Below the pieces are notes generated by a model that saw only the letters and a list, made by a program, of their open reading frames with translations, made no database searches and had not been told where the DNA came from. A DNA stretch of 64,000 bases, taken from contig NZ_AP025344.1 in the NCBI RefSeq assembly GCF_021654795.1, forward strand, positions 4,650,501 to 4,714,500. Direction: 5' to 3'. Within the stretch, counting starts at the first letter, position 1, and each line of letters opens with the position of its first letter. Shown here one piece after another: positions 1 through 64,000 of this stretch. The translations under genes and the position numbers were made by a program. Source of the stretch: Paenibacillus dendritiformis. GTDB lineage: Bacteria > Bacillota > Bacilli > Paenibacillales > Paenibacillaceae.

Positions 1-562
1 TTGAAGCAAAAGGGCCTAAAATGATGTAGATTTGCAGCAATTCCTCGGGATGGGGACTCATTAAGCCGAAATTCCTGTAAATTAGCAGCAATTTCCTCCG
101 CACGTCCAAGCCCCAGGAGGCAACGCTGCTTCCAGCAGGCCGATAGTGCTTCCAGCAGGCCGGATAGTGCTTCCTGAAGGCGATGTTGCCCCCAGCATCC
201 GACGCGGTCGGTTGGATCCCGTAAAATCAGGCCATTGAGTAGTCTATGGGACTTTTCACCTGTGATGTGGATCTCTTCTCCCGGTAGAAAAAAATCGATT
301 TAAAACGCTCTAAGAGCCAAAGTTTGGATGAGGAAAATGGACCTTCGCTACCCCTTTACAAAAAACAGGGGTTTTCCAACAGCCTGACTTTTGCATCAAT
401 TTCCCAAATTACAACGGAAAGAAGGAGAAAATAGTGCAGTTTTGCAGGATTCCCCCAACGCAAGCCTACAAACCTGGACTTCCCCTGCGCATACCGCGCG
501 TACTCTCCCCTCCATCCATGTGCAAAAACCATATTATCCGGTATAAAAGATGTGGTAAAAAG
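1..562. other. Gene-free left end with short repeats
   Basis: I find no credible coding region here; the ORFs are short, overlap on both strands and lack ribosome binding sites. The stretch carries words such as TTTGCAGCAATT (about 31) and TTAGCAGCAATTT (about 80) that recur in the other gene-poor zone near 43.9 kb. A short tandem repeat sits at 126-185. A gene cut by the window edge cannot be excluded. Confidence 0.5.
126..185. repeat. Tandem repeat, about 20 bp, nearly three copies
   Basis: Two near-identical copies of GTGCTTCCAGCAGGCCGATA (the first begins CTGC, the second has one extra G) are followed by a diverged third copy starting GTGCTTCC. Each unit contains a small CCAGCAGG core. 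It lies in non-coding DNA and I assign no function. Confidence 0.6.
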
Positions 563-1384
563 TTACGAGATGGGAGCAGAAAGTGTACGATGTTTCTCCA
601 TCCATATTGTCGCGTAATCGACAATATCTCGAACAGGAAGGAGCAAGGCGGTTGCATTCCCGACCTTCCCCACTCGGACATGATTCGTATCCCGCGCGAA
701 GTCTGCCCCAATCACATCGAAATCGCTTGAATCTAAATCCACTTCCTTGTATCCAACCCAAGCCTTCTTATTGCCTTGCATCACGGGAGCTTTCGCCATC
801 ATCTCCTTCTTACGCTCATAATCGGCCCTATATTCAGCCAAATGAATGCATGTATTATTGCCGTGACCGACCCCCAATAATAATATCCAACCATCAAGTT
901 CATACAGACGGGCGATCGGCGATTGCTCGCCCAAGCCGTACGCCAGACTATGATTTGCTGTAATATACTCCCGGTTGGCGCCCCAGGCAGCGAAGGAAAG
1001 CTGAGGATGACTGCTTCGGATGACGCCCCTTTGCTTCCGGAACACCTCCGGTATAATCCCCATTTCCCAGCAAGGAGTAAAATCATGATCAAAAGCAGGC
1101 ATTTGCTCCCGAATATCCTCCCACCAAGATTCTCGCACAGGCGGATTGCGCCATGTCGAGGGATCAGACAAGTCCGGCGTGTGCGTTGGCATGACAAGCG
1201 TTCCTTCTTCTCCCAACTGTTCCTCTAAAGCTAATATGACTGATATGGCTCCTCCTACCACCCAGCCGCCTAAGGATTTCATAGAGGAGTGAAGAATCAT
1301 ATTCATTCCCGATTGTACGCCCAGCTTCTTAAAGTCCTTTTTCAGTGAGGACGGTGTAATGAAATCTCCGCTGATTACTTCCAT
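563..1384 (-). CDS. AAC(3)-family N-acetyltransferase (YokD-like)
   Basis: This 273-residue protein belongs to the antibiotic N-acetyltransferase AAC(3)/YokD family, which transfers acetyl from acetyl-CoA to an amino group, in some members the 3-amino group of aminoglycosides. Family signatures are visible: LHSSMKSLGGWVVGG near residue 31, EEGTLVMPTHTPDLSDPSTW near 60, RSSHPQLSFAAWG in the middle, LLLGVGHGNNTCIHLAEYR in the second half, and KVGKVGNATALLL near the end. Its length matches B. subtilis YokD. The start is preceded by AAAGGCGG. It stands alone between gene-free stretches. The family is well supported, but whether it confers resistance is unknown, since many chromosomal members have other or no known substrates. 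Confidence 0.88.
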   Translation of the reverse strand: MEVISGDFITPSSLKKDFKKLGVQSGMNMILHSSMKSLGGWVVGGAISVILALEEQLGEEGTLVMPTHTPDLSDPSTWRNPPVRESWWEDIREQMPAFDHDFTPCWEMGIIPEVFRKQRGVIRSSHPQLSFAAWGANREYITANHSLAYGLGEQSPIARLYELDGWILLLGVGHGNNTCIHLAEYRADYERKKEMMAKAPVMQGNKKAWVGYKEVDLDSSDFDVIGADFARDTNHVRVGKVGNATALLLPVRDIVDYATIWMEKHRTLSAPIS

Positions 1385-1766
1385 CTGTTCATTCCGCCTT
1401 TGTAGTCATGTTCGAACGAGCTATGTCATCGGTCTTATCCCCTGCTCACATTGAGTCGTCCGCCAGATCCAGAGCAGAATAGGATGCAGTTACTAATAGG
1501 AAATTCCCCTGCCAATATCCAGAAAACATTGCGTGCCATAATAATACTATATAAATGAACATTATGAATAAACATTTCTAAACGTTTGAAGCACATATTT
1601 GCAATAGGGCTTGCAAAAGCATTAGCTAGGATATTTTACCGTGTCTAATGAGGAAGCATTTCGTGCACAGTTACGGGTATGTCCGTATAATAGAAGAAGG
1701 AGCGGCCTTTTGCCAGGCTGCTTTTTTGTGCGATCAATGATAACCACACCCTAGAAGGAGGACGCG
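1385..1766. promoter_or_regulatory. Leader of the sensing cassette: TATAAT box and hairpin
   Basis: No gene is seen. A TATAAT hexamer lies at 1686-1691 with only a weak -35 candidate (TGCACA). Just downstream, 1701-1727, is AGCGGCC-loop-GGCTGCT followed by six T, a terminator-like hairpin about 40 nt before the response-regulator start. It could end upstream transcription or attenuate the cassette. The ribosome binding site AGAAGGAGG follows at about 1752. Confidence 0.4.
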
Positions 1767-2444
1767 ATGAATATTCTAGTTGTCGATGACGAGCAGAGCA
1801 TCTTGAACCTCATCCGTCTCAATCTCGAGATCGAAGGCTACGCGGTGCACACGGCCGCGAGCGGCCAAGCCGCGCACGAACAATGGCAGGCGCAACCGAT
1901 TGATTTGATTATTCTTGATGTTATGCTTCCCGACACAGATGGGTATCAATTGCTGCGCGAGTTCCGCAACAGCAATTCAGATGTTCCCGTCATCATGCTT
2001 ACCGCCAAAGGACAAATCAACGACAAGCTGCTGGGACTGCAATTAGGCGCGGATGATTACCTCGTCAAGCCGTTCCACAGCACGGAGCTGCTGCTCCGAA
2101 TCAAGGTGATCGAAAGACGGATGAAAAAACAAGTGCAGACGAACTCCGGATCCAGCATCATGCATTGCGGACCTTTTCAAGTCGATCCGGAAAAGCGCGC
2201 GCTAGTTGTGAACGGACAGGAAATTACGCTAACGTATCGAGAGTATGATCTGCTTCTGCTGTTATTATCCAATAAGCAGCGCATCTTCACTCGCGATGAT
2301 CTCCTTATGAAGGTGTGGAAGCTTGATTATCCGGAAAATACGAGAGCCGTCGATATTATGATACAGCGCCTCCGCAAAAAGCTGGGAAAAGAAGGAGAGC
2401 GAATCAAAACCATTTACGGCGTCGGATACAAAATAGATTGTTGA
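1767..2444 (+). CDS. OmpR/PhoB-family response regulator
   Basis: This is a 225-residue two-component response regulator. The receiver domain (1-115) has the acidic pair D8-D9, the phospho-acceptor D51 (ILDVMLP), T79 and K101 (YLVKPF). The C-terminal winged helix (about 130-225) includes LTYREYDLLLLL and ends with the usual IKTIYGVGYKI. The start follows a good GAAGGAGG site. The kinase gene follows within 35 nt, so both are one transcript. From the downstream genes I infer that it controls uptake of a phosphorylated three-carbon compound or a similar organophosphate; enteric Pgt systems use a comparable layout with different regulator families. Confidence 0.92.
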   Translation: MNILVVDDEQSILNLIRLNLEIEGYAVHTAASGQAAHEQWQAQPIDLIILDVMLPDTDGYQLLREFRNSNSDVPVIMLTAKGQINDKLLGLQLGADDYLVKPFHSTELLLRIKVIERRMKKQVQTNSGSSIMHCGPFQVDPEKRALVVNGQEITLTYREYDLLLLLLSNKQRIFTRDDLLMKVWKLDYPENTRAVDIMIQRLRKKLGKEGERIKTIYGVGYKIDC

Positions 2445-2478
2445 GATGCACGGCCATTTTGAACAAGGTGGACAACCC

Positions 2479-3918
2479 ATGACTTTACAGCAACGCTTTC
2501 ACTTGGCACTTCTTGCCCTATTCATTCCTGTCATGCTTTTTCTCTATATCGTGCTTGATATTTCTTTGCAGAATAATGTTTATCACTCCGCGGTCAATTC
2601 GCTGCAAAAGCTAAGCGTAGAAGCTCAAATCTACACGATCAATTATGTGGAACGCGAACAAAAAGGAAGACCGGACGTCACGCTTCAAAAAGGGGCGCCG
2701 CTCATTGCCTCCTATCTGTCCAAGCGCATGGGCATTCGTGTTCAGCTCATTAACGCGCATCATCTCGTCCTGGCCGATACCGAGCGAGGATCGCTGTCTT
2801 ATGTGAATCAGGATATGGAACAAGCGATGCTTGGCAATAAGTCCTATATGTTTCAAAAGGCCTCTCCTTCTCCATTGCTGCTGTTCTCTAGCCCAATCTA
2901 CGTCGACAATCAAGTCATCGGTATCATTCGATTCCTCCAGCCCTTGGAGGATGAATCGCAGCTGGTCAAGCGAATGAAGCTCACCTTCGGGGTGGCTTGC
3001 GTGCTTATTCTCGCTGCCGCCGTGTTGGTTGCGAATCGCTTCGCCAAGTCGCTGAGCAAACCGATCGAGCAGCTTCGAGATATGGCGAAGAAGCTTGCCA
3101 ACGGCCATTATGGCAGCCGTATCGAACTGAGCGGTTATGAGGAAATAAGTCAGCTGGCGCATTCCTTGCATGCAATGGCCGATGCCATCGAGCTGCACGT
3201 CAAGCAGCTAAGCCGGGAGAAGGACAAGCAGCGCGATTTCCTGGATCGGGTCACTCATGAGCTGAAGACGCCTCTGACCGCGATTATGGGATATTCGAAC
3301 CTTATTCCGCGTCTGAAGGATCCGAAGGATGTTCAAGAAAGCCTGCGCCATATTTCCGTGGAAAGCGAGCGCATGCTTACACTTGTCGAGGAACTGCTCA
3401 GCCAATCCAAGTATGGAGACAGCCCGTTCTCGGTATCCCCTACCATATGCGATATCGCGGCGATTGCGAGCGAAGGCGTCTATATCATGCAGCCACGGCT
3501 GGACAAATATCGGATTCGGCTGCACAACGAGCTAGTACCTACGATGGTTGTCGCGGATCCGGATAAGACGAAGCAGATTTTCCTGAACCTGCTCGATAAC
3601 GCAATCAAATATAGCGATGCATCCGAGCTAGTGATTCGACAGACATCAAGCGATGATGCCGAGCGAATTACGATCCGGGACGATGGAATCGGCATAAGTC
3701 ATTCACTCATTGCACGGTTCGAAAACGCATCATCGGACGCAGCCCTAAAATCGGACGCAGGCAATGGCTTCGGATTGCTCATATGCAAGCAGCTGATGGC
3801 CTTGCAAGGAGGAGAAATGTCCATACAATCCGAGGATGGGATCGGAACGACGATCACGCTCCAATTCCGCTCGCCGGCAGCATTGGATACACATCCTCTA
3901 CCAACATGCTCGAAATAA
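2479..3918 (+). CDS. Sensor histidine kinase with HAMP domain
   Basis: This membrane kinase is the partner of the preceding regulator. From the chosen start (MTLQQRF, 7 nt after AAGGTGG; an earlier in-frame ATG at 2446 has no such site) it has 479 residues. It has TM1 at about 7-30, an extracytoplasmic sensor region of about 140 residues, TM2 at about 168-188, HAMP, then the dimerisation H-box DRVTHELKTPLTAI with H260 as the likely phosphorylated histidine. The ATPase domain shows the N-box FLNLLDNAIKY and G-boxes DDGIGIS and GNGFGLLICK. The extracytoplasmic part probably senses ligand directly or through the binding protein encoded two genes downstream. Confidence 0.92.
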   Translation: MTLQQRFHLALLALFIPVMLFLYIVLDISLQNNVYHSAVNSLQKLSVEAQIYTINYVEREQKGRPDVTLQKGAPLIASYLSKRMGIRVQLINAHHLVLADTERGSLSYVNQDMEQAMLGNKSYMFQKASPSPLLLFSSPIYVDNQVIGIIRFLQPLEDESQLVKRMKLTFGVACVLILAAAVLVANRFAKSLSKPIEQLRDMAKKLANGHYGSRIELSGYEEISQLAHSLHAMADAIELHVKQLSREKDKQRDFLDRVTHELKTPLTAIMGYSNLIPRLKDPKDVQESLRHISVESERMLTLVEELLSQSKYGDSPFSVSPTICDIAAIASEGVYIMQPRLDKYRIRLHNELVPTMVVADPDKTKQIFLNLLDNAIKYSDASELVIRQTSSDDAERITIRDDGIGISHSLIARFENASSDAALKSDAGNGFGLLICKQLMALQGGEMSIQSEDGIGTTITLQFRSPAALDTHPLPTCSK

Positions 3919-3984
3919 TACATTTATGAAACAATTACGAGGAAATTATGAAATGATGATTGTTTATGCTGAGCAAGGAGAGTA

Positions 3985-4809
3985 ATGCAGATGAACAAGC
4001 TTATATGGAGCGCCTTTCTTTTTACGGGAATCATTCTATTGCTGTCTTTTGCCGGCTTCTTCCTGAATGAGCAGGTCTATCAGAAGGTCGGCATTATCGA
4101 CGATAAGCATGAAGTATTGCGAAAAGTAAGCGATTCCCTTCCTGTTCAAGCAATCATTTCTCATCAGAAATGGGGATCCGTGGATGTCAATGACGAAGTA
4201 AGTCTGCACGCGTTCGTATCCTATATGGATCGAATCAAGCAGGAGTATGAACCGAAGCTGTCTACGGATACCGACAGTGAGCAGGCCATCCTCTCGGGAC
4301 GTATCCAATATTTGAACGGAAGCGAGCAGACCTTTGAGCTTGGCAGCACCTTTACCCTAGGCAAATGGTCTTACGGCCCTGGACACGAGACTCCTCTGCT
4401 GTCTGCCCTGGAGACTCAGCTGCAAAGTCTTTATTATACGCCCGAGCATTTCGCGCAATTCATACGAACTGCAAAGGGGCTCACTTTTCGCTCTGATGGC
4501 GTACAAGGAAATTTGCTTGATCATGAAAAGGGTTACTTGGTGTCGAGCATTCAACAAGCATTGGAAATCAAAGATCTGGTCGAAATTAAGCAATTGTTGC
4601 TCCGCAAGCAGAAGCTGCTCGGCTCGATTACTGCATACAAGGAGGACAAGGAGCTGAAAAATGACCGCGGCAATATCCTGCATATTGTCGTGTATTCCGA
4701 CTATGTCGTCATGCAGTATATGGGCGATGACAACGGAAATTCGATCTATTTGCAGGCGGGCTTGGAGAAGCTGCTTCATCGAAAGAACGCAAAGGCGGAT
4801 ATAAGATGA
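3985..4809 (+). CDS. DUF3919-like membrane-anchored protein
   Basis: This 274-residue protein has one N-terminal membrane segment (about 7-27, SAFLFTGIILLLSFAGFF) and a long soluble part predicted to lie outside. I recognise the overall pattern as the DUF3919 family, which in bacilli sits inside two-component plus phosphoglycerate-transporter cassettes. No catalytic motif is visible. Its stop overlaps the start of the binding protein (ATGA, 4 nt), so the two are translationally coupled. I infer an accessory role in ligand sensing, perhaps linking binding protein and kinase. The function is unproven. Confidence 0.7.
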   Translation: MQMNKLIWSAFLFTGIILLLSFAGFFLNEQVYQKVGIIDDKHEVLRKVSDSLPVQAIISHQKWGSVDVNDEVSLHAFVSYMDRIKQEYEPKLSTDTDSEQAILSGRIQYLNGSEQTFELGSTFTLGKWSYGPGHETPLLSALETQLQSLYYTPEHFAQFIRTAKGLTFRSDGVQGNLLDHEKGYLVSSIQQALEIKDLVEIKQLLLRKQKLLGSITAYKEDKELKNDRGNILHIVVYSDYVVMQYMGDDNGNSIYLQAGLEKLLHRKNAKADIR

Positions 4810-5849
4810 CACGATTACTCTACCTTTTACTATTCGTCTGTCTAGTTGCGCAGGCAGGCTGTTCCAATGATCATCATGCCATTACTGTGGATGAGCAAGG
4901 CATGCCCGACTTGAAAGGGCGCCATCTGGTTGTATACGTGGCCGCTCGGGAAGAAGTCGGCAGTGCCCTGCTGTCCTCCTTCTGTCAACAAACAGGATGT
5001 ACGTACGAATATATCCGGCTGTCGACAGAGGAAATATTGCGCCGCGTGTCTCAGGAATCAACGAAGCCGCAAGCGGATCTCGTCATTGGGGGAACGATCG
5101 ATGCGCACATGACGATGAAGGAAGAGGCTCTATCCTCCCCGATTCGCAGCGCAAATATGGATCTTATCCCTTTCCCGTTCAAGGATGCGGACGAGTATTG
5201 GGCTGGTTACGAAGTGGAGCAGTTATCCATTGCGGTTCATCGCGAACGCTGGAATCAAGAATTTGCGCCGCTCGGGCTGAAGATCCCTGCAACGTGGGAA
5301 GACCTGCTTGATCCTGCATATCGCGGCAAGCTCGTTATGCCAGATCCGAATTACTCAGGAACCGCGTACACGTTTATCGCCTCGTTATACGATGCATGGG
5401 GCGAGCAGAGAACTTCCGATTATTTGCGGCAGTTGAACCGCAATATCGGCCTGCTTACTGTAAACGGCTTCATGCCGGCACAATACGTCAGCTCGGGCGA
5501 GTATGCAATCGGTATCAACTTCCTGGGAGATCAGCGCAAGCTGCGCGAGGCCGGGTTCGATATCGTGAGCAGCGTTCCGATAAAAACGAGCCTCTTCGTC
5601 AATGGCATATCGAAAATCCGGAACGGGCCCAATGAGGCCGCTGCGGACTGGTTCATCAATTACTGCTTGTCACAAGAGGCTGCGGCTGTCCTGGAACGGG
5701 TGTCTTACGGCACCCCGACCGTTCTCGAGAACAAGCAGGATGCAGCGAATTCCGCTGTCTTGCCTGTACACAGTTCCATGCGTAGGCATGAACAAATCAT
5801 TGACCTTTGGAACAGAATGCGTGCGGACAAAAAAGGTCAAGGAGAATGA
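4806..5849 (+). CDS. Extracellular solute-binding lipoprotein (PgtC/AfuA type)
   Basis: This is a 347-residue binding protein of the iron/phosphoglycerate type. The signal peptide ends in a lipobox with C19 (LVAQAGC), so it should be anchored to the outer face of the membrane. The family pattern follows: VVYVAAREEVGSALLSSF near 38, DLVIGGT near 93, and PATWEDLLDPAYRGKLVMPD in the middle. No ABC permease or ATPase gene is next to it; its neighbours are the kinase and an antiporter. As in enteric PgtC, it may therefore serve sensing rather than ABC uptake. That is inference. Confidence 0.85.
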   Translation: MTRLLYLLLFVCLVAQAGCSNDHHAITVDEQGMPDLKGRHLVVYVAAREEVGSALLSSFCQQTGCTYEYIRLSTEEILRRVSQESTKPQADLVIGGTIDAHMTMKEEALSSPIRSANMDLIPFPFKDADEYWAGYEVEQLSIAVHRERWNQEFAPLGLKIPATWEDLLDPAYRGKLVMPDPNYSGTAYTFIASLYDAWGEQRTSDYLRQLNRNIGLLTVNGFMPAQYVSSGEYAIGINFLGDQRKLREAGFDIVSSVPIKTSLFVNGISKIRNGPNEAAADWFINYCLSQEAAAVLERVSYGTPTVLENKQDAANSAVLPVHSSMRRHEQIIDLWNRMRADKKGQGE

Positions 5850-5852
5850 AGC

Positions 5853-7196
5853 ATGTTAGGTTGGTTGAAAAAAGCTCCCGCCATACCTCGATTGCCGGAG
5901 CACATGATCGCGAAGATGTACCGAATTTTCCGCATGCGTACCTTAATCGGTATTTTTATCGGTTACGCAGGCTACTACTTAGTGCGCAGCAACTTTACGT
6001 TGTCCACACCCTATTTGAAGAGTGAGTTCGGGTTCACCCCTTCTCAAATCGGTATGTTGAGCGCGGCACTTGCCGTTACCTACGGAATAAGCAAATTCTT
6101 CATGGGAAATCTGGCGGATAAAGCCCATACGCAGCGATTTATCGCTGTTGGGTTGTTCTTGTCTGCCGTCGTTAACCTTATCTTAGGATCTACTTCCTCG
6201 TTCGGTCTCATCTTCATAATGCTTGTCGTGAACGGGGTATTTCAAGGCATGGGCGCTCCTCCTTGCAGTATCGTGCTGGCGAACTGGTTCTCGAAGAAAG
6301 AGCGCGGTACGTATATGGGAATCTGGAATACGTCCCATAATATCGGCGGAGGCATTATCGCGCCAATCGTCGGTGTTGCATTAGGGATTCTAGGCTCGGC
6401 TTACTGGCAAACCGGAATTTTCGTCGTTCCCTCGATTATGGCCATGATGATCGCCGTTTTCGTCTGGTTCTGCGGCAAGGATACTCCGCAGTCGGTTGGT
6501 CTGCCGCCAATCGATGAATATCGCAACGATTATGACGATGTGGAACGCAATCCAGACGGCGACAAGCTGTCCATGAAAGAAATCTTGATCAAATATGTGC
6601 TTAAAAACAAATTCATCTGGTACCTGTGCTTGGCGAACGTCTTCGTGTACTTCATTCGCTTCGGCGTCTTGAACTGGGTACCCTTATACTTGACGGAAGA
6701 AAAAGGCTTCACGCAATCGCAGTATCACGTTGCATTTGCTGTATTCGAATGGGCAGCCATTCTGAGCTCGCTCGTCGTCGGTGTGCTTAGCGACAAGTTG
6801 TTCAAAGGCAACCGGATGCCGCTCTGTATTATCAGCATGGTCGGCGTCGTGTTGGCTACGCTCGTATATTGGCAGTCTGCGAACGTCCTCGTAATTACTA
6901 TCGCCGTATCCATTATCGGCTGTCTCATCTATGTACCGCAGTTCCTGATTGGCCTGAGCGCGATCGACTTCGTGCCGAAGTTCGCTGTAGGTACCACGGT
7001 TGGCATGACTGGTTTGTTCGCTTACTTGTTCGGCAACTTGACGGCAAGCGCACTCGTTGGATTTATCGTCGAATCCTCCGGTTGGAACGGTTGCTTCCTG
7101 TTGCTTCTCGCGAGTGGCATACTGGCAGCACTCTTCCTGACGCTGATTCAGGTCGGCCGCAAGAAGAAGCTGACTAACGCTGCGAACGAAGCGTAA
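5853..7196 (+). CDS. pgtP: Organophosphate:phosphate antiporter (PgtP/UhpT/GlpT family)
   Basis: This 447-residue MFS protein belongs to the OPA family, which exchanges organophosphates for inorganic phosphate. Recognisable parts are IGYAGYYLVRSNFTLSTPYL (TM1, with the substrate-site arginine), the long TM2-TM3 stretch with SKFFMGNLADKA, and NTSHNIGGGIIAPIVG in the first half. About twelve membrane segments can be drawn. It is last in the cassette and is followed by an intrinsic terminator. The kinase-regulator-binding protein context favours phosphoglycerate or phosphoenolpyruvate over glycerol-3-phosphate or hexose-phosphate, but the substrate cannot be read from the sequence. Confidence 0.85.
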   Translation: MLGWLKKAPAIPRLPEHMIAKMYRIFRMRTLIGIFIGYAGYYLVRSNFTLSTPYLKSEFGFTPSQIGMLSAALAVTYGISKFFMGNLADKAHTQRFIAVGLFLSAVVNLILGSTSSFGLIFIMLVVNGVFQGMGAPPCSIVLANWFSKKERGTYMGIWNTSHNIGGGIIAPIVGVALGILGSAYWQTGIFVVPSIMAMMIAVFVWFCGKDTPQSVGLPPIDEYRNDYDDVERNPDGDKLSMKEILIKYVLKNKFIWYLCLANVFVYFIRFGVLNWVPLYLTEEKGFTQSQYHVAFAVFEWAAILSSLVVGVLSDKLFKGNRMPLCIISMVGVVLATLVYWQSANVLVITIAVSIIGCLIYVPQFLIGLSAIDFVPKFAVGTTVGMTGLFAYLFGNLTASALVGFIVESSGWNGCFLLLLASGILAALFLTLIQVGRKKKLTNAANEA

Positions 7197-7228
7197 GCCG
7201 CAGCAGGATATAAATTATAAAAAAATGA

Positions 7229-7270
7229 CCCTCTGATGTCACGCTGCCAAAGCTGGGCATCAGAGGGTTT
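7229..7270 (+). terminator. Intrinsic terminator after the antiporter gene
   Basis: A perfect 10-bp stem, CCCTCTGATG at 7229 and CATCAGAGGG ending at 7267, encloses a 19-nt loop and is followed by a short T-rich tail. It closes the five-gene cassette. On the other strand it is preceded by an A-rich run, so it may work in both directions. Confidence 0.8.
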
Positions 7271-7373
7271 CCTATTTATTCACCCTTGAGGAATCAAGAA
7301 GAACATGTGCTAACGCCTGTGCATACTGTAGCGTAACGATATATGTCAATCCTAATAAGAGAGGGAGAGATCC

Positions 7374-7823
7374 GTGACTACGACCTATAGAGCACTCGGT
7401 CCATTTTTGCCTTTTCCAATCCCAATGCCAGGTGGGGGGCCTTTCACGCCTGGAATTCCTTCCGCACCAGGGGGAGGTCCTTTCACACCTGGCCTTCCTT
7501 CCGCACCAGGGGGAGGGCCTGGAGCAGGATTGCCTCCAGGCATTACGCCGCCACCGCCTCAATTGCTGAGTTCGTTTCAGCAGCTGTCGCAGTCCCCGTA
7601 TCAAGTGCAAAGCTTTCTCTACCAGTATCCGGCCCAAGGCGTCACACCATTTGCTGCAGGCTGCCAGAACCGATGGACGCTCATTGTCACTCGTACCTTC
7701 AATGTTTTTCTTATGTATATCACATCTGCCAACCCATTTGGTTTTACACAGGGCTTCATCTTTCCGACGTACTCGTTTGGTACATTTCCTTCATCCGCTA
7801 TTTTATGGTATACCTGTTTCTAA
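7374..7823 (+). CDS. Pro/Gly-rich small protein with imperfect repeats
   Basis: This 149-residue protein has a GTG start after AGAGAGGGAGAG. Residues about 10-62 are proline- and glycine-rich with two repeats of PGGGPFTPG(I/L)PSA plus a partial third. The C-terminal half has CQNRWT near residue 95 and ends in an aromatic-rich tail with a terminal Cys-Phe. This recalls small Bacillus/Paenibacillus proteins that pair a Pro/Gly-rich head with a Cys-Arg-Trp-Thr aromatic tail. I know no function; a spore-surface role would be a guess. Confidence 0.55.
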   Translation: MTTTYRALGPFLPFPIPMPGGGPFTPGIPSAPGGGPFTPGLPSAPGGGPGAGLPPGITPPPPQLLSSFQQLSQSPYQVQSFLYQYPAQGVTPFAAGCQNRWTLIVTRTFNVFLMYITSANPFGFTQGFIFPTYSFGTFPSSAILWYTCF

Positions 7824-8023
7824 AGGAATATAACAGTGAACAGGTCCCTATGTCGTCCTAGTGCGGGCCTGTTCCATTCTTGACTGTACGCGGTTTCAAA
7901 GCGAGCTCCATCATGGATGCGGGCAACGGTTTCCCGGATAGTCCTCTTACTTTCCGTCTTGTCCAGTTGTAATAACCATTTCGGGAGCCCTGATACATAA
8001 GAGTCGATGGGGTTATCTTCGCG

Positions 8024-8209
8024 GTGCCAAAAGAGACAAAAGAGCGAATTTTTGCTGATTTAAAGGATGGTATGCGGTGGACGACCTTGCGGGGACTAAA
8101 AAGGGCCGCCACACCAGCGATGCTTGTTTTTGCTGCCATAAGCCTCAAAAAAACGGCGGCCTGTCTCTGGAAGACCGGTCACCCATCTGCTAATTTGAAA
8201 TATGGATAA
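8024..8209 (+). pseudogene. IS1182-family transposase, C-terminal remnant
   Basis: About 60 codons read PKETKERIFADLKDGMRWTT, then LRGLKRAATPAMLVFAA and LKKTAACLWK. This is the typical C-terminal end of IS1182-type (DDE) transposases, where the KETxERxFADLK motif precedes a final helix. Everything upstream of it is missing or unrecognisable, so the element cannot move. A related, differently truncated remnant lies at 44.1-44.5 kb. Confidence 0.75.
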
Positions 8210-8220
8210 AAGACGTAAAC

Positions 8221-8253
8221 AACTCCCGCGATGGCAGTTTTTTCGCGGGAGTT
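8221..8253 (+). terminator. Hairpin after the transposase remnant
   Basis: AACTCCCGCG and CGCGGGAGTT form a perfect 10-bp stem around a loop rich in T. It follows the remnant's stop codon closely and probably belonged to the original insertion sequence. It may also end transcription of mqnC, which points toward it from the minus strand. Confidence 0.55.
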
Positions 8254-8360
8254 AGTCAACAATCTGGAACCGGCGTTCGTCCTTCCCGTTCCGCATCTAT
8301 AAAATAACGCTATTAAGCGCATCTTAAGACTGGAATAACAATATCCGCCCTCCGGCAGAA

Positions 8361-9500
8361 CTAATTCTGCATGACGAAGTCGCGATCGACCTTCGCGTTC
8401 TCGTCCTCGAACACCTTCAAAATATTGTACTTCGTGTCCCGCTGCGCCGGAATTTTGCCGGCCTCGCGAATAAGCTGCAGCGTGCTGCTGATGTTGACCT
8501 TATGCGTCGTGCCTGCAGCGGAGACGACATTTTCCTCGATCATCGTGCTGCCGAAGTCATTGCAGCCGTAGCTCAGCGTCTTCTTGCCCACTTCCGGCCC
8601 CATCGTTACCCAAGATGCCTGGAAGTTCGGGATATTATCCAGGAAGATGCGGCTGATCGCCAGCGTCTTCAAATATTCCTCCGGACTGACCGGGTCTGCC
8701 TTCATATTCGTATTCTCCGATTGGAATGTCCATGGAATGAAGGCCAGGAAGCCCTTGGACGGATACTTGTTCCCGATGCATTCGTCCTGCGCCGTGCGGA
8801 CCCGCTCCAGATGAAGAGCGCGCTCCTCCAGCAGCTCGCCGAAGCCGACCACCATTGTCGCGGTCGTATTCATGCCCACTTTGTGCGCGGTCTGCATCAC
8901 ATCCATCCAGTCCCGCCAGGAGCCTTTGAGCCGGCTGATCTTGCGGCGGGTGCGATCGTCCAGAATCTCGGCGCCGCCCCCCGGCAAGGAGTCAAGTCCC
9001 GCCTCGTGGATAGCGCGCACCACTTCCTCCAGCGACAAACCGTCCGATACTTCCTTCATCTTCATGATTTCGGCCGGAGAGAAGGAATGCATCGTAATGC
9101 TCGGGAACCGTTCCTTAATCGCCTTGAGAAGATTCGTATAATAGCTGAACGGAAGCTCCGGATTGGTTCCCCCCTGCATCAAAATTTCCGTACCGCCGAC
9201 ATCGATCGTCTCCTGAATCTTCTGGAAGATGACTTCATCCGGAAGCACGTAGCCTTCTTTGGAGCCCGGGGCACGGTAGAACGCGCAGAACCGGCAATAC
9301 GTATCGCAGATATTCGTATAATTCACATTGCGTCCGATGACGAACGTAGCGATCGGTTCGGGATGCCATTTCAACATGATCTGGTTGGCGGCATGGCCGA
9401 TCTTCTCTACCTGATCGGACGCGAACAACGTCACGCACTCATCCGTGTCGATACGTTCACCGCGCAGCGCTTTATCCAAAATGCGATCAATCGGTGACAT
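8361..9500 (-). CDS. mqnC: Cyclic dehypoxanthinyl futalosine synthase
   Basis: This radical-SAM enzyme of the futalosine route to menaquinone cyclises dehypoxanthine futalosine. It has 379 residues from the chosen ATG (MSPIDRIL). The 4Fe-4S cysteines are C65, C69 and C72 (CDTYCRFC), preceded by GRNVNYTNI and followed by ILMQGGTNPELP and DSLPGGGAEIL, all family signatures. An ORF extension to 9596 lacks a ribosome binding site. GAGGAAG lies about 11 nt upstream of the chosen ATG, and a GTG two codons earlier is a close alternative. No other futalosine-pathway gene is in the window, so the rest must be elsewhere. Confidence 0.93.
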   Translation of the reverse strand: MSPIDRILDKALRGERIDTDECVTLFASDQVEKIGHAANQIMLKWHPEPIATFVIGRNVNYTNICDTYCRFCAFYRAPGSKEGYVLPDEVIFQKIQETIDVGGTEILMQGGTNPELPFSYYTNLLKAIKERFPSITMHSFSPAEIMKMKEVSDGLSLEEVVRAIHEAGLDSLPGGGAEILDDRTRRKISRLKGSWRDWMDVMQTAHKVGMNTTATMVVGFGELLEERALHLERVRTAQDECIGNKYPSKGFLAFIPWTFQSENTNMKADPVSPEEYLKTLAISRIFLDNIPNFQASWVTMGPEVGKKTLSYGCNDFGSTMIEENVVSAAGTTHKVNISSTLQLIREAGKIPAQRDTKYNILKVFEDENAKVDRDFVMQN

Positions 9501-9692
9501 CGTCACAGTCACTTCCTCTCTCATTAGTTGCATGCTGTATGAGCGTACATGCAGCACGAAGCGGATGCATCCGGTCCGATGCTCCTCTATTCGCAAGCCA
9601 TTCGATTTCCGATCCTGACATGAAGCCGATGCCCGTCAGAGCATAGGATCCTGCATGTCAATGACTTCATAATCGTACCACAATTACAGGCG

Positions 9693-9751
9693 AAAAAACA
9701 GCACCCTCTCCAGGGAAGCCCGACCCGTAATATAGCCGGTACTCCGTGCTG
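9693..9751 (-). terminator. Probable terminator of the met operon
   Basis: On the minus strand a long hairpin closed by CAGCAC and GTGCTG, with further GC-rich pairing inside, is followed by six T. It lies about 50 nt after the metC stop codon and is the first terminator-like structure for the three-gene operon. Confidence 0.55.
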
Positions 9752-9802
9752 AAGAGGGCATAATGCCATGTATATAAGGAAAAATAATTCACTGAGGCCC
9801 TA

Positions 9803-10987
9803 TTATTGGCTCAGTGCTTGATCCAAATCCTGCAGCAGATCGTCGATATGCTCCAATCCGACAGAGAACCGCAGCAGTCCGTCCGTGATCCCGCGCTCCA
9901 GCCGAACCTGCCCCGGCATCGAGGCATGCGACATCATCGCCGGATAGGACAGGATGCTTTCCACTGCGCCGAGGCTGACGGCGACCAACGGAAGCTTCAC
10001 CTTGTTCAGGACGCGCTTCGCCCGTTCGCCGGAGCCGACATCGAACGAGACGACCGCGCCGTAGCCTGCCGATTGCCTCTCGTGCACGCCGCGGCGCGGA
10101 TGACCCGCCAGGCCCGGATAATAAACCTGGCTGATATCGCTTCGTTCCTCCAGCCAAGCCGCCAAGCGGCGGGCGCTCTGCTCGCTCTGGCTCATCCGCG
10201 CGCCCAGCGTCTTCATCCCGCGCATAAGCAGCCAGCTGTCCTGCACGCCGAGCACCGTGCCAAGCCCGTTCTGAAGCTGCTTGATGCGCCCGCCCAGTTC
10301 CTCGGTCGCCGTGACAATCAGACCGGCCAGCACGTCGCTGTGTCCGCTCAGGAACTTCGTTGCGCTGTGAAGGACAATGTCCACCCCATGGGCGATAGGC
10401 AGCTGATGATACGGCGTCATGAACGTGTTGTCCAGCAGTGTCAGCAGCCCATGCTCCTTCGCCCAGCCGCATACCTCCGCGATGTCCGTAATTTTGAGCG
10501 TCGGATTGGACGGCGTCTCCATATAGACGGCCTTTGTATTCGGACGCAGCGCCGCCTTCACCCGATCGATATCGGTCATGTCGACGAAGGTCGATTCAAT
10601 CCGAAGCCGGTTCAGAATCGTGGTCAGCAGACGGTACGTCCCTCCGTATACATCTTCGGTTACGATAATGTGATCGCCGGCAGAGAACAGCAGGAAGGCG
10701 GACGATATAGCCGCCATCCCGGACGCAAACGCGTAGCCGTTCGTTCCTCCCTCCAACAGGGCGATATGATCCTCCAAGGCCTGCCGGGTCGGATTGCCCG
10801 AGCGCGAGTAATCGAATTCGGGCGGCTCGTAAATGTCATGATGATGGAACGTCGCCGCCTGATAGATCGGCACGCTGGACGCGCCCGTCGTCTTGTCGAT
10901 TTCCCCGCCGAAATGAATCAGCTTCGTTGTAAAATCGAGCGCCTGTCCTTGCTTCAACTCCGGCTTCGAATTATCGGATCCGCTCAT
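9803..10987 (-). CDS. metC: Cystathionine beta-lyase
   Basis: This PLP enzyme of the Cys/Met metabolism family has 394 residues and cleaves cystathionine to homocysteine. The lysine binding PLP is K211 (HSATKFLSGHSDVLAG); other family marks are YSRSGNPTR near 60, ASGMAAISS near 88, DVYGGTYR near 112 and METPSNPTLKITDI near 157. It is the last gene of the metA-metI-metC operon; its start overlaps the metI stop by 4 nt (ATGA). Assignment as beta-lyase rather than gamma-lyase rests on operon position, since the two cannot be told apart by motif alone. Confidence 0.88.
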   Translation of the reverse strand: MSGSDNSKPELKQGQALDFTTKLIHFGGEIDKTTGASSVPIYQAATFHHHDIYEPPEFDYSRSGNPTRQALEDHIALLEGGTNGYAFASGMAAISSAFLLFSAGDHIIVTEDVYGGTYRLLTTILNRLRIESTFVDMTDIDRVKAALRPNTKAVYMETPSNPTLKITDIAEVCGWAKEHGLLTLLDNTFMTPYHQLPIAHGVDIVLHSATKFLSGHSDVLAGLIVTATEELGGRIKQLQNGLGTVLGVQDSWLLMRGMKTLGARMSQSEQSARRLAAWLEERSDISQVYYPGLAGHPRRGVHERQSAGYGAVVSFDVGSGERAKRVLNKVKLPLVAVSLGAVESILSYPAMMSHASMPGQVRLERGITDGLLRFSVGLEHIDDLLQDLDQALSQ

Positions 10988-12168
10988 CCCTGCTCCACCT
11001 CCAAGCGGGCCGCTTCCAGCGCTTGCGCCAGATCCTGTCTCAGGTCGTCGACATGCTCGATGCCGACGGAGAACCGCAGCAGCCGATCGTCGACCCCGAT
11101 CCGGTCCCGAATCTCGGCCGGAATGTCGGCGTGCGTCTGCACCGCCGGGTACGTCATGAGCGACTCGACCCCGCCCAGGCTCTCGGCGAACGCGATCAGC
11201 TTCAGATGGCGCAGAATCGGATCGACATAGCGGGCATCCTTCAAGCGGAAGGAGAAGATGCCGGTGTTCCCGGAGGACTGGCGCCGCTGAATCTCATAGC
11301 CCGGGTGAGCCCCCAGCCCGGGATAATAGACCGCTTCGACAGCCGGGTGCTCCAGCAGCCATTCCGCGAGGCGGGTCGCGTTGGATTCATGACGCTCCAT
11401 CCGCAGCGCCAGCGTCTTCATGCCCCGCATCAGCTGATAGGAATCCGACGGGCTCAGCACGGCGCCGATCGAGTTGTGGAGGAAAGCCATCTCCTCCGAC
11501 AGCTCGCGGCCCTTCGTGACGACAAGGCCGGCCAGCACATCGTTGTGGCCGCCGAGGTACTTCGTCGCGCTATGTACGACGATGTCCGCTCCCAGCTCCA
11601 GCGGCCGCTGGAAGAACGGCGTCAGGAGCGTATTGTCCACAATCGTCAGCAGGCCATGTTTCTTCGCCCAGGCCGCCACCCGCTCGATATCCGTAATCAT
11701 CATCAAGGGATTGGTCGGCGTCTCGATGAAGACCGCCTTCGTCTGCGGCGTGCGGGATGACTCGAGCGCGTCCAGGTCGTTCGTGTCGACATAGGTGGCG
11801 GTGACCCCGCAGCGGGACCATATCCGCTCCAGCAGACGGTACGTGCCGCCGTACAGATCGAGCGACACGATCAGATGATCGCCTTGTCCGAACTTGGCGA
11901 ACACCGTCTGTATCGCCGCCATGCCCGAGCTGCAGGCGAAGCCGGCATCGCCCTGCTCCAGGGCGGCTGCCGCTTCCTCCAGCACGGTACGCGTCGGATT
12001 CTTCGTACGGATATAATCGAACCCCGTGCTCTCTCCCAATCTCGGATGACGATAGGCGGTAGCTTGGTAAATCGGATAATTAACGGCTCCTGTCGCCGGA
12101 TCGTGAACCGACCCGATCTGGGCCAAGCGGCTTTCCATGCGGTAATCGGCTTCGTTGCGCTGCACCAT
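10984..12168 (-). CDS. metI: Cystathionine gamma-synthase / O-acetylhomoserine thiolyase
   Basis: This PLP enzyme of the same fold as its neighbour has 394 residues and joins an activated homoserine with cysteine (or sulfide). K203 in HSATKYLGGHNDVLAG binds PLP. IRTKNPTRTVLE near 53, SSGMAAIQTVF near 80, LDLYGGTYRLLER near 103 and ETPTNPLMMITDI near 149 fit MetI. The start overlaps the metA stop as TAATG. Because MetA here carries the acetyl-CoA-specific glutamate, the natural substrate is probably O-acetylhomoserine. Confidence 0.9.
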   Translation of the reverse strand: MVQRNEADYRMESRLAQIGSVHDPATGAVNYPIYQATAYRHPRLGESTGFDYIRTKNPTRTVLEEAAAALEQGDAGFACSSGMAAIQTVFAKFGQGDHLIVSLDLYGGTYRLLERIWSRCGVTATYVDTNDLDALESSRTPQTKAVFIETPTNPLMMITDIERVAAWAKKHGLLTIVDNTLLTPFFQRPLELGADIVVHSATKYLGGHNDVLAGLVVTKGRELSEEMAFLHNSIGAVLSPSDSYQLMRGMKTLALRMERHESNATRLAEWLLEHPAVEAVYYPGLGAHPGYEIQRRQSSGNTGIFSFRLKDARYVDPILRHLKLIAFAESLGGVESLMTYPAVQTHADIPAEIRDRIGVDDRLLRFSVGIEHVDDLRQDLAQALEAARLEVEQG

Positions 12169-13109
12169 TATACGTTGGCCCCTTCCTTACGCAATACGGC
12201 ATTGCCCAGTTCGTACGGCGTCTCCTGATAGACATAGTAGTTCAGCCAGTTCGAGAACAACAGATTGGCGTGGGCGCGCCACGACGAACGCGGCTGGCGT
12301 GACGGATCGTTGTTCGGGAAATAATTGACCGGCAGATCCATCTCCATCCCTTTGGCGATATCCCGATCGTACTCCCATTTCAACGTGCAAGGGTCGTACT
12401 CGGAATGTCCGGTCACGAAAATATGCTTCCCGTCCCGCGTCGCCACGAGATAGACGCCCGCCTCTTCCGACTCGGCGAGAATATCCAGCTCAGGCACCCG
12501 CTCCACGTCCTCGCGGCGAATCTCCGTATGCCGGGACTGGGGCACGAGGAATACGTCGTCGAAGCCGCGCGTCAGCTTCACATTGTCCTTGGTGGTACAG
12601 TGCGGATAGACGCCGAATATTTTGCGCTCAAGCGGATATTTCGGAATGCCGTAATGGAAGTACAAGCCGGCCTGGGAAGCCCAGCAAATATGGAACGTGG
12701 ACGTTACGTTGGCGGAAGACCACTCCATAATGCCGCACAGCTCGTTCCAATACGTCACTTCCTCGAATTCCATTTGCTCGACCGGCGCCCCCGTAATGAT
12801 CATGCCGTCGAATTGCTGTCCTTGGATTTCATCGAAAGTCTTATAGAATGAGGACAAATGCTCGGCGGATGTATTTTTGGATGTGTGCGTCGCTGGATGA
12901 AGCAGCGTCACATCCACTTGCAGCGGCGTATTGCCTATGAGGCGCAGCAGTTGCGTCTCGGTCGTCTCTTTCGTCGGCATCAGGTTGAGGATCACAATTC
13001 GCAAGGGACGAATATCTTGGTGATACGCGCGGGTTTCGTCCATGACGAATATATTCTCCTGAGACAATATTTCTTTGGCCGGCAAATGATCGGGAATCTT
13101 GATCGGCAT
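12168..13109 (-). CDS. metA: Homoserine O-acetyltransferase (MetA family)
   Basis: This enzyme activates homoserine in the first committed step of methionine synthesis. From [10 protein letters not shown] (ATG after AAGGAGGAG) it has 313 residues; the longer frame to 13232 runs into the riboswitch and is not real. The nucleophile C142 lies in [16 protein letters not shown] and the His/Glu pair in TGHSEYDP. E111 (GAPVEQMEF) occupies the position where E. coli has glycine; glutamate there is known to direct MetA toward acetyl-CoA rather than succinyl-CoA. Despite the usual name homoserine succinyltransferase, acetylation is therefore expected. Confidence 0.92.
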
Positions 13110-13167
13110 GACGCTCTCCTCCTTCATAAATCCATCATAATGTGGTTGTCGCTTGCGGGATAAGGGT

Positions 13168-13376
13168 ACAAAAAAACCTTTCCCGACATTCGAGAAAGGT
13201 TGTGCATTTCCAGATTCATGCGCCTCTCTCATCTGTCAGCAGCAGTCCTCTGACCGCTACCGCAAGAATTAGCACCGTGCACGCGGCAGATACGTCCTTG
13301 AATGCAAGAACGGCTCTGCGCATCTGGCCGGTTGCCGGGTTTCATCGGGCTTGTCCCTCCACCTGCTCTTGATAAG
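13168..13376 (-). promoter_or_regulatory. SAM-I riboswitch (S-box) with terminator
   Basis: Read on the minus strand, CTTATC followed by AAGAGCAGGTGGAGGGA, then CCCGATGAAACCCGGCAACC and GGTGCTAATTCTTGC are S-box core sequences, and GATGAG near 13228 closes P1 with CTTATC near 13373. Downstream, AACCTTTC-loop-GAAAGGTT followed by seven T (13168-13201) is the expression-platform terminator. Methionine/SAM abundance should stop transcription before metA. It covers metA-metI-metC. Confidence 0.95.
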
Positions 13377-13532
13377 ATTGCTAACATTTCATATTCGATT
13401 GCAGTCCCGGGAAGCTGAACAGGACTTGGTAATAATTTAAAGGCAAGACGAGCCAGAAGTCAAGAGGAAAATCACCTTTTGCTCCTTCCGGCATATCGTA
13501 TTCCATGTACGCCGCAGCGAACCGATTTTGTC

Positions 13533-13562
13533 TTGAAAAAAGGACGTGCCGAGCGGTATACT
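13533..13562 (+). promoter_or_regulatory. Sigma-A promoter of corA
   Basis: TTGAAA at 13533 and TATACT at 13557 are separated by 18 nt. Transcription should start near 13569, leaving a leader of about 310 nt before the corA start codon. Confidence 0.65.
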
Positions 13563-13568
13563 TAACAG

Positions 13569-13882
13569 GTGCCTGAGCGGCACAGTTGTCATAAAGTTCG
13601 AAGATTATCGTAAATCATTTCAAATTGGGGTGAATTTCGGATGGATGGCGACCCGAGGCAATGCCGAGGTACGAACGGACAACCGAATAAGGCGATTCGG
13701 CGGGACTCCGTGCAGCTTGACGGCTGTTGCGTTCTGTCATTATGCCCATCCCCGAGCGTCATGCGCGGATAAATGCCGTGCCCTGGGGTCTACGGCTCTC
13801 ATCTGCATCTGCCCTGCACGAATCGTCTAAGTAGACGAAGCAAGCTGCCGCATCGGATATGCGGCCGAAGGGGAGATTGGCA
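13569..13882 (+). promoter_or_regulatory. Long structured leader of corA, class unknown
   Basis: The roughly 310-nt leader has several self-complementary segments: CCGAAT-loop-ATTCGG at about 13683, CCGTGC..GACGG at about 13708, and CGTCTA-AG-TAGACG at 13824-13837. GGGGTGAATTTCGG at about 13627 and CTGGGGTCTACGGCTC at about 13786 look like loop sequences. It does not match the M-box (ykoK), c-di-AMP (ydaO) or manganese (yybP) consensus that I can recall. The ORF across it (94 codons) has no known motif and odd composition. A metal-responsive RNA is plausible given corA, but unproven. Confidence 0.45.
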
Positions 13883-14818
13883 ATGAAAATCCGTCTAGTA
13901 AACGAAGGCGTCTTCACGCCGGTGGATGATATACAGATGACACTCGCTCCGCCGGAGAACGGCTTCTATTGGTTAGATGCCGATTTGGAAGATCTGGTCG
14001 AGCTGCAGCCCTTGTTCTCCATACATGATCTCGCGGTCGAGGACTGTATGAGCGAAGAAGAGCAGCGGCCCAAAATCGAAATCTATGAAAATCATTATTT
14101 CATCGTGCTGAATAGCATCCGCTTCGACGATGAGGAAATATTTCTGCGGGCCCTGAATATCTTTCTCGGCAAACACTTCATCATCACCGTGACGAAGCAG
14201 AAAATCAATGAATTGCGCATGGTCAAGCCGATGCTGTGGGAGCAGCAGGTGAGCTCGGCCGACCGCATGCTGTATCACTTGCTCGATCTGGTGGTGGATA
14301 ACTACTTCTCGGTAGCCGATCGGATCGAAGCCAAGATCGACACCTTGGAGGAAGAACTGATCGTCAGCGCCAAGAAGGCCCACCTGAACGAAATCATTAG
14401 TCTTCGCAGCGAGATTCTATGGCTCAAAAAAGGATTGGCGCCGCAAAAAGAAGTGCTGCTGGTCCTCTACCGCAAGGATCTCCGTCTCATCGACGATGAT
14501 CTGCAGAAGTATTTCCGGGATATCTATGAAAATGCGGTCAAAGTCTCCGAGACGTTCGAGACCTTCCGCGATCTGATGGGCAACTTGCGAGAATCGTATC
14601 AGCTCAGCATCGCGAACCGGGCGAACGACATCATGCGCGTATTTACCGCGATTACGACGATTTTCATGCCGCTGACGCTCATTACCGGCATCTACGGAAT
14701 GAACTTCGATTATATTCCATTCATGGACTGGGCCTACGGCTCGCTTTATATTATCGGCTTTATGCTCATACTCGGTGCCCTGATGTTCTACTTGTTCCGC
14801 AAAAAGGACTGGATATAA
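13883..14818 (+). CDS. corA: CorA-type divalent cation (magnesium) channel
   Basis: This CorA-family transporter has 311 residues from the ATG after AAGGGGAG (an ATG 24 nt earlier has no site). A large acidic cytosolic domain and the long stalk helix come first; two C-terminal membrane segments follow. The selectivity loop GMN is present as ITGIYGMNFDYIPFM at about 268-282, and a basic end (FRKKDWI) closes the protein. The usual substrates are magnesium, cobalt and nickel. It is a single-gene unit between its own promoter and a bidirectional terminator. Confidence 0.94.
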   Translation: MKIRLVNEGVFTPVDDIQMTLAPPENGFYWLDADLEDLVELQPLFSIHDLAVEDCMSEEEQRPKIEIYENHYFIVLNSIRFDDEEIFLRALNIFLGKHFIITVTKQKINELRMVKPMLWEQQVSSADRMLYHLLDLVVDNYFSVADRIEAKIDTLEEELIVSAKKAHLNEIISLRSEILWLKKGLAPQKEVLLVLYRKDLRLIDDDLQKYFRDIYENAVKVSETFETFRDLMGNLRESYQLSIANRANDIMRVFTAITTIFMPLTLITGIYGMNFDYIPFMDWAYGSLYIIGFMLILGALMFYLFRKKDWI

Positions 14819-14860
14819 AAGGTTCCGCAAGTGGCCTTTATATGATACAGGTTGGTTTCC

Positions 14861-14893
14861 AAGCCCGCCTCCCCCAACAAGGGAGGCGGGCTT
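14861..14893. terminator. Bidirectional terminator between corA and the HRDC gene
   Basis: AAGCCCGCCTCCC and GGGAGGCGGGCTT form a perfect 13-bp stem around CCAACAA. It lies between two convergent genes and should serve both. Confidence 0.85.
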
Positions 14894-14909
14894 GTTCCCG
14901 CTCTCCCGC

Positions 14910-15971
14910 TTACCCGGCCTGAGCCTGCCGCGCCTCCCGGCTCTTCCGTCTGCGGTGCAGAAGCCGGAGGAAGCGTATCCGTTCATAGTTGGTCTGCAGC
15001 TCGGAAGCCGGCAGTTCCAGCGCCGCTTCGCCGAACGCCTTGATATAGATCGGCTTGATGTACTCGTCCCCCAATTCAATGAGGGCCGACTCAACCGCTT
15101 CGCGTTCGGCGGGAGGCATCGAAGCCAGTTCCTCTTCGGCCAGCCGCTCAAAGGCGCCGCCTTCCTTCGCAATCTTCTCGATGCGCATAATCAATTCGCG
15201 CCGATCCACCTGCAATCGCTCCATCAGCTGCCCGATCCCCATCCCTTGCTGCAGCCCTTCCATCAGCAGGCGGCGCTCCGATATTTTGGCCAGCTCATTC
15301 GCCTGCTTCGCTTCCCATTCCGCATAGACCCATCTGGCGAATTCAGGCTCGCTGACGGCAGCGGCCACCCAGTCGAGCGGGAAGTCCGTCGTGCGGTCGT
15401 ACTGCTTCGTAATCTGAATAATCTCTGCGCCGAAGTCGCGTACCTTTACCGCGCCGAAGCCCGGAATCTGCTCCAGTTCCTCCAGATTCTGCGGCAAATA
15501 AGCGCTGACCATGCGGAGCATCCGGTTCGACGCGATCCAGTACGGAGCTCGTCTCAGACGCGTGGCCGCTTCCCTGCGCCATTGGGCCAGCCGATCATAC
15601 ACCTCCGTATTCGGATGGAGATCGGCATAGCAGGCGATCCATTCCTGCTGTTCCCGCATGCGGCGCTCATGAATGTCCGCCTCCGGAACGAAGCCGAGCG
15701 ACAGCCGGTAACCTGCACTCATGAGCCGCGCCATGCCCCGCCGCAGCGATGCCCGCATCTCGGCCCAATCGCCGCCTTCGAACCAGATCTCCGGCTCCGC
15801 GCCATCCGCCTCCCACAGCACCATCCATTGCCCCTGCTCCTCGCCCGCAGTCAGGAGCCCGAAGGGAGCCGCAGGTGAATCTTCCTTCCGCTTCCCGCCG
15901 CGCTTCGGCCGCTTATCGCTTCCTTCCTCCTCCATGCTTCGCTCCAATCTCACCATCCATACAACCTGCAT
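14910..15971 (-). CDS. HRDC-domain protein of unknown role
   Basis: This 353-residue protein starts after AGAAGGAGGAAGG. Its middle part (about 125-205) resembles an HRDC domain, the nucleic-acid-binding module of RecQ helicases and RNase D: YDRLAQWRREAATRLRRAPY and LEQIPGFGAVKVRDFG. No helicase or nuclease domain accompanies it. The C-terminal part is charged and helical, with weak helix-turn-helix character (GIGQLMERLQVDRRELIMRI). A DNA- or RNA-binding role is likely; more cannot be said. A strong promoter and a terminator-like leader precede it. Confidence 0.75.
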   Translation of the reverse strand: MQVVWMVRLERSMEEEGSDKRPKRGGKRKEDSPAAPFGLLTAGEEQGQWMVLWEADGAEPEIWFEGGDWAEMRASLRRGMARLMSAGYRLSLGFVPEADIHERRMREQQEWIACYADLHPNTEVYDRLAQWRREAATRLRRAPYWIASNRMLRMVSAYLPQNLEELEQIPGFGAVKVRDFGAEIIQITKQYDRTTDFPLDWVAAAVSEPEFARWVYAEWEAKQANELAKISERRLLMEGLQQGMGIGQLMERLQVDRRELIMRIEKIAKEGGAFERLAEEELASMPPAEREAVESALIELGDEYIKPIYIKAFGEAALELPASELQTNYERIRFLRLLHRRRKSREARQAQAG

Positions 15972-16023
15972 GATCTACCTTCCTCCTTCTCGCTTCTCAA
16001 ATGCCCCTCATAGCTGGGAACGC

Positions 16024-16131
16024 AAAAAAAGAAAGCACCTCTCCCAATGCGGCTTGCGCATCATGAAGAGGTGCTTCCTCGTCCTAGTTATGAGTTTATC
16101 TAGATTATAGCATGACTACAGAATCTGTCAA
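16024..16131 (-). promoter_or_regulatory. Consensus promoter and attenuator-like terminator upstream of the HRDC gene
   Basis: On the minus strand TTGACA (16131-16126) and TATAAT (16109-16104) are 16 nt apart, the best sigma-A promoter in the window. About 20 nt after the expected start, AGCACCTCT (16075) and AGAGGTGCT (16034) form a perfect stem followed by a T-rich run, still about 50 nt before the HRDC start codon. An ATG inside the hairpin opens an 18-codon frame (MMRKPHWERC...) that crosses the terminator. The transcript may be attenuated, or may be a small RNA of about 75 nt. Confidence 0.6.
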
Positions 16132-16198
16132 TTGATTATGGCCTTTTCAGATGCGTGCGGTATAATGATAGCGTTACCGATACAAGGAGGCTTGTCCC

Positions 16199-16495
16199 AT
16201 GAGCGCACATGAACTCGATTTTTTGGCCGATCATACCGAAGCCACGTCCACGAGATTCGTTACCTTCATCGGCGGCAGCATGCGCCGTTTCGATCTCGCC
16301 CTTACGACGACTTCCCGCTTCTATGGCAAGACGCTCGTCACCGATCTTCAGAGCGGCCTGACCGCCATTCTCGGACAGGACGACCTGGAGGAGGAAGGCT
16401 ATCTGGAGCATTTCTACCGCTTGACCGACGAAGAAGCCGCCGATCTGCGCCAATTCCTGTCCCTCGTCGTCGGCGCGGCGCATTTTACCGACTGA
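16199..16495 (+). CDS. DUF3055 family protein
   Basis: This 98-residue cytosolic protein of the DUF3055 family is widespread in bacilli. The conserved run TRFVTFIGGSMRRFDLALTT near residue 18, then FYGKTLVTDLQSG, DDLEEEGYLEHFYRL and a helical end are all present. An ACAAGGAGG site precedes the start, and a TATAAT box (16161) lies upstream. It is divergent from the HRDC gene, sharing the 16.1-kb promoter region. The function of the family is not known to me. Confidence 0.85.
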   Translation: MSAHELDFLADHTEATSTRFVTFIGGSMRRFDLALTTTSRFYGKTLVTDLQSGLTAILGQDDLEEEGYLEHFYRLTDEEAADLRQFLSLVVGAAHFTD

Positions 16496-16530
16496 TTGGA
16501 TTCCGCGATGGCCGGGAACGGGCGTACTGC

Positions 16531-17700
16531 TTACTCGGAGAACCAGAGCACATTGCTCAGCTCCCGTCCCGGTCTGGTGACGACCCGGCCGTTGGCCATC
16601 AATCCTGCCGAAGCTCCGCCGTCCAGATTCATCGCTTGTACGGCACCCATCTTCTTCCATATTTCCGCCCATTGCTTCATTGTCGCGGAGGGAACCGTGG
16701 CCAACAGTATCGATCCGTCGGGCAGGATGCCGATCCCGCTCCGCATCGCCGACTTGGACAATATTTTGTCCTCTTTGAAGCCTTCCGCCCGCGGATTCAA
16801 TGCCACCTTGCCATCCTTCACCAGACGGGGACCGCCGCCCAGCGCCACCTGCACGTCGTCCCAGTCGATCGGATGGCCCAGCCTATCCGTATAACGAATC
16901 GACATCGTTACTTTATCCCCCACATGGAACCGATCGGCCATCGGCTTCTCCGTCCCCGTAAAGACAAGCACATATCCGTCCTTCGGAATGCTCACATTGC
17001 GGCCGGCCGTCACCTTCTTCACGACGCCGCCGCGAACGACGACGGCCCGTCCGTAGGCGAAGCCGAGCGAACTGCCTCGCAGCGGCGTGTACAATACGGC
17101 CGCGCTGCCGTCCCGCTTGGGCGTTCGGTTGACGAAATAGGCATGCCAGGACGAAGTGCGTTCGGTGTCCGCGTCCGTCACTTGACCGCTAACCTCGATG
17201 CGCAGGCTGTCCATCACGGCCCGCCCGTCCGGACGGAAACCGATGGCCGTGCCGTAATTGCTCGTATGCTCGACCCGGCCGCGGTTGATAATCGTGCCAT
17301 ACGGCTCGGGACGGCCTCCATAGGCCTCGAAGTAGGTTCCGTTCACCGCCGCCTTCGCTCCGGTCCGCTTCGCGGTGCGGGCCAGCGTCGCGGTCGTGCC
17401 GAAGCGGTCCTTGCCGAAGGAGACATGCGGCTTCATTCCTTTGGGCACGCGTACCGTGGTCACGCGGAAGACTTTGCGGCCGAGGGAGACCCGCTTCACG
17501 GAAACGCTTACCTTGTTCGCGGGCTTGGCTGCCGCGACGACCACGCCAGACGCCGCAGGGCGGCCGTCTTGGACCTTCGCTCCCGGCGTCCACACCCATA
17601 ACAGACTGAATGCGATCAAGCCCGCAAGGCAGGAACGCCATCGGCCCGCACGGCGTTCCGAAGGAGCCCGGCATACATTGTCCTGATTCAACTCTCTCAT
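16531..17700 (-). CDS. Phosphodiester glycosidase-family exported protein (NAGPA domain)
   Basis: This 389-residue protein has an N-terminal membrane/signal segment (about 22-42, SCLAGLIAFSLLWVWTPG) after a basic head. The rest is the NAGPA domain, known from the uncovering enzyme of lysosomal targeting and common in exported bacterial proteins: AAVNGTYFEAYGGRPEPYG, VALGGGPRLVKDGK and the end motif MNLDGGASAGLMANG. Bacterial members probably remove sugars from phosphodiester-linked cell-wall or exopolysaccharide groups; the substrate is unknown here. The start is less certain because the GGGGGA site lies very close to the ATG. Confidence 0.85.
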   Translation of the reverse strand: MRELNQDNVCRAPSERRAGRWRSCLAGLIAFSLLWVWTPGAKVQDGRPAASGVVVAAAKPANKVSVSVKRVSLGRKVFRVTTVRVPKGMKPHVSFGKDRFGTTATLARTAKRTGAKAAVNGTYFEAYGGRPEPYGTIINRGRVEHTSNYGTAIGFRPDGRAVMDSLRIEVSGQVTDADTERTSSWHAYFVNRTPKRDGSAAVLYTPLRGSSLGFAYGRAVVVRGGVVKKVTAGRNVSIPKDGYVLVFTGTEKPMADRFHVGDKVTMSIRYTDRLGHPIDWDDVQVALGGGPRLVKDGKVALNPRAEGFKEDKILSKSAMRSGIGILPDGSILLATVPSATMKQWAEIWKKMGAVQAMNLDGGASAGLMANGRVVTRPGRELSNVLWFSE

Positions 17701-17822
17701 TCCCCCAACAATTCGACCCCGCCTCTCCCTCTAAAGAGTTCCGGGTACAGGGAGGACAGGGTCTTCTAGTCATTCGATGCGTATCTCGCTATCTATTGTA
17801 TCGGCAGCGGAACGCCGAATCG

Positions 17823-18725
17823 TTAGGCCGTCTCGATCAGACGAAGAATGCTTGTCATCTCAAGCTGCTCGAACATGGCCGCGACCGCATCCCGCTGCGG
17901 CCGGAACACGCATTGATCGGCTTCGCATACGACCGGCGCGTCGCAGTGGATGCGCGCCAGCCGCCGCGACAGATGGAGCATCTCCAGATCGGACTCGATC
18001 TTGGCGCGGACGCCTGCCGGGAGCGAGCTCATATTGGCAAGAATCCCGTCTATCGACGAATACTGCTGAATCAGCTTGAGGGCCGTCTTCTCGCCGATTC
18101 CGCGAACGCCCGGATAGTTGTCCGACGGATCGCCCATCAGCCCCTTCACATCGATAATCTGCTCCGGCGTAAGCTGCTTCTCTTCCATCAGCGTCTGCGG
18201 GCAATAGACGGCATAGTTGCCTTGTCCCTTCTTCATGATGACGACCCGTGTCCGTTCATGCACCAATTGAAGCATGTCATGGTCGCCTGTCAAGACATAC
18301 ACTTCCATCTCATCGCGGAACAGCCGCGACAGCGTGCCGATGCAATCATCGGCCTCGTAGCCTTCGGCCTGCACATTCGGAATATGGAAGCTGTCCATGA
18401 CGTCGCGGATCAACTGGAACTGGGGCACCAGATCGTCCGGGCAATCGGCCCGGTTCGCCTTATATTGATCGAACTGCTCCGCCCGGAACGTCTTGCTCCC
18501 CAGATCCCAGCAGCAGGCGATATGCGTCGGCTCGAACCGCTTGACCGCATCCCAGAAGTACCGCATGAATCCATAGACGGCATTGGTTGGCGTGCCGTCC
18601 TTCATGCGGCGGATGGACCCGCCGTATGCGCTGGCGTAATACGCCCGGAACAGCAGAGCCATCCCGTCCACCAGCAGCATGCGCGGCTCGGCCGGTTCGG
18701 ACATCATGTCCGTATCCCACATCAT
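17823..18725 (-). CDS. 5'-3' exonuclease (PolI N-domain type, YpcP-like)
   Basis: This 300-residue FEN-like nuclease corresponds to the 5'-exonuclease domain of DNA polymerase I without the polymerase. It contains LLVDGMALLFRAYYA near 17, the metal-binding clusters EGYEADDCIGTL and VLTGDHDMLQLV, and the helix-hairpin-helix region DVKGLMGDPSDNYPGVRGIG followed by GEKTALKLI. Its role is removal of RNA primers and flaps during replication and repair. The start has AAGGGGGA upstream; a second ATG follows directly. Confidence 0.92.
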   Translation of the reverse strand: MMWDTDMMSEPAEPRMLLVDGMALLFRAYYASAYGGSIRRMKDGTPTNAVYGFMRYFWDAVKRFEPTHIACCWDLGSKTFRAEQFDQYKANRADCPDDLVPQFQLIRDVMDSFHIPNVQAEGYEADDCIGTLSRLFRDEMEVYVLTGDHDMLQLVHERTRVVIMKKGQGNYAVYCPQTLMEEKQLTPEQIIDVKGLMGDPSDNYPGVRGIGEKTALKLIQQYSSIDGILANMSSLPAGVRAKIESDLEMLHLSRRLARIHCDAPVVCEADQCVFRPQRDAVAAMFEQLEMTSILRLIETA

Positions 18726-18906
18726 TCCCGTCCCCCTTTTCTAACTCTGCCTGACAGAATTGCTATATTTCTATACTTCTGACACTGCTCTCCATTATAG
18801 CACAGATAGGCTCCTCCCGGCTCCGCCGGCGCCGCAGGCCCCAACCTGGCAATCAGGCCCAACAAGCCAAGCTGGCCCAAGCTGACAGCCATTCCCGCCG
18901 GCGGTA

Positions 18907-19290
18907 TCAGCCATGCTTGGCCGCGGTCGTCCACGTATCGCGGTATACCTCTTCGCGGAAACCGACCGTTACCCGCTTGCCGTCCGTCACGACGGGGCGC
19001 TTAATGAGCTTGCCGTTCGAGGCAAGCAGCTTGATCTGCTCCTCGCGGCTCATCTGAGGCAGCTTGTCCTTCAGCTTCAACTCCTTGTAGACTTCCCCGC
19101 TCGTATTGAACCACTTTTTCAGCTCCAGGCCGCTCCGATCGATCATCTCCTCCAGCTCCCGCTCGCTTGGCGGCTGATCGAGGATCGGAACCAGCTCCAA
19201 TTCGAGCCCTTGCTCCTTCAGCCATTGAATCGCTTTGCGGCAAGTGCCGCATTTCGAATAATGATAGACCGTTACCTTCACGACTTCCAA
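18907..19290 (-). CDS. ArsC/Spx-family thioredoxin-fold protein (YusI-like)
   Basis: This 127-residue protein begins with YHYSKCGTCRKAIQWL, a CxxC redox site (C14, C17) at the first helix, as in the ArsC/Spx superfamily. The end KLIKRPVVTDGKRVTVGF is typical, including the arginine-proline of ArsC. Unlike regulatory Spx it does not sit in a stress operon, so it fits the YusI-like arsenate-reductase-related group of unknown substrate. The start codon is TTG directly after GAAGGAAGGGG; a GTG four codons later (19278) is an alternative. Confidence 0.82.
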   Translation of the reverse strand: MEVVKVTVYHYSKCGTCRKAIQWLKEQGLELELVPILDQPPSERELEEMIDRSGLELKKWFNTSGEVYKELKLKDKLPQMSREEQIKLLASNGKLIKRPVVTDGKRVTVGFREEVYRDTWTTAAKHG

Positions 19291-19414
19291 CCCCTTCCTT
19301 CTCCGTTCAGGTCGGTGCAGACCCGTTATTGGCGTTTCTCACTTATATCCTGGCCGTCCTCCTTGCCAGTACCAGCGCCCGAATCCAGCGCTAACCGGCC
19401 CACAGCCCCTCATT

Positions 19415-20398
19415 TCAATGCTGCCGCCCATGCCGCAAGCGTTCCCGCAGCGCCAACAGATCATCCGGCAGCGGAGCCTTGAAATGCATCGCCTCCCCTG
19501 TCATCGGGTGCTTGAACCGCAGCTCGGCGGCATGCAGCGCATGCCGGTTCAACGTCTCCAGCGCTCCGGCAAGCCATGGCGATTCCGGCTGCCCGCCGCC
19601 GTAGAACTTGTCCCCCAGCAGCGGGCAGCCGATATGCTTCATATGAACGCGAATCTGATGCGTTCGCCCGGTCTCCAAGCGGCAGGATACGAGGGATGCT
19701 TCCTCTCCGTACGTCTCCAGCGTCCGGTAATGGGTAATCGAATCATAGCCATCCTCTGTCACGACACGCAAATGAGGCTCCGTCTTGTCCCGGTCGATCG
19801 GAGCCCGGATGGTCCCCTCCAGCGGCGAAGGGACGCCATAGACGAACGCCTCATATCCTTTCCAGATGTCATCCGTCTGCATCTGATCCGCGAGCTGATG
19901 ATGGGCATGGCCATGCTTCGCGACGATAAGCAGGCCGGAGGTCTCCTGATCGAGCCGGTTCGCCGGCCGGAAGCGGGTCAGTTCCCCCTTGGCGCGCCAG
20001 TAATGAATTACCCCGTTCGCCAGCGTGCCCCCCGGATAGCCTCTCGTCGGATGGACGACGATCCCCGCCGGCTTGTTCAGTACCAGAACATCGTCGTCCT
20101 CGTATACGATGTCAATCGGAATCGGCTCCGGCGGGATCGATTCGACCGCCTCCTCCTCGATCCGCACATGAACGACATCCCCCGCATGGAGGCGCTCTCT
20201 CACGCTAAGCGGCCTGCCGCTTCGCTCCGTCAGCCCGTTCACCGTAATGGCCGCTTCCGTCGTCTTCAGCCGGGTCAACAGCCGCCGCGACAGATTCAGC
20301 CGCGAGCGCAGCACGGCCCGCAGCTGAATCCCTTCGTCGGCTTCCGGCACGACATATTCAAGCTCCGCGGCCAGCTTCCGTCCGCTAGGCCCCGTCAT
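19415..20398 (-). CDS. RluA-family pseudouridine synthase
   Basis: This RNA-modifying enzyme has 327 residues from the ATG at 20398. The N-terminal S4-like part (about 15-80) includes SRRLLTRLKTTEAAITVNG. The catalytic domain has IVYEDDDVLVLNKPAGIVVHP and the active-site aspartate D150 in NRLDQETSGLLIVAKHG; RLETGRTHQIRVHM and GDKFYGG follow. It overlaps the end of the adenosyltransferase gene by 14 nt. The longer frame to 20467 would extend far into that gene. The target uridine cannot be told from sequence. Confidence 0.88.
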   Translation of the reverse strand: MTGPSGRKLAAELEYVVPEADEGIQLRAVLRSRLNLSRRLLTRLKTTEAAITVNGLTERSGRPLSVRERLHAGDVVHVRIEEEAVESIPPEPIPIDIVYEDDDVLVLNKPAGIVVHPTRGYPGGTLANGVIHYWRAKGELTRFRPANRLDQETSGLLIVAKHGHAHHQLADQMQTDDIWKGYEAFVYGVPSPLEGTIRAPIDRDKTEPHLRVVTEDGYDSITHYRTLETYGEEASLVSCRLETGRTHQIRVHMKHIGCPLLGDKFYGGGQPESPWLAGALETLNRHALHAAELRFKHPMTGEAMHFKAPLPDDLLALRERLRHGRQH

Positions 20399-20975
20399 GA
20401 CGCGATTTGCGGCGGAAAACCTCCGCGCTCCGCACATATTCTTCATCCGGAACCGAAGCAATCGCATTGGCCCGGCGGGCGGCGACGAAGAAGTAATCCG
20501 AGAGCCGGTTCACATATTTCATCACCTGCTGGTGCACGGTTTCTTCCCGGGCCAAGGTCACGAGGCGCCGCTCGGCACGGCGGCACACCGTCCGGCACAC
20601 GTGAAGCGCCGAGGCCGCCTCGCTGCCACCCGGCAAAATAAACTTGCGGATCGCTTCCGTGTGCGCATTATGATCGTCGATCCAGCCTTCCAGACGTTCC
20701 ACCTGCTCCGCATGCACCTTATAGACCACCTCGCCCTGCTTCTTCTCCGCATAGGCGACATCCGATCCGCAATCGAATACCTCGTGCTGGATCTCGATCA
20801 ATTGCTGGCGGATCTCCTCATAAGCATCTCCCTGGCAGCATGCCGCCGCCCAGCCGATGAACGAATTCAATTCATCGAGCTCGCCGTAGGCCTCCACCCG
20901 CAAATGATCCTTGGATACCCGGCCTCCGATAAGCGATGTCGTTCCTTCGTCCCCTGTCCGCGTATAGATTCTCAT
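20385..20975 (-). CDS. Cob(I)alamin adenosyltransferase, PduO type
   Basis: This 196-residue enzyme transfers the 5'-deoxyadenosyl group of ATP to corrinoid. The ATP-binding start MRIYTRTGDEGTTSLIGG, YGELDELNSFIGWA near 30, and FILPGGSEAASALHVCRTVC with CRRAERRLVTL are all PduO-family marks, as is VNRLSDYFFVAARRAN. The start follows a perfect AAGGAGGAAG. With the cobU-like gene upstream it forms a small corrinoid-salvage pair, suggesting the strain adenosylates and modifies imported corrinoids. Confidence 0.93.
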   Translation of the reverse strand: MRIYTRTGDEGTTSLIGGRVSKDHLRVEAYGELDELNSFIGWAAACCQGDAYEEIRQQLIEIQHEVFDCGSDVAYAEKKQGEVVYKVHAEQVERLEGWIDDHNAHTEAIRKFILPGGSEAASALHVCRTVCRRAERRLVTLAREETVHQQVMKYVNRLSDYFFVAARRANAIASVPDEEYVRSAEVFRRKSRHDGA

Positions 20976-21058
20976 CTGTCTTCCTCCTTGTGTTGCGTGC
21001 TGACGCCGCACGGGCGCAGCATCTAGTCCGTATCCCGTTACGGCCGGACGGGAGGGCA

Positions 21059-21634
21059 TCAGCCTCTGAACCTCATGGCCGATACCTCCCTCGGCATCCC
21101 TGCCTCCAGCCGGAACCATTGATGACTCCGGCGCGCAATCTCCCGATTAAGAGCCGCGTGCTCGATAATATAGCTCCGTTCCTTCGGATCCGTGAACGGC
21201 GTGTAAGCCGGCGGATCGTTCGTAATGAGGAACAGCTTCCCCTGAAAAGCGAGCAAAGCGTCCTCCAGCCGCTTGCGGGCGGCCGCAATCTCCTCTATAT
21301 ATATGGCGTCATATTCTGCATGTTCGACATCCGGACGCTTCTTCCACAGCTGCGCATGGACACCTTCAAGATAGGCGGTCGCGCTGTCCACGACCACGAC
21401 CCTCCGTTCCGAGCGGAACGGATTGGACTCTTCGTTAATCCGATGCAGAAGTCCCGGCAGCTCTTCCCCCGCCGGCAGATGCTGCCACCGGCAGCGGGAA
21501 GCATCGGGCATGCCATCGGGAAGGCTTGTATGTAAGGTCGACAGGTACAGCCCTTCACGGCCGAATCCAGCCGCATAGGACAACGCGAACGATGTCTTCC
21601 CGCTGCCATGGCCCCCGGAAATCCCGATAATCAC
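21059..21634 (-). CDS. CobU-like adenosylcobinamide kinase/guanylyltransferase
   Basis: This 191-residue P-loop protein (GISGGHGSGKTSFALSYA) has a GTG start placed 7 nt after GGAGGG; an ATG five codons earlier has no clear site. The layout follows CobU: P-loop, LYLSTLHTSLPDGMP in place of the histidine-bearing loop, then VVVDSATAYLEGV as the Walker B segment. The usual RSGKS and RIxxHR elements are altered, so it is a diverged member. Its neighbour pduO supports a role in corrinoid salvage. A CobU-like kinase lacking the guanylyltransferase step is possible. Confidence 0.68.
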   Translation of the reverse strand: MIIGISGGHGSGKTSFALSYAAGFGREGLYLSTLHTSLPDGMPDASRCRWQHLPAGEELPGLLHRINEESNPFRSERRVVVVDSATAYLEGVHAQLWKKRPDVEHAEYDAIYIEEIAAARKRLEDALLAFQGKLFLITNDPPAYTPFTDPKERSYIIEHAALNREIARRSHQWFRLEAGMPREVSAMRFRG

Positions 21635-21672
21635 ACTGACTCCCTCCATCCGTCCGCATCATCTGCCGGCCT

Positions 21673-22221
21673 TCATCTCGTCTCCTCCATCAGCTTCAAA
21701 ATCTGTATGGACCGCTCTACATCCGGCGTGCGTACCGGAATCGCGACGAACAAGCCCTTCTCTGTGATCCCGAGCTTGTTGAGAAGCGGCAGCTTCTCAG
21801 CGGGAAGCGCATATAAATGCTTCTCCTGATGCTCGATATAGCCCTTTTGAGCTTTTTCCAGCACCATGCCGTCAAAATAGCCTTCTTCATATTTGTCCTT
21901 GTCGAAATAGTCATCCAACGGGATATGGCCGCCCTGCTTGCTCATCGACTTGACGTCTTCCTCGGGCACGACATGCACGCCGTTATCGCCCGCCGCATAT
22001 TCGACAAATAATTTCTGCAAATTGTACATCGGCGACGCGAACACGTCTACTGTAAACCGGCCCTCCAATTTCTGACTCAATTCCGTCTTCAGCGCCTCGG
22101 TCAATTCGGATGGCACCGTTGTCGTCGACATCATGAATACGGATATGTCCGCTTTGGGCCCGCAGCCTCCCAGCACGAGCGCCAGTGCGAGCACCATCCC
22201 CATCCATCCCCATTTCCGCAC
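21673..22221 (-). CDS. Lipoprotein of unknown function
   Basis: This 182-residue protein has a GTG start 8 nt after AAAGGGG; the ATG at 22245 is less likely. A basic start (RKWGWMGM) leads into a hydrophobic stretch and the lipobox VLGGC. The mature part has VFMMSTTTVPSELTEALK, LEGRFTVDVFASPMYN and PLDDYFDKDKYEEG, with the periodicity of a periplasmic-binding-like fold, but I do not recognise the family. It is first in a run of four minus-strand genes including the corrinoid pair. Confidence 0.72.
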   Translation of the reverse strand: MRKWGWMGMVLALALVLGGCGPKADISVFMMSTTTVPSELTEALKTELSQKLEGRFTVDVFASPMYNLQKLFVEYAAGDNGVHVVPEEDVKSMSKQGGHIPLDDYFDKDKYEEGYFDGMVLEKAQKGYIEHQEKHLYALPAEKLPLLNKLGITEKGLFVAIPVRTPDVERSIQILKLMEETR

Positions 22222-22286
22222 GATGTGTTCCCCTTTCTCCAGCATGTCTGTCCGTCTACCCCCAACTATATCACAAACGGCATAAG

Positions 22287-22314
22287 CAAAAAAAGAAGAC
22301 CCCTCAGGGTCTTC
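22287..22314 (-). terminator. Terminator of the Spo0E-like gene
   Basis: GAAGACCC and GGGTCTTC form an 8-bp stem with a four-base loop; on the minus strand seven T follow. It begins 7 nt after the stop codon of the gene at 22321. Confidence 0.8.
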
Positions 22315-22320
22315 GGTATG

Positions 22321-22584
22321 TTAAGATCGCTTGCCGAGCGATTTCATGTACTCGTTAATCTTCAAGTCCAGCATGCTGCTGATTTCAATCATGCTCTCAG
22401 CCGTGAAAGACTGCTCTTCTTGAAACATCTGCTCCATTTGCTTGCGCAAAATCCTTATCTCCTGTTCCAGAGCAAGCATCTTGGACGAAACGTTTCTTGT
22501 TTTGCCCGACCATTTGGGATGAGATCCATCTTCTCTCAGTAAACTACGTGAATAAGTCGTCAAGGTGTAGTTCGAACAAAACAA
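22321..22584 (-). CDS. Spo0E-like aspartyl-phosphate phosphatase
   Basis: This protein of 87 residues has a TTG start 7 nt after AAAGGAGG (22592-22599); longer frames lack a site. The last 50 residues form the two-helix Spo0E domain: KMLALEQEIRILRKQMEQMF then ISSMLDLKINEYM, which carries the S-x-x-L-D pattern used to bind Spo0A-P. Such proteins dephosphorylate Spo0A-P and delay sporulation. The leading 35 residues are extra compared with the usual 50-60-residue members and could be untranslated if an internal ATG (22479) is used. A TATAAT box lies at 22674-22679 on the minus strand. Confidence 0.8.
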   Translation of the reverse strand: MFCSNYTLTTYSRSLLREDGSHPKWSGKTRNVSSKMLALEQEIRILRKQMEQMFQEEQSFTAESMIEISSMLDLKINEYMKSLGKRS

Positions 22585-22730
22585 GCCCTTTCCTCCTTTC
22601 GCAGCTGGATCCTCGAAGCCCCACCATCGCCCATCTGTGCCATTTGATGGGATTGTCACGCGAGACATGTTATATTATACCAGATGAAGGAAAAGAAAAC
22701 TAGTTCATTTTAGTTCTATTTGAATTTTTT

Positions 22731-23939
22731 TCACATTTCATGCTTAATCTTGTCGAGGAAACGCCCCATTCGATCCAGCGCTTCATTCAATTGCGAGACC
22801 GAGGTCGCGTAGGAGCAGCGGATGAAGCCTTCGCCGCCCAAGCCGAATACGTCTCCCGGCACCGCCGCCACCTTCGCCTCGAACAGGAGCCGATGAGCGA
22901 ATTCCTCGGAAGTAAGCCCTGTCGATTGAATCGAAGGGAAGGCATAAAAGGCGCCCTGCGGCTCATGGCAGTCAAGCCCGATGTCGCGCAGCCCCTTGAC
23001 GATAAGGCGCCGCCGCTGGTTGTACGACTCGACCATGCGATCCTTCTCTTCATGCCCGTGCTTCAATGCCTCCAGCGCGGCGATCTGGCCCATAATCGGG
23101 GCGCACATGACCGTATACTGATGGATTTTGAGCATAGCCGAAATGAGCTCCTTATGGCCGCAGGCATAGCCCATCCGCCAGCCGGTCATCGCGAAGGCCT
23201 TCGAAAACCCGCTGACCAGAATCGTGCGATCCTTCATCCCCGGCACGGACGAGAAGCTGACATGCTTCTGATCGTAGGTCAGTTCGGCGTAGATCTCGTC
23301 GGAAATGACGATGAGATCGTTCTCCTCCACGATTTTCGCGATCGGAAGCCAGTCCTCATAGGTCATAATGCCGCCTGTCGGGTTGCTCGGATAACAGAGG
23401 ATGAGCACTTTCGACTTCGGCGTAATTTTCGCCAGGAGCCCTTCGGCGGTCAGCTTGAAGTTGTCCTTCGCGAACGTCTCGATGCCGACCGGTACCCCGC
23501 CGCCGATCGAGACAATCGGCGAATACGAGATATAGCTTGGCTCAGGAATGAGAATCTCGTCGCCCGGAGACACGAGCGTCCGCAACGCCAGATCGATGGC
23601 TTCCGAACCGCCGACCGTTACAATGATTTCATCGGCAGGATCATACGCAACTTTGAATGATTCATCCAAATATTTCGCAATCTCCTCCCGCAGCTCCGGC
23701 ATCCCCGCGTTGGACGTATATTTGGTGCGTCCCCGCTCCAAAGAATAAACACAGGCTTCGCGCACATGCCAAGGCGTGCAGAAATCCGGCTCTCCGACCC
23801 CAAGGGTGATAATATCCTTGCTGGATACCGCCATATCGAAGAACCGGCGAATGCCGGAAGGCGGAATATCCCGGACCAGCGGATTAATGTATTGATGCAT
23901 GGAACGGTTCGTCCCCTGCTTCTCCTCTTCCTTAATCAT
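22731..23939 (-). CDS. alaT: PLP aminotransferase, class I (AlaT/PatA type)
   Basis: This 402-residue fold-type I aminotransferase has PLP lysine K247 in VSGFSKAFAMTGWRMGY, plus LGVGEPDFCTPWHV near 47, TVGGSEAIDLALR near 108, CYPSNPTGGIMT near 182 and SDEIYAELTYD near 213. Its gene lies 13 nt behind an Lrp/AsnC regulator, the arrangement of alaR-alaT (yugG-yugH) in B. subtilis, so alanine/pyruvate transamination is likely. PatA-like action on diaminopimelate intermediates remains possible. The site GAGAGGTG precedes the start. Confidence 0.82.
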   Translation of the reverse strand: MIKEEEKQGTNRSMHQYINPLVRDIPPSGIRRFFDMAVSSKDIITLGVGEPDFCTPWHVREACVYSLERGRTKYTSNAGMPELREEIAKYLDESFKVAYDPADEIIVTVGGSEAIDLALRTLVSPGDEILIPEPSYISYSPIVSIGGGVPVGIETFAKDNFKLTAEGLLAKITPKSKVLILCYPSNPTGGIMTYEDWLPIAKIVEENDLIVISDEIYAELTYDQKHVSFSSVPGMKDRTILVSGFSKAFAMTGWRMGYACGHKELISAMLKIHQYTVMCAPIMGQIAALEALKHGHEEKDRMVESYNQRRRLIVKGLRDIGLDCHEPQGAFYAFPSIQSTGLTSEEFAHRLLFEAKVAAVPGDVFGLGGEGFIRCSYATSVSQLNEALDRMGRFLDKIKHEM

Positions 23940-23952
23940 GCTCTGTCACCTC

Positions 23953-24453
23953 TCACGGGGTTACGACGAGACGTTGATCGTCCTCGCGCTCTTCATAGAT
24001 GATGCCGTCTTGCTTGTATTTTTTGAGGATGAAATGCGTCTTGGTCGACAGAACCGCTTCAATCGGCGACAGCTTATCCGAGACGAACGACGCGACCTCG
24101 CGCAAGCTTTTGCCTTGAACCTCGACCTGCAGATCATAAGAACCCGACATCAGGTAGACCGCCTTCACCTGCGGGAACAGATAGATCCGTTCGGCGATCC
24201 CTTCAAATCCGCGGCCGCGCTCCGGCGTAATCTGGACTTCAATCAGGGCCGTGACCATCTCGTCATCGACCTTGCTCCAGTTCACGACCGTCGAATATTT
24301 GACAATCACATGCTTTCGCTCCATTTCAGCAATCGCCGATTGAACCTCTTCCACCTGAACCCCCAGCATCGTGGCGATTAGGTCCGGGGAACGGCGGGCG
24401 TCCTCTTTCAACAATTTGAGTATTTCAATATCAAGCGAGCTTAAATCTGTCAT
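23953..24453 (-). CDS. alaR: Lrp/AsnC-family regulator (AlaR-like)
   Basis: This 166-residue regulator starts at the ATG 8 nt after GGGAGG; an ATG two codons earlier is too close to the site. The N-terminal helix-turn-helix (about 4-60) includes SSLDIEILKLLKEDARRSPD, and the C-terminal effector domain contains TALIEVQITPERGRGFEGIA and VKAVYLMSGSYDLQVEV. Such proteins sense amino acids and often control an adjacent transaminase. It heads a two-gene unit with the aminotransferase. Confidence 0.85.
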   Translation of the reverse strand: MTDLSSLDIEILKLLKEDARRSPDLIATMLGVQVEEVQSAIAEMERKHVIVKYSTVVNWSKVDDEMVTALIEVQITPERGRGFEGIAERIYLFPQVKAVYLMSGSYDLQVEVQGKSLREVASFVSDKLSPIEAVLSTKTHFILKKYKQDGIIYEEREDDQRLVVTP

Positions 24454-24578
24454 TCCCATTGCCTCCCTCGACGTGCCTGCAAATCAGCCGGTATATTATT
24501 GATATTTCAATATGATACACCTTTTTGCCGATCCACACCAGCACAAACATATGTCAGGCGCGGTTGCCGGAACAAGCA

Positions 24579-24614
24579 ACAGCCGCCTTTCCATAGAATC
24601 GGAAAAACGGCTGT
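24579..24614 (-). terminator. Probable terminator of the coat-protein genes
   Basis: ACAGCCG at 24579 and CGGCTGT at 24608 can pair, with additional partial pairing inside (TTTCC/GGAAA). It lies about 10 nt after the stop of the coat gene at 24626. The T-tract on the minus strand is weak. Confidence 0.45.
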
Positions 24615-24625
24615 CTGACGGCGCG

Positions 24626-25093
24626 TTAAGAGAGATAATCGGAGGAGCGGCTGGTGGACGACTGCGTCTGGTACGAGACTTGATGCTGCGGCTGCGGATG
24701 GTATGGAGCCTGCTGCGCTGGCTGCGGCTGCTGCTGATATCCGCCCTGTCCATAGTAGCTTGCGCCGTAGCCCTGCTGCGCTTGCAGCTTCTGCTGGACG
24801 AACTGGTTCGCCTTCTGCATCGTCTGCTCCTGGTCGCGCAGCCGCTTGTTGACTTCATCCCGCAGGGCCGGGGAGGCGACGGAATACATATTTTGCTGCT
24901 GCATCAGGTTGAACAGCTGGCCTTGCATCTGCAGCGTGCTGTTCGTCAGATCGGTGAACATCTGGCGAACGGAAGGACAAGCCGCCTCCGTTACGCCTGT
25001 CGCATATTCTCTTGACGTCCGCTTCAAGTCATTCAGAATCGTATGTAACAAATCTTTCTCGGGCAAAAACCCGCTCATCGAAGTGCCATTCAT
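24626..25093 (-). CDS. CotF-like spore coat protein
   Basis: This 155-residue protein starts at the ATG 8 nt after AGGAGG. The first 95 residues match the coat-F domain: LPEKDLLHTILNDLKRTSRE, YATGVTEAACPSVRQMFTDL and LQMQGQLFNLMQQQNMYSVA. The C-terminal 55 residues are rich in Q, Y, P and S (low complexity), common in coat proteins that become cross-linked. It lies 25 nt behind a second coat-like gene. It is probably expressed in the mother cell under a late sporulation sigma factor, but I could not identify the promoter. Confidence 0.82.
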   Translation of the reverse strand: MNGTSMSGFLPEKDLLHTILNDLKRTSREYATGVTEAACPSVRQMFTDLTNSTLQMQGQLFNLMQQQNMYSVASPALRDEVNKRLRDQEQTMQKANQFVQQKLQAQQGYGASYYGQGGYQQQPQPAQQAPYHPQPQHQVSYQTQSSTSRSSDYLS

Positions 25094-25118
25094 GGTCATA
25101 ACCTCCTGTCGGTCGTCG

Positions 25119-25385
25119 TTATTGGGACTGGGACTGCTGTTGGGCGTGGGACGGAGCGATCTGGGCATGCTGCTGCAGCGATTGCACCAGCAAGTTCAAA
25201 TGCTGCTGATGCGCCGACGCCATCTGGCTCAGCGTCTGCTGGATGGCGGGATTATTCGTGCTCGCCGCCGTGGCCGCGCATTGCTTGATCAGCAATTCTT
25301 CATTGGAAATGGAATCTACGATATATTCCAGTTCTTTCGCTGATAGCGGCTTCATCGAAAGATGGCTTTGTTGTCCGTATGGCAT
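25119..25385 (-). CDS. Small CotF-related coat protein
   Basis: This 88-residue protein resembles short coat-F proteins: KPLSAKELEYIVDSISNEEL, then LIKQCAATAASTNNPAIQ, and a helical middle rich in Q and H (ASAHQQHLNLLVQSLQQHAQ) with a QSQSQ end. The GGAGC site lies 13-15 nt before the ATG, somewhat far. It is probably co-transcribed with the larger coat protein behind it, pairing as subunits of one coat layer; that pairing is inference. Confidence 0.75.
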   Translation of the reverse strand: MPYGQQSHLSMKPLSAKELEYIVDSISNEELLIKQCAATAASTNNPAIQQTLSQMASAHQQHLNLLVQSLQQHAQIAPSHAQQQSQSQ

Positions 25386-25574
25386 AGTTATGTTCCTGCT
25401 CCTTTCAACCGGGAAAGTGTTGGTAATCATGTGTAGTATGAGTCGCCGCCAAGGAAAATATGTAAAGGAATTTTGCAGATCATGGCCTGACGGGAGGGGC
25501 GCTGGAGAAGCGGAAGGAGCCGGAGAGGGCCCCTTCCCGCAGCCGAGAGGGAACGGAAGGAAGGAACGGGCACG

Positions 25575-26777
25575 CTACGGCTTCGCTCCCTGCTTGACAA
25601 GCCGCTGCATGAACAAAGCGCTGAGAATGGGCACGCTCCCGGTCACCGCCAGGAAGCTCACGATAGCCGGCTGCCCTGAGCGCCAGCTGACGAGCGCAAT
25701 AAAAGCCGCGATGCCCAGCAGCCTTCCGGCCAACAGACCGAATTCGCGGACGACGGTCAACTCCACCCGCTGCTTGACCGACTCTTCGTCCCGGCCCATG
25801 ATGTCGAAAGTGGAGGAGGTCATCGGCACGATAAACAACGGGGAGAATAGAGAAGTGATAACGCCGAAGAGGATAAGCATGGCATAGTTCACTTGGATAA
25901 ACAAAGGGACAATGGCCGCCGCCATCGCCACGCTCCCCGCGATCATGCCCGGGGCCCGATAGGAAGCGCGGTACAGCCGACCGGCAAGATAGAAGCTGAC
26001 CAGCGCGACAGCCGAAGTGATGAGCGTGTAGTTCCCCAGCTTCAGCTCGTTGGTGGTCGTGATATAGACGACGAGCCCGACCAGGAAGTAGAATACGCCT
26101 TCGCGAACCCCTTGGGCGGCCAGCGCCGGCAGCGCGGCGCGCCACGGGCTGCGCTTCGGCTTCCAAGCCGTAAACGGCAGCGACCAGCGGTATGCTCCTT
26201 CCGGCGGCCGCTTGTGCAGCCAAAAGCTGAATATGCCTGCGGTGACAAACACGATTAGCGACGCCGTGAAAATTACCGTGTACCCCCGCTCCCCTCCGAG
26301 CCCGGAGATGAGCAGTCCGGATACCCATGGGGCAATCATGGCGCAGCAGGAACCGATAAAGCCCGTCCAGCCATTGTACAAATCGCGGTTGTTCGCCTCC
26401 GTAATCTCAAAATAAATGACATTGTAAGCCAGCCAGAAGCCTCCGTTGGCGGCGCCGAGCACCAAGCCGAGCGGAAGCATATACTGAGCCGCAGCCTTAT
26501 CGAGCCAGAGAACCGAGGCGTAAAACAAGGCGGACAAGCCGATGCCCAGCCGAAGGCAATTCATTTTATTGCCTTCCTTCACCCATTTTCCGGCAACATA
26601 GAACATGATCGTCATAGCCGCCTGCTGGGTAAAAGTAAACCAGCCGATAAAGGCGAAATCCGATTTCATTTTCCATAAAAAAACATTGACGAACGTCCCG
26701 GACAGGGCGTTCGCCAACGAAAATAGACCGAATACGACCAAGAGCAGCAAAGACTGGCCGTCAAGACGCGCTTTCAC
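25575..26777 (-). CDS. MFS transporter of unknown substrate
   Basis: This 400-residue protein has twelve predicted membrane segments in the MFS layout. The cytosolic loop between TM2 and TM3 carries VKEGNKMNCLRLGIGLS, and the central loop FWLHKRPPEGAYRWSLPF joins the halves. GAANGGFWLAYNVIYFEITE in the fourth segment and PLFIVPMTSSTFDIMGRDEE late in the sequence match the YqgE/YitG-like bacillar group. No adjacent gene hints at a substrate. Confidence 0.8.
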   Translation of the reverse strand: MKARLDGQSLLLLVVFGLFSLANALSGTFVNVFLWKMKSDFAFIGWFTFTQQAAMTIMFYVAGKWVKEGNKMNCLRLGIGLSALFYASVLWLDKAAAQYMLPLGLVLGAANGGFWLAYNVIYFEITEANNRDLYNGWTGFIGSCCAMIAPWVSGLLISGLGGERGYTVIFTASLIVFVTAGIFSFWLHKRPPEGAYRWSLPFTAWKPKRSPWRAALPALAAQGVREGVFYFLVGLVVYITTTNELKLGNYTLITSAVALVSFYLAGRLYRASYRAPGMIAGSVAMAAAIVPLFIQVNYAMLILFGVITSLFSPLFIVPMTSSTFDIMGRDEESVKQRVELTVVREFGLLAGRLLGIAAFIALVSWRSGQPAIVSFLAVTGSVPILSALFMQRLVKQGAKP

Positions 26778-26856
26778 GAAGGTGAACCCTCCCCGCTTTC
26801 AGAGCTGGTAGCCATGTGGTTACAGCTTTTAACTTGCCCCAAAGCAGGCGTCTTAT

Positions 26857-27393
26857 TTATTTAACTTTCGCATTTCTCACATTTTCCATCATCGCTTCGC
26901 GATAAGGCGCAGCCAATAATTTGGACACCTGGAAGCAGGATGTGCATACATAGACATTCACGTCGAATGGCGGCTCAAGCAATGGCGCAGCCAGCACTTC
27001 CGGCTTGGCTGGCTTGAAGCCCGTTCCCGACACCGTCTCCTTACCGGCCAGCAGCATATATTCGCGGCAGTGCGGGCATTCCGGAACTTCCTCCTGGCTG
27101 TGGAGAATCTGGTCGACGCCTTCCTGATAACGAAGCGTAGCCGCGTCGCTGTACAGCACGCCGCCATCGTCCCAACCGAAGTTGGACCAGCCCTTCTCTT
27201 CCGGCTCCTCCTCTTCCTCCCGCTCTCCGGCGGAGGACCCTTCGTCTTCTTCCTTTTCCAGCTCGATATTAAGCGTGCGGTAATTGTTCAGCTCATTATG
27301 GCAATGCGGACATTCGTCCTCCGGGCCCAATTCCTCGTCCCAGACAATCTCCGTATCGCACCAGGGACATATTGTTTTGCCGGTCTCGCTCAT
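26857..27393 (-). CDS. Zinc-ribbon protein with acidic linker
   Basis: This 178-residue cytosolic protein has four Cys pairs: CPWCDTE near 10, CPHCHNE near 29, CPHCREYM near 105 and CTSC near 148, so it probably holds two zinc ribbons. An acidic low-complexity linker (about 47-68) separates the first from the rest, which includes GWSNFGWDDGGVLYSD. The second ATG was chosen, 9 nt after AAGGAG. I do not recognise the family and assign no function. It follows a 27-residue membrane peptide gene by 17 nt. Confidence 0.72.
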   Translation of the reverse strand: MSETGKTICPWCDTEIVWDEELGPEDECPHCHNELNNYRTLNIELEKEEDEGSSAGEREEEEEPEEKGWSNFGWDDGGVLYSDAATLRYQEGVDQILHSQEEVPECPHCREYMLLAGKETVSGTGFKPAKPEVLAAPLLEPPFDVNVYVCTSCFQVSKLLAAPYREAMMENVRNAKVK

Positions 27394-27409
27394 CGGCATA
27401 CACTCCTTT

Positions 27410-27493
27410 TCACCCTATATTTCTCCAATAAATAATCCCGATAATAAAAAAGATCGCGGCCAGCGCAAACAGCGCGCCCCATAAATACTTCAT
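27410..27493 (-). CDS. 27-residue single-span membrane peptide
   Basis: A short frame opens with MKYLWGALFALAA, continues as one hydrophobic helix (FFIIGIIYW) and ends in RNIG before TGA. GGGAGGG lies 6-7 nt before the ATG and the next gene's site follows the stop. Such one-helix peptides are common but poorly annotated in bacilli. The hydrophobic pattern, site and spacing support it; no homologue is known to me. Confidence 0.5.
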   Translation of the reverse strand: MKYLWGALFALAAIFFIIGIIYWRNIG

Positions 27494-27544
27494 TCCGTAT
27501 CCCTCCCAGACGTCATGGAGATCAACCCGCGGCGTGAGGCGGCA

Positions 27545-27964
27545 TCACTTGATGCTCGCCCCGATGATATAGGACAGCGAAATGGAAATAATCATCGCCA
27601 ACAGTCCGACGGCCCGGTTATCCTTTTCGATCTCTTCATCCAGCCGGAAATAAGGCATCAAGAAGCCGAATAAAAAGTAGGCGGCGAGCAACAGCACGTA
27701 TCCGAGCGCAGCCCACAGCAGGGACGCGTACAAGGAATCCCTGGCCACGATTCCGAAGCGGAAAATATTGCATATCCCGAATATTTTACCGGACGTGGCC
27801 ATCGCAACGCTGAGGTTTCCCTTCCGGATCTCCTCCCAGCACTTGTATCCCGTCACCAGCTCGAAAATGGACAATAGCAGAACTAAAGCCAGCACGACTA
27901 CGGAAAAATAAGCAATCATGGATACGTAAGGATTGCTCAGCCATTGTTCAATCATCACTTCCAC
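27545..27964 (-). CDS. DUF350 membrane protein
   Basis: This 139-residue protein has four hydrophobic segments (about 15-37, 64-80 weak, 84-104, 118-137). The DUF350 signature is present as WEEIRKGNLSVAMATSGKIF followed by GICNIF, and the last segment has the Ile/Ser-rich pattern LLAMIISISLSYIIGASI. Function of the family is unknown, although members are often found near envelope-stress genes. It lies 28 nt upstream of mutS2 in the opposite transcriptional order (mutS2 first) and is probably in its operon. Confidence 0.8.
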   Translation of the reverse strand: MEVMIEQWLSNPYVSMIAYFSVVVLALVLLLSIFELVTGYKCWEEIRKGNLSVAMATSGKIFGICNIFRFGIVARDSLYASLLWAALGYVLLLAAYFLFGFLMPYFRLDEEIEKDNRAVGLLAMIISISLSYIIGASIK

Positions 27965-27992
27965 GGTGCTCCCCCTTTGGTCCCAAGATATT

Positions 27993-30350
27993 TTACTTCA
28001 ACTCAGCCACGGTCACTCCCGTTCCGCCCTCTCCGAAGCTGCCGAGACGGAAGCTCTTGACGTGCTTGTGCTTGCGTAAAAATTCCTGAATTCCGGAACG
28101 GAGGATGCCGGTTCCTTTGCCGTGAATAATATAGACCTGCCCCAGATTCCCGAGCAGCGCTTCATCGAGGAAGCGGTCGGCCTCCATCAAGGCTTCCTCC
28201 AGGTTGGCCCCTCGCAGATCGAGCTCCGAACGGACCGTGTCTCCCCGGGTCCGCTTCACATTCGCGCCTGACTGCACGGGCTTTGCGGCGGATTTCGCCG
28301 AAGAGAGCAGCTCCAGATCGTCGAGCGGCACCTTCATCTTCATGATGCCGAGCTGAACGACCGCTTCTTCGCCGGCGAGCTCGACGACGCTGCCCTTCTG
28401 ATTCAAGCTGTACACCCTGACGTCGTCTCCCGCTTCAATCCGGCGGACCGGCTTCGCGTCCCGCTTCGGCTTGGCGGCCAGCTTGGCTTCGGGCGCGGCC
28501 TCATCCAGCCGTTTCCGCGCTTCGGTCAGCATATGCTCCTTGACCTGAACGCCTTCCATCGCCAGCTGCCGCAGCTCGGCAATGATCTCCTGGGCTTCGC
28601 GGCGGGCCTTGTCCACGATGGCGCGGGCCTTCTCTTCCGCTTGCTCCTGCCGCTTCTCCCGCTCCGCCTCCTGCTTCTCCAGCTCGCGGGCCAGCTTCTG
28701 CCGCATCGCTTCCAGCTCCATGCGCAGCTTCGAGGCCGTTTCCCGTTCCGCCTCGGCCTTCAGCCGGTTGTCCTCCAGCGACGCGATCATCGTCTCAACG
28801 CGCATATCCTCTTCCGTCACTTCGCCGCGCGCATGATCGATAATCGGCTTCGGGAGCCCGAGCCGCTCCGCTATCGCGAATGCATTGCTTCGGCCCGGAA
28901 CCCCGACCAGCAACCGGTAAGTCGGTCGCAGCGTCTGGACATCGAATTCCATGCTGGCGTTGATGACGCCTTTGCGCTCATAAGCATAGGCCTTCAGTTC
29001 GCTGTAGTGCGTCGTAGCCACCATTCGGCAGCCCAGCCGATGAATATGCTCCAGAATGGCAATCGCCAAGGCAGATCCTTCGGCCGGGTCCGTACCGGCC
29101 CCGACCTCGTCCAACAAGACAAGGCTCTTTGGCGTCATTTGCTCCAAAATGCGAATAATATTGGTCAAATGGCTGGAGAACGTACTCAAGCTCTGCTCAA
29201 TGCTCTGTTCATCGCCAATATCGGCATAGATCGCATCGAAGACGCACATCTGGCTGCCATCCTCCGAAGGAATGAACAGGCCTGACATCGCCATCAGATT
29301 CAGCAGCCCGATGGTCTTCAAGGTAACCGTCTTCCCGCCGGTGTTCGGGCCCGTAACCAGTATCGACGTATACGTATTGCCCAATTCCACATCGATCGGC
29401 ACGACCTGATCGGCCGGAATCAACGGATGGCGGGCCTTCCGCAGCTTCAGGAAGCCGCGGTCGTTCATTCGCGGCAGGGAAGCCCTCATTTCCCGCGCAA
29501 GGCGGGCCTTCGCGAACATGAAGTCCAGCGTCTCCACGGCCCCGGTATCATACTCCAGCACATCGGCCAGCAGGCCGACCTGCTCGGTCAGACGGGACAA
29601 AATGCGTTCGATCTCCCGTTCCTCCCGGAGCTTGGTCTCCCGGAGCTTATTGTTCATCGCCACGATCGCCTCCGGCTCAATGAACAGCGTCGCGCCGGAA
29701 CCGGATTGATCATGGACGATGCCGCCGTAATGGCTCCGGTATTCCTGCTTGACCGGAATCACGTACCGGTCGTTGCGGATCGTAATCAGCTGCTCCTGCA
29801 GCATTTTGGCCGCGTTCGAGGAGCGAATCATCGCCTCGAGCTTCTCCCGGATGCGCGTCTCGCCGATCCGGAGCTCCCGCCGAATGGCCGCCAGCTCGAA
29901 GCTGGCCTGATCGAGAATCTCGCCCTGCTCGTCGATGCATTGGCGGATCTCCTCCTCCAGCTGCTTCTGATCGCTAATCGTCTCGGCCAAATCATGCAAC
30001 AGAGGAATCGCCTCTTCCTCATGCACGGCGGCAATATGGCGCTTGGTCCGGCGCGCCGCGAAGAGCAGGGCCGAAATATCCCACAGCTCGGCGGAACTGA
30101 GCATCGCTTGAATCCGCGCCCGCTTCAACGCTCCCCGAATATCCTTGACTCCCGCCAACGGCGGCCCGCCCTTGAGGCGCTCGACCGTCATCGCTTCGTC
30201 GGTAGCCTGGAGACGCCGCTTGACTTCCTCGAAGTCCGAGCTTGGCCTCAGCTTCAGCGAGGCCTGCTCTCCCAGCCCCGTAGCCGCATGCTTGGCGAGG
30301 GAGGCCAGTATTTTATGGTAATCCATCGTACTCAATATTTTTGAATCCAC
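27993..30350 (-). CDS. mutS2: MutS2 ribosome-rescue/recombination ATPase with Smr domain
   Basis: This is a full-length MutS2 of 785 residues: core and lever helices (1-300), Walker A GPNTGGKTVTLKTIG near 333, Walker B LVLLDEVGAGTDPAEGSALA near 410, a coiled-coil clamp rich in E, R and K (about 515-620), a KOW-like segment, and a C-terminal Smr nuclease domain (about 712-785) with LDLRGANLEEAL and IIHGKGTGILR. In B. subtilis MutS2 acts on collided ribosomes and suppresses homologous recombination. The Smr histidine in HGKGTG is intact. Confidence 0.96.
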   Translation of the reverse strand: MDSKILSTMDYHKILASLAKHAATGLGEQASLKLRPSSDFEEVKRRLQATDEAMTVERLKGGPPLAGVKDIRGALKRARIQAMLSSAELWDISALLFAARRTKRHIAAVHEEEAIPLLHDLAETISDQKQLEEEIRQCIDEQGEILDQASFELAAIRRELRIGETRIREKLEAMIRSSNAAKMLQEQLITIRNDRYVIPVKQEYRSHYGGIVHDQSGSGATLFIEPEAIVAMNNKLRETKLREEREIERILSRLTEQVGLLADVLEYDTGAVETLDFMFAKARLAREMRASLPRMNDRGFLKLRKARHPLIPADQVVPIDVELGNTYTSILVTGPNTGGKTVTLKTIGLLNLMAMSGLFIPSEDGSQMCVFDAIYADIGDEQSIEQSLSTFSSHLTNIIRILEQMTPKSLVLLDEVGAGTDPAEGSALAIAILEHIHRLGCRMVATTHYSELKAYAYERKGVINASMEFDVQTLRPTYRLLVGVPGRSNAFAIAERLGLPKPIIDHARGEVTEEDMRVETMIASLEDNRLKAEAERETASKLRMELEAMRQKLARELEKQEAEREKRQEQAEEKARAIVDKARREAQEIIAELRQLAMEGVQVKEHMLTEARKRLDEAAPEAKLAAKPKRDAKPVRRIEAGDDVRVYSLNQKGSVVELAGEEAVVQLGIMKMKVPLDDLELLSSAKSAAKPVQSGANVKRTRGDTVRSELDLRGANLEEALMEADRFLDEALLGNLGQVYIIHGKGTGILRSGIQEFLRKHKHVKSFRLGSFGEGGTGVTVAELK

Positions 30351-30500
30351 AACCAGTTCGACTCCTCTCGGTGTCCATTATAACGAAACTCATTTTTGAT
30401 AGCTATGATGTCTGAACCTGCCACTAATGTTTATCGAGGAAAAGGTTACACTAATTGTTGCACAGCCTACACCCTTTCAAACGAGTAAGGAGGAAAGTCC

Positions 30501-30854
30501 ATGAATTTTCTCGGCCATGTCGTTCGATTTATCGTCGCGGCAATTGTATTGATGGTCACGGGCTGGATTGTGCCGGCGTTTTCCGTAGGCGGCTTCTGGA
30601 GTGCCCTGATCCTGGCCTTGGTGATCGCATTGTTCGGCTGGATTGTCGAAGGTATCTTCGGCAAAAAAGTCACGCCGTTCGGACGCGGAATTGTCGGCTT
30701 TCTGGCCAGCGCCTTGGTCATATATGTAGCCCAATTTTTCGTCGGCGGCGTATCGGTCAGCATTCTGGGCGCCATTCTGGCCGCGCTGGTTATCGGGTTG
30801 ATCGACCTGTTCATCCCGATAGCGACTCCGTTCGAAGCCGGTAAAGAATCGTAA
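30501..30854 (+). CDS. Small four-span membrane protein (phage-holin-like family)
   Basis: This 117-residue protein has an AAGGAGG site. Four hydrophobic segments can be drawn (about 5-27, 31-50, 63-83, 86-110); the conserved feature is GWIVPAFSVGGFWSALILAL followed by ALFGWIVEGIFGKKVTPFGR. The family is named after phage holins in databases, yet members are chromosomal housekeeping proteins of unknown role. It is divergent from mutS2. Confidence 0.75.
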   Translation: MNFLGHVVRFIVAAIVLMVTGWIVPAFSVGGFWSALILALVIALFGWIVEGIFGKKVTPFGRGIVGFLASALVIYVAQFFVGGVSVSILGAILAALVIGLIDLFIPIATPFEAGKES

Positions 30855-30992
30855 CCCGGACTGCAATCCTTTTCCAAGTCCATACTCTCCCCCTCGTCAG
30901 CCGGTCTGCAAGCATTGACGGAATTTGTTGTCTGAATAGGCTTGGCAATCCGCCAATGCATCCGCTACACTGGACTGATAAGGGGGATGAGC

Positions 30993-31358
30993 ATGAGACG
31001 CAGGATGCGATGGACAATAGGAGCCGCCATTTTGCTTCACCTTGGGCTGACCGCATGCGGTGGACCGCAAGTGCCAGCGGCCGCGACCGAAAGCGCGGAT
31101 GCCGAATTGGTCATCCAAGCGACCAATTACCAATTCGATCAGCCGGAATATCATATCAAGGCGGGCGAATCCGTTCGCGTCATTTTGGAAGCGAAGGGCA
31201 ATCACGGCCTTGAAGTGAAGGAACTGGGCCTGAAGCTGGACCCGAACCAGACCGATCAAGTCATCAAGCCCGACAAGCCGGGTACTTATGAATTCTACTG
31301 CACTATCCTGTGCGGGCCGGGCCACAAGGACATGCGCGCGAAGCTGATCGTCGATTAA
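30993..31358 (+). CDS. Cupredoxin lipoprotein with CuA-type site
   Basis: This 121-residue exported protein starts at the ATG 6 nt after AAGGGGG. The signal peptide ends in the lipobox LTAC (C18-19). The mature part is a cupredoxin fold like the end of cytochrome oxidase subunit II: NHGLEV provides the first histidine, and YEFYCTILCGPGHKDMRAKL gives the full CuA pattern C-x3-C-x3-H-x2-M. No oxidase subunit lies nearby, so electron transfer to an unlinked oxidase or copper trafficking is inferred. A terminator follows at 31387. Confidence 0.85.
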   Translation: MRRRMRWTIGAAILLHLGLTACGGPQVPAAATESADAELVIQATNYQFDQPEYHIKAGESVRVILEAKGNHGLEVKELGLKLDPNQTDQVIKPDKPGTYEFYCTILCGPGHKDMRAKLIVD

Positions 31359-31386
31359 ACGTACCGGCCGCGCCAGGCAGACAGAG

Positions 31387-31422
31387 GCCGCCGTCCTGCC
31401 CTTCGGGGAGACGGCGGCTTTT
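31387..31422 (+). terminator. Terminator of the cupredoxin gene
   Basis: GCCGCCGTC and GACGGCGGC form a perfect 9-bp stem with a 14-nt loop, followed by TTTT. It lies 29 nt after the stop codon. Confidence 0.8.
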
Positions 31423-31468
31423 GCATGCGGCGCGCCCGGTTGGATAGAGACGGATGTACCGTCCCCTT

Positions 31469-32080
31469 TTACAGCCATCTGGCCCAGGTGACGGCCTGCG
31501 CCATCGCATCCGGCATCCATGCCCCGGTCCACTCCATCCACGCGGACGCTGCCGCCCAATCGCGAAGAGCGCCGGCCGGCCAAGCCCGGAGCATCACGTA
31601 TAAAATGCACCAGAGAAAAGCGAATTGCACTAAGCCCAATAGGGCGCCGATCAGCCGATCCACGGCCCTCACCGGCTGTGCAGCGGTCAGCTTCTGAACC
31701 GCGAACCGGATCAGCCACAGCCCCGCCATCGCGAAGGCGAACAGCAGAATGAACGCGACTACCGCATGCACCGTGTCCATCAAAGCCGGGGAAAGGGAAG
31801 ACGTCATCCCTCCCGTTCCGTCGCCGCTCCCCCCATCCGGAGAGAACAGCCGCCGGCGCACCCAGGGCACGAAATCTTCGTAATACCGCGAGGCGACAAT
31901 GAACGAGACGATGCATCCAATGAGGGACAGAAGCTGGGATTTCATGCCCCGCCATGCTCCCCATGCCACCGATGCCGCCGCTGCCGCCGCCAGTGCATAA
32001 TCCAGCCCGTTCCAGGCGGCGAAAGCATTCGCGATGTCGCCCCGCAGTTTATCCAAAATTTCCAAGAAGTCTATATCCAT
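31469..32080 (-). CDS. CvpA-family membrane protein
   Basis: This 203-residue protein has four membrane segments. The CvpA pattern is visible in NGLDYALAAAAAASVAWGAW then RGMKSQLLSLIGCIVSFIVA, and later FAMAGLWLIRFAVQ and DRLIGALLGLVQFAFLWCIL. Bacillar members (YshB) are encoded next to zapA and mutS2, as here. The family has been tied to envelope integrity and colicin V export in enteric bacteria; the bacillar role is open. Confidence 0.82.
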   Translation of the reverse strand: MDIDFLEILDKLRGDIANAFAAWNGLDYALAAAAAASVAWGAWRGMKSQLLSLIGCIVSFIVASRYYEDFVPWVRRRLFSPDGGSGDGTGGMTSSLSPALMDTVHAVVAFILLFAFAMAGLWLIRFAVQKLTAAQPVRAVDRLIGALLGLVQFAFLWCILYVMLRAWPAGALRDWAAASAWMEWTGAWMPDAMAQAVTWARWL

Positions 32081-32101
32081 ATTTGTTTCCTTTATTCGTA
32101 T

Positions 32102-32127
32102 GGTTCAAAAAGGCCGCTTCTTGAACC
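32102..32127. repeat. Inverted repeat between zapA and cvpA
   Basis: GGTTCAA and TTGAACC flank a 12-nt loop (AAAGGCCGCTTC). The composition resembles the ends of the MITE-like repeat at 35041-35287, which also read TGTTCAAAAAG. It could be a transcription terminator of unusual form or a repeat remnant. Confidence 0.45.
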
Positions 32128-32133
32128 ACAGTG

Positions 32134-34914
32134 TTAATTAACGTCCTGCTCTATCAATTCCAGCCATTCATTGAACTCGCTCTGCAGCTTCTGGTATTCG
32201 TCCTTCAGTTGAAGATAGGCCTCCTCGGTCTCCTTGGCCTGCTGCCGCTCCATATCGCGCTCCACCTGCGACAGCCGGAATTGATGCGACAGCACCTCGA
32301 ATTGCTCCTGAATCTGCTTCAGCTCCTCAAGCTGCTCCTGGCCGCTCTGCTCGGCCGCCTGCAAGCTGCGCAGCTCGGATTCCGCCTCTCTCAGCCTCCG
32401 CTGCAGTTCATCCCGTTCTTCATTCCAGGCCTTGAACGCCAAGGACCAATCTTGTTCCTGCTCTGCCCATTCGTCGGCCTGAGCTTGCCAAGCGGCTTCG
32501 ATCCGCTTCCATTCCTGCTCCCGAGCCTGGAATTGCTCGAAATGCTCCTGCCACTGTTCCTCTCGCTGCTCCCACTTCTGCTCCAGCTCCTGCCAGTGCG
32601 CGTCGCGGGCTTGCAGCTTGGCCTGCCATTCCGCCTCCAGACGCCCGCATTCCGCTTCCCAGCGGGCAGTCTGCTCCCGCGCTTCCAACAAGTCGCGCTG
32701 GGCCGTCTCAACCGCTGCGGCAGCCTCCTGCTGCGCTTCTTGGACGGTCTCGACAGCCGCTTTCCAATCGATCGCCTTCGCTTCCAGCTGCCGGTTCTTC
32801 TCCTCCAGCTCCGCGATCAGCTCATCATAAGCCTGCTGCTCCTGCGCTTCCTTCGCGCGCCATGCGCTGCGCTCCGCTTCATGCTGCTCCCGCAACGCGG
32901 CAACAGCCTGCTCGGTCTGCGCACGCCACGCGTCCCGCTCGGCCGCGAGCCGTTCCTCCAGCTCCCGCTTGGAGGCCGCAAGCTCCGCTTCCCGCTCTTC
33001 GGCCGCCTGCTTCAGCAGGCCGCGCTCGCGATCTTCGGCCTGCTGCAGCATCTCCATCGCGTCGGAGAGCGATTGCTGCAGCTCGGCCGCATTCGCATGG
33101 GCCTCGTCGCGAACCCGCATCAGGCGCTCCATCTCCACCTGTCGGGCCCGATCAAGCTCCTCCGCCCGGCTCAGGCGGCCCTCCAGCTGCTGGATGCGCG
33201 CCGCCGCTTGCGCCAGCTTCGCATCCGCTTCCTCGCGCAGCGCTCTCTCCTCCGCCAGCGCCTTCGCGTGCTCCTCCGCTGTCTCGGCCGCTCTCGCTTC
33301 CGCCTCCTCGCGCAGCGTTCTCTCCTCGGCCAGCGCCTTCGCGTGCTCTTCCGCTGCCTCGGCCGCTCCTGCTTCCGCTTCCTCGCGCAGCGTTCTCTCC
33401 TCGGCCAGCGCCTTCGCGTGCTCTTCCTCCGCTTCGAGCTGAAGGCTTGTCATCGCATCCACATCTTCGGCATGGCGATTATGCACCTTTTCCAGCTCCT
33501 CCGCATGAGCCGCCTGGAGACGGTTCAGCTTGTCCTGCCATTCGCCGATGGTCTGCTCCAGCTCCTCTTGATGCGCTTCAAGCCATTGCCCGCGCTCGGC
33601 CTCTTGCGCCGCGTGCAAGCGATCGATTTCCGCCCGAAGCTTCTCCAGCTCGGCAGCCGCTTGTTCCTCCGCTTCGCGCTTCGCCTGCTCCACCAAGGCT
33701 GCGTGCTCCGCGGCCCAAGCCTCTCGCTCCGCCTTCAGTTTCGCCTCGGCTTGCTTCAGTTGGAGCGCATGCCCCGATTTGACGGCGGCCAACTGTTCCT
33801 GCTGCTGCTCCTTCAAGCGTTCCATCCGTTCCAGGAAGCCGCGCTCGAGCTGCTGCCGCTCGACTTCCGCCTCCTGACGGACTTTCTCTTGGGCAGCCTT
33901 ATATTCCTCCGTCAGCTCGCTCAGGCGACGGTTCAACTCTTCTTCATGCCGCCGCGCCTGTTCGGCGAGCTGCTGCTTAGCCTGCTCTTCCCGCCGGCGC
34001 GCCCGTTTTTCCGCTTCCGCTGCCTGCGCCGCCAATTGGCCTTCCCAAGCGGCGGTCTGCTCGGCAAGCTGTTCCTCCCAGATCGTTGCGGTCTCTTCAG
34101 CCAACCGCTCTGCCGCCGCGATCTTTTCTTTCCATTCCGCTTCCTGGGCATTCAGCTTCTCGCTCCACGCTTGCTCGCCGGCTTCCAGCTTGGCCTGCCA
34201 GCTCTTCGCCTGAGCGGCCAGCTTCTCGCTCCAGCTCCGCTCCTGTTCGGACAGCTTCTGCTTCATCTGCTGTTCGTGCTTCGCGGCCGCTTGCTCCTTC
34301 TCCGCCACCGCCTGCTTCCACTTGCCTTCCAGCTCCTGCAGCTTGCGCTTCGCCTCTTGTTCTCGCGCCGCCGCGGACTGCATGCTGCGTTCCGCTTCCT
34401 TGAACTGCTGGCTCAGCTTCTGAAGCCGTTCATCAGCCAGCTTCTTCTGTTCCGACAGCTGCTGGTTCGACTCCTTCAGCTTGGCCGTCTCCGCGCGCAG
34501 ACCGGCCGTCTGCTTCTCGGTGTTCTCCTTCTCCGCCGTCAACGACTGCTGAAGCTGCTTAATTTGGGCTCCCGTCTCCTTACGCAGCTCCTCCAGGGCC
34601 CGTTCCGATTGGGATTTCACCCGCTCCAGCTCCCGGGTCAGCTCCTGGCCGGCCTGTTCCTGCTCCTGCAGAGACTGACTCATCCGCGCATGGTCATCCT
34701 GAATTTTCTGCACTTCTTCCGCAATATGCACAGCCGCAAGGACGGCGATGCGCGTCGTATCCAATCTGGAATTGACGTCAGAGATGGTGCGCATGCGCTC
34801 GTCTACCATAGCGGCGATGTTTCTCATGTATTCCTTGCTCGTGGTTCCTACCAATTTATACTGCGTTCCATATATGTCAACCGTAACCCGATGCTTATTG
34901 TCCGGAGTGGTCAT
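32134..34914 (-). CDS. zapA: ZapA-domain protein with a giant coiled-coil extension
   Basis: This 926-residue protein starts at the ATG after AAGGAGG. Residues 1-95 are ZapA, the FtsZ-ring bundling protein (RVTVDIYGTQYKLVGTTSKE, MRNIAAMVDERMRTI, RIAVLAAVHIAEEVQKIQDD). Ordinary ZapA ends there; this one continues for about 830 residues of almost pure Glu/Gln/Ala/Lys coiled coil with heptads and many tryptophans (AEWQAKLQARDAHWQELEQK). A 25-residue unit starting EEHAKALAEERTLREEAEA is repeated three times (about residues 490-565). Its place between pheT and cvpA is the usual bacillar zapA locus. The extension could span from the Z-ring into the cytoplasm. The ZapA part is sure; the role of the tail is unknown. 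Confidence 0.9.
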   Translation of the reverse strand: MTTPDNKHRVTVDIYGTQYKLVGTTSKEYMRNIAAMVDERMRTISDVNSRLDTTRIAVLAAVHIAEEVQKIQDDHARMSQSLQEQEQAGQELTRELERVKSQSERALEELRKETGAQIKQLQQSLTAEKENTEKQTAGLRAETAKLKESNQQLSEQKKLADERLQKLSQQFKEAERSMQSAAAREQEAKRKLQELEGKWKQAVAEKEQAAAKHEQQMKQKLSEQERSWSEKLAAQAKSWQAKLEAGEQAWSEKLNAQEAEWKEKIAAAERLAEETATIWEEQLAEQTAAWEGQLAAQAAEAEKRARRREEQAKQQLAEQARRHEEELNRRLSELTEEYKAAQEKVRQEAEVERQQLERGFLERMERLKEQQQEQLAAVKSGHALQLKQAEAKLKAEREAWAAEHAALVEQAKREAEEQAAAELEKLRAEIDRLHAAQEAERGQWLEAHQEELEQTIGEWQDKLNRLQAAHAEELEKVHNRHAEDVDAMTSLQLEAEEEHAKALAEERTLREEAEAGAAEAAEEHAKALAEERTLREEAEARAAETAEEHAKALAEERALREEADAKLAQAAARIQQLEGRLSRAEELDRARQVEMERLMRVRDEAHANAAELQQSLSDAMEMLQQAEDRERGLLKQAAEEREAELAASKRELEERLAAERDAWRAQTEQAVAALREQHEAERSAWRAKEAQEQQAYDELIAELEEKNRQLEAKAIDWKAAVETVQEAQQEAAAAVETAQRDLLEAREQTARWEAECGRLEAEWQAKLQARDAHWQELEQKWEQREEQWQEHFEQFQAREQEWKRIEAAWQAQADEWAEQEQDWSLAFKAWNEERDELQRRLREAESELRSLQAAEQSGQEQLEELKQIQEQFEVLSHQFRLSQVERDMERQQAKETEEAYLQLKDEYQKLQSEFNEWLELIEQDVN
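33215..33438 (-). repeat. 75-bp tandem repeat, three copies, inside zapA
   Basis: The coding repeat has an exact 75-bp period (CGCGCAG starts at 33309 and again at 33384) and encodes the 25-residue coiled-coil unit EEHAKALAEERTLREEAEA plus six variable residues. 25 residues is not a multiple of seven, so each copy shifts the heptad register. Copy number may vary between strains. Confidence 0.8.
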
Positions 34915-35040
34915 CCTTGCGTCCTCCTTGCCTTCATGTCGCCCTGGCCTTCCTGATGCTGCCAAGCGCTGACATTATCTATACTTGCTTCCCTATTAGG
35001 TTCGGCATGACAAGCATCATTTCCTTCTCCGATTCTAGAG

Positions 35041-35287
35041 GTTGTTCAAAAAGTCCGCTTTTGATCACGCAGCAGCTCGCGCAAGAAATTCGGCATCAAA
35101 CTCGCACTCATTCTCGATAAGCGTATGCTTTCACAGTATGTTTCCTGGGGAAACATTTTATCTGCTCCTGCAGTCTCCCCTGCACTGCGCTGCTATTTGC
35201 AAGTTTTGGAAGCAAAACCCGCTTCGGCAGCAATCCCTTCGAATTCGAGCAATCTTCCCTGTGCTGTAAACCGGATTTTTGAACACG
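35041..35287. repeat. MITE-like element with inverted ends
   Basis: The left end reads GTTGTTCAAAAAGTCCG; the right end, on the other strand, reads GTGTTCAAAAATCCG, so about 14 bases form imperfect terminal inverted repeats around 245 bp of non-coding DNA. No transposase is inside, and the minus-strand frame across it looks like translated repeat sequence rather than a protein. It lies between zapA and the pheST terminator. Copy number in the genome is unknown. Confidence 0.5.
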
Positions 35288-35396
35288 CACTTCAACAGAA
35301 ATGTCTTGTTTTTCCTTACGAAAAAAGCGCCTCAAAGCAGACGCAAACGGTTCGGCCTCTCCGCGAGAGGAAAGCGTTGCTGCGAGAGGAGGACAG

Positions 35397-35445
35397 AAAA
35401 GCGGACTGCCCGCTCCCCCATGAGGCCAAAGGGACGGCAATCCGC
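35397..35445 (-). terminator. Terminator of pheST
   Basis: GCGGACTGCC and GGCAATCCGC pair with one mismatch around a GC-rich loop; on the minus strand TTTTCT follows. It lies 16 nt after the pheT stop. Confidence 0.75.
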
Positions 35446-35460
35446 TTGCTTGTTATCGTT

Positions 35461-37899
35461 CTATTTGCGGAGCTCCGCTTCGAATCCGGCTTCCAGGGCG
35501 GATACGACACGTCCGTGAATCTCCGTAATCTCTTCGTCGGTCAATGTCCGTTCCGGATGGCGGTACGTGAACGAGATCGCCACGCTCTTCTTGTCCGGCG
35601 CAATCCGATCCCCGGTATAGACATCGAATACGCGGACCGATTCCAGCCATTCTCCCGCCGCGTCCTTCGCCGTCTGCACGAGCTCGCCGACCGCCGCGCC
35701 GCGATCGACGACGATCGCGATGTCGCGATCGACAGCAGGGAAGCGAGGAAGCGTCTTGTAGACGATATCGGCGGAAGCCGCTTCAATCAACGGCTTCAGA
35801 TGAATTTCCGCGACATAAGTGTCGCCCAGATCCTTCTCCCGCTGCACCTCCGGATGCAATTGGCCAATGATGCCAAGCCGCTGCTCTTCCCCGTTCGCCT
35901 GGAGATACATCGTCGCCGAACGGCCGGGGTGCAAGCCTTGCGGGCGGTTCGCCTCATAGCGGATCTGTCCCTCAAGGCCGAAATGCGCCGCCAAGCTGTC
36001 GACAATCCCCTTCACATCATAGAAATCGACCGCTTCCTCCGCGATATTCCATTGCGGCGCCCGCCGCGCGCCCGCCAACAGCAGGCCAAGCACCGGCTCC
36101 TCCTGAGGAATCTCCGTCAGCGCTTCCTGCGGCGTCATGTACAAGCTGCCCAATTCAAAAATCTGAATGTTGTCCGATTTGCGGTTCCGGTTGTACGCCG
36201 CGACATCTAGCATGCTCGGCAGCAGGCTCGTGCGGAGCACGCTGCGTTCCTCGCTCATCGGCATAAGCAGCTTGACCGGAACGGCATCCGCCGCCACCGC
36301 CGGGAACAGCTTCGCTTCCGCCGGATGCGTGAACGAGTACGTCACCGTCTCATGCAGCCCGTTGTCCGTCAGCAATTGGCGGATGGCGCGGCGGATTCGC
36401 TGCGGATTCGTCAGATGGCCCGGCGTCGTCACGCCTTCGATCGCCGTCGTCGGAATCCGGTTATAGCCGTAAATGCGGGCAACCTCCTCAATCAGATCGA
36501 CTTCGCGCGCAATATCGCCGCGCCGGCCCGGAACCGTCACCTGGAATGCGTCGCCGGACGGTTCCGATTCGAGGCCGAGCCGGTCCAGAATCGTCTTCAC
36601 TTCCTGCGGATGGAGCGAGGTGCCGAGCAGACGGTTCGTATTGCCTAGCGTAAGCGTGACGACCGGGCGCTCATGACGCTGCTTGATCTCTTCGACGATG
36701 CCTGCGGAGACCGTGCCGTTCCCCAATTGGCGAATCAATTCGGCCGCGCGGTTCAAGGCCGGGATGACCGCTTCCGGATTCGCTTCCTTCTCGAAGCGGA
36801 GCGACGCTTCGGAGCGAAGCCCGAGCTGACGGGACGTTCTGCGCACGACGCTTCCCGCGAAATGGGCGGATTCCAGCAAAATGTTGGCCGTCCGCTCCGT
36901 TACCTCCGAGTTGGCGCCGCCCATCACGCCCGCGAGCCCGATCGGCTTCGATCCGTCCGTAATGAGGAGCATATGCGGCTCCAGCTTCCGCTCCTGTCCA
37001 TCCAGCGTCACGAGGGTCTCGCCTTCGCGCGCGTAACGGACGTCGATCGTGCCTTCGTTCAACTGGTCGGCATCGAACGCATGCAGCGGCTGACCGTATT
37101 CCAGCATGACGAAATTCGTCACGTCCACGATATTGTTGATCGGACGCACGCCCGCCGCCAACAGCCGGTTCTGCAGCCACAGCGGGGATGGCTGAATTGT
37201 CACATTGCGGATATAGCGGGCCGCATAATGAGCGCATCCGTCGGCTGCGCTGATGCTGACGCGGATCGCATCCGATGCCTGCGCAGCGTCCTCCTGGACC
37301 TGGGTCTCCGGCAGGCGGAGCGGGCGCTCGAGCAGCGCGGACGTCTCATAAGCCACGCCCAGCATGCTTAGGCAGTCCGAGCGGTTCGGCGTCAGATCCA
37401 GCTCCAGCACATGGTCGTTCAGACCGAGCACATCCGCGATCGGCGTTCCGACTTCGGTGCCCTCCGGCAGGACGAGAATCCCTTCCTGCATTTCCTTCGG
37501 CAGCAGCTTGTCGTTCATGCCCAGCTCCTTCGCCGAGCAGATCATGCCCTGCGACTCGACGCCGCGCAGCTTTGCCTTCTTGATCTTCATGCCGCCCGGC
37601 ATGACCGTCCCGAGCAGCGCAACAGGCACCTTTTGGCCGGCGTCCACATTTTTGGCCCCGCATACGATCTGCAGCACTTCGCCTGTTCCGGCATCCACCT
37701 GGCAGACATTGAGCTTGTCCGCGTCCGGATGCTTCTCCTTGGATTGCACGTAACCGACAACGACGCCGCTTACTCCTTTGTTGCGATTTTCGATGACATC
37801 AATCTCGATGCCGGCTTCCGTCATCCGCGCCGCCAATTCCTCGGCGGTCACGCCGGACAGATCGATATATTCGGATAACCATTGGTAGGATACATTCAT
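35461..37899 (-). CDS. pheT: Phenylalanine-tRNA ligase beta subunit
   Basis: This 812-residue bacterial PheT is full length. Domains in order are an EMAP-like tRNA-binding domain (about 40-150, VVGYVQSKEKHPDADKLNVC), B3/B4 editing core (about 205-390, including DVTNFVMLEYGQPLHAFDAD), B5 (about 405-475), the catalytic-like core, and the anticodon-binding FDX-ACB domain at the end (LPRFPAVDRDIAIVVDRGA). It forms an alpha2-beta2 enzyme with PheS, whose gene precedes it by 42 nt. Both should be controlled by the T-box upstream of pheS. Confidence 0.97.
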   Translation of the reverse strand: MNVSYQWLSEYIDLSGVTAEELAARMTEAGIEIDVIENRNKGVSGVVVGYVQSKEKHPDADKLNVCQVDAGTGEVLQIVCGAKNVDAGQKVPVALLGTVMPGGMKIKKAKLRGVESQGMICSAKELGMNDKLLPKEMQEGILVLPEGTEVGTPIADVLGLNDHVLELDLTPNRSDCLSMLGVAYETSALLERPLRLPETQVQEDAAQASDAIRVSISAADGCAHYAARYIRNVTIQPSPLWLQNRLLAAGVRPINNIVDVTNFVMLEYGQPLHAFDADQLNEGTIDVRYAREGETLVTLDGQERKLEPHMLLITDGSKPIGLAGVMGGANSEVTERTANILLESAHFAGSVVRRTSRQLGLRSEASLRFEKEANPEAVIPALNRAAELIRQLGNGTVSAGIVEEIKQRHERPVVTLTLGNTNRLLGTSLHPQEVKTILDRLGLESEPSGDAFQVTVPGRRGDIAREVDLIEEVARIYGYNRIPTTAIEGVTTPGHLTNPQRIRRAIRQLLTDNGLHETVTYSFTHPAEAKLFPAVAADAVPVKLLMPMSEERSVLRTSLLPSMLDVAAYNRNRKSDNIQIFELGSLYMTPQEALTEIPQEEPVLGLLLAGARRAPQWNIAEEAVDFYDVKGIVDSLAAHFGLEGQIRYEANRPQGLHPGRSATMYLQANGEEQRLGIIGQLHPEVQREKDLGDTYVAEIHLKPLIEAASADIVYKTLPRFPAVDRDIAIVVDRGAAVGELVQTAKDAAGEWLESVRVFDVYTGDRIAPDKKSVAISFTYRHPERTLTDEEITEIHGRVVSALEAGFEAELRK

Positions 37900-37941
37900 G
37901 GCCGTTCGCTTCCTTTCCTGTGAGAAGTAGTCCCTTCCGGC

Positions 37942-38976
37942 TTACATGCGAGCAAATTGCTGCAAGAACCGCAAGTCATTCGTATAGAAATGACGGATAT
38001 CATCCACTCCGTACTTGAGCATCGCAATCCGTTCTACGCCCATGCCGAACGCGAATCCGGTGTACTTCTCCGGATCGTAGCCGCTCATCTCCAACACGCG
38101 CGGATGAACCATCCCCGCTCCCAAGATCTCGATCCAGCCGGTCTGCTTGCAGATGCGGCAGCCGCTGCCGCCGCATTTCACGCAAGTGACATCGATCTCC
38201 GTGCTTGGCTCCGTGAACGGGAAGAAGCTCGGACGGAGCCGGATCTGCATATGCGGACCGAACATTTCGCGCGAGAACTGAAGAAGCGTGCCCTTCAGAT
38301 CGCTCATCCGGATATTTTCGCCGATCACAAGGCCCTCGATCTGATGGAACATGAACGAATGCGTCGCATCGTCGTCATCGCGGCGGTATACCCGGCCCGG
38401 GCAGATGATTTTGACCGGCACCTCGCCCTTCATCTTCTCCATCGTGCGCACCTGAACCGGCGATGTCTGCGTCCGCATCAGCAGCTCCTCCGTAATATAG
38501 AAGGAATCCTGCATATCGCGGGCCGGGTGATCCTTCGGCAGGTTCAGCGCCTCGAAGTTATAGTAATCATGCTCGACCTCCGGTCCTTCCGCTACCGTAT
38601 ACCCCATGCCGATGAAAATGTCTTCAATCTCCTGAATGACCTTTTGCAGCGGATGTACCGCTCCCTGGGCCATCGGGCGGCCCGGCAGCGTAACGTCAAT
38701 CGTCTCCGCCTGAAGGCGCCGTTCCGTCTCCTCGCGCTGGAATGCGGCCTGCTTCTCTTCGATGAATTGCTCGATGGCTCCGCGCACCTCGTTCGCCACC
38801 TGGCCGATCAGCGGACGCTCTTCCGCGCTCAGACTGCCCATGCCGCGCAATATTTCAGTAAGCGCCCCTTTTTTGCCAAGAAATTTGACGCGCAGCTCGT
38901 TCAAGTTGTTCGCATCCTTCACTTGCTGCAGCTTCTCCAGCGCTTCGGCGCGCAACGCCTGCAAACGCTCTTTCAT
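37942..38976 (-). CDS. pheS: Phenylalanine-tRNA ligase alpha subunit
   Basis: This catalytic subunit has 344 residues from [16 protein letters not shown] (ATG after GGGAGG; the frame to 39120 runs through the T-box and is not real). An N-terminal coiled coil (1-90) precedes the class II core with [20 protein letters not shown], the motif 2 region [20 protein letters not shown], and motif 3 with [21 protein letters not shown] Cys-rich loop [20 protein letters not shown] is typical of bacterial PheS. Confidence 0.97.
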
Positions 38977-39021
38977 GGTGTCAACCTCCCTTTCATTTTC
39001 AGCAAAAATCCATATTAAAAA

Positions 39022-39292
39022 CAAAAAGGCCTTCTCTGTCTCAAGGGACGAGAAGGCCGTGGTACCACCCTTATTAGACATCACGCGCTTCGGCATGGCC
39101 GAGGCCGCGAACTGTCTCACTTGATACGACGATAACGGGTCGTTCGCCGGGAGCCCCTACTGGCACAGGCGGTGCCTGCCGTTCAAGGCCCTGCTCCGGA
39201 GTGAATTTCGGCAGTCCATGTCTTCAGACGCGCTCTCAATCGGCGGCGCATCCTCCCTGGGAAGCGGTGCTGCGTACTTGTCTCCATCTTGG
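39022..39292 (-). promoter_or_regulatory. T-box leader of pheST
   Basis: On the minus strand AAGGGTGGTACCACGG (39072-39057) is the T-box sequence, followed by the terminator GAGAAGGCC-loop-GGCCTTCTC and T-run (39058-39022). The 5' part begins near GATGGAGACAAGTACG with the stem I pattern. A TTC triplet at 39205-39203 (GAAATTCACTCC) is in the right region to be the phenylalanine specifier. Uncharged tRNA-Phe should allow read-through. Confidence 0.92.
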
Positions 39293-39677
39293 CAGTTGCA
39301 TGGATACGTATGCGTTAGGTTCAAACCAATGCTGTTGCCTAATGTCAACGCATTACATTTCAAGTATTATAGTCAACTCGACGCTGTTTTGCAAGTCTCA
39401 TTCGCGGAGTTCCCCGTTCTGAGATCTGATTGATTCCGAACCATCGAGAAACAGGACATCACAGCTGTTTTCTCCGCTCCCCCATCCGTCCGTCTGCTCA
39501 TTTTATTCAGCATGTCATTTACACAGACAGTATTTGAAAAAAGAAAGCCTCATTCTTATTATGACGTATTATATTAAAAATATGCGATTATATATTACAC
39601 ATCATTTATTTATTGTGATATACTGTATCATGAAAAAGAAACCAAATACGGTTCCACTTTGAAGGAGGAATTCTACA
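39293..39677. other. AT-rich intergenic stretch before gapB
   Basis: No gene is seen. The last 140 nt are very AT-rich, and TGATATACTGTATCATG near 39617 could hold the gapB promoter (TATACT) and an operator. In B. subtilis gapB is repressed by CcpN on glucose, but I cannot identify a binding site with confidence. The ribosome binding site GAAGGAGG is at about 39661. Confidence 0.45.
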
Positions 39678-40718
39678 ATGGCTTTACCTGTTGCCATCAA
39701 CGGCATGGGCCGCATCGGCCGTCTCGTGCTGCGCCGCGCTATGGATGAAGCGCATTCACCGATCGCCATCCGGGCCGTGAACACTCTTTATCCCGCTGCC
39801 ACCATCGCGCATCTGCTCAAGTACGATTCCATTCACGGGAAATGGAACGCGAACATCGCCGCTGAAGGCAATACGCTCCTTATTAATGATACGCCCATTG
39901 AGGTCGTGGCAGAAGCCGATCCGTCCCGGCTGCCTTGGCAGCCGCTCGGCATTCATACCGTCATCGATGCCACCGGCAAATTCACCGATCGCCCGGGCGC
40001 TTCCAAACATATTGAAGCCGGCGCGGAGAAAGTCGTCATTACCGCCCCAGGCAAAGACCTCGACCTGACGATCGTGATGGGCGTCAACGAGCATATGTAC
40101 GACGATAAAAGCCATCATCTTGTCTCGGCCGCATCCTGCACCACGAACTGCCTCGCGCCGCTGCTTCATCTGCTTGATCGCTCGTTCGGCGTCGCATCCG
40201 GCTGGATGACCACCATTCATTCCTACACCAATGATCAGAAGCATCTCGATAATCCGCATAAAGATTTGCGCCGCGCGCGGGCATGCACGCAGTCCATCGT
40301 CCCGACGACCACCGGCGTAGGCAAGGCGCTGGCCGGGATTCTGCCGCATCTGGCGAATTCGGTGCAAGGCATCTCGGTGCGCGTGCCGACGCCGGACGTC
40401 TCGCTCGTTGATTTGACGGCCGAAGTGAAAACTTCCGTGACCGCGGACGATGTCCGGCTCGCCTTCCTGCATGCGATCCGCGACGGGCATGATCGTTATC
40501 TCGAATGGTGCGACGAGCCGCTCGTCTCCACCGACTTCATCGGCAACGACAAATCTGCCGTCGTCGACGGGATGTCGCTTATCGCTCATGGCACCCACAT
40601 CAAGCTTCTCGCCTGGTACGACAACGAATGGGCCTACGCGGCCCGGGTCGTCGACTTGACCCGTCACGTTGCGCTGGAGGGAGTGAAAGGCTCATGCAAA
40701 ACGGCAGCTGCCCGGTAA
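39678..40718 (+). CDS. gapB: Glyceraldehyde-3-phosphate dehydrogenase, GapB type
   Basis: This 346-residue protein has the Rossmann start VAINGMGRIGRLVLRR, catalytic C154 in SAASCTTNCLAP, and TTIHSYTNDQKHLDNPHKDL in the middle. It resembles B. subtilis GapB more than GapA: AHLLKYDSIHGKW, DNPHKDLRRARAC and an asparagine (AVN) where NAD-specific enzymes have aspartate, which suggests NADP use. GapB works in the gluconeogenic direction, making glyceraldehyde-3-phosphate from 1,3-bisphosphoglycerate. Coupling to ppdK downstream supports that role. Confidence 0.88.
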   Translation: MALPVAINGMGRIGRLVLRRAMDEAHSPIAIRAVNTLYPAATIAHLLKYDSIHGKWNANIAAEGNTLLINDTPIEVVAEADPSRLPWQPLGIHTVIDATGKFTDRPGASKHIEAGAEKVVITAPGKDLDLTIVMGVNEHMYDDKSHHLVSAASCTTNCLAPLLHLLDRSFGVASGWMTTIHSYTNDQKHLDNPHKDLRRARACTQSIVPTTTGVGKALAGILPHLANSVQGISVRVPTPDVSLVDLTAEVKTSVTADDVRLAFLHAIRDGHDRYLEWCDEPLVSTDFIGNDKSAVVDGMSLIAHGTHIKLLAWYDNEWAYAARVVDLTRHVALEGVKGSCKTAAAR

Positions 40719-40858
40719 TGCTGGGCACCATTCTGTGCGAACGCTGCGGTACCCTTTTGGAGGAAATCGATACAGAGAAAGTGATCGTGTACTATCACCG
40801 GTGCAGCGACTGCGCCGTCTGTTCCAAAATCGACAAAATCGGGGGCGAATGTGAATGA
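40718..40858 (+). CDS. SR1P-like Gap-binding small protein
   Basis: This 46-residue protein starts at the ATG that overlaps the gapB stop (TAATG) and ends over the ppdK start (ATGA). It reads MLGTILCERCGTLLEEIDTE then KVIVYYHRCSDCAVC, which is the pattern of SR1P: MGTIxC, an acidic EDEK-like turn and a Cys pair after an aromatic YY. B. subtilis SR1P is encoded by the dual-function RNA SR1 and binds GapA, promoting RNA degradation by RNase J1. Here the gene sits between gapB and ppdK in one operon. The CERC and CSDCAVC sites suggest bound zinc. Confidence 0.8.
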   Translation: MLGTILCERCGTLLEEIDTEKVIVYYHRCSDCAVCSKIDKIGGECE

Positions 40859-43533
40859 AGCCGAATTGGATCTGTCACTTCCGGCATGGCGATGCCGGCA
40901 TGAAAGCGCTGTTGGGCGGAAAAGGAGCCAATCTTGCGGAAATGACCCGCATCGGGCTGCCGGTGCCGCCCGGCTTCACCATCACGACGGAAGCGTGCCG
41001 ATCCTACTATGCGGAGAATCGGCTGCCGGACGGCCTGATGGACGATGTTCGCGCCGCGCTGCAGGCCGTCGAGCTGATGCGCGGCCAGCGGTTCGGGGAC
41101 GCCCGCGATCCGCTTCTCGTCTCCGTCCGCTCCGGTTCCGTGCATTCCATGCCCGGCATGATGGATACGATTCTCAATCTTGGGCTGAACGATAAGACCG
41201 TCCAAGGCCTCGCCTCCGTCACAGGCGACGAGCGCTTCGCCTATGATTGCTACCGCCGCCTCATTCATATGTTCGGCAATGTCGTATCCGGCGTCGAATC
41301 GGGCGAATTCGAGCGCATCCTCGCCGAAGTCAAGGCGCATAGCGGCGCGCGGACGGACCAGGCTCTCTCCGCCGACGGCTTGCGCGAGGTTGTCCGGCGG
41401 TATCAGCAATATTTGGAGGAGGAAGCCGGAGCGCCGTTCCCGCAGGATGTGCATGTCCAGCTGCGGCTGGCCATCGAGGCGGTGTTCCGAAGCTGGAACA
41501 ATCACCGCGCCCAGGTGTACCGCAAGCTGCACCAGCTCTCCGATGACGAGGGCACGGCAGTCAATATCCAGTCGATGGTGTTCGGCAACCGCGGCGCGGA
41601 CAGCGGGACGGGCGTGCTGTTCACCCGCCATCCGTCGACAGGCGAGAAGCTGCTGTTCGGCGAGTATTTGACCGATGCGCAGGGGGAAGACGTCGTCGCC
41701 GGCACCCGGACGCCGCAGCCGATCGCCAAGATGGCGGAGGAAATGCCGGATCTGTACCGGCAGCTTGTCGAAGCCGCCGGCCAGTTGGAGCGCCATTACC
41801 GCGACATGCAGGATATCGAGTTCACGGTCGAGCGCGGCAAGCTGTTCATCCTGCAGACGCGGGCCGGCAAGCGGACGGCGCAAGCCGCCGTCGCCATCGC
41901 TGCCGCGCTCGTGCAGGAAGGGCTGATCACGGCGCAGGAAGCCTTGCTGCGAATGGATGTCGCGCAGCTGGAGCATCTGCTGCACCCGTCCATTGCGCCC
42001 GATGCCGCGATCGACACCGTGGCGACCGGACTGCCCGCCTCGCCGGGAGCGGCCTCCGGCCGCATCGTGCTTGACGCCGACGAGGCCGAACGGATGGCCG
42101 CCGCCGGCGAGCGCGTCATTCTCCTCCGGCCGGAGACGACGCCGGAGGATATTCACGGCGTGCTCGCGGCGGAAGGCGTGCTGACGAGCCGGGGCGGCAT
42201 GACGAGCCACGCGGCCGTCGTCGCCCGCAGCATGGGGAAACCCTGCGTCACAGGCTGCGAGGACGTCAGCTTCGACTTCGCCCGGAAGCGCATCGCCATC
42301 GGCGGGCGCACGTTCCGCGAAGGCGACCTGCTGTCGATCGACGGCGCGACGGGCCGCGTCATCGCCGGAGCCGTGCCGCTCGTCGCCGCGGAGATGTCGG
42401 ATGAGTTCCAGCAGCTGCTGGAATGGGCCGACCGCGAACGCGAGCTGGGCGTCTATGCGAACGCGGACACGCCCGCGGACGCCGCGAAGGCGCGTGCGCT
42501 CGGGGCCGAAGGCATCGGTCTCTGCCGGACCGAGCACATGTTCATGTCCGCGGATCGGCTGCGCATCGTCCAGGAGATGATTCTGGCCGAATCGGAGACG
42601 GAGCGCCGGAAAGCGCTCGCGCGGCTGCTGCCGCTGCAGCAGGAGGACTTTGAGGGCATTTTCGAGGCGATGGACGGTTATACGGTCACGATTCGGCTGC
42701 TGGATCCGCCGCTCCATGAGTTCCTGCCGAATCTGGAGGAGCTTGTCGTCCGGCAGACCGAGTGGAAAGCGACCGGAGCCGGAACGGCCCGCGAACGGAA
42801 AGAACTGGATCGCCTGATCGCCAAGGTGCGTTCGCTGCATGAGCTGAATCCGATGCTCGGCCAGCGCGGCTGCCGGCTCGGCATTCTGTTCCCGGAGATC
42901 TATGAGATGCAGGCGGAGGCGCTCTTCCTCGCCGCATCCCGCATGCTGCGCAAAGGCGTGCGCGTGCAGCCTGACATTATGGTGCCGCTGGTCGGCCATG
43001 CCGCCGAACTGAAGCTGCTGCGCGAGCTGATCGAGCGCGCGGCGGAGCGGGTGCTCGGTCCGGAGCGGCGCAACTGTGCATACCGCATCGGCACGATGAT
43101 CGAAGTGCCGCGCGCGGCGCTGACGGCAGGCCAGATTGCCGAGCATGCCGACTTCTTCTCGTTCGGCACGAACGATCTGACGCAGATGACGTTCGGCTGC
43201 AGCCGTGACGATGCCGAGGGCAAGTTCCTGGCCCACTATGTCGACCGCCGCGTGCTGGCGGCGAACCCGTTCCAGGTGCTCGACACGTCCGGGGTCGGCC
43301 AGTTGATTGAGCTGGCCGTGGAGCGCGGCCTTGCCGCCAATCCGCAGCTCAAGACCGGCATCTGCGGCGAGCACGGCGGCGAGCGCGACTCGATCCTGTT
43401 CTGCCATGCGACCGGGCTCGATTATGTAAGCTGCTCGACGTTCCGCGTCCCGCTCGCCCGCATCGCCGCCGCCCAGGCGAAGCTGCTGCACGGAAGCCGC
43501 AACAAAGCTTCCCTGCATTCGATATCGGTGTAA
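40855..43533 (+). CDS. ppdK: Pyruvate, phosphate dikinase
   Basis: This full-length PPDK (892 residues) converts pyruvate, ATP and phosphate into phosphoenolpyruvate. The ATP-grasp part (1-340) shows LLGGKGANLAEMTRIGLPVP and SVRSGSVHSMPGMMDTILNL; the swivelling phosphohistidine domain has the catalytic histidine near 452 (GGMTSHAAVVARSMGKPCVT); the PEP/pyruvate barrel ends with GICGEHGGERDS, whose cysteine is catalytic. The start overlaps the preceding stop by 4 nt. It makes gapB-SR1P-ppdK a gluconeogenic operon. Confidence 0.96.
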   Translation: MKPNWICHFRHGDAGMKALLGGKGANLAEMTRIGLPVPPGFTITTEACRSYYAENRLPDGLMDDVRAALQAVELMRGQRFGDARDPLLVSVRSGSVHSMPGMMDTILNLGLNDKTVQGLASVTGDERFAYDCYRRLIHMFGNVVSGVESGEFERILAEVKAHSGARTDQALSADGLREVVRRYQQYLEEEAGAPFPQDVHVQLRLAIEAVFRSWNNHRAQVYRKLHQLSDDEGTAVNIQSMVFGNRGADSGTGVLFTRHPSTGEKLLFGEYLTDAQGEDVVAGTRTPQPIAKMAEEMPDLYRQLVEAAGQLERHYRDMQDIEFTVERGKLFILQTRAGKRTAQAAVAIAAALVQEGLITAQEALLRMDVAQLEHLLHPSIAPDAAIDTVATGLPASPGAASGRIVLDADEAERMAAAGERVILLRPETTPEDIHGVLAAEGVLTSRGGMTSHAAVVARSMGKPCVTGCEDVSFDFARKRIAIGGRTFREGDLLSIDGATGRVIAGAVPLVAAEMSDEFQQLLEWADRERELGVYANADTPADAAKARALGAEGIGLCRTEHMFMSADRLRIVQEMILAESETERRKALARLLPLQQEDFEGIFEAMDGYTVTIRLLDPPLHEFLPNLEELVVRQTEWKATGAGTARERKELDRLIAKVRSLHELNPMLGQRGCRLGILFPEIYEMQAEALFLAASRMLRKGVRVQPDIMVPLVGHAAELKLLRELIERAAERVLGPERRNCAYRIGTMIEVPRAALTAGQIAEHADFFSFGTNDLTQMTFGCSRDDAEGKFLAHYVDRRVLAANPFQVLDTSGVGQLIELAVERGLAANPQLKTGICGEHGGERDSILFCHATGLDYVSCSTFRVPLARIAAAQAKLLHGSRNKASLHSISV

Positions 43534-43547
43534 CCGTAAGAGAGAAG

Positions 43548-43604
43548 CGCCCGCTTGCGCGGGCGTTTCGGACTGTCGACCATGCCTGTCGACAGTCTTT
43601 TTTT
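43548..43604 (+). terminator. Double terminator after ppdK
   Basis: Two hairpins follow the stop codon: CGCCCGC-TTG-CGCGGGCG (43548-43565) and the perfect 10-bp stem GACTGTCGAC/GTCGACAGTC (43571-43597) with seven T. The second is a strong intrinsic terminator. Confidence 0.88.
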
Positions 43605-43636
43605 CTTAGGAAGGGCGAGGCCGGGGAAGGCAGGAC

Positions 43637-43711
43637 AGGTTAGGTTAGGTTAAGTTAGGTTAGGTTAAGTTAGGTTAGGTTAAGTTAGGTTAAGTTAAGT
43701 TAGGTTAGGTT
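43637..43711. repeat. Pentanucleotide array (AGGTT/AAGTT), 15 units
   Basis: Fifteen uninterrupted 5-bp units occur, each AGGTT or AAGTT, in the order G G G A G G A G G A G A A G G (third-type base shown by its variant). The G/A choice is not random-looking: a G-G-A period is seen at first. It is non-coding and lies just after a strong terminator. The unit equals the TTAGG repeat known from insect telomeres, which here is surely coincidence. Confidence 0.85.
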
Positions 43712-44065
43712 GGGGGTATGCTGCTCCCTGCATGAAGCTAGAAAGTCTGCGGATGAAGCAAGCTAGCCCCCGTATGAAATTCCTGCACAGGCGCAGCATT
43801 TTTAACCTCAAGAGGCTAAATTCCGAGAAAATCCTGCAAAATTACATTATTTCGCCATTTTGAACGCTCTTTATGCCTTGCCGTAGGGTAATTGCTGTAT
43901 TTTTGCAGCAATCTTATTTTCGCAACCTCGCGTCAATGAAATTGCTGCATTTTTGCAGTATTGGTGGGGCAAATGACTAGAGCGGCGGGAGAGAATGCAG
44001 CTTTAGTGGAGTGGGATGACTAGAGCGGCGGGATTATTGCAGTTTCTGCCTCTGTCGAAACGGGT
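43712..44065. repeat. Gene-free stretch with small hairpins and direct repeats
   Basis: Two copies of a small inverted repeat, ATTGCTG-TATTTTT-GCAGCAAT (43891-43912) and ATTGCTG-CATTTTT-GCAGTATT (43941-43962), share their words with the left end of the window. Direct repeats ATGACTAGAGCGGCGGGA occur at about 43973 and 44018, each followed within 10 nt by ATGCAG or TTGCAG. No coding sequence is visible. Confidence 0.6.
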
Positions 44066-44530
44066 TTGTACTCGGGGTTAAAGTAACACCTGGAAATGTT
44101 CATGACAGCAAGTCTTCGAAGATGTTTTCGAAGAGGCTGCTCATCTGTTTCCGGCTACCAAGCGGTTGCAACGGATGCAGGCTGCTAGACGCCAGCTATT
44201 TACAAAACCCTGCAAGAACGAGAGATTCGTCCTGTCCTGCCCTATACCCGTCCTCAAACGAAAGAAAACTTCTTTAAAAAGCATGAATACGTGTACGATG
44301 ATCACGATAACTGTTACCTATGTCCAGGCAATGCGGTACTGTCTTACGAAACAACGAACCGTGATTGTTATAAAATGTATCGCCTGAACCCGTCAATCTG
44401 CAAAAATGGCGACCTGGCTCTGGAAGACCGATTGCACCTCTCCCGCGACTGCAGTATTACGAAGGAGTTTGTCTTCAATCTGAAGCGCCCGGTTGGGCGG
44501 GCATTTTTTACGGAACCGGTGAAGTTCTAA
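44066..44530 (+). pseudogene. IS1182-family transposase, internal remnant with frameshifts
   Basis: Translation in successive frames gives VKVTPGNVHDS, then LQEREIRPVLPYTRPQTKEN and FFKKHEYVYDDHDNCYLCPG, then NAVLSYETTNRDCYKMYRLN. These are the middle of IS1182-type transposases, including the Cys-rich loop. At least one frame change near 44115 and the lack of the N- and C-terminal parts show it is dead. It is not a duplicate of the remnant at 8.0 kb, which holds the C-terminal end. Confidence 0.75.
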
Positions 44531-44903
44531 CGAAGCTGTAAGTGAATGTCCCGCATACAATTCGTAGCCGCCATACAAGCTGCCGTGGAGGGTGGAACCC
44601 CATCGGCATATGTTGTAGACGAGAGATTGCCCCCAATGTTTCCTATGAATCTTGCAGACCAATAGAAGATGCAGCAGTTCTCATGCAGCGAAAGTACTCT
44701 TTCATGCGAACGGTTCCGCCTTTAGCTGATGTGGATGACTCCATTGCCATGGGCATCCCCTTCTGACCGGATGGGAGAGTGCTGCTAAGGAATTACAGAA
44801 TGACGTCTCTCCCTTTTAACAGGAAAGCCGATCTCCCCTCTCTCAAAAAACAACAGCGACAATCGACCGCAGACTATCCTTTTAACAGGAAGTGAAATTC
44901 CTC
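44531..44903. other. Intergenic stretch before the purine permease
   Basis: I see no gene. Two copies of CTTTTAACAGGAA occur about 65 nt apart (about 44813 and 44879). No purine riboswitch core is present. Confidence 0.45.
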
Positions 44904-44934
44904 TTGTTTATTTCCTTCGAGGATGTGATACAAT
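44904..44934 (+). promoter_or_regulatory. Extended -10 promoter of the purine permease
   Basis: TTGTTT at 44904 and TGATACAAT (extended -10, hexamer TACAAT at 44929) are 19 nt apart. The long spacing is offset by the TG motif. Confidence 0.6.
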
Positions 44935-44974
44935 AAGCGCAATAGCGGCTTCATGCCGTCTATCTTTCATATTC

Positions 44975-46351
44975 ATGAAAGGGTTGGGTGAGGGGCTACG
45001 ATGGAAAGCAGGTATTCGATTGGTCCACCAAGAAAGAGAGAGACCGTCGCATGCAAAGGAGAATGCTTCGCCTAATCCAGCTGTCCGCCTGAATCCAAGC
45101 GATTGGCGGCGGGAGCTGTTAGCGGGAATCGTGTCTTTTTTTGCGATTGTCTATATTATTATTGTGAATTCATCGATATTGGCGGATGCCGGGATTCCGC
45201 AGGAAGCCGGTATTATCGCCACCGTGCTCGCGTCCGCTATCGGCTGCTTCATTATGGGCTGGTGGGGCAAAGCGCCCCTGATCATCGCGCCGGGGATGGG
45301 AATCAACGCGATGTTCACGTACACGCTCGTTCAGGGCATGGGGCTGACGTGGCAGCAAGCGCTGGCCGTCACCGCGATATCCGGCATTTGCTTTATTGCC
45401 ATTAGCATGACTTCGCTCGTCGAGAAGCTGAGAACGGCCATTCCCGCTTCATTACAGGAAGCGATCTCGGTCGGAATCGGTCTCATGCTCGTCCTGATCG
45501 GATTGCAAAAGGGCGGGGTCATCGTCTCGGATCGCTCCTCTATGATTGCGGTGCAATCGTTTGCCGATCCGAGCGTGCTGGTTACGCTGTTGACCTTGGC
45601 GTTAACATGCATTCTGTACATGCGCAAGGTTCCGGGGAATCTGCTGCTGGCGATTATCGGAGGAACGGTGCTCGCCTATCTGTTCGGAGCCGTGCCGACG
45701 AATGCGGCGGCCGGGGGCGGAGGCTTTTCCTGGTCCACCTATGGGGATGTGTTCGGGCAGTTGACTGTAAAGGGCTTACCCGTCATGACCTTGATTGTCG
45801 CCGTATTCTCGCTGACGCTTGTCATCGTGTTCGAGAGCGTCGGACTGATTAACGCACAGTTGAACATGAGCGGCAGACAGGAGCGGTTCCAGCGCGTCGT
45901 TCAGGCGAATGCGGTCACGGTCTTCTTGAGCGGGATTTTCGGCACAAGTCCGACCGTCTCGACCGTGGAAGCGGCTGCCGGCATCTCGTCCGGCGGAAGA
46001 ACGGGCTGGACCTCGATCGTCACGGGAGTGCTGTTCCTGTTGACATTCATTGCGATGCCGGTCATCACGCTCGTTCCGGATCCGGCGGTAGCGCCGATCC
46101 TGATATTCATTGGCGGCTTGATGATGCCCGCCGTCCGGAATATTTCCTTCGAACGGCTGGAGGAAGGCCTTCCCGCCTTCTTCATCATCGCGTTCATTCC
46201 GCTGATGCACAGCATCGTGGACGGAATCGCGATCGGCTTCATCAGCTACGCGCTGTTCCACCTGGCGGTGGGCAAAGGGCGCCAAGTCAAGCCCCTGTTC
46301 TATATCATTTCGCTTCTGTTCGTCATGCATTTTGTGCTGCAGACGATATAG
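44975..46351 (+). CDS. NCS2/AzgA-family purine permease
   Basis: This 458-residue transporter of guanine/hypoxanthine/adenine type (PbuG/PbuO-like) has twelve or more membrane segments, with the signatures GKAPLIIAPGMGINAMFTYT, SLQEAISVGIGLMLVLIGLQ, VFESVGLINAQLN and FGTSPTVSTVEAAAGISSGG; the latter two hold the substrate-site Glu and the half-helix. The start is uncertain: the ATG at 44975 has a poor site, while a better GAGGGG precedes an ATG at 45001 in another frame. About 45 residues precede the first conserved part. It is followed by a terminator. Confidence 0.88.
   Translation: MKGLGEGLRWKAGIRLVHQERERPSHAKENASPNPAVRLNPSDWRRELLAGIVSFFAIVYIIIVNSSILADAGIPQEAGIIATVLASAIGCFIMGWWGKAPLIIAPGMGINAMFTYTLVQGMGLTWQQALAVTAISGICFIAISMTSLVEKLRTAIPASLQEAISVGIGLMLVLIGLQKGGVIVSDRSSMIAVQSFADPSVLVTLLTLALTCILYMRKVPGNLLLAIIGGTVLAYLFGAVPTNAAAGGGGFSWSTYGDVFGQLTVKGLPVMTLIVAVFSLTLVIVFESVGLINAQLNMSGRQERFQRVVQANAVTVFLSGIFGTSPTVSTVEAAAGISSGGRTGWTSIVTGVLFLLTFIAMPVITLVPDPAVAPILIFIGGLMMPAVRNISFERLEEGLPAFFIIAFIPLMHSIVDGIAIGFISYALFHLAVGKGRQVKPLFYIISLLFVMHFVLQTI
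45001..45075 (+). other. Possible 24-residue leader frame inside the permease start
   Basis: ATG at 45001 stands 6 nt after GTGAGGGG and opens a 24-codon frame (MESRYSIGPPRKRETVACKG...) ending in TAA at 45075, overlapping the permease reading frame. It has the better ribosome binding site of the two. It might be a regulatory leader, or the mark of a frameshift near the gene's 5' end. Confidence 0.3.
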
Positions 46352-46368
46352 GCGAAGCCATAACGGAA

Positions 46369-46404
46369 GCCCGCTTCGGACGCATCGGCGTTCGGGCGGG
46401 CTTT
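46369..46404 (+). terminator. Terminator of the purine permease
   Basis: AAGCCCGC and GCGGGCTT pair around a loop that itself contains CCGATGCG/CGCATCGG-like words; TTTG follows. It is 17 nt after the stop codon. Confidence 0.7.
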
Positions 46405-46479
46405 GTGGGTTCCTTCGAGAGCAACGGGAGAGCATCGGTATAGACCCATCCGCAGCCCTATGTTCCCCATGGGCCCTCA

Positions 46480-47400
46480 AGCTTGGATGGCGGCCTTCCC
46501 GCCTTGACGACGCTTTGCTTCAAGATCCTGGATCATGCGCGGCTCGACATTTTCCAACCGGTAGAAAAAAAAAGCAGTCCTACACATAGCATGAAGCAGA
46601 TGAGCGGGATCCAGGCGAAATTGAACTAAATGGCTGCCAGGCCGGATGCCGCCTGCTCCTGGTTCGGCACATAATGGCCGATCGCCAGAACCCATGCCGC
46701 CAAAGCGCCGCCGAATCCCATGCCCAATTTGACCCCGAAGGAGCTTAAGACAGTCAGCAGCCCTTAAGCTCTGACGCCGGATCTCCACTCCCCATAACCA
46801 ACGGTGTCGGCCAGCATCGCATACATAAGGCCTGCGGTCAATCCGAGGCCGGCATTGCCGGCCACTACGGCTCCGACCAGCAACGGAATCGAGCTTGCCA
46901 GCGCCGCCCCGTACATGCCCAGTTGACTGACGGCGCCCACCGCCATCCCGAGCAAGGCCGTATTGCGCTTGCCGATCCGCTTCGCCAGCATGGGCATCAA
47001 ACGCGATACCGGCCACAAGGAGCACATTCAAGCCATTCACGAGCGGAACAAGATCTTCGCGGCCAAGATTATATTTTCAGGAAAAAGACGGCTGACTGCC
47101 CCTTGCTCGTGAACGCGATCCAAAAGAACACGCTAAGGAAGATTAGCAGTCACCACGGCACATTGCCCTTTAACGCCTTGACGCCTTCCTTGAACGGGAC
47201 GACCTGGCTGCCATTGGCCGTCTGCACCCGCTCGCGCGTATTCACGAACGTGATGAAGAACAAGACGACGGAAACCGAGGCGACCAGCACCATCGTCCAC
47301 AAAAACCCTTGCTGCTAATCGCCTTGGCCGAATACGGCTACCAGCGGCAGCGTGCCGGTGCTGACAATAAGTCCTCCCAGTCGGCCGGAATCATCCGCAC
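46480..47400 (-). pseudogene. GPH-family sugar:cation symporter, decayed
   Basis: Read on the minus strand in several frames, the segment gives TLPLVAVFGQGD (TAG), TMVLVASVSVVLFFITFVNT, then EGVKALKGNVPW (TGA), later MLAKRIGKRNTALLGMAVGA, GLMYAMLADTVGYGEWRSGV and the end RMIQDLEAKRRQ. ADTVxYGEWRxGVR is the hallmark of the glycoside-pentoside-hexuronide symporters. Two in-frame stops and several frameshifts disable it. The 5' third is missing and replaced by an IS110 remnant at about 47400. Confidence 0.8.
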
Positions 47401-48364
47401 TGGCCACAAACTTCCCTGATGCGTATACGGCAGGATCCAACCCTGCATAGGCTACCAGTTCTTTGGCATTGCTAAATGGTGTGGCATCTCCGTTCTCAGC
47501 TAAAAGGCTTGCTGCGAGCTTGTCTCCTATTCCAGGTATAGATTAAACCAGTTCACTGCTGGAATCGATTCTGCGCTATCCGCAATCTTTTTTCCAGAAA
47601 TTCCAACTTCTCTTGGAACTGGATGACTATTCCCACTACGCTATGTAATGCCACTTGCTGCCCTATGCTCGTTTCCTTTATGGGGTTCTGTTCGAGTTCC
47701 CTTACAAGGCACTTAGCTTTATCGCGTACCCAAGATATAGAATGGGAATTACTGACCTCTTCCCCAATCCTCTCTTCAATTTCTCCTATACCGGGCTCAG
47801 ATGTCCAATTCTCTGATAAACAGCAATTTAATATGTGCAATGACGTCTTACAATACAGGTGGTAGAATACGTTCGTATAGTTCAGAAATACCTCTTCTAA
47901 CATTCTCGAATATTCAATTTGGCCTGTACGTAAATGCCGGTAATGAACTCGTGATGCCTTGTTAGATGTTGTAAATCCGCTGAGTTAGTCTCCTGTAAAC
48001 GGTTCAGATTCCATTCTTCACGGTAATACAGTTCAGCCAAGTACCAGGCGTCGTGAGCATTTTAACCTTTCGCAAGTGCTTATTTCTAAACTTCTTCGCC
48101 TGTAACGGGTTGACCACTATGACCGGGTATCCCTCTCGTTCTAAATACTTCATCAGAACGCGGTGATAACTTCCTGTTGCTTCTAAGATGAGACGTTGTT
48201 TCTCCGGTCTTTTCTTTCAGTTGGGAAAGAACCTGATCGAACCTATCTAATCCTTGCAATGAATGAGATACCTTTTCACTTTTCCCACAAGGCTCTCCTT
48301 TACTCGTAAAAGCTTGGGTCTGACTTTCACCATTCGCCACATCAACTCCTACAACAGGGTTCAT
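47400..48364 (-). mobile_element. IS110-family transposase remnant (N-terminal and middle parts)
   Basis: From the ATG at 48364 it reads MNPVVGVDVANGESQTQAF, KVSHSLQGLDRFDQVLSQLK, then in other frames FLNYTNVFYHLYCKTSLHIL, IPGIGDKLAASLLAENGDAT and ELVAYAGLDPAVYASGKFVA. This is the RuvC-like DEDD N-part and the Cys-containing transposase_20 part of IS110 enzymes, broken by frameshifts. It stops where the sequence turns into the GPH symporter. The expected C-terminal end is not here, but a fitting fragment lies at 49101 on the opposite strand. Confidence 0.75.
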
Positions 48365-48553
48365 TATTCTCCCTCCGTTTGTGGAATAGCCGGTCAACTC
48401 CCACGATGGTTCCAACTCCATAGCATCGCTTGTTATACGAGATCATTTCGTCCCTGCCAGTTCAAACGTTGGGGGTAGTGAGAGAACAGTTTATAAGTCG
48501 GGGTTTCCTACCCTCGCCACGTTCTCCCGGCTACCGCCATCATACTGAAACTT

Positions 48554-48590
48554 ATAAAAAAGGCCAACCAAATTAATTGGCTGACCTCAT
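48554..48590 (-). terminator. Terminator closing the tail operon
   Basis: On the minus strand GGTCAGCCAA-TTAA-TTTGGTTGGCC forms a stem with a small mismatch and is followed by six T. It lies 35 nt after the last tail gene (48625), so the operon ends without lysis genes. Confidence 0.75.
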
Positions 48591-48624
48591 AATACGAAAT
48601 AGCGCCTGCTCTATGGCATAGCGC

Positions 48625-48732
48625 TTATGCTTCTTGTTCAAGTTTTTCCTGTACGGCTGCTTTCCAGCGCAGCGGTACGTCTTCGATCGTTTTCAATGCC
48701 TTTTTAATCAAGCCGCAGTAAATGATTACCAG
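48625..48732 (-). CDS. Small XkdX/CD1375-like phage tail-region protein
   Basis: This protein is about 35 residues long: VIIYCGLIKKALKTIEDVPL then RWKAAVQEKLEQEA. The pattern YxxLIxKGxKTIxDVPxxxxxxV is that of the tiny proteins found after tail fibres in many bacillar and clostridial prophages. It starts at CTG, 9 nt after GGAGG, overlapping the end of the previous gene; no ATG, GTG or TTG is in reach upstream. It is the last gene of the operon. Confidence 0.55.
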   Translation of the reverse strand: MVIIYCGLIKKALKTIEDVPLRWKAAVQEKLEQEA

Positions 48733-49027
48733 TACTTCTCACCTCCTTCTACGCTCATCTCGGCAAGCTCGGCAAGGGCCAATTTGATTTCGACGTTTTC
48801 CTTTAACAATTCCATAACTTTAGTCTCCAGTGTGTCCGGGCGCTCATAGTCATAATAAAATTGAGCCTTTTCCACGTCGATTTTAAGGACAGACCGCAAG
48901 CCTAGAATATGATCCGGTTGCGGTCTCTCCCCTTCGACGTGTAGCCCCGGTTCCGACATCTGCTCCTCTGTAGGATTGTAGTAATTGTTTCTACTCTTTT
49001 ACTCCGCCCATCGTAAATAACATACAT
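48726..49027 (-). pseudogene. XkdW-position tail-region protein with a one-base frameshift
   Basis: The ATG at 49027 follows GAGGAGGG and gives MYVIYDGRSKRVE; in another frame the sequence goes on NYYNPTEEQMSEPGLHVEGE, KIDVEKAQFYYDYERPDTLE and ends VEGGEKYW. Adding one A in the run near 48985 (GAAAC to GAAAAC) joins them into one protein of about 100 residues. Such proteins, with a MYVIYD start and a coiled-coil end, lie between fibre and XkdX in tail cassettes. This is a true frameshift or a sequencing error in a homopolymer. Confidence 0.6.
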
Positions 49028-49029
49028 CG

Positions 49030-49100
49030 TTATCCCTCCTCGTATAGTATTTCCTGAAGGCAGTTTTGAGTCTTTTTCCAGTCCTTTATAGGAACATAGA
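49030..49100 (-). pseudogene. C-terminal stub of a lost tail gene
   Basis: Immediately before the XkdW-like ATG a frame ends with LKAFYVPIKDWKKTQN then CLQEILYEEG and TAA, and the TAA lies inside the following gene's ribosome binding region (GAGGAGGGATAACGATG). That is the close packing of a real phage gene end. Upstream the frame is lost in the IS110 fragment. The missing gene probably lay between fibre and the XkdW-like gene, such as a fibre chaperone or a second fibre. Confidence 0.5.
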
Positions 49101-49319
49101 ATGCCTTCAAATCGTTCCGGCAACCGATTCCTTCGCTATTACCTTGCTGAAGCTGCCAACTCGTTAAAAAACCGCGACCCGGAATTCGGGGAGTACAACC
49201 GGAAGAAATTCAATAAAGTCCCTAAGCATCAACACAAACGTGCCCTCGTCTTAACAGCAAGAAAACTTGTGCGTCTGGTCGACGTGCTGCTACGCAACGA
49301 CCACCTCTATACGCCCTGA
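49101..49319 (+). mobile_element. IS110-family transposase, C-terminal fragment
   Basis: The reading is NRSGNRFLRYYLAEAANSLK, then EYNRKKFNKVPKHQHKRALV and LTARKLVRLVDVLLRNDHLY, the C-terminal end of IS110-family transposases. It begins almost at the point where the other IS110 remnant (47400-48364, opposite strand) breaks off. It lies between the tail-fibre gene and its downstream partners. Confidence 0.75.
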
Positions 49320-49528
49320 AGGAAGGTGAAAGGTAGGGAGAATTAACCCGAACGACATTCCTTTATTGACTCTTGGCCAAATTATGGTAATTTCTATAAT
49401 TTTTTTGGTGATGCCTTTTTTAGGATTGATCCTGCTGCACGCCAAGGAAAATTTCCATTTCTCATAAATCAGGGACTTGAAATCATACCGTTGGACTTAT
49501 CCTATTGAAAATTCCCGCTTTCGCGGAG
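49320..49528. other. Spacer between IS110 fragment and tail fibre
   Basis: It probably holds the 3' flank of the IS element. A short hairpin CCGC-GAAA-GCGG followed by AATTTTC on the minus strand (about 49505-49526) lies right after the tail-fibre stop and may be a weak terminator. A 27-codon hydrophobic frame at 49390 has no ribosome binding site and is not called. Confidence 0.4.
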
Positions 49529-52500
49529 CTATGCCCATACAATGTTTCCTCGCAACACTGCCTGAATATATTCAGGGTACGATGAACTGCCTACAAATTT
49601 GGCTGACTTTAGCGCTAATCTGATTTTTATAGGACCGTTGAAGTTAAAGTCTCTCGGTATCATGTACCAACGCTCTTCCAGCGGGTCGTCATTATACCAC
49701 CCTTTTTCAATGGAGACTGTATGGGGCAGGTCGCGCCGGAATGTAGCATTTTCCAGCAAGCGTATGCTTGAGTATGACGTGGAGGAGTTAGTCTCCATGT
49801 GGTGTAGGCGTATGTTACGCTCCGCATCATCTACCATTTGCAGACTGGCATACGCTTGACTGTCTCCCCAATTAACACCGTAATGATTTTTTATCTCGAA
49901 GGAGCACGTATTACTGACGTTTTCTAGGGGGCTAAAAATCACTATCTTAGGGTTGGTTATGGTAACCAAGTCTATGTTTCTTATTTGATATTCAGCAGTT
50001 ATTTTTTCATCGACCCATATAGGATAGTACCCGCCCGTACTAATGCGATTGATCCCAGCGGCCAGTTCGGGGAATGTGTTATTTGCGGACACTGGCCCGC
50101 CGCCTTTGCCGTTGACAGTCTCCGCTATCATCCCCTTACCGTCAACGACAGATTGCTTTACCAAATCGAGTTCCTCTACAACACGACGTCCTTCAAGAAA
50201 AACCCCTCCCGGACCATGAATATGAACCGCGTCCGTGGTACTTTGCATAACGAGCGGCCCCTTTTCGCTTGCCAATCGAATAGTGGATGGTTCATTTCTG
50301 TTCCCAACTCCGAACCAACCTTTTCGCTCGTTGTTTACATACCACTCACCAAAAGATGATGTAGCTCCAACAAGCTGAAGATGGGGGCCATCAGCTTTGG
50401 ACATTGACAGCATCCCTTCAATGACAGAATCACCATTCTTACCTACTGCATTTTTCTTCAAGTCATTAAACTCTGCCCTGGTTGCAGCCCCGACATCATC
50501 CGAAGTCAGCGCTACATCACCTGTCTTGCCGTTTACTGATTTGACCGGAGCGTCAATGACGGAAATCTCGGACTCAAGCAAGTTTACCGCTCGAACTAGC
50601 TCAGATACAGTTCCGCGCAGATTCGCCGCCACGGTGCCGCTGATTGGAGCCGCAAGCGTTGGATCAAGCATCGTATAGGTGACGAGGTAGATTGCGGTTG
50701 GGTCAAAATATTGTGCTTCCGTGCGTGCTGCTGAAAGCCCGTATGCATAAGGTTCTTGAGCTGAATTCAGGTATTCCCAAGTAGTATCTGTCTTCGTGTT
50801 CCTGTAGATATCATACATTTTTTTTACCCTATTCTTCAGATGCCCATTTGAACCATCAACACGGTTAATCACGGCATGTCCCCATCCAACATTTTTACTT
50901 GGGTTCGTCAGTTCCCGAATCACAATGCCGCTGCCGACCTCGACCATGTTCGAGCCTGCGGAGAGTTTGGCGCCCAACTCATAATTCCGGACGGGTTCGA
51001 CGGTTGGCTTCGCCTTCAAATATTGGAGGCGGTATGGTTGCCACTCAGTATCCGTAACAAGAGTGGTCGGAACTGTCGATACTTGAGTTCCCGAAACTCT
51101 TCCGCCTTTACCGTCTGATTTTTGCCACCATTTCGACATTCCGCCAGTCGGATCATTGTAATCTGCGCCTGTCGCGTCGTACATTTTCCAACCTAAGAAA
51201 TACGCCTTAATCTCTTCCCGAGATGGTTCGTAATCCGGCCCCCACCCGCTGTCTGAGTTGGAAATGGTAAAGTACACGTTTCCTTTTGATCCATCCCAAT
51301 CGAACCTATCCGGCCCCGAAGTTGCGGAGCCTTTCTGCAGACGGACGCCGTTGTATTTTGTAACTATGGCAACGCCGCGTAGGTCGCCGTGGACCAATGA
51401 GTTGGTTAGACCTAATTCGGCGATAACAGACTTGTATCCATTTTGCGGCGATGCGTAACGGTAATTGTATTCTCCTCTCGGCATCACCTTCCCCCACTGC
51501 TCCAACACATACGGCAGCCCATCGTCTCCCATAAAGAGCGTATCGGGATTGCTGCCGTCTACTGGATGAGCGGCCAGTTCTGTTTCGAAGCCGAGCGTGG
51601 AACGTTGCTGACGCGCGAAAGGCTTCGGTTCGGTACCAACGGTAAGGATTGGATTTTTAATGCTGTATGTCCCCGGTGTCCCTCCCGCTGAATCACCGTT
51701 TACAAATGCCACGTTTATGCGTGTATTATTTCCCGTATTAAAGGTTACCTGACTGCCTTTAAAATTAGATACTAAAGCCGTTCCAGATTCCACACCAAAA
51801 ATATTCAAACCTGCATTATGTTCAGCTGAATAAGTATAGTCTGTGTTTGGGAAAACGGGAAATGCAGGTATGTGGATGCCTGTTTGTGCAGATGTAGATA
51901 TTTGCATAACAGCTTCATAGGGCGAGATAAGCATTAAATGAGTATCGGTTAAGGCATACCACCCATCAGTAAACGGCGGCAGCAGATTACCTCCCGTTAC
52001 GATGGTGTATGGATTGGTTACATTGGTAATGCCATCAACATACGGATATGTCGCTGCAACTTGCTCTGGTGTCATGCTAACGATGATTTCATATTCGGCT
52101 TCCGATATCTCATAAAGTCGCACATCATCAAAATATGCAGTTACCCCGTCACCACCGATCACGTTTGCATTAATCCCCCGAGTGTCAGGAGTTGAAAAGT
52201 TTGCAATTGCTTTATACAAGACCTGAAACTCTTTGTTGCTAGCGGCTTGGGTTTTGGTATCTTCCATATATCCAGATACAGATAAGCTCGCAGTTGTAGC
52301 TGTCCCCACCTTTGCTTTACCTATCAGGAGATAGAACTTTTCTGCTTCAAACAAAACCTTGGTTTTAGTTACAGCTGAACCTCCGCTTGCTCCCTTTGGT
52401 GATACACAAAGCGTCTGGTCTATCGTATGTGTTGTCTGGTAGTCGGTCCACAATTCTGCGTTATCGCAGGCCCCCGCACGCCCCAACAAATTCACCAACG

Positions 52501-52690
52501 TCCGCCCCTTCACCTCCCCCATCCGGAACGGCGTGTCGTTCTCGACCTCCACCACCTGGAGGCCGGGGTTTAGCGTCAACGGCTCGTAGGCAGGGACATG
52601 GGCGTCCTTCAGGCCCTGCTCGATGCGGTTCATGTCCTTCTCGGTGACGAGGTCGTCGTATTTCCAGTCGGTCTTTGCCTCGTATGGCAT
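49529..52690 (-). CDS. Phage/tailocin tail-fibre protein
   Basis: This 1053-residue protein has an N-terminal region beginning PYEAKTDWKYDDLVTEKDMN (a short adapter found in many firmicute fibres), then a long beta-rich part with carbohydrate-binding-like segments (TTASLSVSGYMEDTKT; FLLIGK-type strands). Near 725, VKSVNGKTGDVALTSDDVGA is the common fibre linker, followed by a domain rich in G and S and a C-terminal beta domain. It begins directly after the preceding small gene, with GAGGTGG as its site. It should determine host range; the base composition is more AT-rich than its neighbours, as expected of a swapped fibre. Confidence 0.85.
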   Translation of the reverse strand: MPYEAKTDWKYDDLVTEKDMNRIEQGLKDAHVPAYEPLTLNPGLQVVEVENDTPFRMGEVKGRTLVNLLGRAGACDNAELWTDYQTTHTIDQTLCVSPKGASGGSAVTKTKVLFEAEKFYLLIGKAKVGTATTASLSVSGYMEDTKTQAASNKEFQVLYKAIANFSTPDTRGINANVIGGDGVTAYFDDVRLYEISEAEYEIIVSMTPEQVAATYPYVDGITNVTNPYTIVTGGNLLPPFTDGWYALTDTHLMLISPYEAVMQISTSAQTGIHIPAFPVFPNTDYTYSAEHNAGLNIFGVESGTALVSNFKGSQVTFNTGNNTRINVAFVNGDSAGGTPGTYSIKNPILTVGTEPKPFARQQRSTLGFETELAAHPVDGSNPDTLFMGDDGLPYVLEQWGKVMPRGEYNYRYASPQNGYKSVIAELGLTNSLVHGDLRGVAIVTKYNGVRLQKGSATSGPDRFDWDGSKGNVYFTISNSDSGWGPDYEPSREEIKAYFLGWKMYDATGADYNDPTGGMSKWWQKSDGKGGRVSGTQVSTVPTTLVTDTEWQPYRLQYLKAKPTVEPVRNYELGAKLSAGSNMVEVGSGIVIRELTNPSKNVGWGHAVINRVDGSNGHLKNRVKKMYDIYRNTKTDTTWEYLNSAQEPYAYGLSAARTEAQYFDPTAIYLVTYTMLDPTLAAPISGTVAANLRGTVSELVRAVNLLESEISVIDAPVKSVNGKTGDVALTSDDVGAATRAEFNDLKKNAVGKNGDSVIEGMLSMSKADGPHLQLVGATSSFGEWYVNNERKGWFGVGNRNEPSTIRLASEKGPLVMQSTTDAVHIHGPGGVFLEGRRVVEELDLVKQSVVDGKGMIAETVNGKGGGPVSANNTFPELAAGINRISTGGYYPIWVDEKITAEYQIRNIDLVTITNPKIVIFSPLENVSNTCSFEIKNHYGVNWGDSQAYASLQMVDDAERNIRLHHMETNSSTSYSSIRLLENATFRRDLPHTVSIEKGWYNDDPLEERWYMIPRDFNFNGPIKIRLALKSAKFVGSSSYPEYIQAVLRGNIVWA

Positions 52691-52975
52691 CTAGGCCACC
52701 TCCCTGATTGCGATTGGATGCTTGATGAGCGTATCGGTTGTAAGCGGAATGTATACCGGATTCGAGGTCAGGACCGTTCCGGCTTCATCCTGCAGTTCAA
52801 TCAGCGTCACGGTCTCCGCCGCGCCGGCAGGAATGATGTATTCCATCAGCACTTCCTGTTCCGATACATCCTTGATCTGAAAATCCGTAATTTCCACGGA
52901 TTGGTTCAGCACGACCTTGGCGATTCTACGGTTGACGTGCTGCGCCATTTCCTCCAATAAAATAGAACTAATCAT
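52691..52975 (-). CDS. Small tail-region protein
   Basis: This 94-residue protein starts at the ATG after CAGGAGG. It reads ILLEEMAQHVNRRIAKVVLN and ITDFQIKDVSEQEVLMEYII, then a beta-rich end with PLTTDTLIKHPIAIREV. Proteins of this size between baseplate (XkdU) and fibre are known in Paenibacillus prophages but have no proven function. A fibre-attachment or adapter role is an inference from position. Confidence 0.6.
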   Translation of the reverse strand: MISSILLEEMAQHVNRRIAKVVLNQSVEITDFQIKDVSEQEVLMEYIIPAGAAETVTLIELQDEAGTVLTSNPVYIPLTTDTLIKHPIAIREVA

Positions 52976-53559
52976 TTCAATACGACCTCCTGTCCCCATT
53001 CGGCAAACGGCGTCCGTCCCAGTCTCCAGCCCGTCGACAGCTTCGTCCGGCGGTTAAGCGGGATACGGCTCAAATGCTCCTGTACCTCGATCCGCTCCGA
53101 CAAGGATGTGGCCTGCCGATACAAGAGATTGGCCGGCTTCATGAAGCGCACCGTATGCTCCACTTCCTTGAAAATCGCCGCATCGGTCAGCTTCGCCCGA
53201 ACGGTCAGCTCGAAGCGCCCGACGTCGAGCTCCACCTTGGCCCGATCGGCGCCTAGCAGGAAGTCGAGCCGCTCCTGTAAGTACCGCACCGTGAACGGCG
53301 GCTTGGTCGAGTAACGGTTCATGATCCGTTTTTTCCGGAAATCCAACGACTCCTGTGCCGGGTCGGCCTGAATGCCGAGCTGTTCTTCCCTGCGCTTCAC
53401 CGAAGCCTCGCCCGCCGTGAGCACGAATTGATCGTTCAGCCATTTTTCGGCCCCGGCCGCCACGCCTTTCAGCTCCGCATCGACGGTCTCTCCCAGCCAT
53501 TCGAATTCGCGAATGCCCTCATAATAGGGAGGCAAATAGGAGCAATAGTTACGCTCCAT
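52972..53559 (-). CDS. xkdU: Baseplate protein, YmfQ/DUF2313 family (XkdU)
   Basis: This 195-residue protein of the YmfQ family (gp48 of Mu) shows YLPPYYEGIREFEWLGETVD, LTAGEASVKRREEQLGIQAD, RKKRIMNRYSTKPPFTVRYL and a beta-rich end. In Mu-like and PBSX tails it joins the baseplate wedge. It overlaps the baseplate J gene upstream by 11 nt. Confidence 0.88.
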   Translation of the reverse strand: MERNYCSYLPPYYEGIREFEWLGETVDAELKGVAAGAEKWLNDQFVLTAGEASVKRREEQLGIQADPAQESLDFRKKRIMNRYSTKPPFTVRYLQERLDFLLGADRAKVELDVGRFELTVRAKLTDAAIFKEVEHTVRFMKPANLLYRQATSLSERIEVQEHLSRIPLNRRTKLSTGWRLGRTPFAEWGQEVVLK

Positions 53560-54661
53560 GGAGCTTCACCTCCCGCAGCACAGGCACTTCCTCCTCGGCG
53601 AGCTCCAGATTGGCCGCGGCTCCGTTCAGCGTCGTGCCGCTCACATCCGCCACCCCCGGCACGGTGAGTATGCGGGCTTCCATCTGGCTGATGCGGACGA
53701 TCAGCTTCTCCTCGTCCTTCCACGACTCCCGCAGCAGATGCATATATTGCTGCAGCACCTGCTCGACGGCGCCCTGCACCTGGCCAAGCGTCATTCCCTT
53801 GTCGAGCTGCAGCGTCGTCTCGACCTGCAACTCCACGGGACGTACCGCCGCAATCGTCACCTGATGCCCGATGGGAGCGAAGCCTCCGCCCATGCCGGCC
53901 GCCGCCTTGGGATCTGTCTGCTCCTGAACCTCGGCAATCAGTTCCGCAGACGGAACTTGATAATCCGACGAGATGAGCGTACACTTCACCGTCCCGCCCC
54001 CTTGCCAGGCCGGAAACACCTTCACTCCGCCTACGCCCGGCATGACGGTCAGCTTCGTCCGATAGTCGGACACATTGCCCCCGAACGGCTGCTCGTTAAT
54101 CGCTTCAAGATAGCGAGCTCGCAGCGCGTCATCGGATTCCGTGTCCTCCCCGGGAACGAGAATGTCCCCCAGTTCCGCCCGCGCCAACCCGGCGATATAG
54201 TCGATCGGCGTCAGTTCCCCATAGAGCCGGTTGCCGTCCGCTCCCTCCGTCTCGCAGGTCAGCTCGCTTTCCCCAGGGGTCAGCGATGCCGTTACCCGCC
54301 ATGTCAGATCTTCGATCGCAAAACGGCTGCCGATCGGCACGCTCTTCGGCGATCCGTCCGCAGCGTAAAATCTCCCGCGGCGCTTAGCGGCGACTGCGGG
54401 CAGCCGCCGCACGCCGAACTCGGCCGTGCGGCGCTCCAGATAAGCGCCTGTGGCCGTATCGGCATAGGATAGCTCGCGGTTCAGACTCATCTCTTGATAC
54501 CACTGCGCCAATTCGGCCGCGACCGGCGCGAGCGCATCGTAGATGATGCTGCCTTCCCGCTTGTCCACCGCATTGGGAACCCGCTCCAGCATGCGCGCCA
54601 AAATATCCTCATAACGAGGAGTTTCCTGGATGCGCTCTTGTCCTCCAATTCCATTATCCAT
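53549..54661 (-). CDS. xkdT: Baseplate J-like protein (XkdT)
   Basis: This 370-residue baseplate wedge protein carries the gpJ signatures RVPNAVDKREGSIIYDALAP, YLERRTAEFGVRRLPA, GDILVPGEDTESDDALRARY, and AINEQPFGGNVSDYRTKLTV with MPGVGGVKVFPAWQGGGTVK. It overlaps the XkdS gene by 8 nt. Confidence 0.94.
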   Translation of the reverse strand: MDNGIGGQERIQETPRYEDILARMLERVPNAVDKREGSIIYDALAPVAAELAQWYQEMSLNRELSYADTATGAYLERRTAEFGVRRLPAVAAKRRGRFYAADGSPKSVPIGSRFAIEDLTWRVTASLTPGESELTCETEGADGNRLYGELTPIDYIAGLARAELGDILVPGEDTESDDALRARYLEAINEQPFGGNVSDYRTKLTVMPGVGGVKVFPAWQGGGTVKCTLISSDYQVPSAELIAEVQEQTDPKAAAGMGGGFAPIGHQVTIAAVRPVELQVETTLQLDKGMTLGQVQGAVEQVLQQYMHLLRESWKDEEKLIVRISQMEARILTVPGVADVSGTTLNGAAANLELAEEEVPVLREVKLHGA

Positions 54662-55067
54662 TGACGGTCACCTCCTTCATCGTCTGCACCGTCCCTTCCG
54701 TCGTTTCCACCGTGAAGCTAACCAGCATGGCATCCTTCGCCGATTGGAATTCGAATGCGGTCACGCTCCGCACCCGGTCATCCTGCATCAGCGCTTCGGT
54801 AATCGCCCGTTCCAATTCAGATTGAACGAACCCCGCGCCATACCCGAGATTCGCTCTCAGCTCGGTTCCGTAATTCGGACTATAGATGAGATGCTCATAC
54901 CGTTCCGTCTGAAGCAGCTTGTCTATCGCCTGCTTCATCGCATCCAGGCCATCGGTTATACCTGCAATCCTTCCCGTTCTGCGATCAATTCGGTAGGTCC
55001 TTGTCGGCTGGCTGGCCTCGGCAACTTCAAAAGTATCCTCCATATCCATCAGCACTTGTGGAATCAC
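54654..55067 (-). CDS. xkdS: DUF2634 baseplate protein (XkdS)
   Basis: This 137-residue baseplate protein of the gp25/W type (lysozyme-like fold without the lysozyme site) includes TYRIDRRTGRIAGITDGLDA, MKQAIDKLLQTERYEHLIYS, NYGTELRANLGYG and a C-terminal strand pair. The order XkdS before XkdT is the same as in PBSX. It overlaps its upstream neighbour by 4 nt. Confidence 0.9.
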   Translation of the reverse strand: MIPQVLMDMEDTFEVAEASQPTRTYRIDRRTGRIAGITDGLDAMKQAIDKLLQTERYEHLIYSPNYGTELRANLGYGAGFVQSELERAITEALMQDDRVRSVTAFEFQSAKDAMLVSFTVETTEGTVQTMKEVTVNG

Positions 55068-55363
55068 AGACCCACCACCCTGTCGATAGCAATATACATC
55101 TGGCCGCCCTGCGCGCGGGCGAGCAGCACCTTGTCACCGGCCTTCAACCCTTGCCGGATGACGACCTCCTCCGTGCCGATCCGTACCTTATACTCCGTTA
55201 ACTGCTCGGTTACGGCAATGGCGCTGGCAGGAAGAGAGAACCGCTGATCGACCTGAATGCGGAGCGGAGCGGCGCTCAACACCTCGCCGAACAGCAGCGA
55301 GACCGGACTGGAGGCCTCGACGGCGCCCACTCCGGCTTTTTTGATAATATCCAGCATCCCCAT
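55064..55363 (-). CDS. xkdR: DUF2577 tail protein (XkdR)
   Basis: This 99-residue protein reads MGMLDIIKKAGVGAVEASSP, VLSAAPLRIQVDQRFSLPAS and LKAGDKVLLARAQGGQMYIA, the DUF2577 pattern found in PBSX-type baseplates. It has an OB-like beta structure and is likely to contribute to the central hub. It lies 2 nt after xkdQ. Confidence 0.88.
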   Translation of the reverse strand: MGMLDIIKKAGVGAVEASSPVSLLFGEVLSAAPLRIQVDQRFSLPASAIAVTEQLTEYKVRIGTEEVVIRQGLKAGDKVLLARAQGGQMYIAIDRVVGL

Positions 55364-55365
55364 AT

Positions 55366-56334
55366 CTAGATCACCTTCAATGTTAGTGACATCTTATGTC
55401 CCGAACCGTCCCAATCGTGGGAGCATTCATCGATGAGCATATATTGCTGAATCTGTTGTTCGGGCAAATAAAGAGGGATGTACATTCCGGCCCGAATGCG
55501 CACATCCCCTACGGCGTCTACTTTTAATGTTTTTTTCTCGCGGTTGTGAAGCTTCATATAGGAGGCGAGAAGCTCCTTGATTTGGGCGTCATTCATGCCC
55601 TCATCGAGTTTTTCGGACAACTGCAGTCTTCCCCATCTTGCGATGTTCGCACTGTCTTGCATAATGAATGTCTCGCGCTTGCCCGACGCCTTGTTGTCCC
55701 GGAACAGCTTCACGCGGTTGTAGGTCTCATCGTCAATCGACCGCTTGTGCGAGAACCCCCGCATCTGACTCTCTTCACCGATAATGATGTCGGTTGTCCA
55801 CGTTTTCGCATCCCGCAGCGTCAGCTTGCCGAAGTCGTCATAAAAGATGAAAATATTGCGCGTCGCAATCAACGTCTTAGCCAGCGCGCGGCAGATGATA
55901 TCGAGCAGCTTCTTGTTATCCTCCATCACGAGAGGAATGACATGCTTCGTGTCGGCCAGATCGCCGATCTTCAGCTCGCAGTCCTTCGCTATCCGCTTGA
56001 TGAGATCCGTGGCCGTCACATTTTCGAGCACATACGTATCGTTCGTTAGCAAGTACCGGATCTGGTCATAGGCGGTCAGCTTCACCTTATCGTCCTCACT
56101 GGTCTCGATGGTGAACACATATCCGTAAAATACAGGCTTGCCGTCGACCTTCACCCGCACGACATCGCCATTGTTGACGGTGAATTTACGGCTCTGGAAC
56201 AGCGCTCCGGATACATAAGTCAAGGACATCTTAGCCGGCTTGCCGGAACGGGACGTCGACCAGGTCATATCGGTAATCAGCTCGGAAATATCCCACATCG
56301 TCTTATTGCGGTTATCAATAATGACTTCGATCAT
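55366..56334 (-). CDS. xkdQ: Baseplate hub protein (XkdQ)
   Basis: This 322-residue protein is related to gpD of P2/gp27-type hubs: NKTMWDISELITDMTWSTSR, VRVKVDGKPVFYGYVFTIET, DDKVKLTAYDQIRYLLTNDT and, near the end, LYLPEQQIQQYMLIDECSHD followed by W and a beta strand. It is expected at the centre of the baseplate. It is preceded by the LysM protein and followed by xkdR. Confidence 0.9.
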   Translation of the reverse strand: MIEVIIDNRNKTMWDISELITDMTWSTSRSGKPAKMSLTYVSGALFQSRKFTVNNGDVVRVKVDGKPVFYGYVFTIETSEDDKVKLTAYDQIRYLLTNDTYVLENVTATDLIKRIAKDCELKIGDLADTKHVIPLVMEDNKKLLDIICRALAKTLIATRNIFIFYDDFGKLTLRDAKTWTTDIIIGEESQMRGFSHKRSIDDETYNRVKLFRDNKASGKRETFIMQDSANIARWGRLQLSEKLDEGMNDAQIKELLASYMKLHNREKKTLKVDAVGDVRIRAGMYIPLYLPEQQIQQYMLIDECSHDWDGSGHKMSLTLKVI

Positions 56335-56345
56335 GCCTACACCTC

Positions 56346-57023
56346 CTACCGCAGCCGCAGCTTCCGGCCTTGCTCCAGATCCTTGACTTCATCGCTCCGA
56401 AGGCCGTTCAGGCGCTGAATCTCAACAGCCTTGCTCTCATCATTGAAAAATCGTCTGGCTACCGCCCATAGCGATTCGCCCGGGCCAAGCGTATAGGTGG
56501 AAGGAATCATGCGCTCATCCGGCCGCTCTGGAGGAGCCTTCTGAATCGTGACTTTGCTATTCACGTTCGAATTCGCGGATTTCGTCATTTTATGCGCATG
56601 GAAAAAGCGATATTCCCTCAAACCGAGCTCATAATCGATATCCCCTACGCTGCCCGACGACTCCGACCATGTGAACTTCTCGATGACCATCGCCAGATTG
56701 ATGCGCATGGAAGGCGAGGTCAGCACGAACCGGATCGGGCGCTGCCGCTTCATCCAGCCGCGCAGCATCTCGACATAGTCCTTCGGCTGGAGCAGCCGCT
56801 CAGGAGGGACATGAACATATGGGGCCGGCCCTACGGGGAACAGGCTGCTGAATTGCAGCTCGGCCAGCTTCATCGGCTGAATCGCGTTCACCTCGCCCAG
56901 TCCGATAATGTCGAACGAGGACAGATTCCCGGATTCGCTTACCTGCAGCTGCGGCGGGTTGACGGGCAGCTCCATCACCTGCTCCTGATTGTTGATGCTC
57001 AGAAAAATGCGGTACTCATTCAT
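56346..57023 (-). CDS. xkdP: LysM-domain tail protein (XkdP)
   Basis: This 225-residue protein reads FLSINNQEQVMELPVNPPQL near the start and has a C-terminal LysM motif (about 173-225: YTLGPGESLWAVARRFFNDE ... LNGLRSDEVKDLEQGRKLRL). LysM binds peptidoglycan, so the protein probably guides the hub through the wall. It overlaps the tape-measure start by one base. Confidence 0.9.
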   Translation of the reverse strand: MNEYRIFLSINNQEQVMELPVNPPQLQVSESGNLSSFDIIGLGEVNAIQPMKLAELQFSSLFPVGPAPYVHVPPERLLQPKDYVEMLRGWMKRQRPIRFVLTSPSMRINLAMVIEKFTWSESSGSVGDIDYELGLREYRFFHAHKMTKSANSNVNSKVTIQKAPPERPDERMIPSTYTLGPGESLWAVARRFFNDESKAVEIQRLNGLRSDEVKDLEQGRKLRLR

Positions 57024-59053
57024 CAGCCGTACACCCCTTCCGCCGTCGAGACGAACTCTTCCTCCAGCTTCTGTTCGATCCGGTTGATGAGCGTATCGAA
57101 GTCAAAGCCTTGGTGGATGTCGCCTGTGGACACCTGCACCGTCGGGGTCAGCGTCACGAAGTTCTGAATGCTGTCCATCTCCGCCAGCTCCCGCATCATC
57201 ATCAGCTTCTCGTCGGAAATGTCGACCTCGCCTTCAACCTTGCCGATTTTGCCGACTTCTCCTACCTTCGAGATTTGCGGCGCATTCATGCCCGTGGCGA
57301 TTGGCTTGAACTGGTCTGTTCCTGTTGGGCCGGGATCGGCTGCCTTCTTCATCAAATCGCTTGTGAAGCCACTATTTTTAGTTATGAAATCCTGGCCCTT
57401 TTGAAACGCATCCGCTATGTTAGTCTGCTCCATGCGGTAGTCTGAAAGATCAACCAAATCATCCCCGTCCGCTGTGGGCTTCATTTTTTCTACCCAATCC
57501 GTGCTCCACTCGTTAACTGTCTCAAATGTGGAGCCAGTTAATTTATTTATAAAAGTAATGACCTTGTTGATGCCACGAATGATCGAATTAATCGCGTTAA
57601 AAGAGAATTCTACAATGTCTTTAAACAAATCGTAATATAGTTTTTTTACTGCATAAATGGGATTTTTGAATATATTTGCAAAGAACTCCCCAAATGCCAC
57701 TATACGATTCCATGCAAAGGCAATGACATTCTTGATTGATGCGCCGAGAGCAAAAAAGTAGCCTATAATAGCACCAATTATGGTTCCTGTAGACACACCG
57801 AAATAATTTAATATTTCTAAGACTAGAAAAATCGCTCCTACTATCGCAAAAATCGGCCAAGCCGCAATCAGCCACTGAACGAGCCAGATCGCAGCGACCG
57901 CGGCAACAACGATGCCGATGGCAACGAGGGCATTTTCGACCAGGCTCCAGTTTTCCAGCAGAAAGCCCACGACCGTTTCCGTGATGGATCCAAGCAAGCT
58001 TAATCCGCCATGAATCGCTTCGAAAAAGCCGTTGAACCGCCCTTCCTCAAATGCCTGATTCAATAATTCCAGTACGGGGCCGAACGCCATCATGGCCGTC
58101 TCGCCCATTAAGGCCAGCATGCCTTGGAAGCGATTGACGGCAAGCTCCCATTGCTTCACCGGACTTTCCATCAAAAGAGCAAGAGATTCCTGGCTCATCC
58201 CGGCCTTGGTTATCAGTTCATCGAAGGCCTCCAGGAAACCGTCCAAATTCCCGGTCTGGCCGAAGGACTCCATTTTATTCTGCAGGTCCTCATTGATCGG
58301 CAGATTCAACTGCCCAAGCAGGCCATCCGCCTTCCCGAAGTAAGCCTCCTTCATCGAGCCTGCAAGTCCGGCGGCATTTTCGTTCGGCCGGAAGGCGGCC
58401 AAGCGCTGGACCATTTCATTCATCTTAGTGACATCATTGGCATTTTTCGATATCGAAGTCAGCACAAGCCCGGACTCCAATGACTGGTTCACATCACGCC
58501 CCGACTTGAGCGCTTGGGACCTCATCGTCTCGAACACCGCCGCTCCCTGCTGCGCATTGCCATATTGCGCCTGGTAGCGGGAACGGAAATCTTCCGCCGC
58601 AGCCGCATTCTGAATCGCTTGGGCGCCCATCGTCTGGAGCGCGTTCAATAAGGGAAGGGCCGCGTTTTTCATTTTCTGCCCAACCGTTATCTTTTCTTTA
58701 TCCTTGCCCTTCTTCTTTTGCTGTTCCTTGCCTTTCTCTTCTGTGGCCCCTCCTGCTTCCACTGCGGAGGCGCCTGCTGCTTCAACCGCTTTTGTGAAGC
58801 TGTGAGCCGCATCGCTCCATTCCTTGCCCGCGTGCGCAGCAAGCTGCTTCCATGACTCTGTCATCGAATGAAATGACTTCTTCACGACTTCATCAATCGA
58901 AGCCATGATTCTCAGATGCGTCATCCCCATCATTTTCAGCATCGGGTTGAATTCGAAGCTCCAATCGTTCCGCATGCGGTTGACACGCTGGGGGAGCACG
59001 ACAGGAGCCGGCGGCTGTGGCGGCTTGAAGATGATAAGCTGCTTCTCGTTCAT
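57023..59053 (-). CDS. xkdO: Tail tape-measure protein (XkdO)
   Basis: This 676-residue protein is long and helical, with a low-complexity charged stretch (EEKGKEQQKKKGKDKEK near 130), then coiled coil, three hydrophobic segments (about 380-440) and a polar tail. Length scales with tail length; about 0.15 nm per residue would give roughly 100 nm, a short contractile tail like PBSX. It follows the frameshifted assembly chaperone after 90 nt, as expected. Confidence 0.88.
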   Translation of the reverse strand: MNEKQLIIFKPPQPPAPVVLPQRVNRMRNDWSFEFNPMLKMMGMTHLRIMASIDEVVKKSFHSMTESWKQLAAHAGKEWSDAAHSFTKAVEAAGASAVEAGGATEEKGKEQQKKKGKDKEKITVGQKMKNAALPLLNALQTMGAQAIQNAAAAEDFRSRYQAQYGNAQQGAAVFETMRSQALKSGRDVNQSLESGLVLTSISKNANDVTKMNEMVQRLAAFRPNENAAGLAGSMKEAYFGKADGLLGQLNLPINEDLQNKMESFGQTGNLDGFLEAFDELITKAGMSQESLALLMESPVKQWELAVNRFQGMLALMGETAMMAFGPVLELLNQAFEEGRFNGFFEAIHGGLSLLGSITETVVGFLLENWSLVENALVAIGIVVAAVAAIWLVQWLIAAWPIFAIVGAIFLVLEILNYFGVSTGTIIGAIIGYFFALGASIKNVIAFAWNRIVAFGEFFANIFKNPIYAVKKLYYDLFKDIVEFSFNAINSIIRGINKVITFINKLTGSTFETVNEWSTDWVEKMKPTADGDDLVDLSDYRMEQTNIADAFQKGQDFITKNSGFTSDLMKKAADPGPTGTDQFKPIATGMNAPQISKVGEVGKIGKVEGEVDISDEKLMMMRELAEMDSIQNFVTLTPTVQVSTGDIHQGFDFDTLINRIEQKLEEEFVSTAEGVYG

Positions 59054-59142
59054 GAACTCTCCTCCTTTCCCCGGCAGACGGCAAGCCTTCCCTATACTTG
59101 CTCATTGGGTAAAAGAGAAGGCTCAACAATCTGCGTTTGGTT

Positions 59143-59325
59143 CTACCGCTTCTTCATCTTGCGCTGCGCGCGGCGTTCTTCTTCCACGCGGATGTCGATC
59201 ATCGCATAGATGGCTGCCCGCTCGCGCTCGGGCAGAGCGAGCAGCTCATGCGGCAGAATGCGAAGCTTGTGGAGGGCGTAATAGGCATAGTTCGCTTCGC
59301 CGTCGCCCTCCCGGATTAGTTTTTT
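59143..59325 (-). CDS. Frameshift extension of the tail assembly chaperone
   Basis: At the end of the xkdN frame the sequence GTA-AAA-AAC-TAA contains the canonical slippery heptamer A-AAA-AAC (59325-59319). A -1 shift there reads on into LIREGDGEANYAYYALHKLR, ILPHELLALPERERAAIYAM and IDIRVEEERRAQRKMKKR before TAG at 59143. The extension has no start codon of its own, its composition is protein-like, and it ends just before the tape-measure gene. This is the gpG-gpGT arrangement of tail assembly chaperones; the fused product has about 198 residues. Confidence 0.85.
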   Translation of the reverse strand, partial: KKLIREGDGEANYAYYALHKLRILPHELLALPERERAAIYAMIDIRVEEERRAQRKMKKR

Positions 59326-59738
59326 ACTTCATCAATGAGCTCGTTCATGTCCTGATTGAAGCCATTCAGTTCCTGAACCTCTTGCAGCAACGCCGCATAT
59401 TCTCCCGGCAGGAGCATCTTCCGAAGCAACGCTTCCGCGCCCATGACGCCATACGATTGCTGCAGCTCCGAGTTTTTCAGATCCGGAAAGACGACGCTCG
59501 CCACGATCAGCTTCGCCGTATATTCATTGAAATCAATCTCCGGCGTTACGGTACCTCCCTTGCCCTTCTTCTGCTTGGTCGCGGCCTTGCGGCACTGCTC
59601 GTTCTCGACCTCGCTGATGCTGCGAAGCTGCCATGGCACCGGCTCTCCCTGTTCATCCTTGAAGCGGGCAGAGACGACATAAGCCGTCTCCGTATTCGCC
59701 TCCGCATTTTGGGCCAAAAAATATCGCAATGAACTCAT
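59316..59738 (-). CDS. xkdN: Tail assembly chaperone (XkdN)
   Basis: This 140-residue protein starts at the ATG 9 nt after GAGGTGAG (an upstream frame start lacks one). It reads MSSLRYFLAQNAEANTETAY, FKDEQGEPVPWQLRSISEVE, NEYTAKLIVASVVFPDLKNS and ends LIDEVKN. This matches PBSX XkdN. It binds the tape measure during tail assembly. Its stop codon directly follows the slippery site, so most ribosomes make this short form and a minority the extended one. Confidence 0.9.
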   Translation of the reverse strand: MSSLRYFLAQNAEANTETAYVVSARFKDEQGEPVPWQLRSISEVENEQCRKAATKQKKGKGGTVTPEIDFNEYTAKLIVASVVFPDLKNSELQQSYGVMGAEALLRKMLLPGEYAALLQEVQELNGFNQDMNELIDEVKN

Positions 59739-59768
59739 TGCTGCTCTCACCTCGAATGTTATTTATAA

Positions 59769-60227
59769 TTACGAAATGCTATTGAAGTTATTTAAAATAT
59801 CAACGTCATCAAACGTAAACTCGACTTCCTCTTCCAACACGTCGCTCTCCGTATCCAGCTTCGCCATGACGACGCTGTTCAGATTGACGTTCTTCAAGCA
59901 TACCGTCTGCGTGCCAATCGAGGACATCGGATCTTCATTCGTAATCTGGATAATGAAGTTCGTGTCTTTGCCATGCTTGATATAATCAAGCATCATATTG
60001 CGGAACAGCGGCGTCATATAGTAGATCGTCATGCTGCCGGTTCCCGTCCAGCCCGCTGCCTTATGCTGCACGCTTCGGCTGCCGAGCACCTTGACTTCCG
60101 CTTTCTGCTTTTCGATCTTCGCCTCCAGCGTCTTCACATAGAACATTTCCTCGTTTTTACCGTCAATCTGAGCAAATGCCCGGCCTTCGCGGCCCGAAAT
60201 CGTATCCTTCGCCTGCAACAATGCCAT
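59769..60227 (-). CDS. xkdM: Tail tube protein (XkdM)
   Basis: This 152-residue tube protein reads LQAKDTISGREGRAFAQIDG, ETFYVKTLEA-type beta strands (FYVKTLEAKIEKQKAEVKVL), GWTGTGSMTIYYMTPLFRNM and the end EEEVEFTFDDVDILNNF. It is the XkdM/DUF2001 pattern of contractile tails. The start is within 2 nt of the sheath stop, and translational coupling is likely. Confidence 0.92.
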   Translation of the reverse strand: MALLQAKDTISGREGRAFAQIDGKNEEMFYVKTLEAKIEKQKAEVKVLGSRSVQHKAAGWTGTGSMTIYYMTPLFRNMMLDYIKHGKDTNFIIQITNEDPMSSIGTQTVCLKNVNLNSVVMAKLDTESDVLEEEVEFTFDDVDILNNFNSIS

Positions 60228-60228
60228 G

Positions 60229-61545
60229 TTACTTCACCTTCACTTTCATATAAATTTTCTCTACGGCGTCTGCCGGCTGCACCGCCAGTTGAATGACGAT
60301 GCTATCGCTCGTATCGCCGGCTGTGACCTGTACATCGGTCTGCGCATCAAATGGCTGAATCGCGGACAAGCGCACGAGCTGGTCAAGGTAAGCGATGCAT
60401 TCGCCGCGGAACAACTGGCGGCCGTCGCCGTTGTTGTTCACCTTGCCGACATAGGACGTCTCGAACAACTGCTTCATATCGTTGGCAATGCCGTCAAGCA
60501 CTCGAACGACCCGGTTTTTGGAGAAAACGCGGCCCTTATCCGGAGTATAAGACGTAAAGCTGTTGATATCCTGCTCGACCACCGCGCGGCCCCGCTGATG
60601 GACGAATACGAACTCGCCCGCCTCCAGTGCGGCTTCGACCTGGCGGTTCGTCAGCCGCACGTCCGCGTCGATCGCATCTTCATACGCGGTATAGGTGAGT
60701 GACTCATTCATTGCCGCCGCAGCCGTAGCGGCAGCCACCCACACGCACGCTTCGGCTGGGCCGAGCACAGTGCCGTCCGCTAACTTGACTCCGTTCTTCA
60801 CGCTGATGACGCCTTCGCTGTCCGCCAGCGGATAGTTCGGCAGCACCGCCTGAACCTTTTTCCCTTCCTCCTCGCGCATCCGCTTGATGAAGGCGGTATA
60901 TACGGAAGCAAGTGTCTTCTCCTCCGACGGCAGGGCCACCGCATGGAAATCCTGCACCGCCAGCGCATCCAGGAAGTTCATATGGTCTTCATTCGTCGCC
61001 GCGCCGTCCTCGCCGCCAGTCAGCGGCAAGCCCGCGATCGCCTCCAGCGCTCCGCTGCCTTCGAATTCCACCCAAGCGTTGGCCTTGAGCTCCTCTGCTT
61101 GGGCGACGGTCTGAAGATCGACCTCGCGACCCGCGATCTTCGTAATAACGTCCATCTTCGTATCGTCGAGAACGTTCGGACGTACGACGAGTACGATGTC
61201 GTTCCCGCGAACGCCGCCGCAGCGGGCAATGGCCTTCCATCCCTCGTGAGTCGCCTGGGCCTTGGCGCCTTCATTCAACCGATACAACAGCACCGTCTTG
61301 GCCCGCTTGAATGCTTCGCGCACCAACAGCAGCGCCTTGTCCGTCACCTCATAACCAAGAAGCTCGAAAGTCGTCTCTCCGGCTGGCAGTTCCAGCACCT
61401 GACGGGCTGGTCCCCAGCTCAACTTCAGCGGCAGGGCCACAACCCCGCGCTCTCCCACCGTTCCCATCGGGCCCGCTTCCGAGTCGAAGCGCACATATAC
61501 GCCCGGTCTTACTTTGTTCTGCGTCATCCATGTTCCTCCAGCCAT
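60229..61545 (-). CDS. xkdK: Contractile tail sheath protein (XkdK)
   Basis: This 438-residue protein starts at the ATG after CAGGAGG; the longer frame is spurious. It reads GGTWMTQNKVRPGVYVRFDS, GERGVVALPLKLSWGPARQV, later VVEQDINSFTSYTPDKGRVF and NRVVRVLDGIANDMKQLFET, all marks of the phage sheath family (XkdK). The presence of a sheath makes the tail contractile. The gene overlaps the end of a small upstream gene. Confidence 0.95.
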   Translation of the reverse strand: MAGGTWMTQNKVRPGVYVRFDSEAGPMGTVGERGVVALPLKLSWGPARQVLELPAGETTFELLGYEVTDKALLLVREAFKRAKTVLLYRLNEGAKAQATHEGWKAIARCGGVRGNDIVLVVRPNVLDDTKMDVITKIAGREVDLQTVAQAEELKANAWVEFEGSGALEAIAGLPLTGGEDGAATNEDHMNFLDALAVQDFHAVALPSEEKTLASVYTAFIKRMREEEGKKVQAVLPNYPLADSEGVISVKNGVKLADGTVLGPAEACVWVAAATAAAAMNESLTYTAYEDAIDADVRLTNRQVEAALEAGEFVFVHQRGRAVVEQDINSFTSYTPDKGRVFSKNRVVRVLDGIANDMKQLFETSYVGKVNNNGDGRQLFRGECIAYLDQLVRLSAIQPFDAQTDVQVTAGDTSDSIVIQLAVQPADAVEKIYMKVKVK

Positions 61546-61720
61546 CACAATACCTCCTGAATCATAAATTGGTACAGCAGCGCAGCAACCTGCGCCTTCG
61601 TATACATGCCGTCCTCGCGGAGCAGCGCATGCAGCATATCCCGCTCCCGTCCGCTGTCCGCCTTCGCTTCCAGCCATTGCGCCTTCGTGTAAGCCGTCTC
61701 TTGCCCATCAATGCTCATCT
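61545..61720 (-). pseudogene. Small gene before the sheath, broken by a CG duplication
   Basis: The ATG at 61720 follows AGGAGGGGCGG and reads MSIDGQETAYTKA; the frame then breaks. Two bases later it continues QWLEAKADSGRERDMLHALL, REDGMYTKAQVAALLYQFMI and ends QEVL with a TGA that overlaps the sheath ATG. Removing one CG from the run GCGCGC near 61681 restores a 57-residue protein. It is either a two-base duplication or a sequencing artefact. Such small proteins lie before the sheath in PBSX-like tails. Confidence 0.55.
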
Positions 61721-62139
61721 CGAATCCGCCCCTCCTGCTTCATTGCTTCCATCTTGCTGCCCGCCTCCCGCTCCCGCAGCAGCGTGAGCGCATACTGCAC
61801 CCGGAAGCGCAGTAGATGATCCGGGTACTCGTGGCTCATCTCGGCGCCGCGGCAGCGCATCTTCCCGAAGTCGACGAACTCCAGCGCGTCATACAGCGCG
61901 TCGGCGACCTCGTCGGGATGCGGCCGTTCCCCGGTCTCTCCTGGCACATAGTCGACCTCCACCTGCCACGCTGCCGCATAGCGGCGCTCCCCTATGCGCT
62001 GCCTGCTGCCGCTGCGAAGACGGAGGGCGCAGTACGGCGCAATCGCGTCCGCTGCCGCCTCGGCATCCAGCACCGGCATACCTGGGAAGATCTCCTCAAG
62101 CCGCCGCATCACGCCTTGCCGAATCTCGGCACTGTGCAC
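61708..62139 (-). CDS. Tail terminator-like protein (DUF6838 type)
   Basis: This 143-residue protein uses a GTG start right after GGGGGGAG; upstream ATG starts are weaker. It reads MRRLEEIFPGMPVLDAEAAA, WQVEVDYVPGETGERPHPDE and HEYPDHLLRFRVQYALTLLR. Its place before the sheath and its size match PBSX-type tail terminator proteins, which cap the tail tube and, in full phages, join the head. It is the first gene of the tail operon here. Confidence 0.72.
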   Translation of the reverse strand: MHSAEIRQGVMRRLEEIFPGMPVLDAEAAADAIAPYCALRLRSGSRQRIGERRYAAAWQVEVDYVPGETGERPHPDEVADALYDALEFVDFGKMRCRGAEMSHEYPDHLLRFRVQYALTLLREREAGSKMEAMKQEGRIRDEH

Positions 62140-62203
62140 ATTTTCTCCCCCCCTGCAATCCGGCGTACCTGTGAAGCAGTCACTGCATCCTCTCCAAAAA
62201 CAA

Positions 62204-62234
62204 AGACCACCCGGAATCATCATCCGAATGGTCT
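62204..62234 (-). terminator. Terminator-like hairpin 65 nt before the tail operon start
   Basis: On the minus strand AGACCA-TTCGGA..TTCCGG-TGGTCT forms a two-part stem followed by TTTGTTTTT. It lies upstream of the first tail gene, so tail transcription either starts downstream of it or must read through it. Confidence 0.5.
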
Positions 62235-62465
62235 CTACTCATGGCTTGTCCACGTTCCGCCTTAACCGCGGGTCCGGTGGCACACCACTTCACACTACTA
62301 TCTTATCACCGGAAGCCGCCCGTCTGCGTGCCACCATCCGGCCAAATCGAGGACAGGCGGCAGGCCTGAGACGGATTGACGGTGCCATGGCATTCGGGAA
62401 GATTCAAAACAGCCGTTCACTTCCAGTTCAGGAAGCTCCATTGCACCAACTCATTCATGCCGATC

Positions 62466-62500
62466 AAAAACGCCCGTCACGGAAATCCGCAACGAGCGTT
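62466..62500 (-). terminator. Terminator of the activator gene
   Basis: AACGC-and-GCGTT with inner pairing CGGA/TCCG form a stem; on the minus strand TTTTTGATC follows. It is about 60 nt after the stop of the ArpU-type gene. Confidence 0.7.
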
Positions 62501-62562
62501 GGTTCGATCTAGCGATCGGTACATCAGTAATATACACTTCTTGATCCCACATCCTATTACCG

Positions 62563-62985
62563 CTACTCCGCATACACTTCCAGCCCGAGCAGGAAAGCCA
62601 GCTCCATTACCCCGCGTGCCTTGATGCGGCGGAAGGTGCGTTCGCTAACATTCATCTCATGGCAGAGCAAATAATCCGGCGTGCTGTTCTGCGGGCTGAG
62701 GTAGCAGCGCTCGATCACGCCCCGCTCCGCCTCGCCCAGATGGGCAATCGCCTTGGTCACATTGTCATGGACGGTCTTCATATATTGCTCCCTCTCAACA
62801 TTGTGGACCGCGGTCTCCTCGACTGGCTTCCCGACCTTGTGCGTCGTGCCGTGATAACGGGGAATATAAGCCAGCGTCGTCCGCATCTCCCGCCGTACGG
62901 CACCGGCCTTGCGGTACAGCTTCGCCACAGCCAACACCGATTCCACCCGCTTGCGCGTCTCTGCCCGATTAATGGTTGCCAACAT
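62563..62985 (-). CDS. ArpU-family phage late-gene activator
   Basis: This 140-residue protein has sigma-factor-like character. It reads LATINRAETRKRVESVLAVA, VEREQYMKTVHDNVTKAIAH, LGEAERGVIERCYLSPQNST and a C-terminal helix-turn-helix LLCHEMNVSERTFRRIKARG. It belongs to the ArpU-type regulators of late phage genes (packaging, tail, lysis). GGGGAG precedes the ATG. It is the likely switch for the tail operon that follows in the same direction. Confidence 0.82.
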   Translation of the reverse strand: MLATINRAETRKRVESVLAVAKLYRKAGAVRREMRTTLAYIPRYHGTTHKVGKPVEETAVHNVEREQYMKTVHDNVTKAIAHLGEAERGVIERCYLSPQNSTPDYLLCHEMNVSERTFRRIKARGVMELAFLLGLEVYAE

Positions 62986-63140
62986 CGTGAACCACTCCCC
63001 AATTCGTTATTTATAAAATAAAATAAATATAAAAAACTTTAAAAAGTTATTAAAAACAACAATCAGAAAATAATAAGGGTTCATGCTGGCTGTCTAAACC
63101 AACCATCCCAAATCCCCTCAACCTAGGAAAAAGACCTCTT

Positions 63141-63159
63141 TCGTTATTTACAATAACGA
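63141..63159. promoter_or_regulatory. Palindromic operator candidate
   Basis: TCGTTATT-TAC-AATAACGA is a perfect 8-bp inverted repeat with a 3-bp centre, between the divergent activator and repressor genes. The first half-site TTATTT recurs near 63006. It is a plausible binding site for the Xre-type repressor encoded to the right. Confidence 0.5.
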
Positions 63160-63203
63160 TCTATACTGAAAGAAATATATTTTCAACAACATGCACCAAA
63201 CTG

Positions 63204-63232
63204 TTGAGAACAAATGTTCGCAATGTTATACT
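63204..63232 (+). promoter_or_regulatory. Repressor-operon promoter with LexA (SOS) box
   Basis: TTGAGA (63204-63209) and TATACT (63227-63232, with an extended TG) are 17 nt apart. Between them GAACAAATGTTC (63208-63219) is an exact match to the GAAC-N4-GTTC LexA/DinR box of bacilli, overlapping the -35 end. LexA should block this promoter, and DNA damage should open it. Confidence 0.75.
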
Positions 63233-63308
63233 GCAAGCATACCATACCGCCGAAGTGAGCGTCAACGATGAATTGATGCTCATATATTAAAGGACGAGGG
63301 TGATAACG

Positions 63309-63740
63309 ATGACTGGCAAGAACAGAGAAGTGATGGGTTCACGAATCAAGCAGCTCCGCTTGAAGCACGGCCTCTCCCAGGATGACGTCGCCCATGCGCT
63401 CGGGATGAAGCGCGCCAATGTGGCCAACTATGAAGCGGGACGCACGACGCCGCCGAGCGATATTATCGGACGCCTGGCCGATATGCTGCACACCTCTGCC
63501 GACTATCTGCTCGGGCGGACGGACAACCCGCTCGCGCTGCATGCGGCGGGCACGATACCGGAATGGGCCACCGCCAAGGACAAGCGTGATTTCCGCAAAA
63601 TGCTGGAGGAAGATCCGGAGGTGATGTTCGACGGCGTGCCGATGGACGAAGACGACCGCGAACGGGTGATTCAAGTGCTGGAAGCCTTGTTCTGGGATGC
63701 GAAGAAGAGGAACAAACGGAAGCCGAAGCGAACGGAATGA
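63309..63740 (+). CDS. Xre-family repressor (ImmR-like)
   Basis: This 143-residue protein starts at the ATG 9 nt after GACGAGGG (a GTG three codons earlier is too close to the site). The helix-turn-helix (about 7-62) is MGSRIKQLRLKHGLSQDDVA then HALGMKRANVANYEAGRTTP, the lambda-repressor fold. The C-terminal half (DKRDFRKMLEEDPEVMFDGV and DDRERVIQVLEALFWDAKKR) is that of ImmR-like repressors whose activity is ended by an ImmA protease. It is followed after 33 nt by such a protease gene. Confidence 0.88.
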   Translation: MTGKNREVMGSRIKQLRLKHGLSQDDVAHALGMKRANVANYEAGRTTPPSDIIGRLADMLHTSADYLLGRTDNPLALHAAGTIPEWATAKDKRDFRKMLEEDPEVMFDGVPMDEDDRERVIQVLEALFWDAKKRNKRKPKRTE

Positions 63741-63773
63741 ACATTCGAACCTTGAAACCGCGGGGTGCATGGC

Positions 63774-64000
63774 ATGGATGTTGAGAACATCGTAAGCAAG
63801 CTGATTCGGAAATACAAAACGAACTGTCCTTTTCAACTGGCGCAGCGGCTGAACATAATCGTCAAGCAAGCGCGGCTCGGCAATTCGACGCGCGGATTCT
63901 ATTACCGCAAGCTGCGCCGACGCTATATCGTGATCAATACCGATCTGCCGTTCGAGTGGCAGCGCTTCGTCTGCGCGCATGAGCTCGCCCACGACCGGCT
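63774..64000 (+). CDS. ImmA/IrrE-type metallopeptidase, cut by the window end
   Basis: The first 75 residues are MDVENIVSKLIRKYKTNCPF, LAQRLNIIVKQARLGNSTRG, YIVINTDLPFEWQRFVCAHE and LAHDR. The zinc site HELAH is present at the very end. This family includes B. subtilis ImmA, which cleaves the adjacent Xre-type repressor after DNA damage. The gene continues beyond the window. Confidence 0.85.
   Translation, partial: MDVENIVSKLIRKYKTNCPFQLAQRLNIIVKQARLGNSTRGFYYRKLRRRYIVINTDLPFEWQRFVCAHELAHDR

What the first reader, a model, noticed from the sequence alone, without database searches (positions are those of the whole stretch)
48554..64000. Capsid-less contractile tail cassette: probable PBSX-like tailocin
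Going leftward from the ArpU-type activator (62985) the next genes are already tail terminator, sheath, tube, chaperone, tape measure, baseplate and fibre. No terminase, portal, protease or capsid gene fits in the 420-nt spacer. Sheath and tape measure (about 100 nm) predict a short contractile tail. A regulator pair (Xre, ImmA) stands divergently. This is the layout expected for a phage-tail-like bacteriocin. No holin or endolysin is seen before the operon terminator, so release would need a lysis module elsewhere.
Basis: partly seen in the sequence, partly recalled or inferred. Interest (0 to 1): 0.72.

Follow-up and report, generated by a model that had tools for sequence, protein, structure and literature searches.

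The report
Headless phage-tail weapon in Paenibacillus chromosome
This stretch encodes a complete spring-loaded phage tail without any phage head, kept at the same chromosomal site and kept intact by selection in ten Paenibacillus species, so it is very probably a bacteriocin-type killing particle (a tailocin) rather than a broken virus; nobody has yet shown that it kills anything.

Summary
Confirmed and extended. The window's genome is one 6.5-Mb contig. Just beyond 64 kb lie only the rest of ImmA and then ordinary chromosomal genes, so no terminase, portal or capsid gene belongs to this operon. The same headless cassette sits between the same flanking genes in 10 of 19 congeners (P. alvei, apiarius, profundus and dendritiformis among them). 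It never has head genes, its core proteins are under strong purifying selection (dN/dS mostly 0.02-0.17, like neighbouring genes), and its fibre tip is hypervariable. An empty site exists in one close relative. The Xre/activator intergenic region holds two near-perfect operator dyads and a conserved LexA-type box, so SOS control is likely. The operon lacks holin and endolysin in nine of the ten species, not only here. "PBSX-like" is imprecise: the nearest annotated phage tail is Brevibacillus phage Jimmer (sheath 49%, tape measure 677 aa against 676 here). Headless relatives are common across Paenibacillus and relatives, and several lineages carry two different contractile tails in tandem. Best reading: a domesticated R-type tailocin. 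Killing activity and release are untested.

The parts
63765..64000 (+). ImmA metalloprotease gene (continues to C1:4714735, 156 aa), last gene of the element
   Evidence: PF06114 E 2e-14
63300..63740 (+). Xre/cI-type repressor, 146 aa
   Evidence: PF01381 HTH_3 E 4e-13; 99-100% identical in the four closest relatives
63208..63219 (.). LexA-type box GAACAAATGTTC (palindrome GAACN4GTTC) in the spacer of the xre promoter (TTGAGA 63204 / TATACT 63232)
   Evidence: same aligned column in 10 of 10 orthologous loci; three such boxes upstream of this genome's lexA and a one-mismatch site upstream of recA; promoter
63143..63157 (.). putative Xre operator GTTATTGTAAATAAC
   Evidence: dyad GTTRTTN3AAYAAC conserved in the orthologs; 0.07 expected per 300 bp
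63046..63060 (.). putative Xre operator GTTGTTTTTAATAAC
62563..62985 (-). ArpU/sigma-like late activator, 140 aa
   Evidence: phrog_248 transcriptional activator E 5e-22
61708..62139 (-). tail terminator, probable GTG start at 62139
   Evidence: PF20765 E 1e-25; homologue of Jimmer gp13 in the orthologs
60229..61545 (-). contractile tail sheath, 438 aa
   Evidence: PF04984, PF17482, PF17481, PF22671; PDB 3hxl E 7e-150
59769..60227 (-). tail tube (XkdM-type)
   Evidence: PF09393 E 2e-48; PDB 2guj E 2e-35
59316..59750 (-). tail assembly chaperone gpG (XkdN)
   Evidence: PF08890 E 2e-48
59143..59322 (-). gpT part of the chaperone, reached by -1 frameshift at A_AAA_AAC
   Evidence: reading frame conserved in all six relatives compared
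57023..59053 (-). tape measure protein, 676 aa
   Evidence: phrog_1068 E 3e-87
56346..57023 (-). LysM baseplate protein (XkdP-like; PHROG label 'endolysin' but no lytic domain found)
   Evidence: PF01476 E 8e-5; phrog_380 E 2e-52
55366..56334 (-). YqbQ-type baseplate hub
   Evidence: PF24032 E 5e-118
55064..55363 (-). DUF2577 baseplate-region protein
   Evidence: PF10844 E 5e-21
54654..55067 (-). sheath initiator (gp25-like)
   Evidence: PF10934 E 1e-28
53549..54661 (-). baseplate J-like wedge protein
   Evidence: PF04865 E 3e-55
52972..53559 (-). Mu Gp48-like baseplate protein
   Evidence: PF10076 E 2e-22
52691..52999 (-). small baseplate/fibre-linking protein
   Evidence: phrog_6293 E 6e-20
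49529..52690 (-). tail fibre, 1053 aa; conserved N-terminus, hypervariable tip
   Evidence: phrog_13022 E 1e-185; identity profile
48726..49027 (-). post-fibre gene (MYVIYD... type), frameshifted here, intact homologue in G007
48630..48742 (-). XkdX-like small ORF
   Evidence: reading frame, similar ORF in G007
48560..48588 (-). operon terminator
   Evidence: 12-bp stem then T-rich tail

Best explanation
A domesticated R-type (contractile) tailocin operon. Shown by sequence: a complete contractile-tail gene set, no head or packaging genes, fixed chromosomal position, purifying selection, a conserved switch region and a hypervariable fibre tip. Inferred: Xre bound to the GTTRTTN3AAYAAC operators silences the activator gene. 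DNA damage lifts LexA from the box in the xre-immA promoter, ImmA rises and cleaves Xre, and the sigma-like activator then switches on the tail operon. Particles of about 100 nm assemble (terminator cap, sheath, tube, tape measure, baseplate), the fibre binds a surface receptor of related bacteria, and contraction drives the tube through the envelope and depolarises the cell. The lysis step is not encoded in the operon. Release would need lysis genes elsewhere, for example those of the prophage at about C1:239-265 kb, which carries a holin and an amidase.
For: Tail set by HMM. No head gene beyond the window, nor in any of the 10 orthologous loci. Same flanks, GMD and permease, in the orthologs, with sheath identity tracking permease identity: 94-97/98-99, 74-76/74-75, 71/70%. 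Permease and GMD are 411 bp apart in G010, an empty site. dN/dS of 12 tail and regulator genes is mostly 0.02-0.17, against 0.05-0.08 for flanking genes, with no stops. The chaperone frameshift is conserved. Fibre: first 100 aa 58-83% identical, last 350 aa mostly 0-21% outside G007/G018, while neighbouring genes are over 90% identical in the closest species. LexA-type box and operators conserved. Ten IMG/VR contigs with 75% or more sheath identity show no head genes. The query clade of 10 sheaths has SH-aLRT 100 and no head-bearing member.
Against: No lysis module in nine of ten orthologous operons. The post-fibre gene is frameshifted here and IS110 debris surrounds it. In G009 the tape measure is split by a transposon. 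G010 lacks the cassette. No hydrolase domain was found in the tail, unlike the diffocin hub. No experiment shows particles, induction or killing.
Confidence: 0.8

Rival explanations
1. A decaying prophage remnant without function: the head and lysis genes were lost by deletion and the tail genes simply have not eroded yet.
For: Lysis genes missing, frameshifted post-fibre gene and IS110 fragments next to it; transposon in the G009 tape measure; cassette absent in G010.
Against: Ten species share the headless state at one site; tail genes have dN/dS mostly 0.02-0.17 and no stops; frameshift site, operators and LexA-type box are conserved over 71-76% protein identity; headless clusters cut at the same boundary recur in other lineages.
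Confidence: 0.1
2. A contractile injection system that is not released by dedicated lysis: it acts inside or from the dying cell (as reported for the Streptomyces system, PMC10020575) or is freed only when the mother cell lyses at sporulation.
For: No holin or endolysin in the operon in nine species; the hosts are spore formers (own knowledge).
Against: Switch region looks like phage SOS control, not sporulation control; most sampled relatives at other loci keep a holin and/or an endolysin; the outgroup ortholog G013 has holin and amidase.
Confidence: 0.07
3. Tail half of a phage or satellite that gets its head from another element in the same cell.
For: The genome has a second contractile-tail prophage with terminase- and portal-like genes at about C1:239-265 kb.
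Against: That prophage has its own, distant tail (sheath 31%); no integrase or packaging gene was seen in the cassette or its flanks; no ortholog has one.
Confidence: 0.03

Closest known systems
Brevibacillus phages Jimmer1/2, Osiris, Powder, Abouo, Davies (complete contractile phages)
   Same: Sheath 49%, same tail gene order, tape measure 677 against 676 aa; gp13 is the homologue of the tail terminator in the orthologs
   Different: They carry terminase, portal, head and packaging genes upstream of gp13; the window has none
PBSX / PBP180 defective phages
   Same: xkd-type tail order, sigma-like positive control factor, bacteriocin-like use (PMC9406221)
   Different: Have terminase, portal and capsid genes; 1288-aa tape measure; sheath 44%; holin and amidase in the operon
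Diffocin (R-type bacteriocin of Clostridioides difficile)
   Same: Headless contractile tail of a Gram-positive, SOS-inducible (PMC4453579, PMC11329794)
   Different: Sheath is a shorter two-domain type (354 aa, E 2e-20); its hub carries a peptidoglycan hydrolase, none found here
R-pyocins of Pseudomonas aeruginosa (own knowledge)
   Same: Fixed chromosomal locus, repressor/activator switch, variable fibre; R and F cassettes in tandem resemble the tandem cassettes in G007/G018
   Different: Lysis genes inside the cluster; a different phage lineage; here both tandem tails are contractile
Brevibacillus laterosporus phage tail-like bacteriocin (PMC9406221)
   Same: PBSX-like region in a related family, mitomycin-inducible tail-like structures
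   Different: Region keeps holin and amidase
PVC/Afp-type extracellular injection system of Paenibacillus sp. URHA0014 (PMC12923769)
   Same: Contractile particle in the genus
   Different: A PVC-compatible toxin-delivery type; none of its hallmark genes seen here

Membership tests
R-type tailocin (phage tail-like bacteriocin) | Complete contractile tail gene set | tested here: met
R-type tailocin (phage tail-like bacteriocin) | No head, packaging, replication or integration genes in the element | tested here: met
   Open frames on both sides read; head-protein search of all orthologs. Integrase judged from the frames, not by an HMM on every one
R-type tailocin (phage tail-like bacteriocin) | Stable, vertically inherited chromosomal locus under purifying selection | tested here: met
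R-type tailocin (phage tail-like bacteriocin) | Diversified receptor-binding fibre tip | tested here: met
R-type tailocin (phage tail-like bacteriocin) | SOS-type induction | tested here: inconclusive
   Conserved LexA-type box and operators; no expression data
R-type tailocin (phage tail-like bacteriocin) | Lysis genes in the cluster (usual, not universal: a figure legend in PMC4453579 says the lysis cassette is present only in the compared prophage) | tested here: not met
R-type tailocin (phage tail-like bacteriocin) | Headless particles that kill related bacteria | not testable with these tools
   needs induction, microscopy and spot assays
PBSX family of defective phages | Capsid, portal and terminase genes upstream of the tail | tested here: not met
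   compare PBP180
PBSX family of defective phages | Sheath and tape measure of the PBSX type (long tape measure, 1288 aa in PBP180) | tested here: not met
   44% sheath identity, 676 against 1288 aa
Diffocin family | Short two-domain sheath and hub-hydrolase | tested here: not met
   438-aa sheath with extra domains, no hydrolase domain found
PVC/Afp-type eCIS | AAA+ ATPase (Afp15-like) and toxin payload genes in the operon | tested here: not met
   no such gene between the activator and the terminator

The most novel reading that the evidence does not exclude
Paenibacillaceae have repeatedly turned contractile phages into headless tail operons and stacked two different contractile tails in one locus; in the clade of the window the tail is kept by selection although its operon has lost every lysis gene, which would mean a contractile weapon whose release is uncoupled from its own operon (a prophage's lysis genes, or mother-cell lysis).
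Probability: 0.3. Interest if true: 0.7.

Novelty: new member of a known kind. Interest (0 to 1): 0.5.

Why it matters
Few tailocins of Gram-positive bacteria are characterised and I found no report of one in Paenibacillus in the held library. This one is a clean, testable case: ten species, one locus, an empty-site strain, a predicted SOS switch and a hypervariable fibre. It would give narrow-spectrum killers for a genus with soil, plant and insect members, and it raises the question of how a tailocin without lysis genes leaves the cell. The tandem contractile pairs in relatives suggest selection for two target ranges from one operon.

Tried and rejected
PBSX family: rejected on head genes and tape measure. 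Diffocin family: rejected on sheath type and hub. 'No lysis because IS110 inserted here': rejected as the whole story, since eight further orthologs also lack a working module and G007/G018 show only remnants. LysM protein as endolysin (PHROG label): rejected; it lies at the XkdP baseplate position and has no lytic domain. Strict CGAACN4GTTCG scan of the genome: few hits and more in the control, so uninformative; lexA and recA promoters were used instead. RNA families and tRNAs: none. PADLOC: none. Structure prediction not used: the families are clear by sequence and the fibre tip has too few relatives for a good model.

Full report
OBSERVATION. The window is C1:4650501-4714500 of a 6,547,390-base single-contig genome. 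On the minus strand, from 62985 down to 48560, the genes are: activator, tail terminator, sheath, tube, chaperone, tape measure, LysM protein, hub, DUF2577, sheath initiator, baseplate J, Gp48-like, a small linker, a 1053-aa fibre, a frameshifted small gene, an XkdX-like ORF and a terminator. The sheath really starts at 61545, because the first 44 codons of the longer frame hold stops in P. alvei-type relatives. Between chaperone and tape measure there is a conserved -1 frame (LIREGDGEANYAYYALHKLRILPHELLALPERERAAIYAMIDIRVEEERRAQRKMKKR) behind a slippery A_AAA_AAC, the usual gpG/gpGT arrangement of tail chaperones.

BEYOND THE WINDOW. ImmA ends at C1:4714735. A GDP-mannose dehydratase-like gene, a LuxR regulator, a histidine kinase, LacI and FeoB follow. 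No phage head gene is there.

SAME LOCUS IN RELATIVES. Seventeen of the 19 genomes searched in the genus have a sheath hit. In ten of them (G000, G002, G003, G007, G008, G009, G011, G013, G016, G018) the order is GMD - ImmA - Xre - activator - tail - permease (in G009 the GMD hit is partial, and in G011 the permease is on another contig). Matching contig names and lengths of named records point to P. alvei DSM 29 (G002), P. apiarius (G003), P. dendritiformis (G008), Paenibacillus sp. 2.1 (G009), P. profundus (G011) and Paenibacillus sp. NAIST15-1 (G016). Sheath identity falls with permease identity, as expected for vertical descent. In G010 permease and GMD are 411 bp apart and the sequence upstream of GMD matches the window genome right up to the ImmA stop. 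In G006 (and, by position, G001 and G015) the site holds a gene that reads as mannose-1-phosphate guanylyltransferase.

HEAD GENES. Terminase, portal, morphogenesis and capsid proteins of Jimmer2, PBP180, phiC2 and EJ-1 found complete head blocks upstream of the sheath in true prophages (P. alvei second locus, G001, G006 and others) and none in the ten orthologs. Of 95 sheaths, 25 have a head block, 66 have none with more than 6 kb of upstream DNA seen, and 4 are cut short. On the tree the label needs 13 changes, at least 4 forced by starred branches, and the query clade of ten is headless with full support. The head search is by BLAST and could miss very divergent heads; reading the upstream frames of 15 headless loci gave regulators, chromosomal genes or another tail cassette, not a head block. 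Ten IMG/VR contigs with 75% or more sheath identity are this same cassette without a head, as far as they reach.

SELECTION. dN/dS between the window and its four closest orthologs is mostly 0.02-0.17 for twelve core genes (one Gp48 value is 0.27), with no stops; permease, pepA and GMD give 0.05-0.08. The fibre differs: 58-83% identity over its first 100 residues, about 25-60% over the next 600, and mostly 0-21% over the last 350, except in G007/G018 where residues 700-900 are still 48-73%. A maintained machine with a changing tip is what tailocins show.

REGULATION. The Xre-activator intergenic region has a GAACN4GTTC palindrome in the same column in all ten loci although the four middle bases and the flanks vary. 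It lies in the spacer of a consensus promoter for xre. Three exact copies of the motif lie upstream of lexA in this genome and a one-mismatch copy upstream of recA. Two further dyads, GTTATTGTAAATAAC and GTTGTTTTTAATAAC, are conserved as GTTRTTN3AAYAAC; 0.07 such sites are expected per 300 bp. I read the first as LexA-bound and the others as Xre-bound; that is inference. The ten loci are not independent: they fall into roughly four groups.

LYSIS. In the window the operon ends in IS110 debris and a terminator without holin or endolysin. The ortholog in G013 has a holin-like and an amidase gene after the fibre. G007 and G018 keep only endolysin remnants. G002, G003, G008, G009, G011 and G016 have none that I could find. 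Most more distant headless clusters sampled do have a holin and/or an endolysin. So the loss is a property of the clade. The genome's prophage at about C1:239-265 kb has a holin and an amidase (read from the frames and by BLAST) and could act in trans.

TANDEM TAILS. In G007 and G018 a second headless contractile tail (sheath 27% identical; tape measure 1286 aa in G007) is inserted between the activator and the tail terminator, so both would be read from one switch. Its closest relative in the genus set is a prophage of G010 that does have a portal gene (sheath 81%). A tandem upstream tail cassette also occurs in sixteen named loci of the P. xylanexedens/amylolyticus group, and G012/G004 have a second, shorter-sheath tail behind the lysis genes.

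WHAT IT IS. The tail belongs with the Jimmer/EJ-1 type rather than PBSX. As a system it works like an R-type tailocin. Every sequence-level feature tested is met except the lysis module; SOS control is suggestive only, and bactericidal activity cannot be tested here. I found no paper on a Paenibacillus tailocin in seven searches of the held open library; subscription papers are not covered.

Noticed in passing
L031/L032 (G007) and L033/L034 (G018), between activator and tail terminator: A second headless contractile tail cassette with its own fibre, in tandem with the window-type tail and apparently under the same activator.
   Followed up: partly
L118 1-9600 and L160 6185-18871; also L100, L107, L113, L116, L117, L120, L121, L123, L124, L132, L134, L136, L141-L143: Sixteen named loci of the P. 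xylanexedens/amylolyticus group carry a tandem upstream tail cassette; no head gene was found.
   Followed up: partly
L046/L047 (G012) and L048/L049 (G004): Headless tail, then holin and amidase, then a second contractile tail with a 332-aa sheath.
   Followed up: partly
C1:~239000-265000 (L059/L060): A second contractile prophage in the same genome with terminase- and portal-like genes, holin and amidase; its post-fibre gene resembles the frameshifted one in the window.
   Followed up: partly
L029/L030 (G009), tape measure gene: Tape measure split by a transposase-bearing insertion of about 1.6 kb, so that strain's cassette is probably dead.
   Followed up: partly
window 48086-48421 and 49101-49319: Two IS110-family transposase fragments on either side of the frameshifted post-fibre gene (sub-threshold Pfam matches).
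   Followed up: no
window 46400-47400: Fragments that look like a broken MFS-type transporter between the IS debris and the permease; similar debris in G007, G009 and G018.
   Followed up: no
L035/L036 (G003), oriented 34625-35173: A 182-aa secreted-looking protein with a hydrophobic C-terminal part right behind the tail operon; possible bacteriocin, not tested.
   Followed up: no
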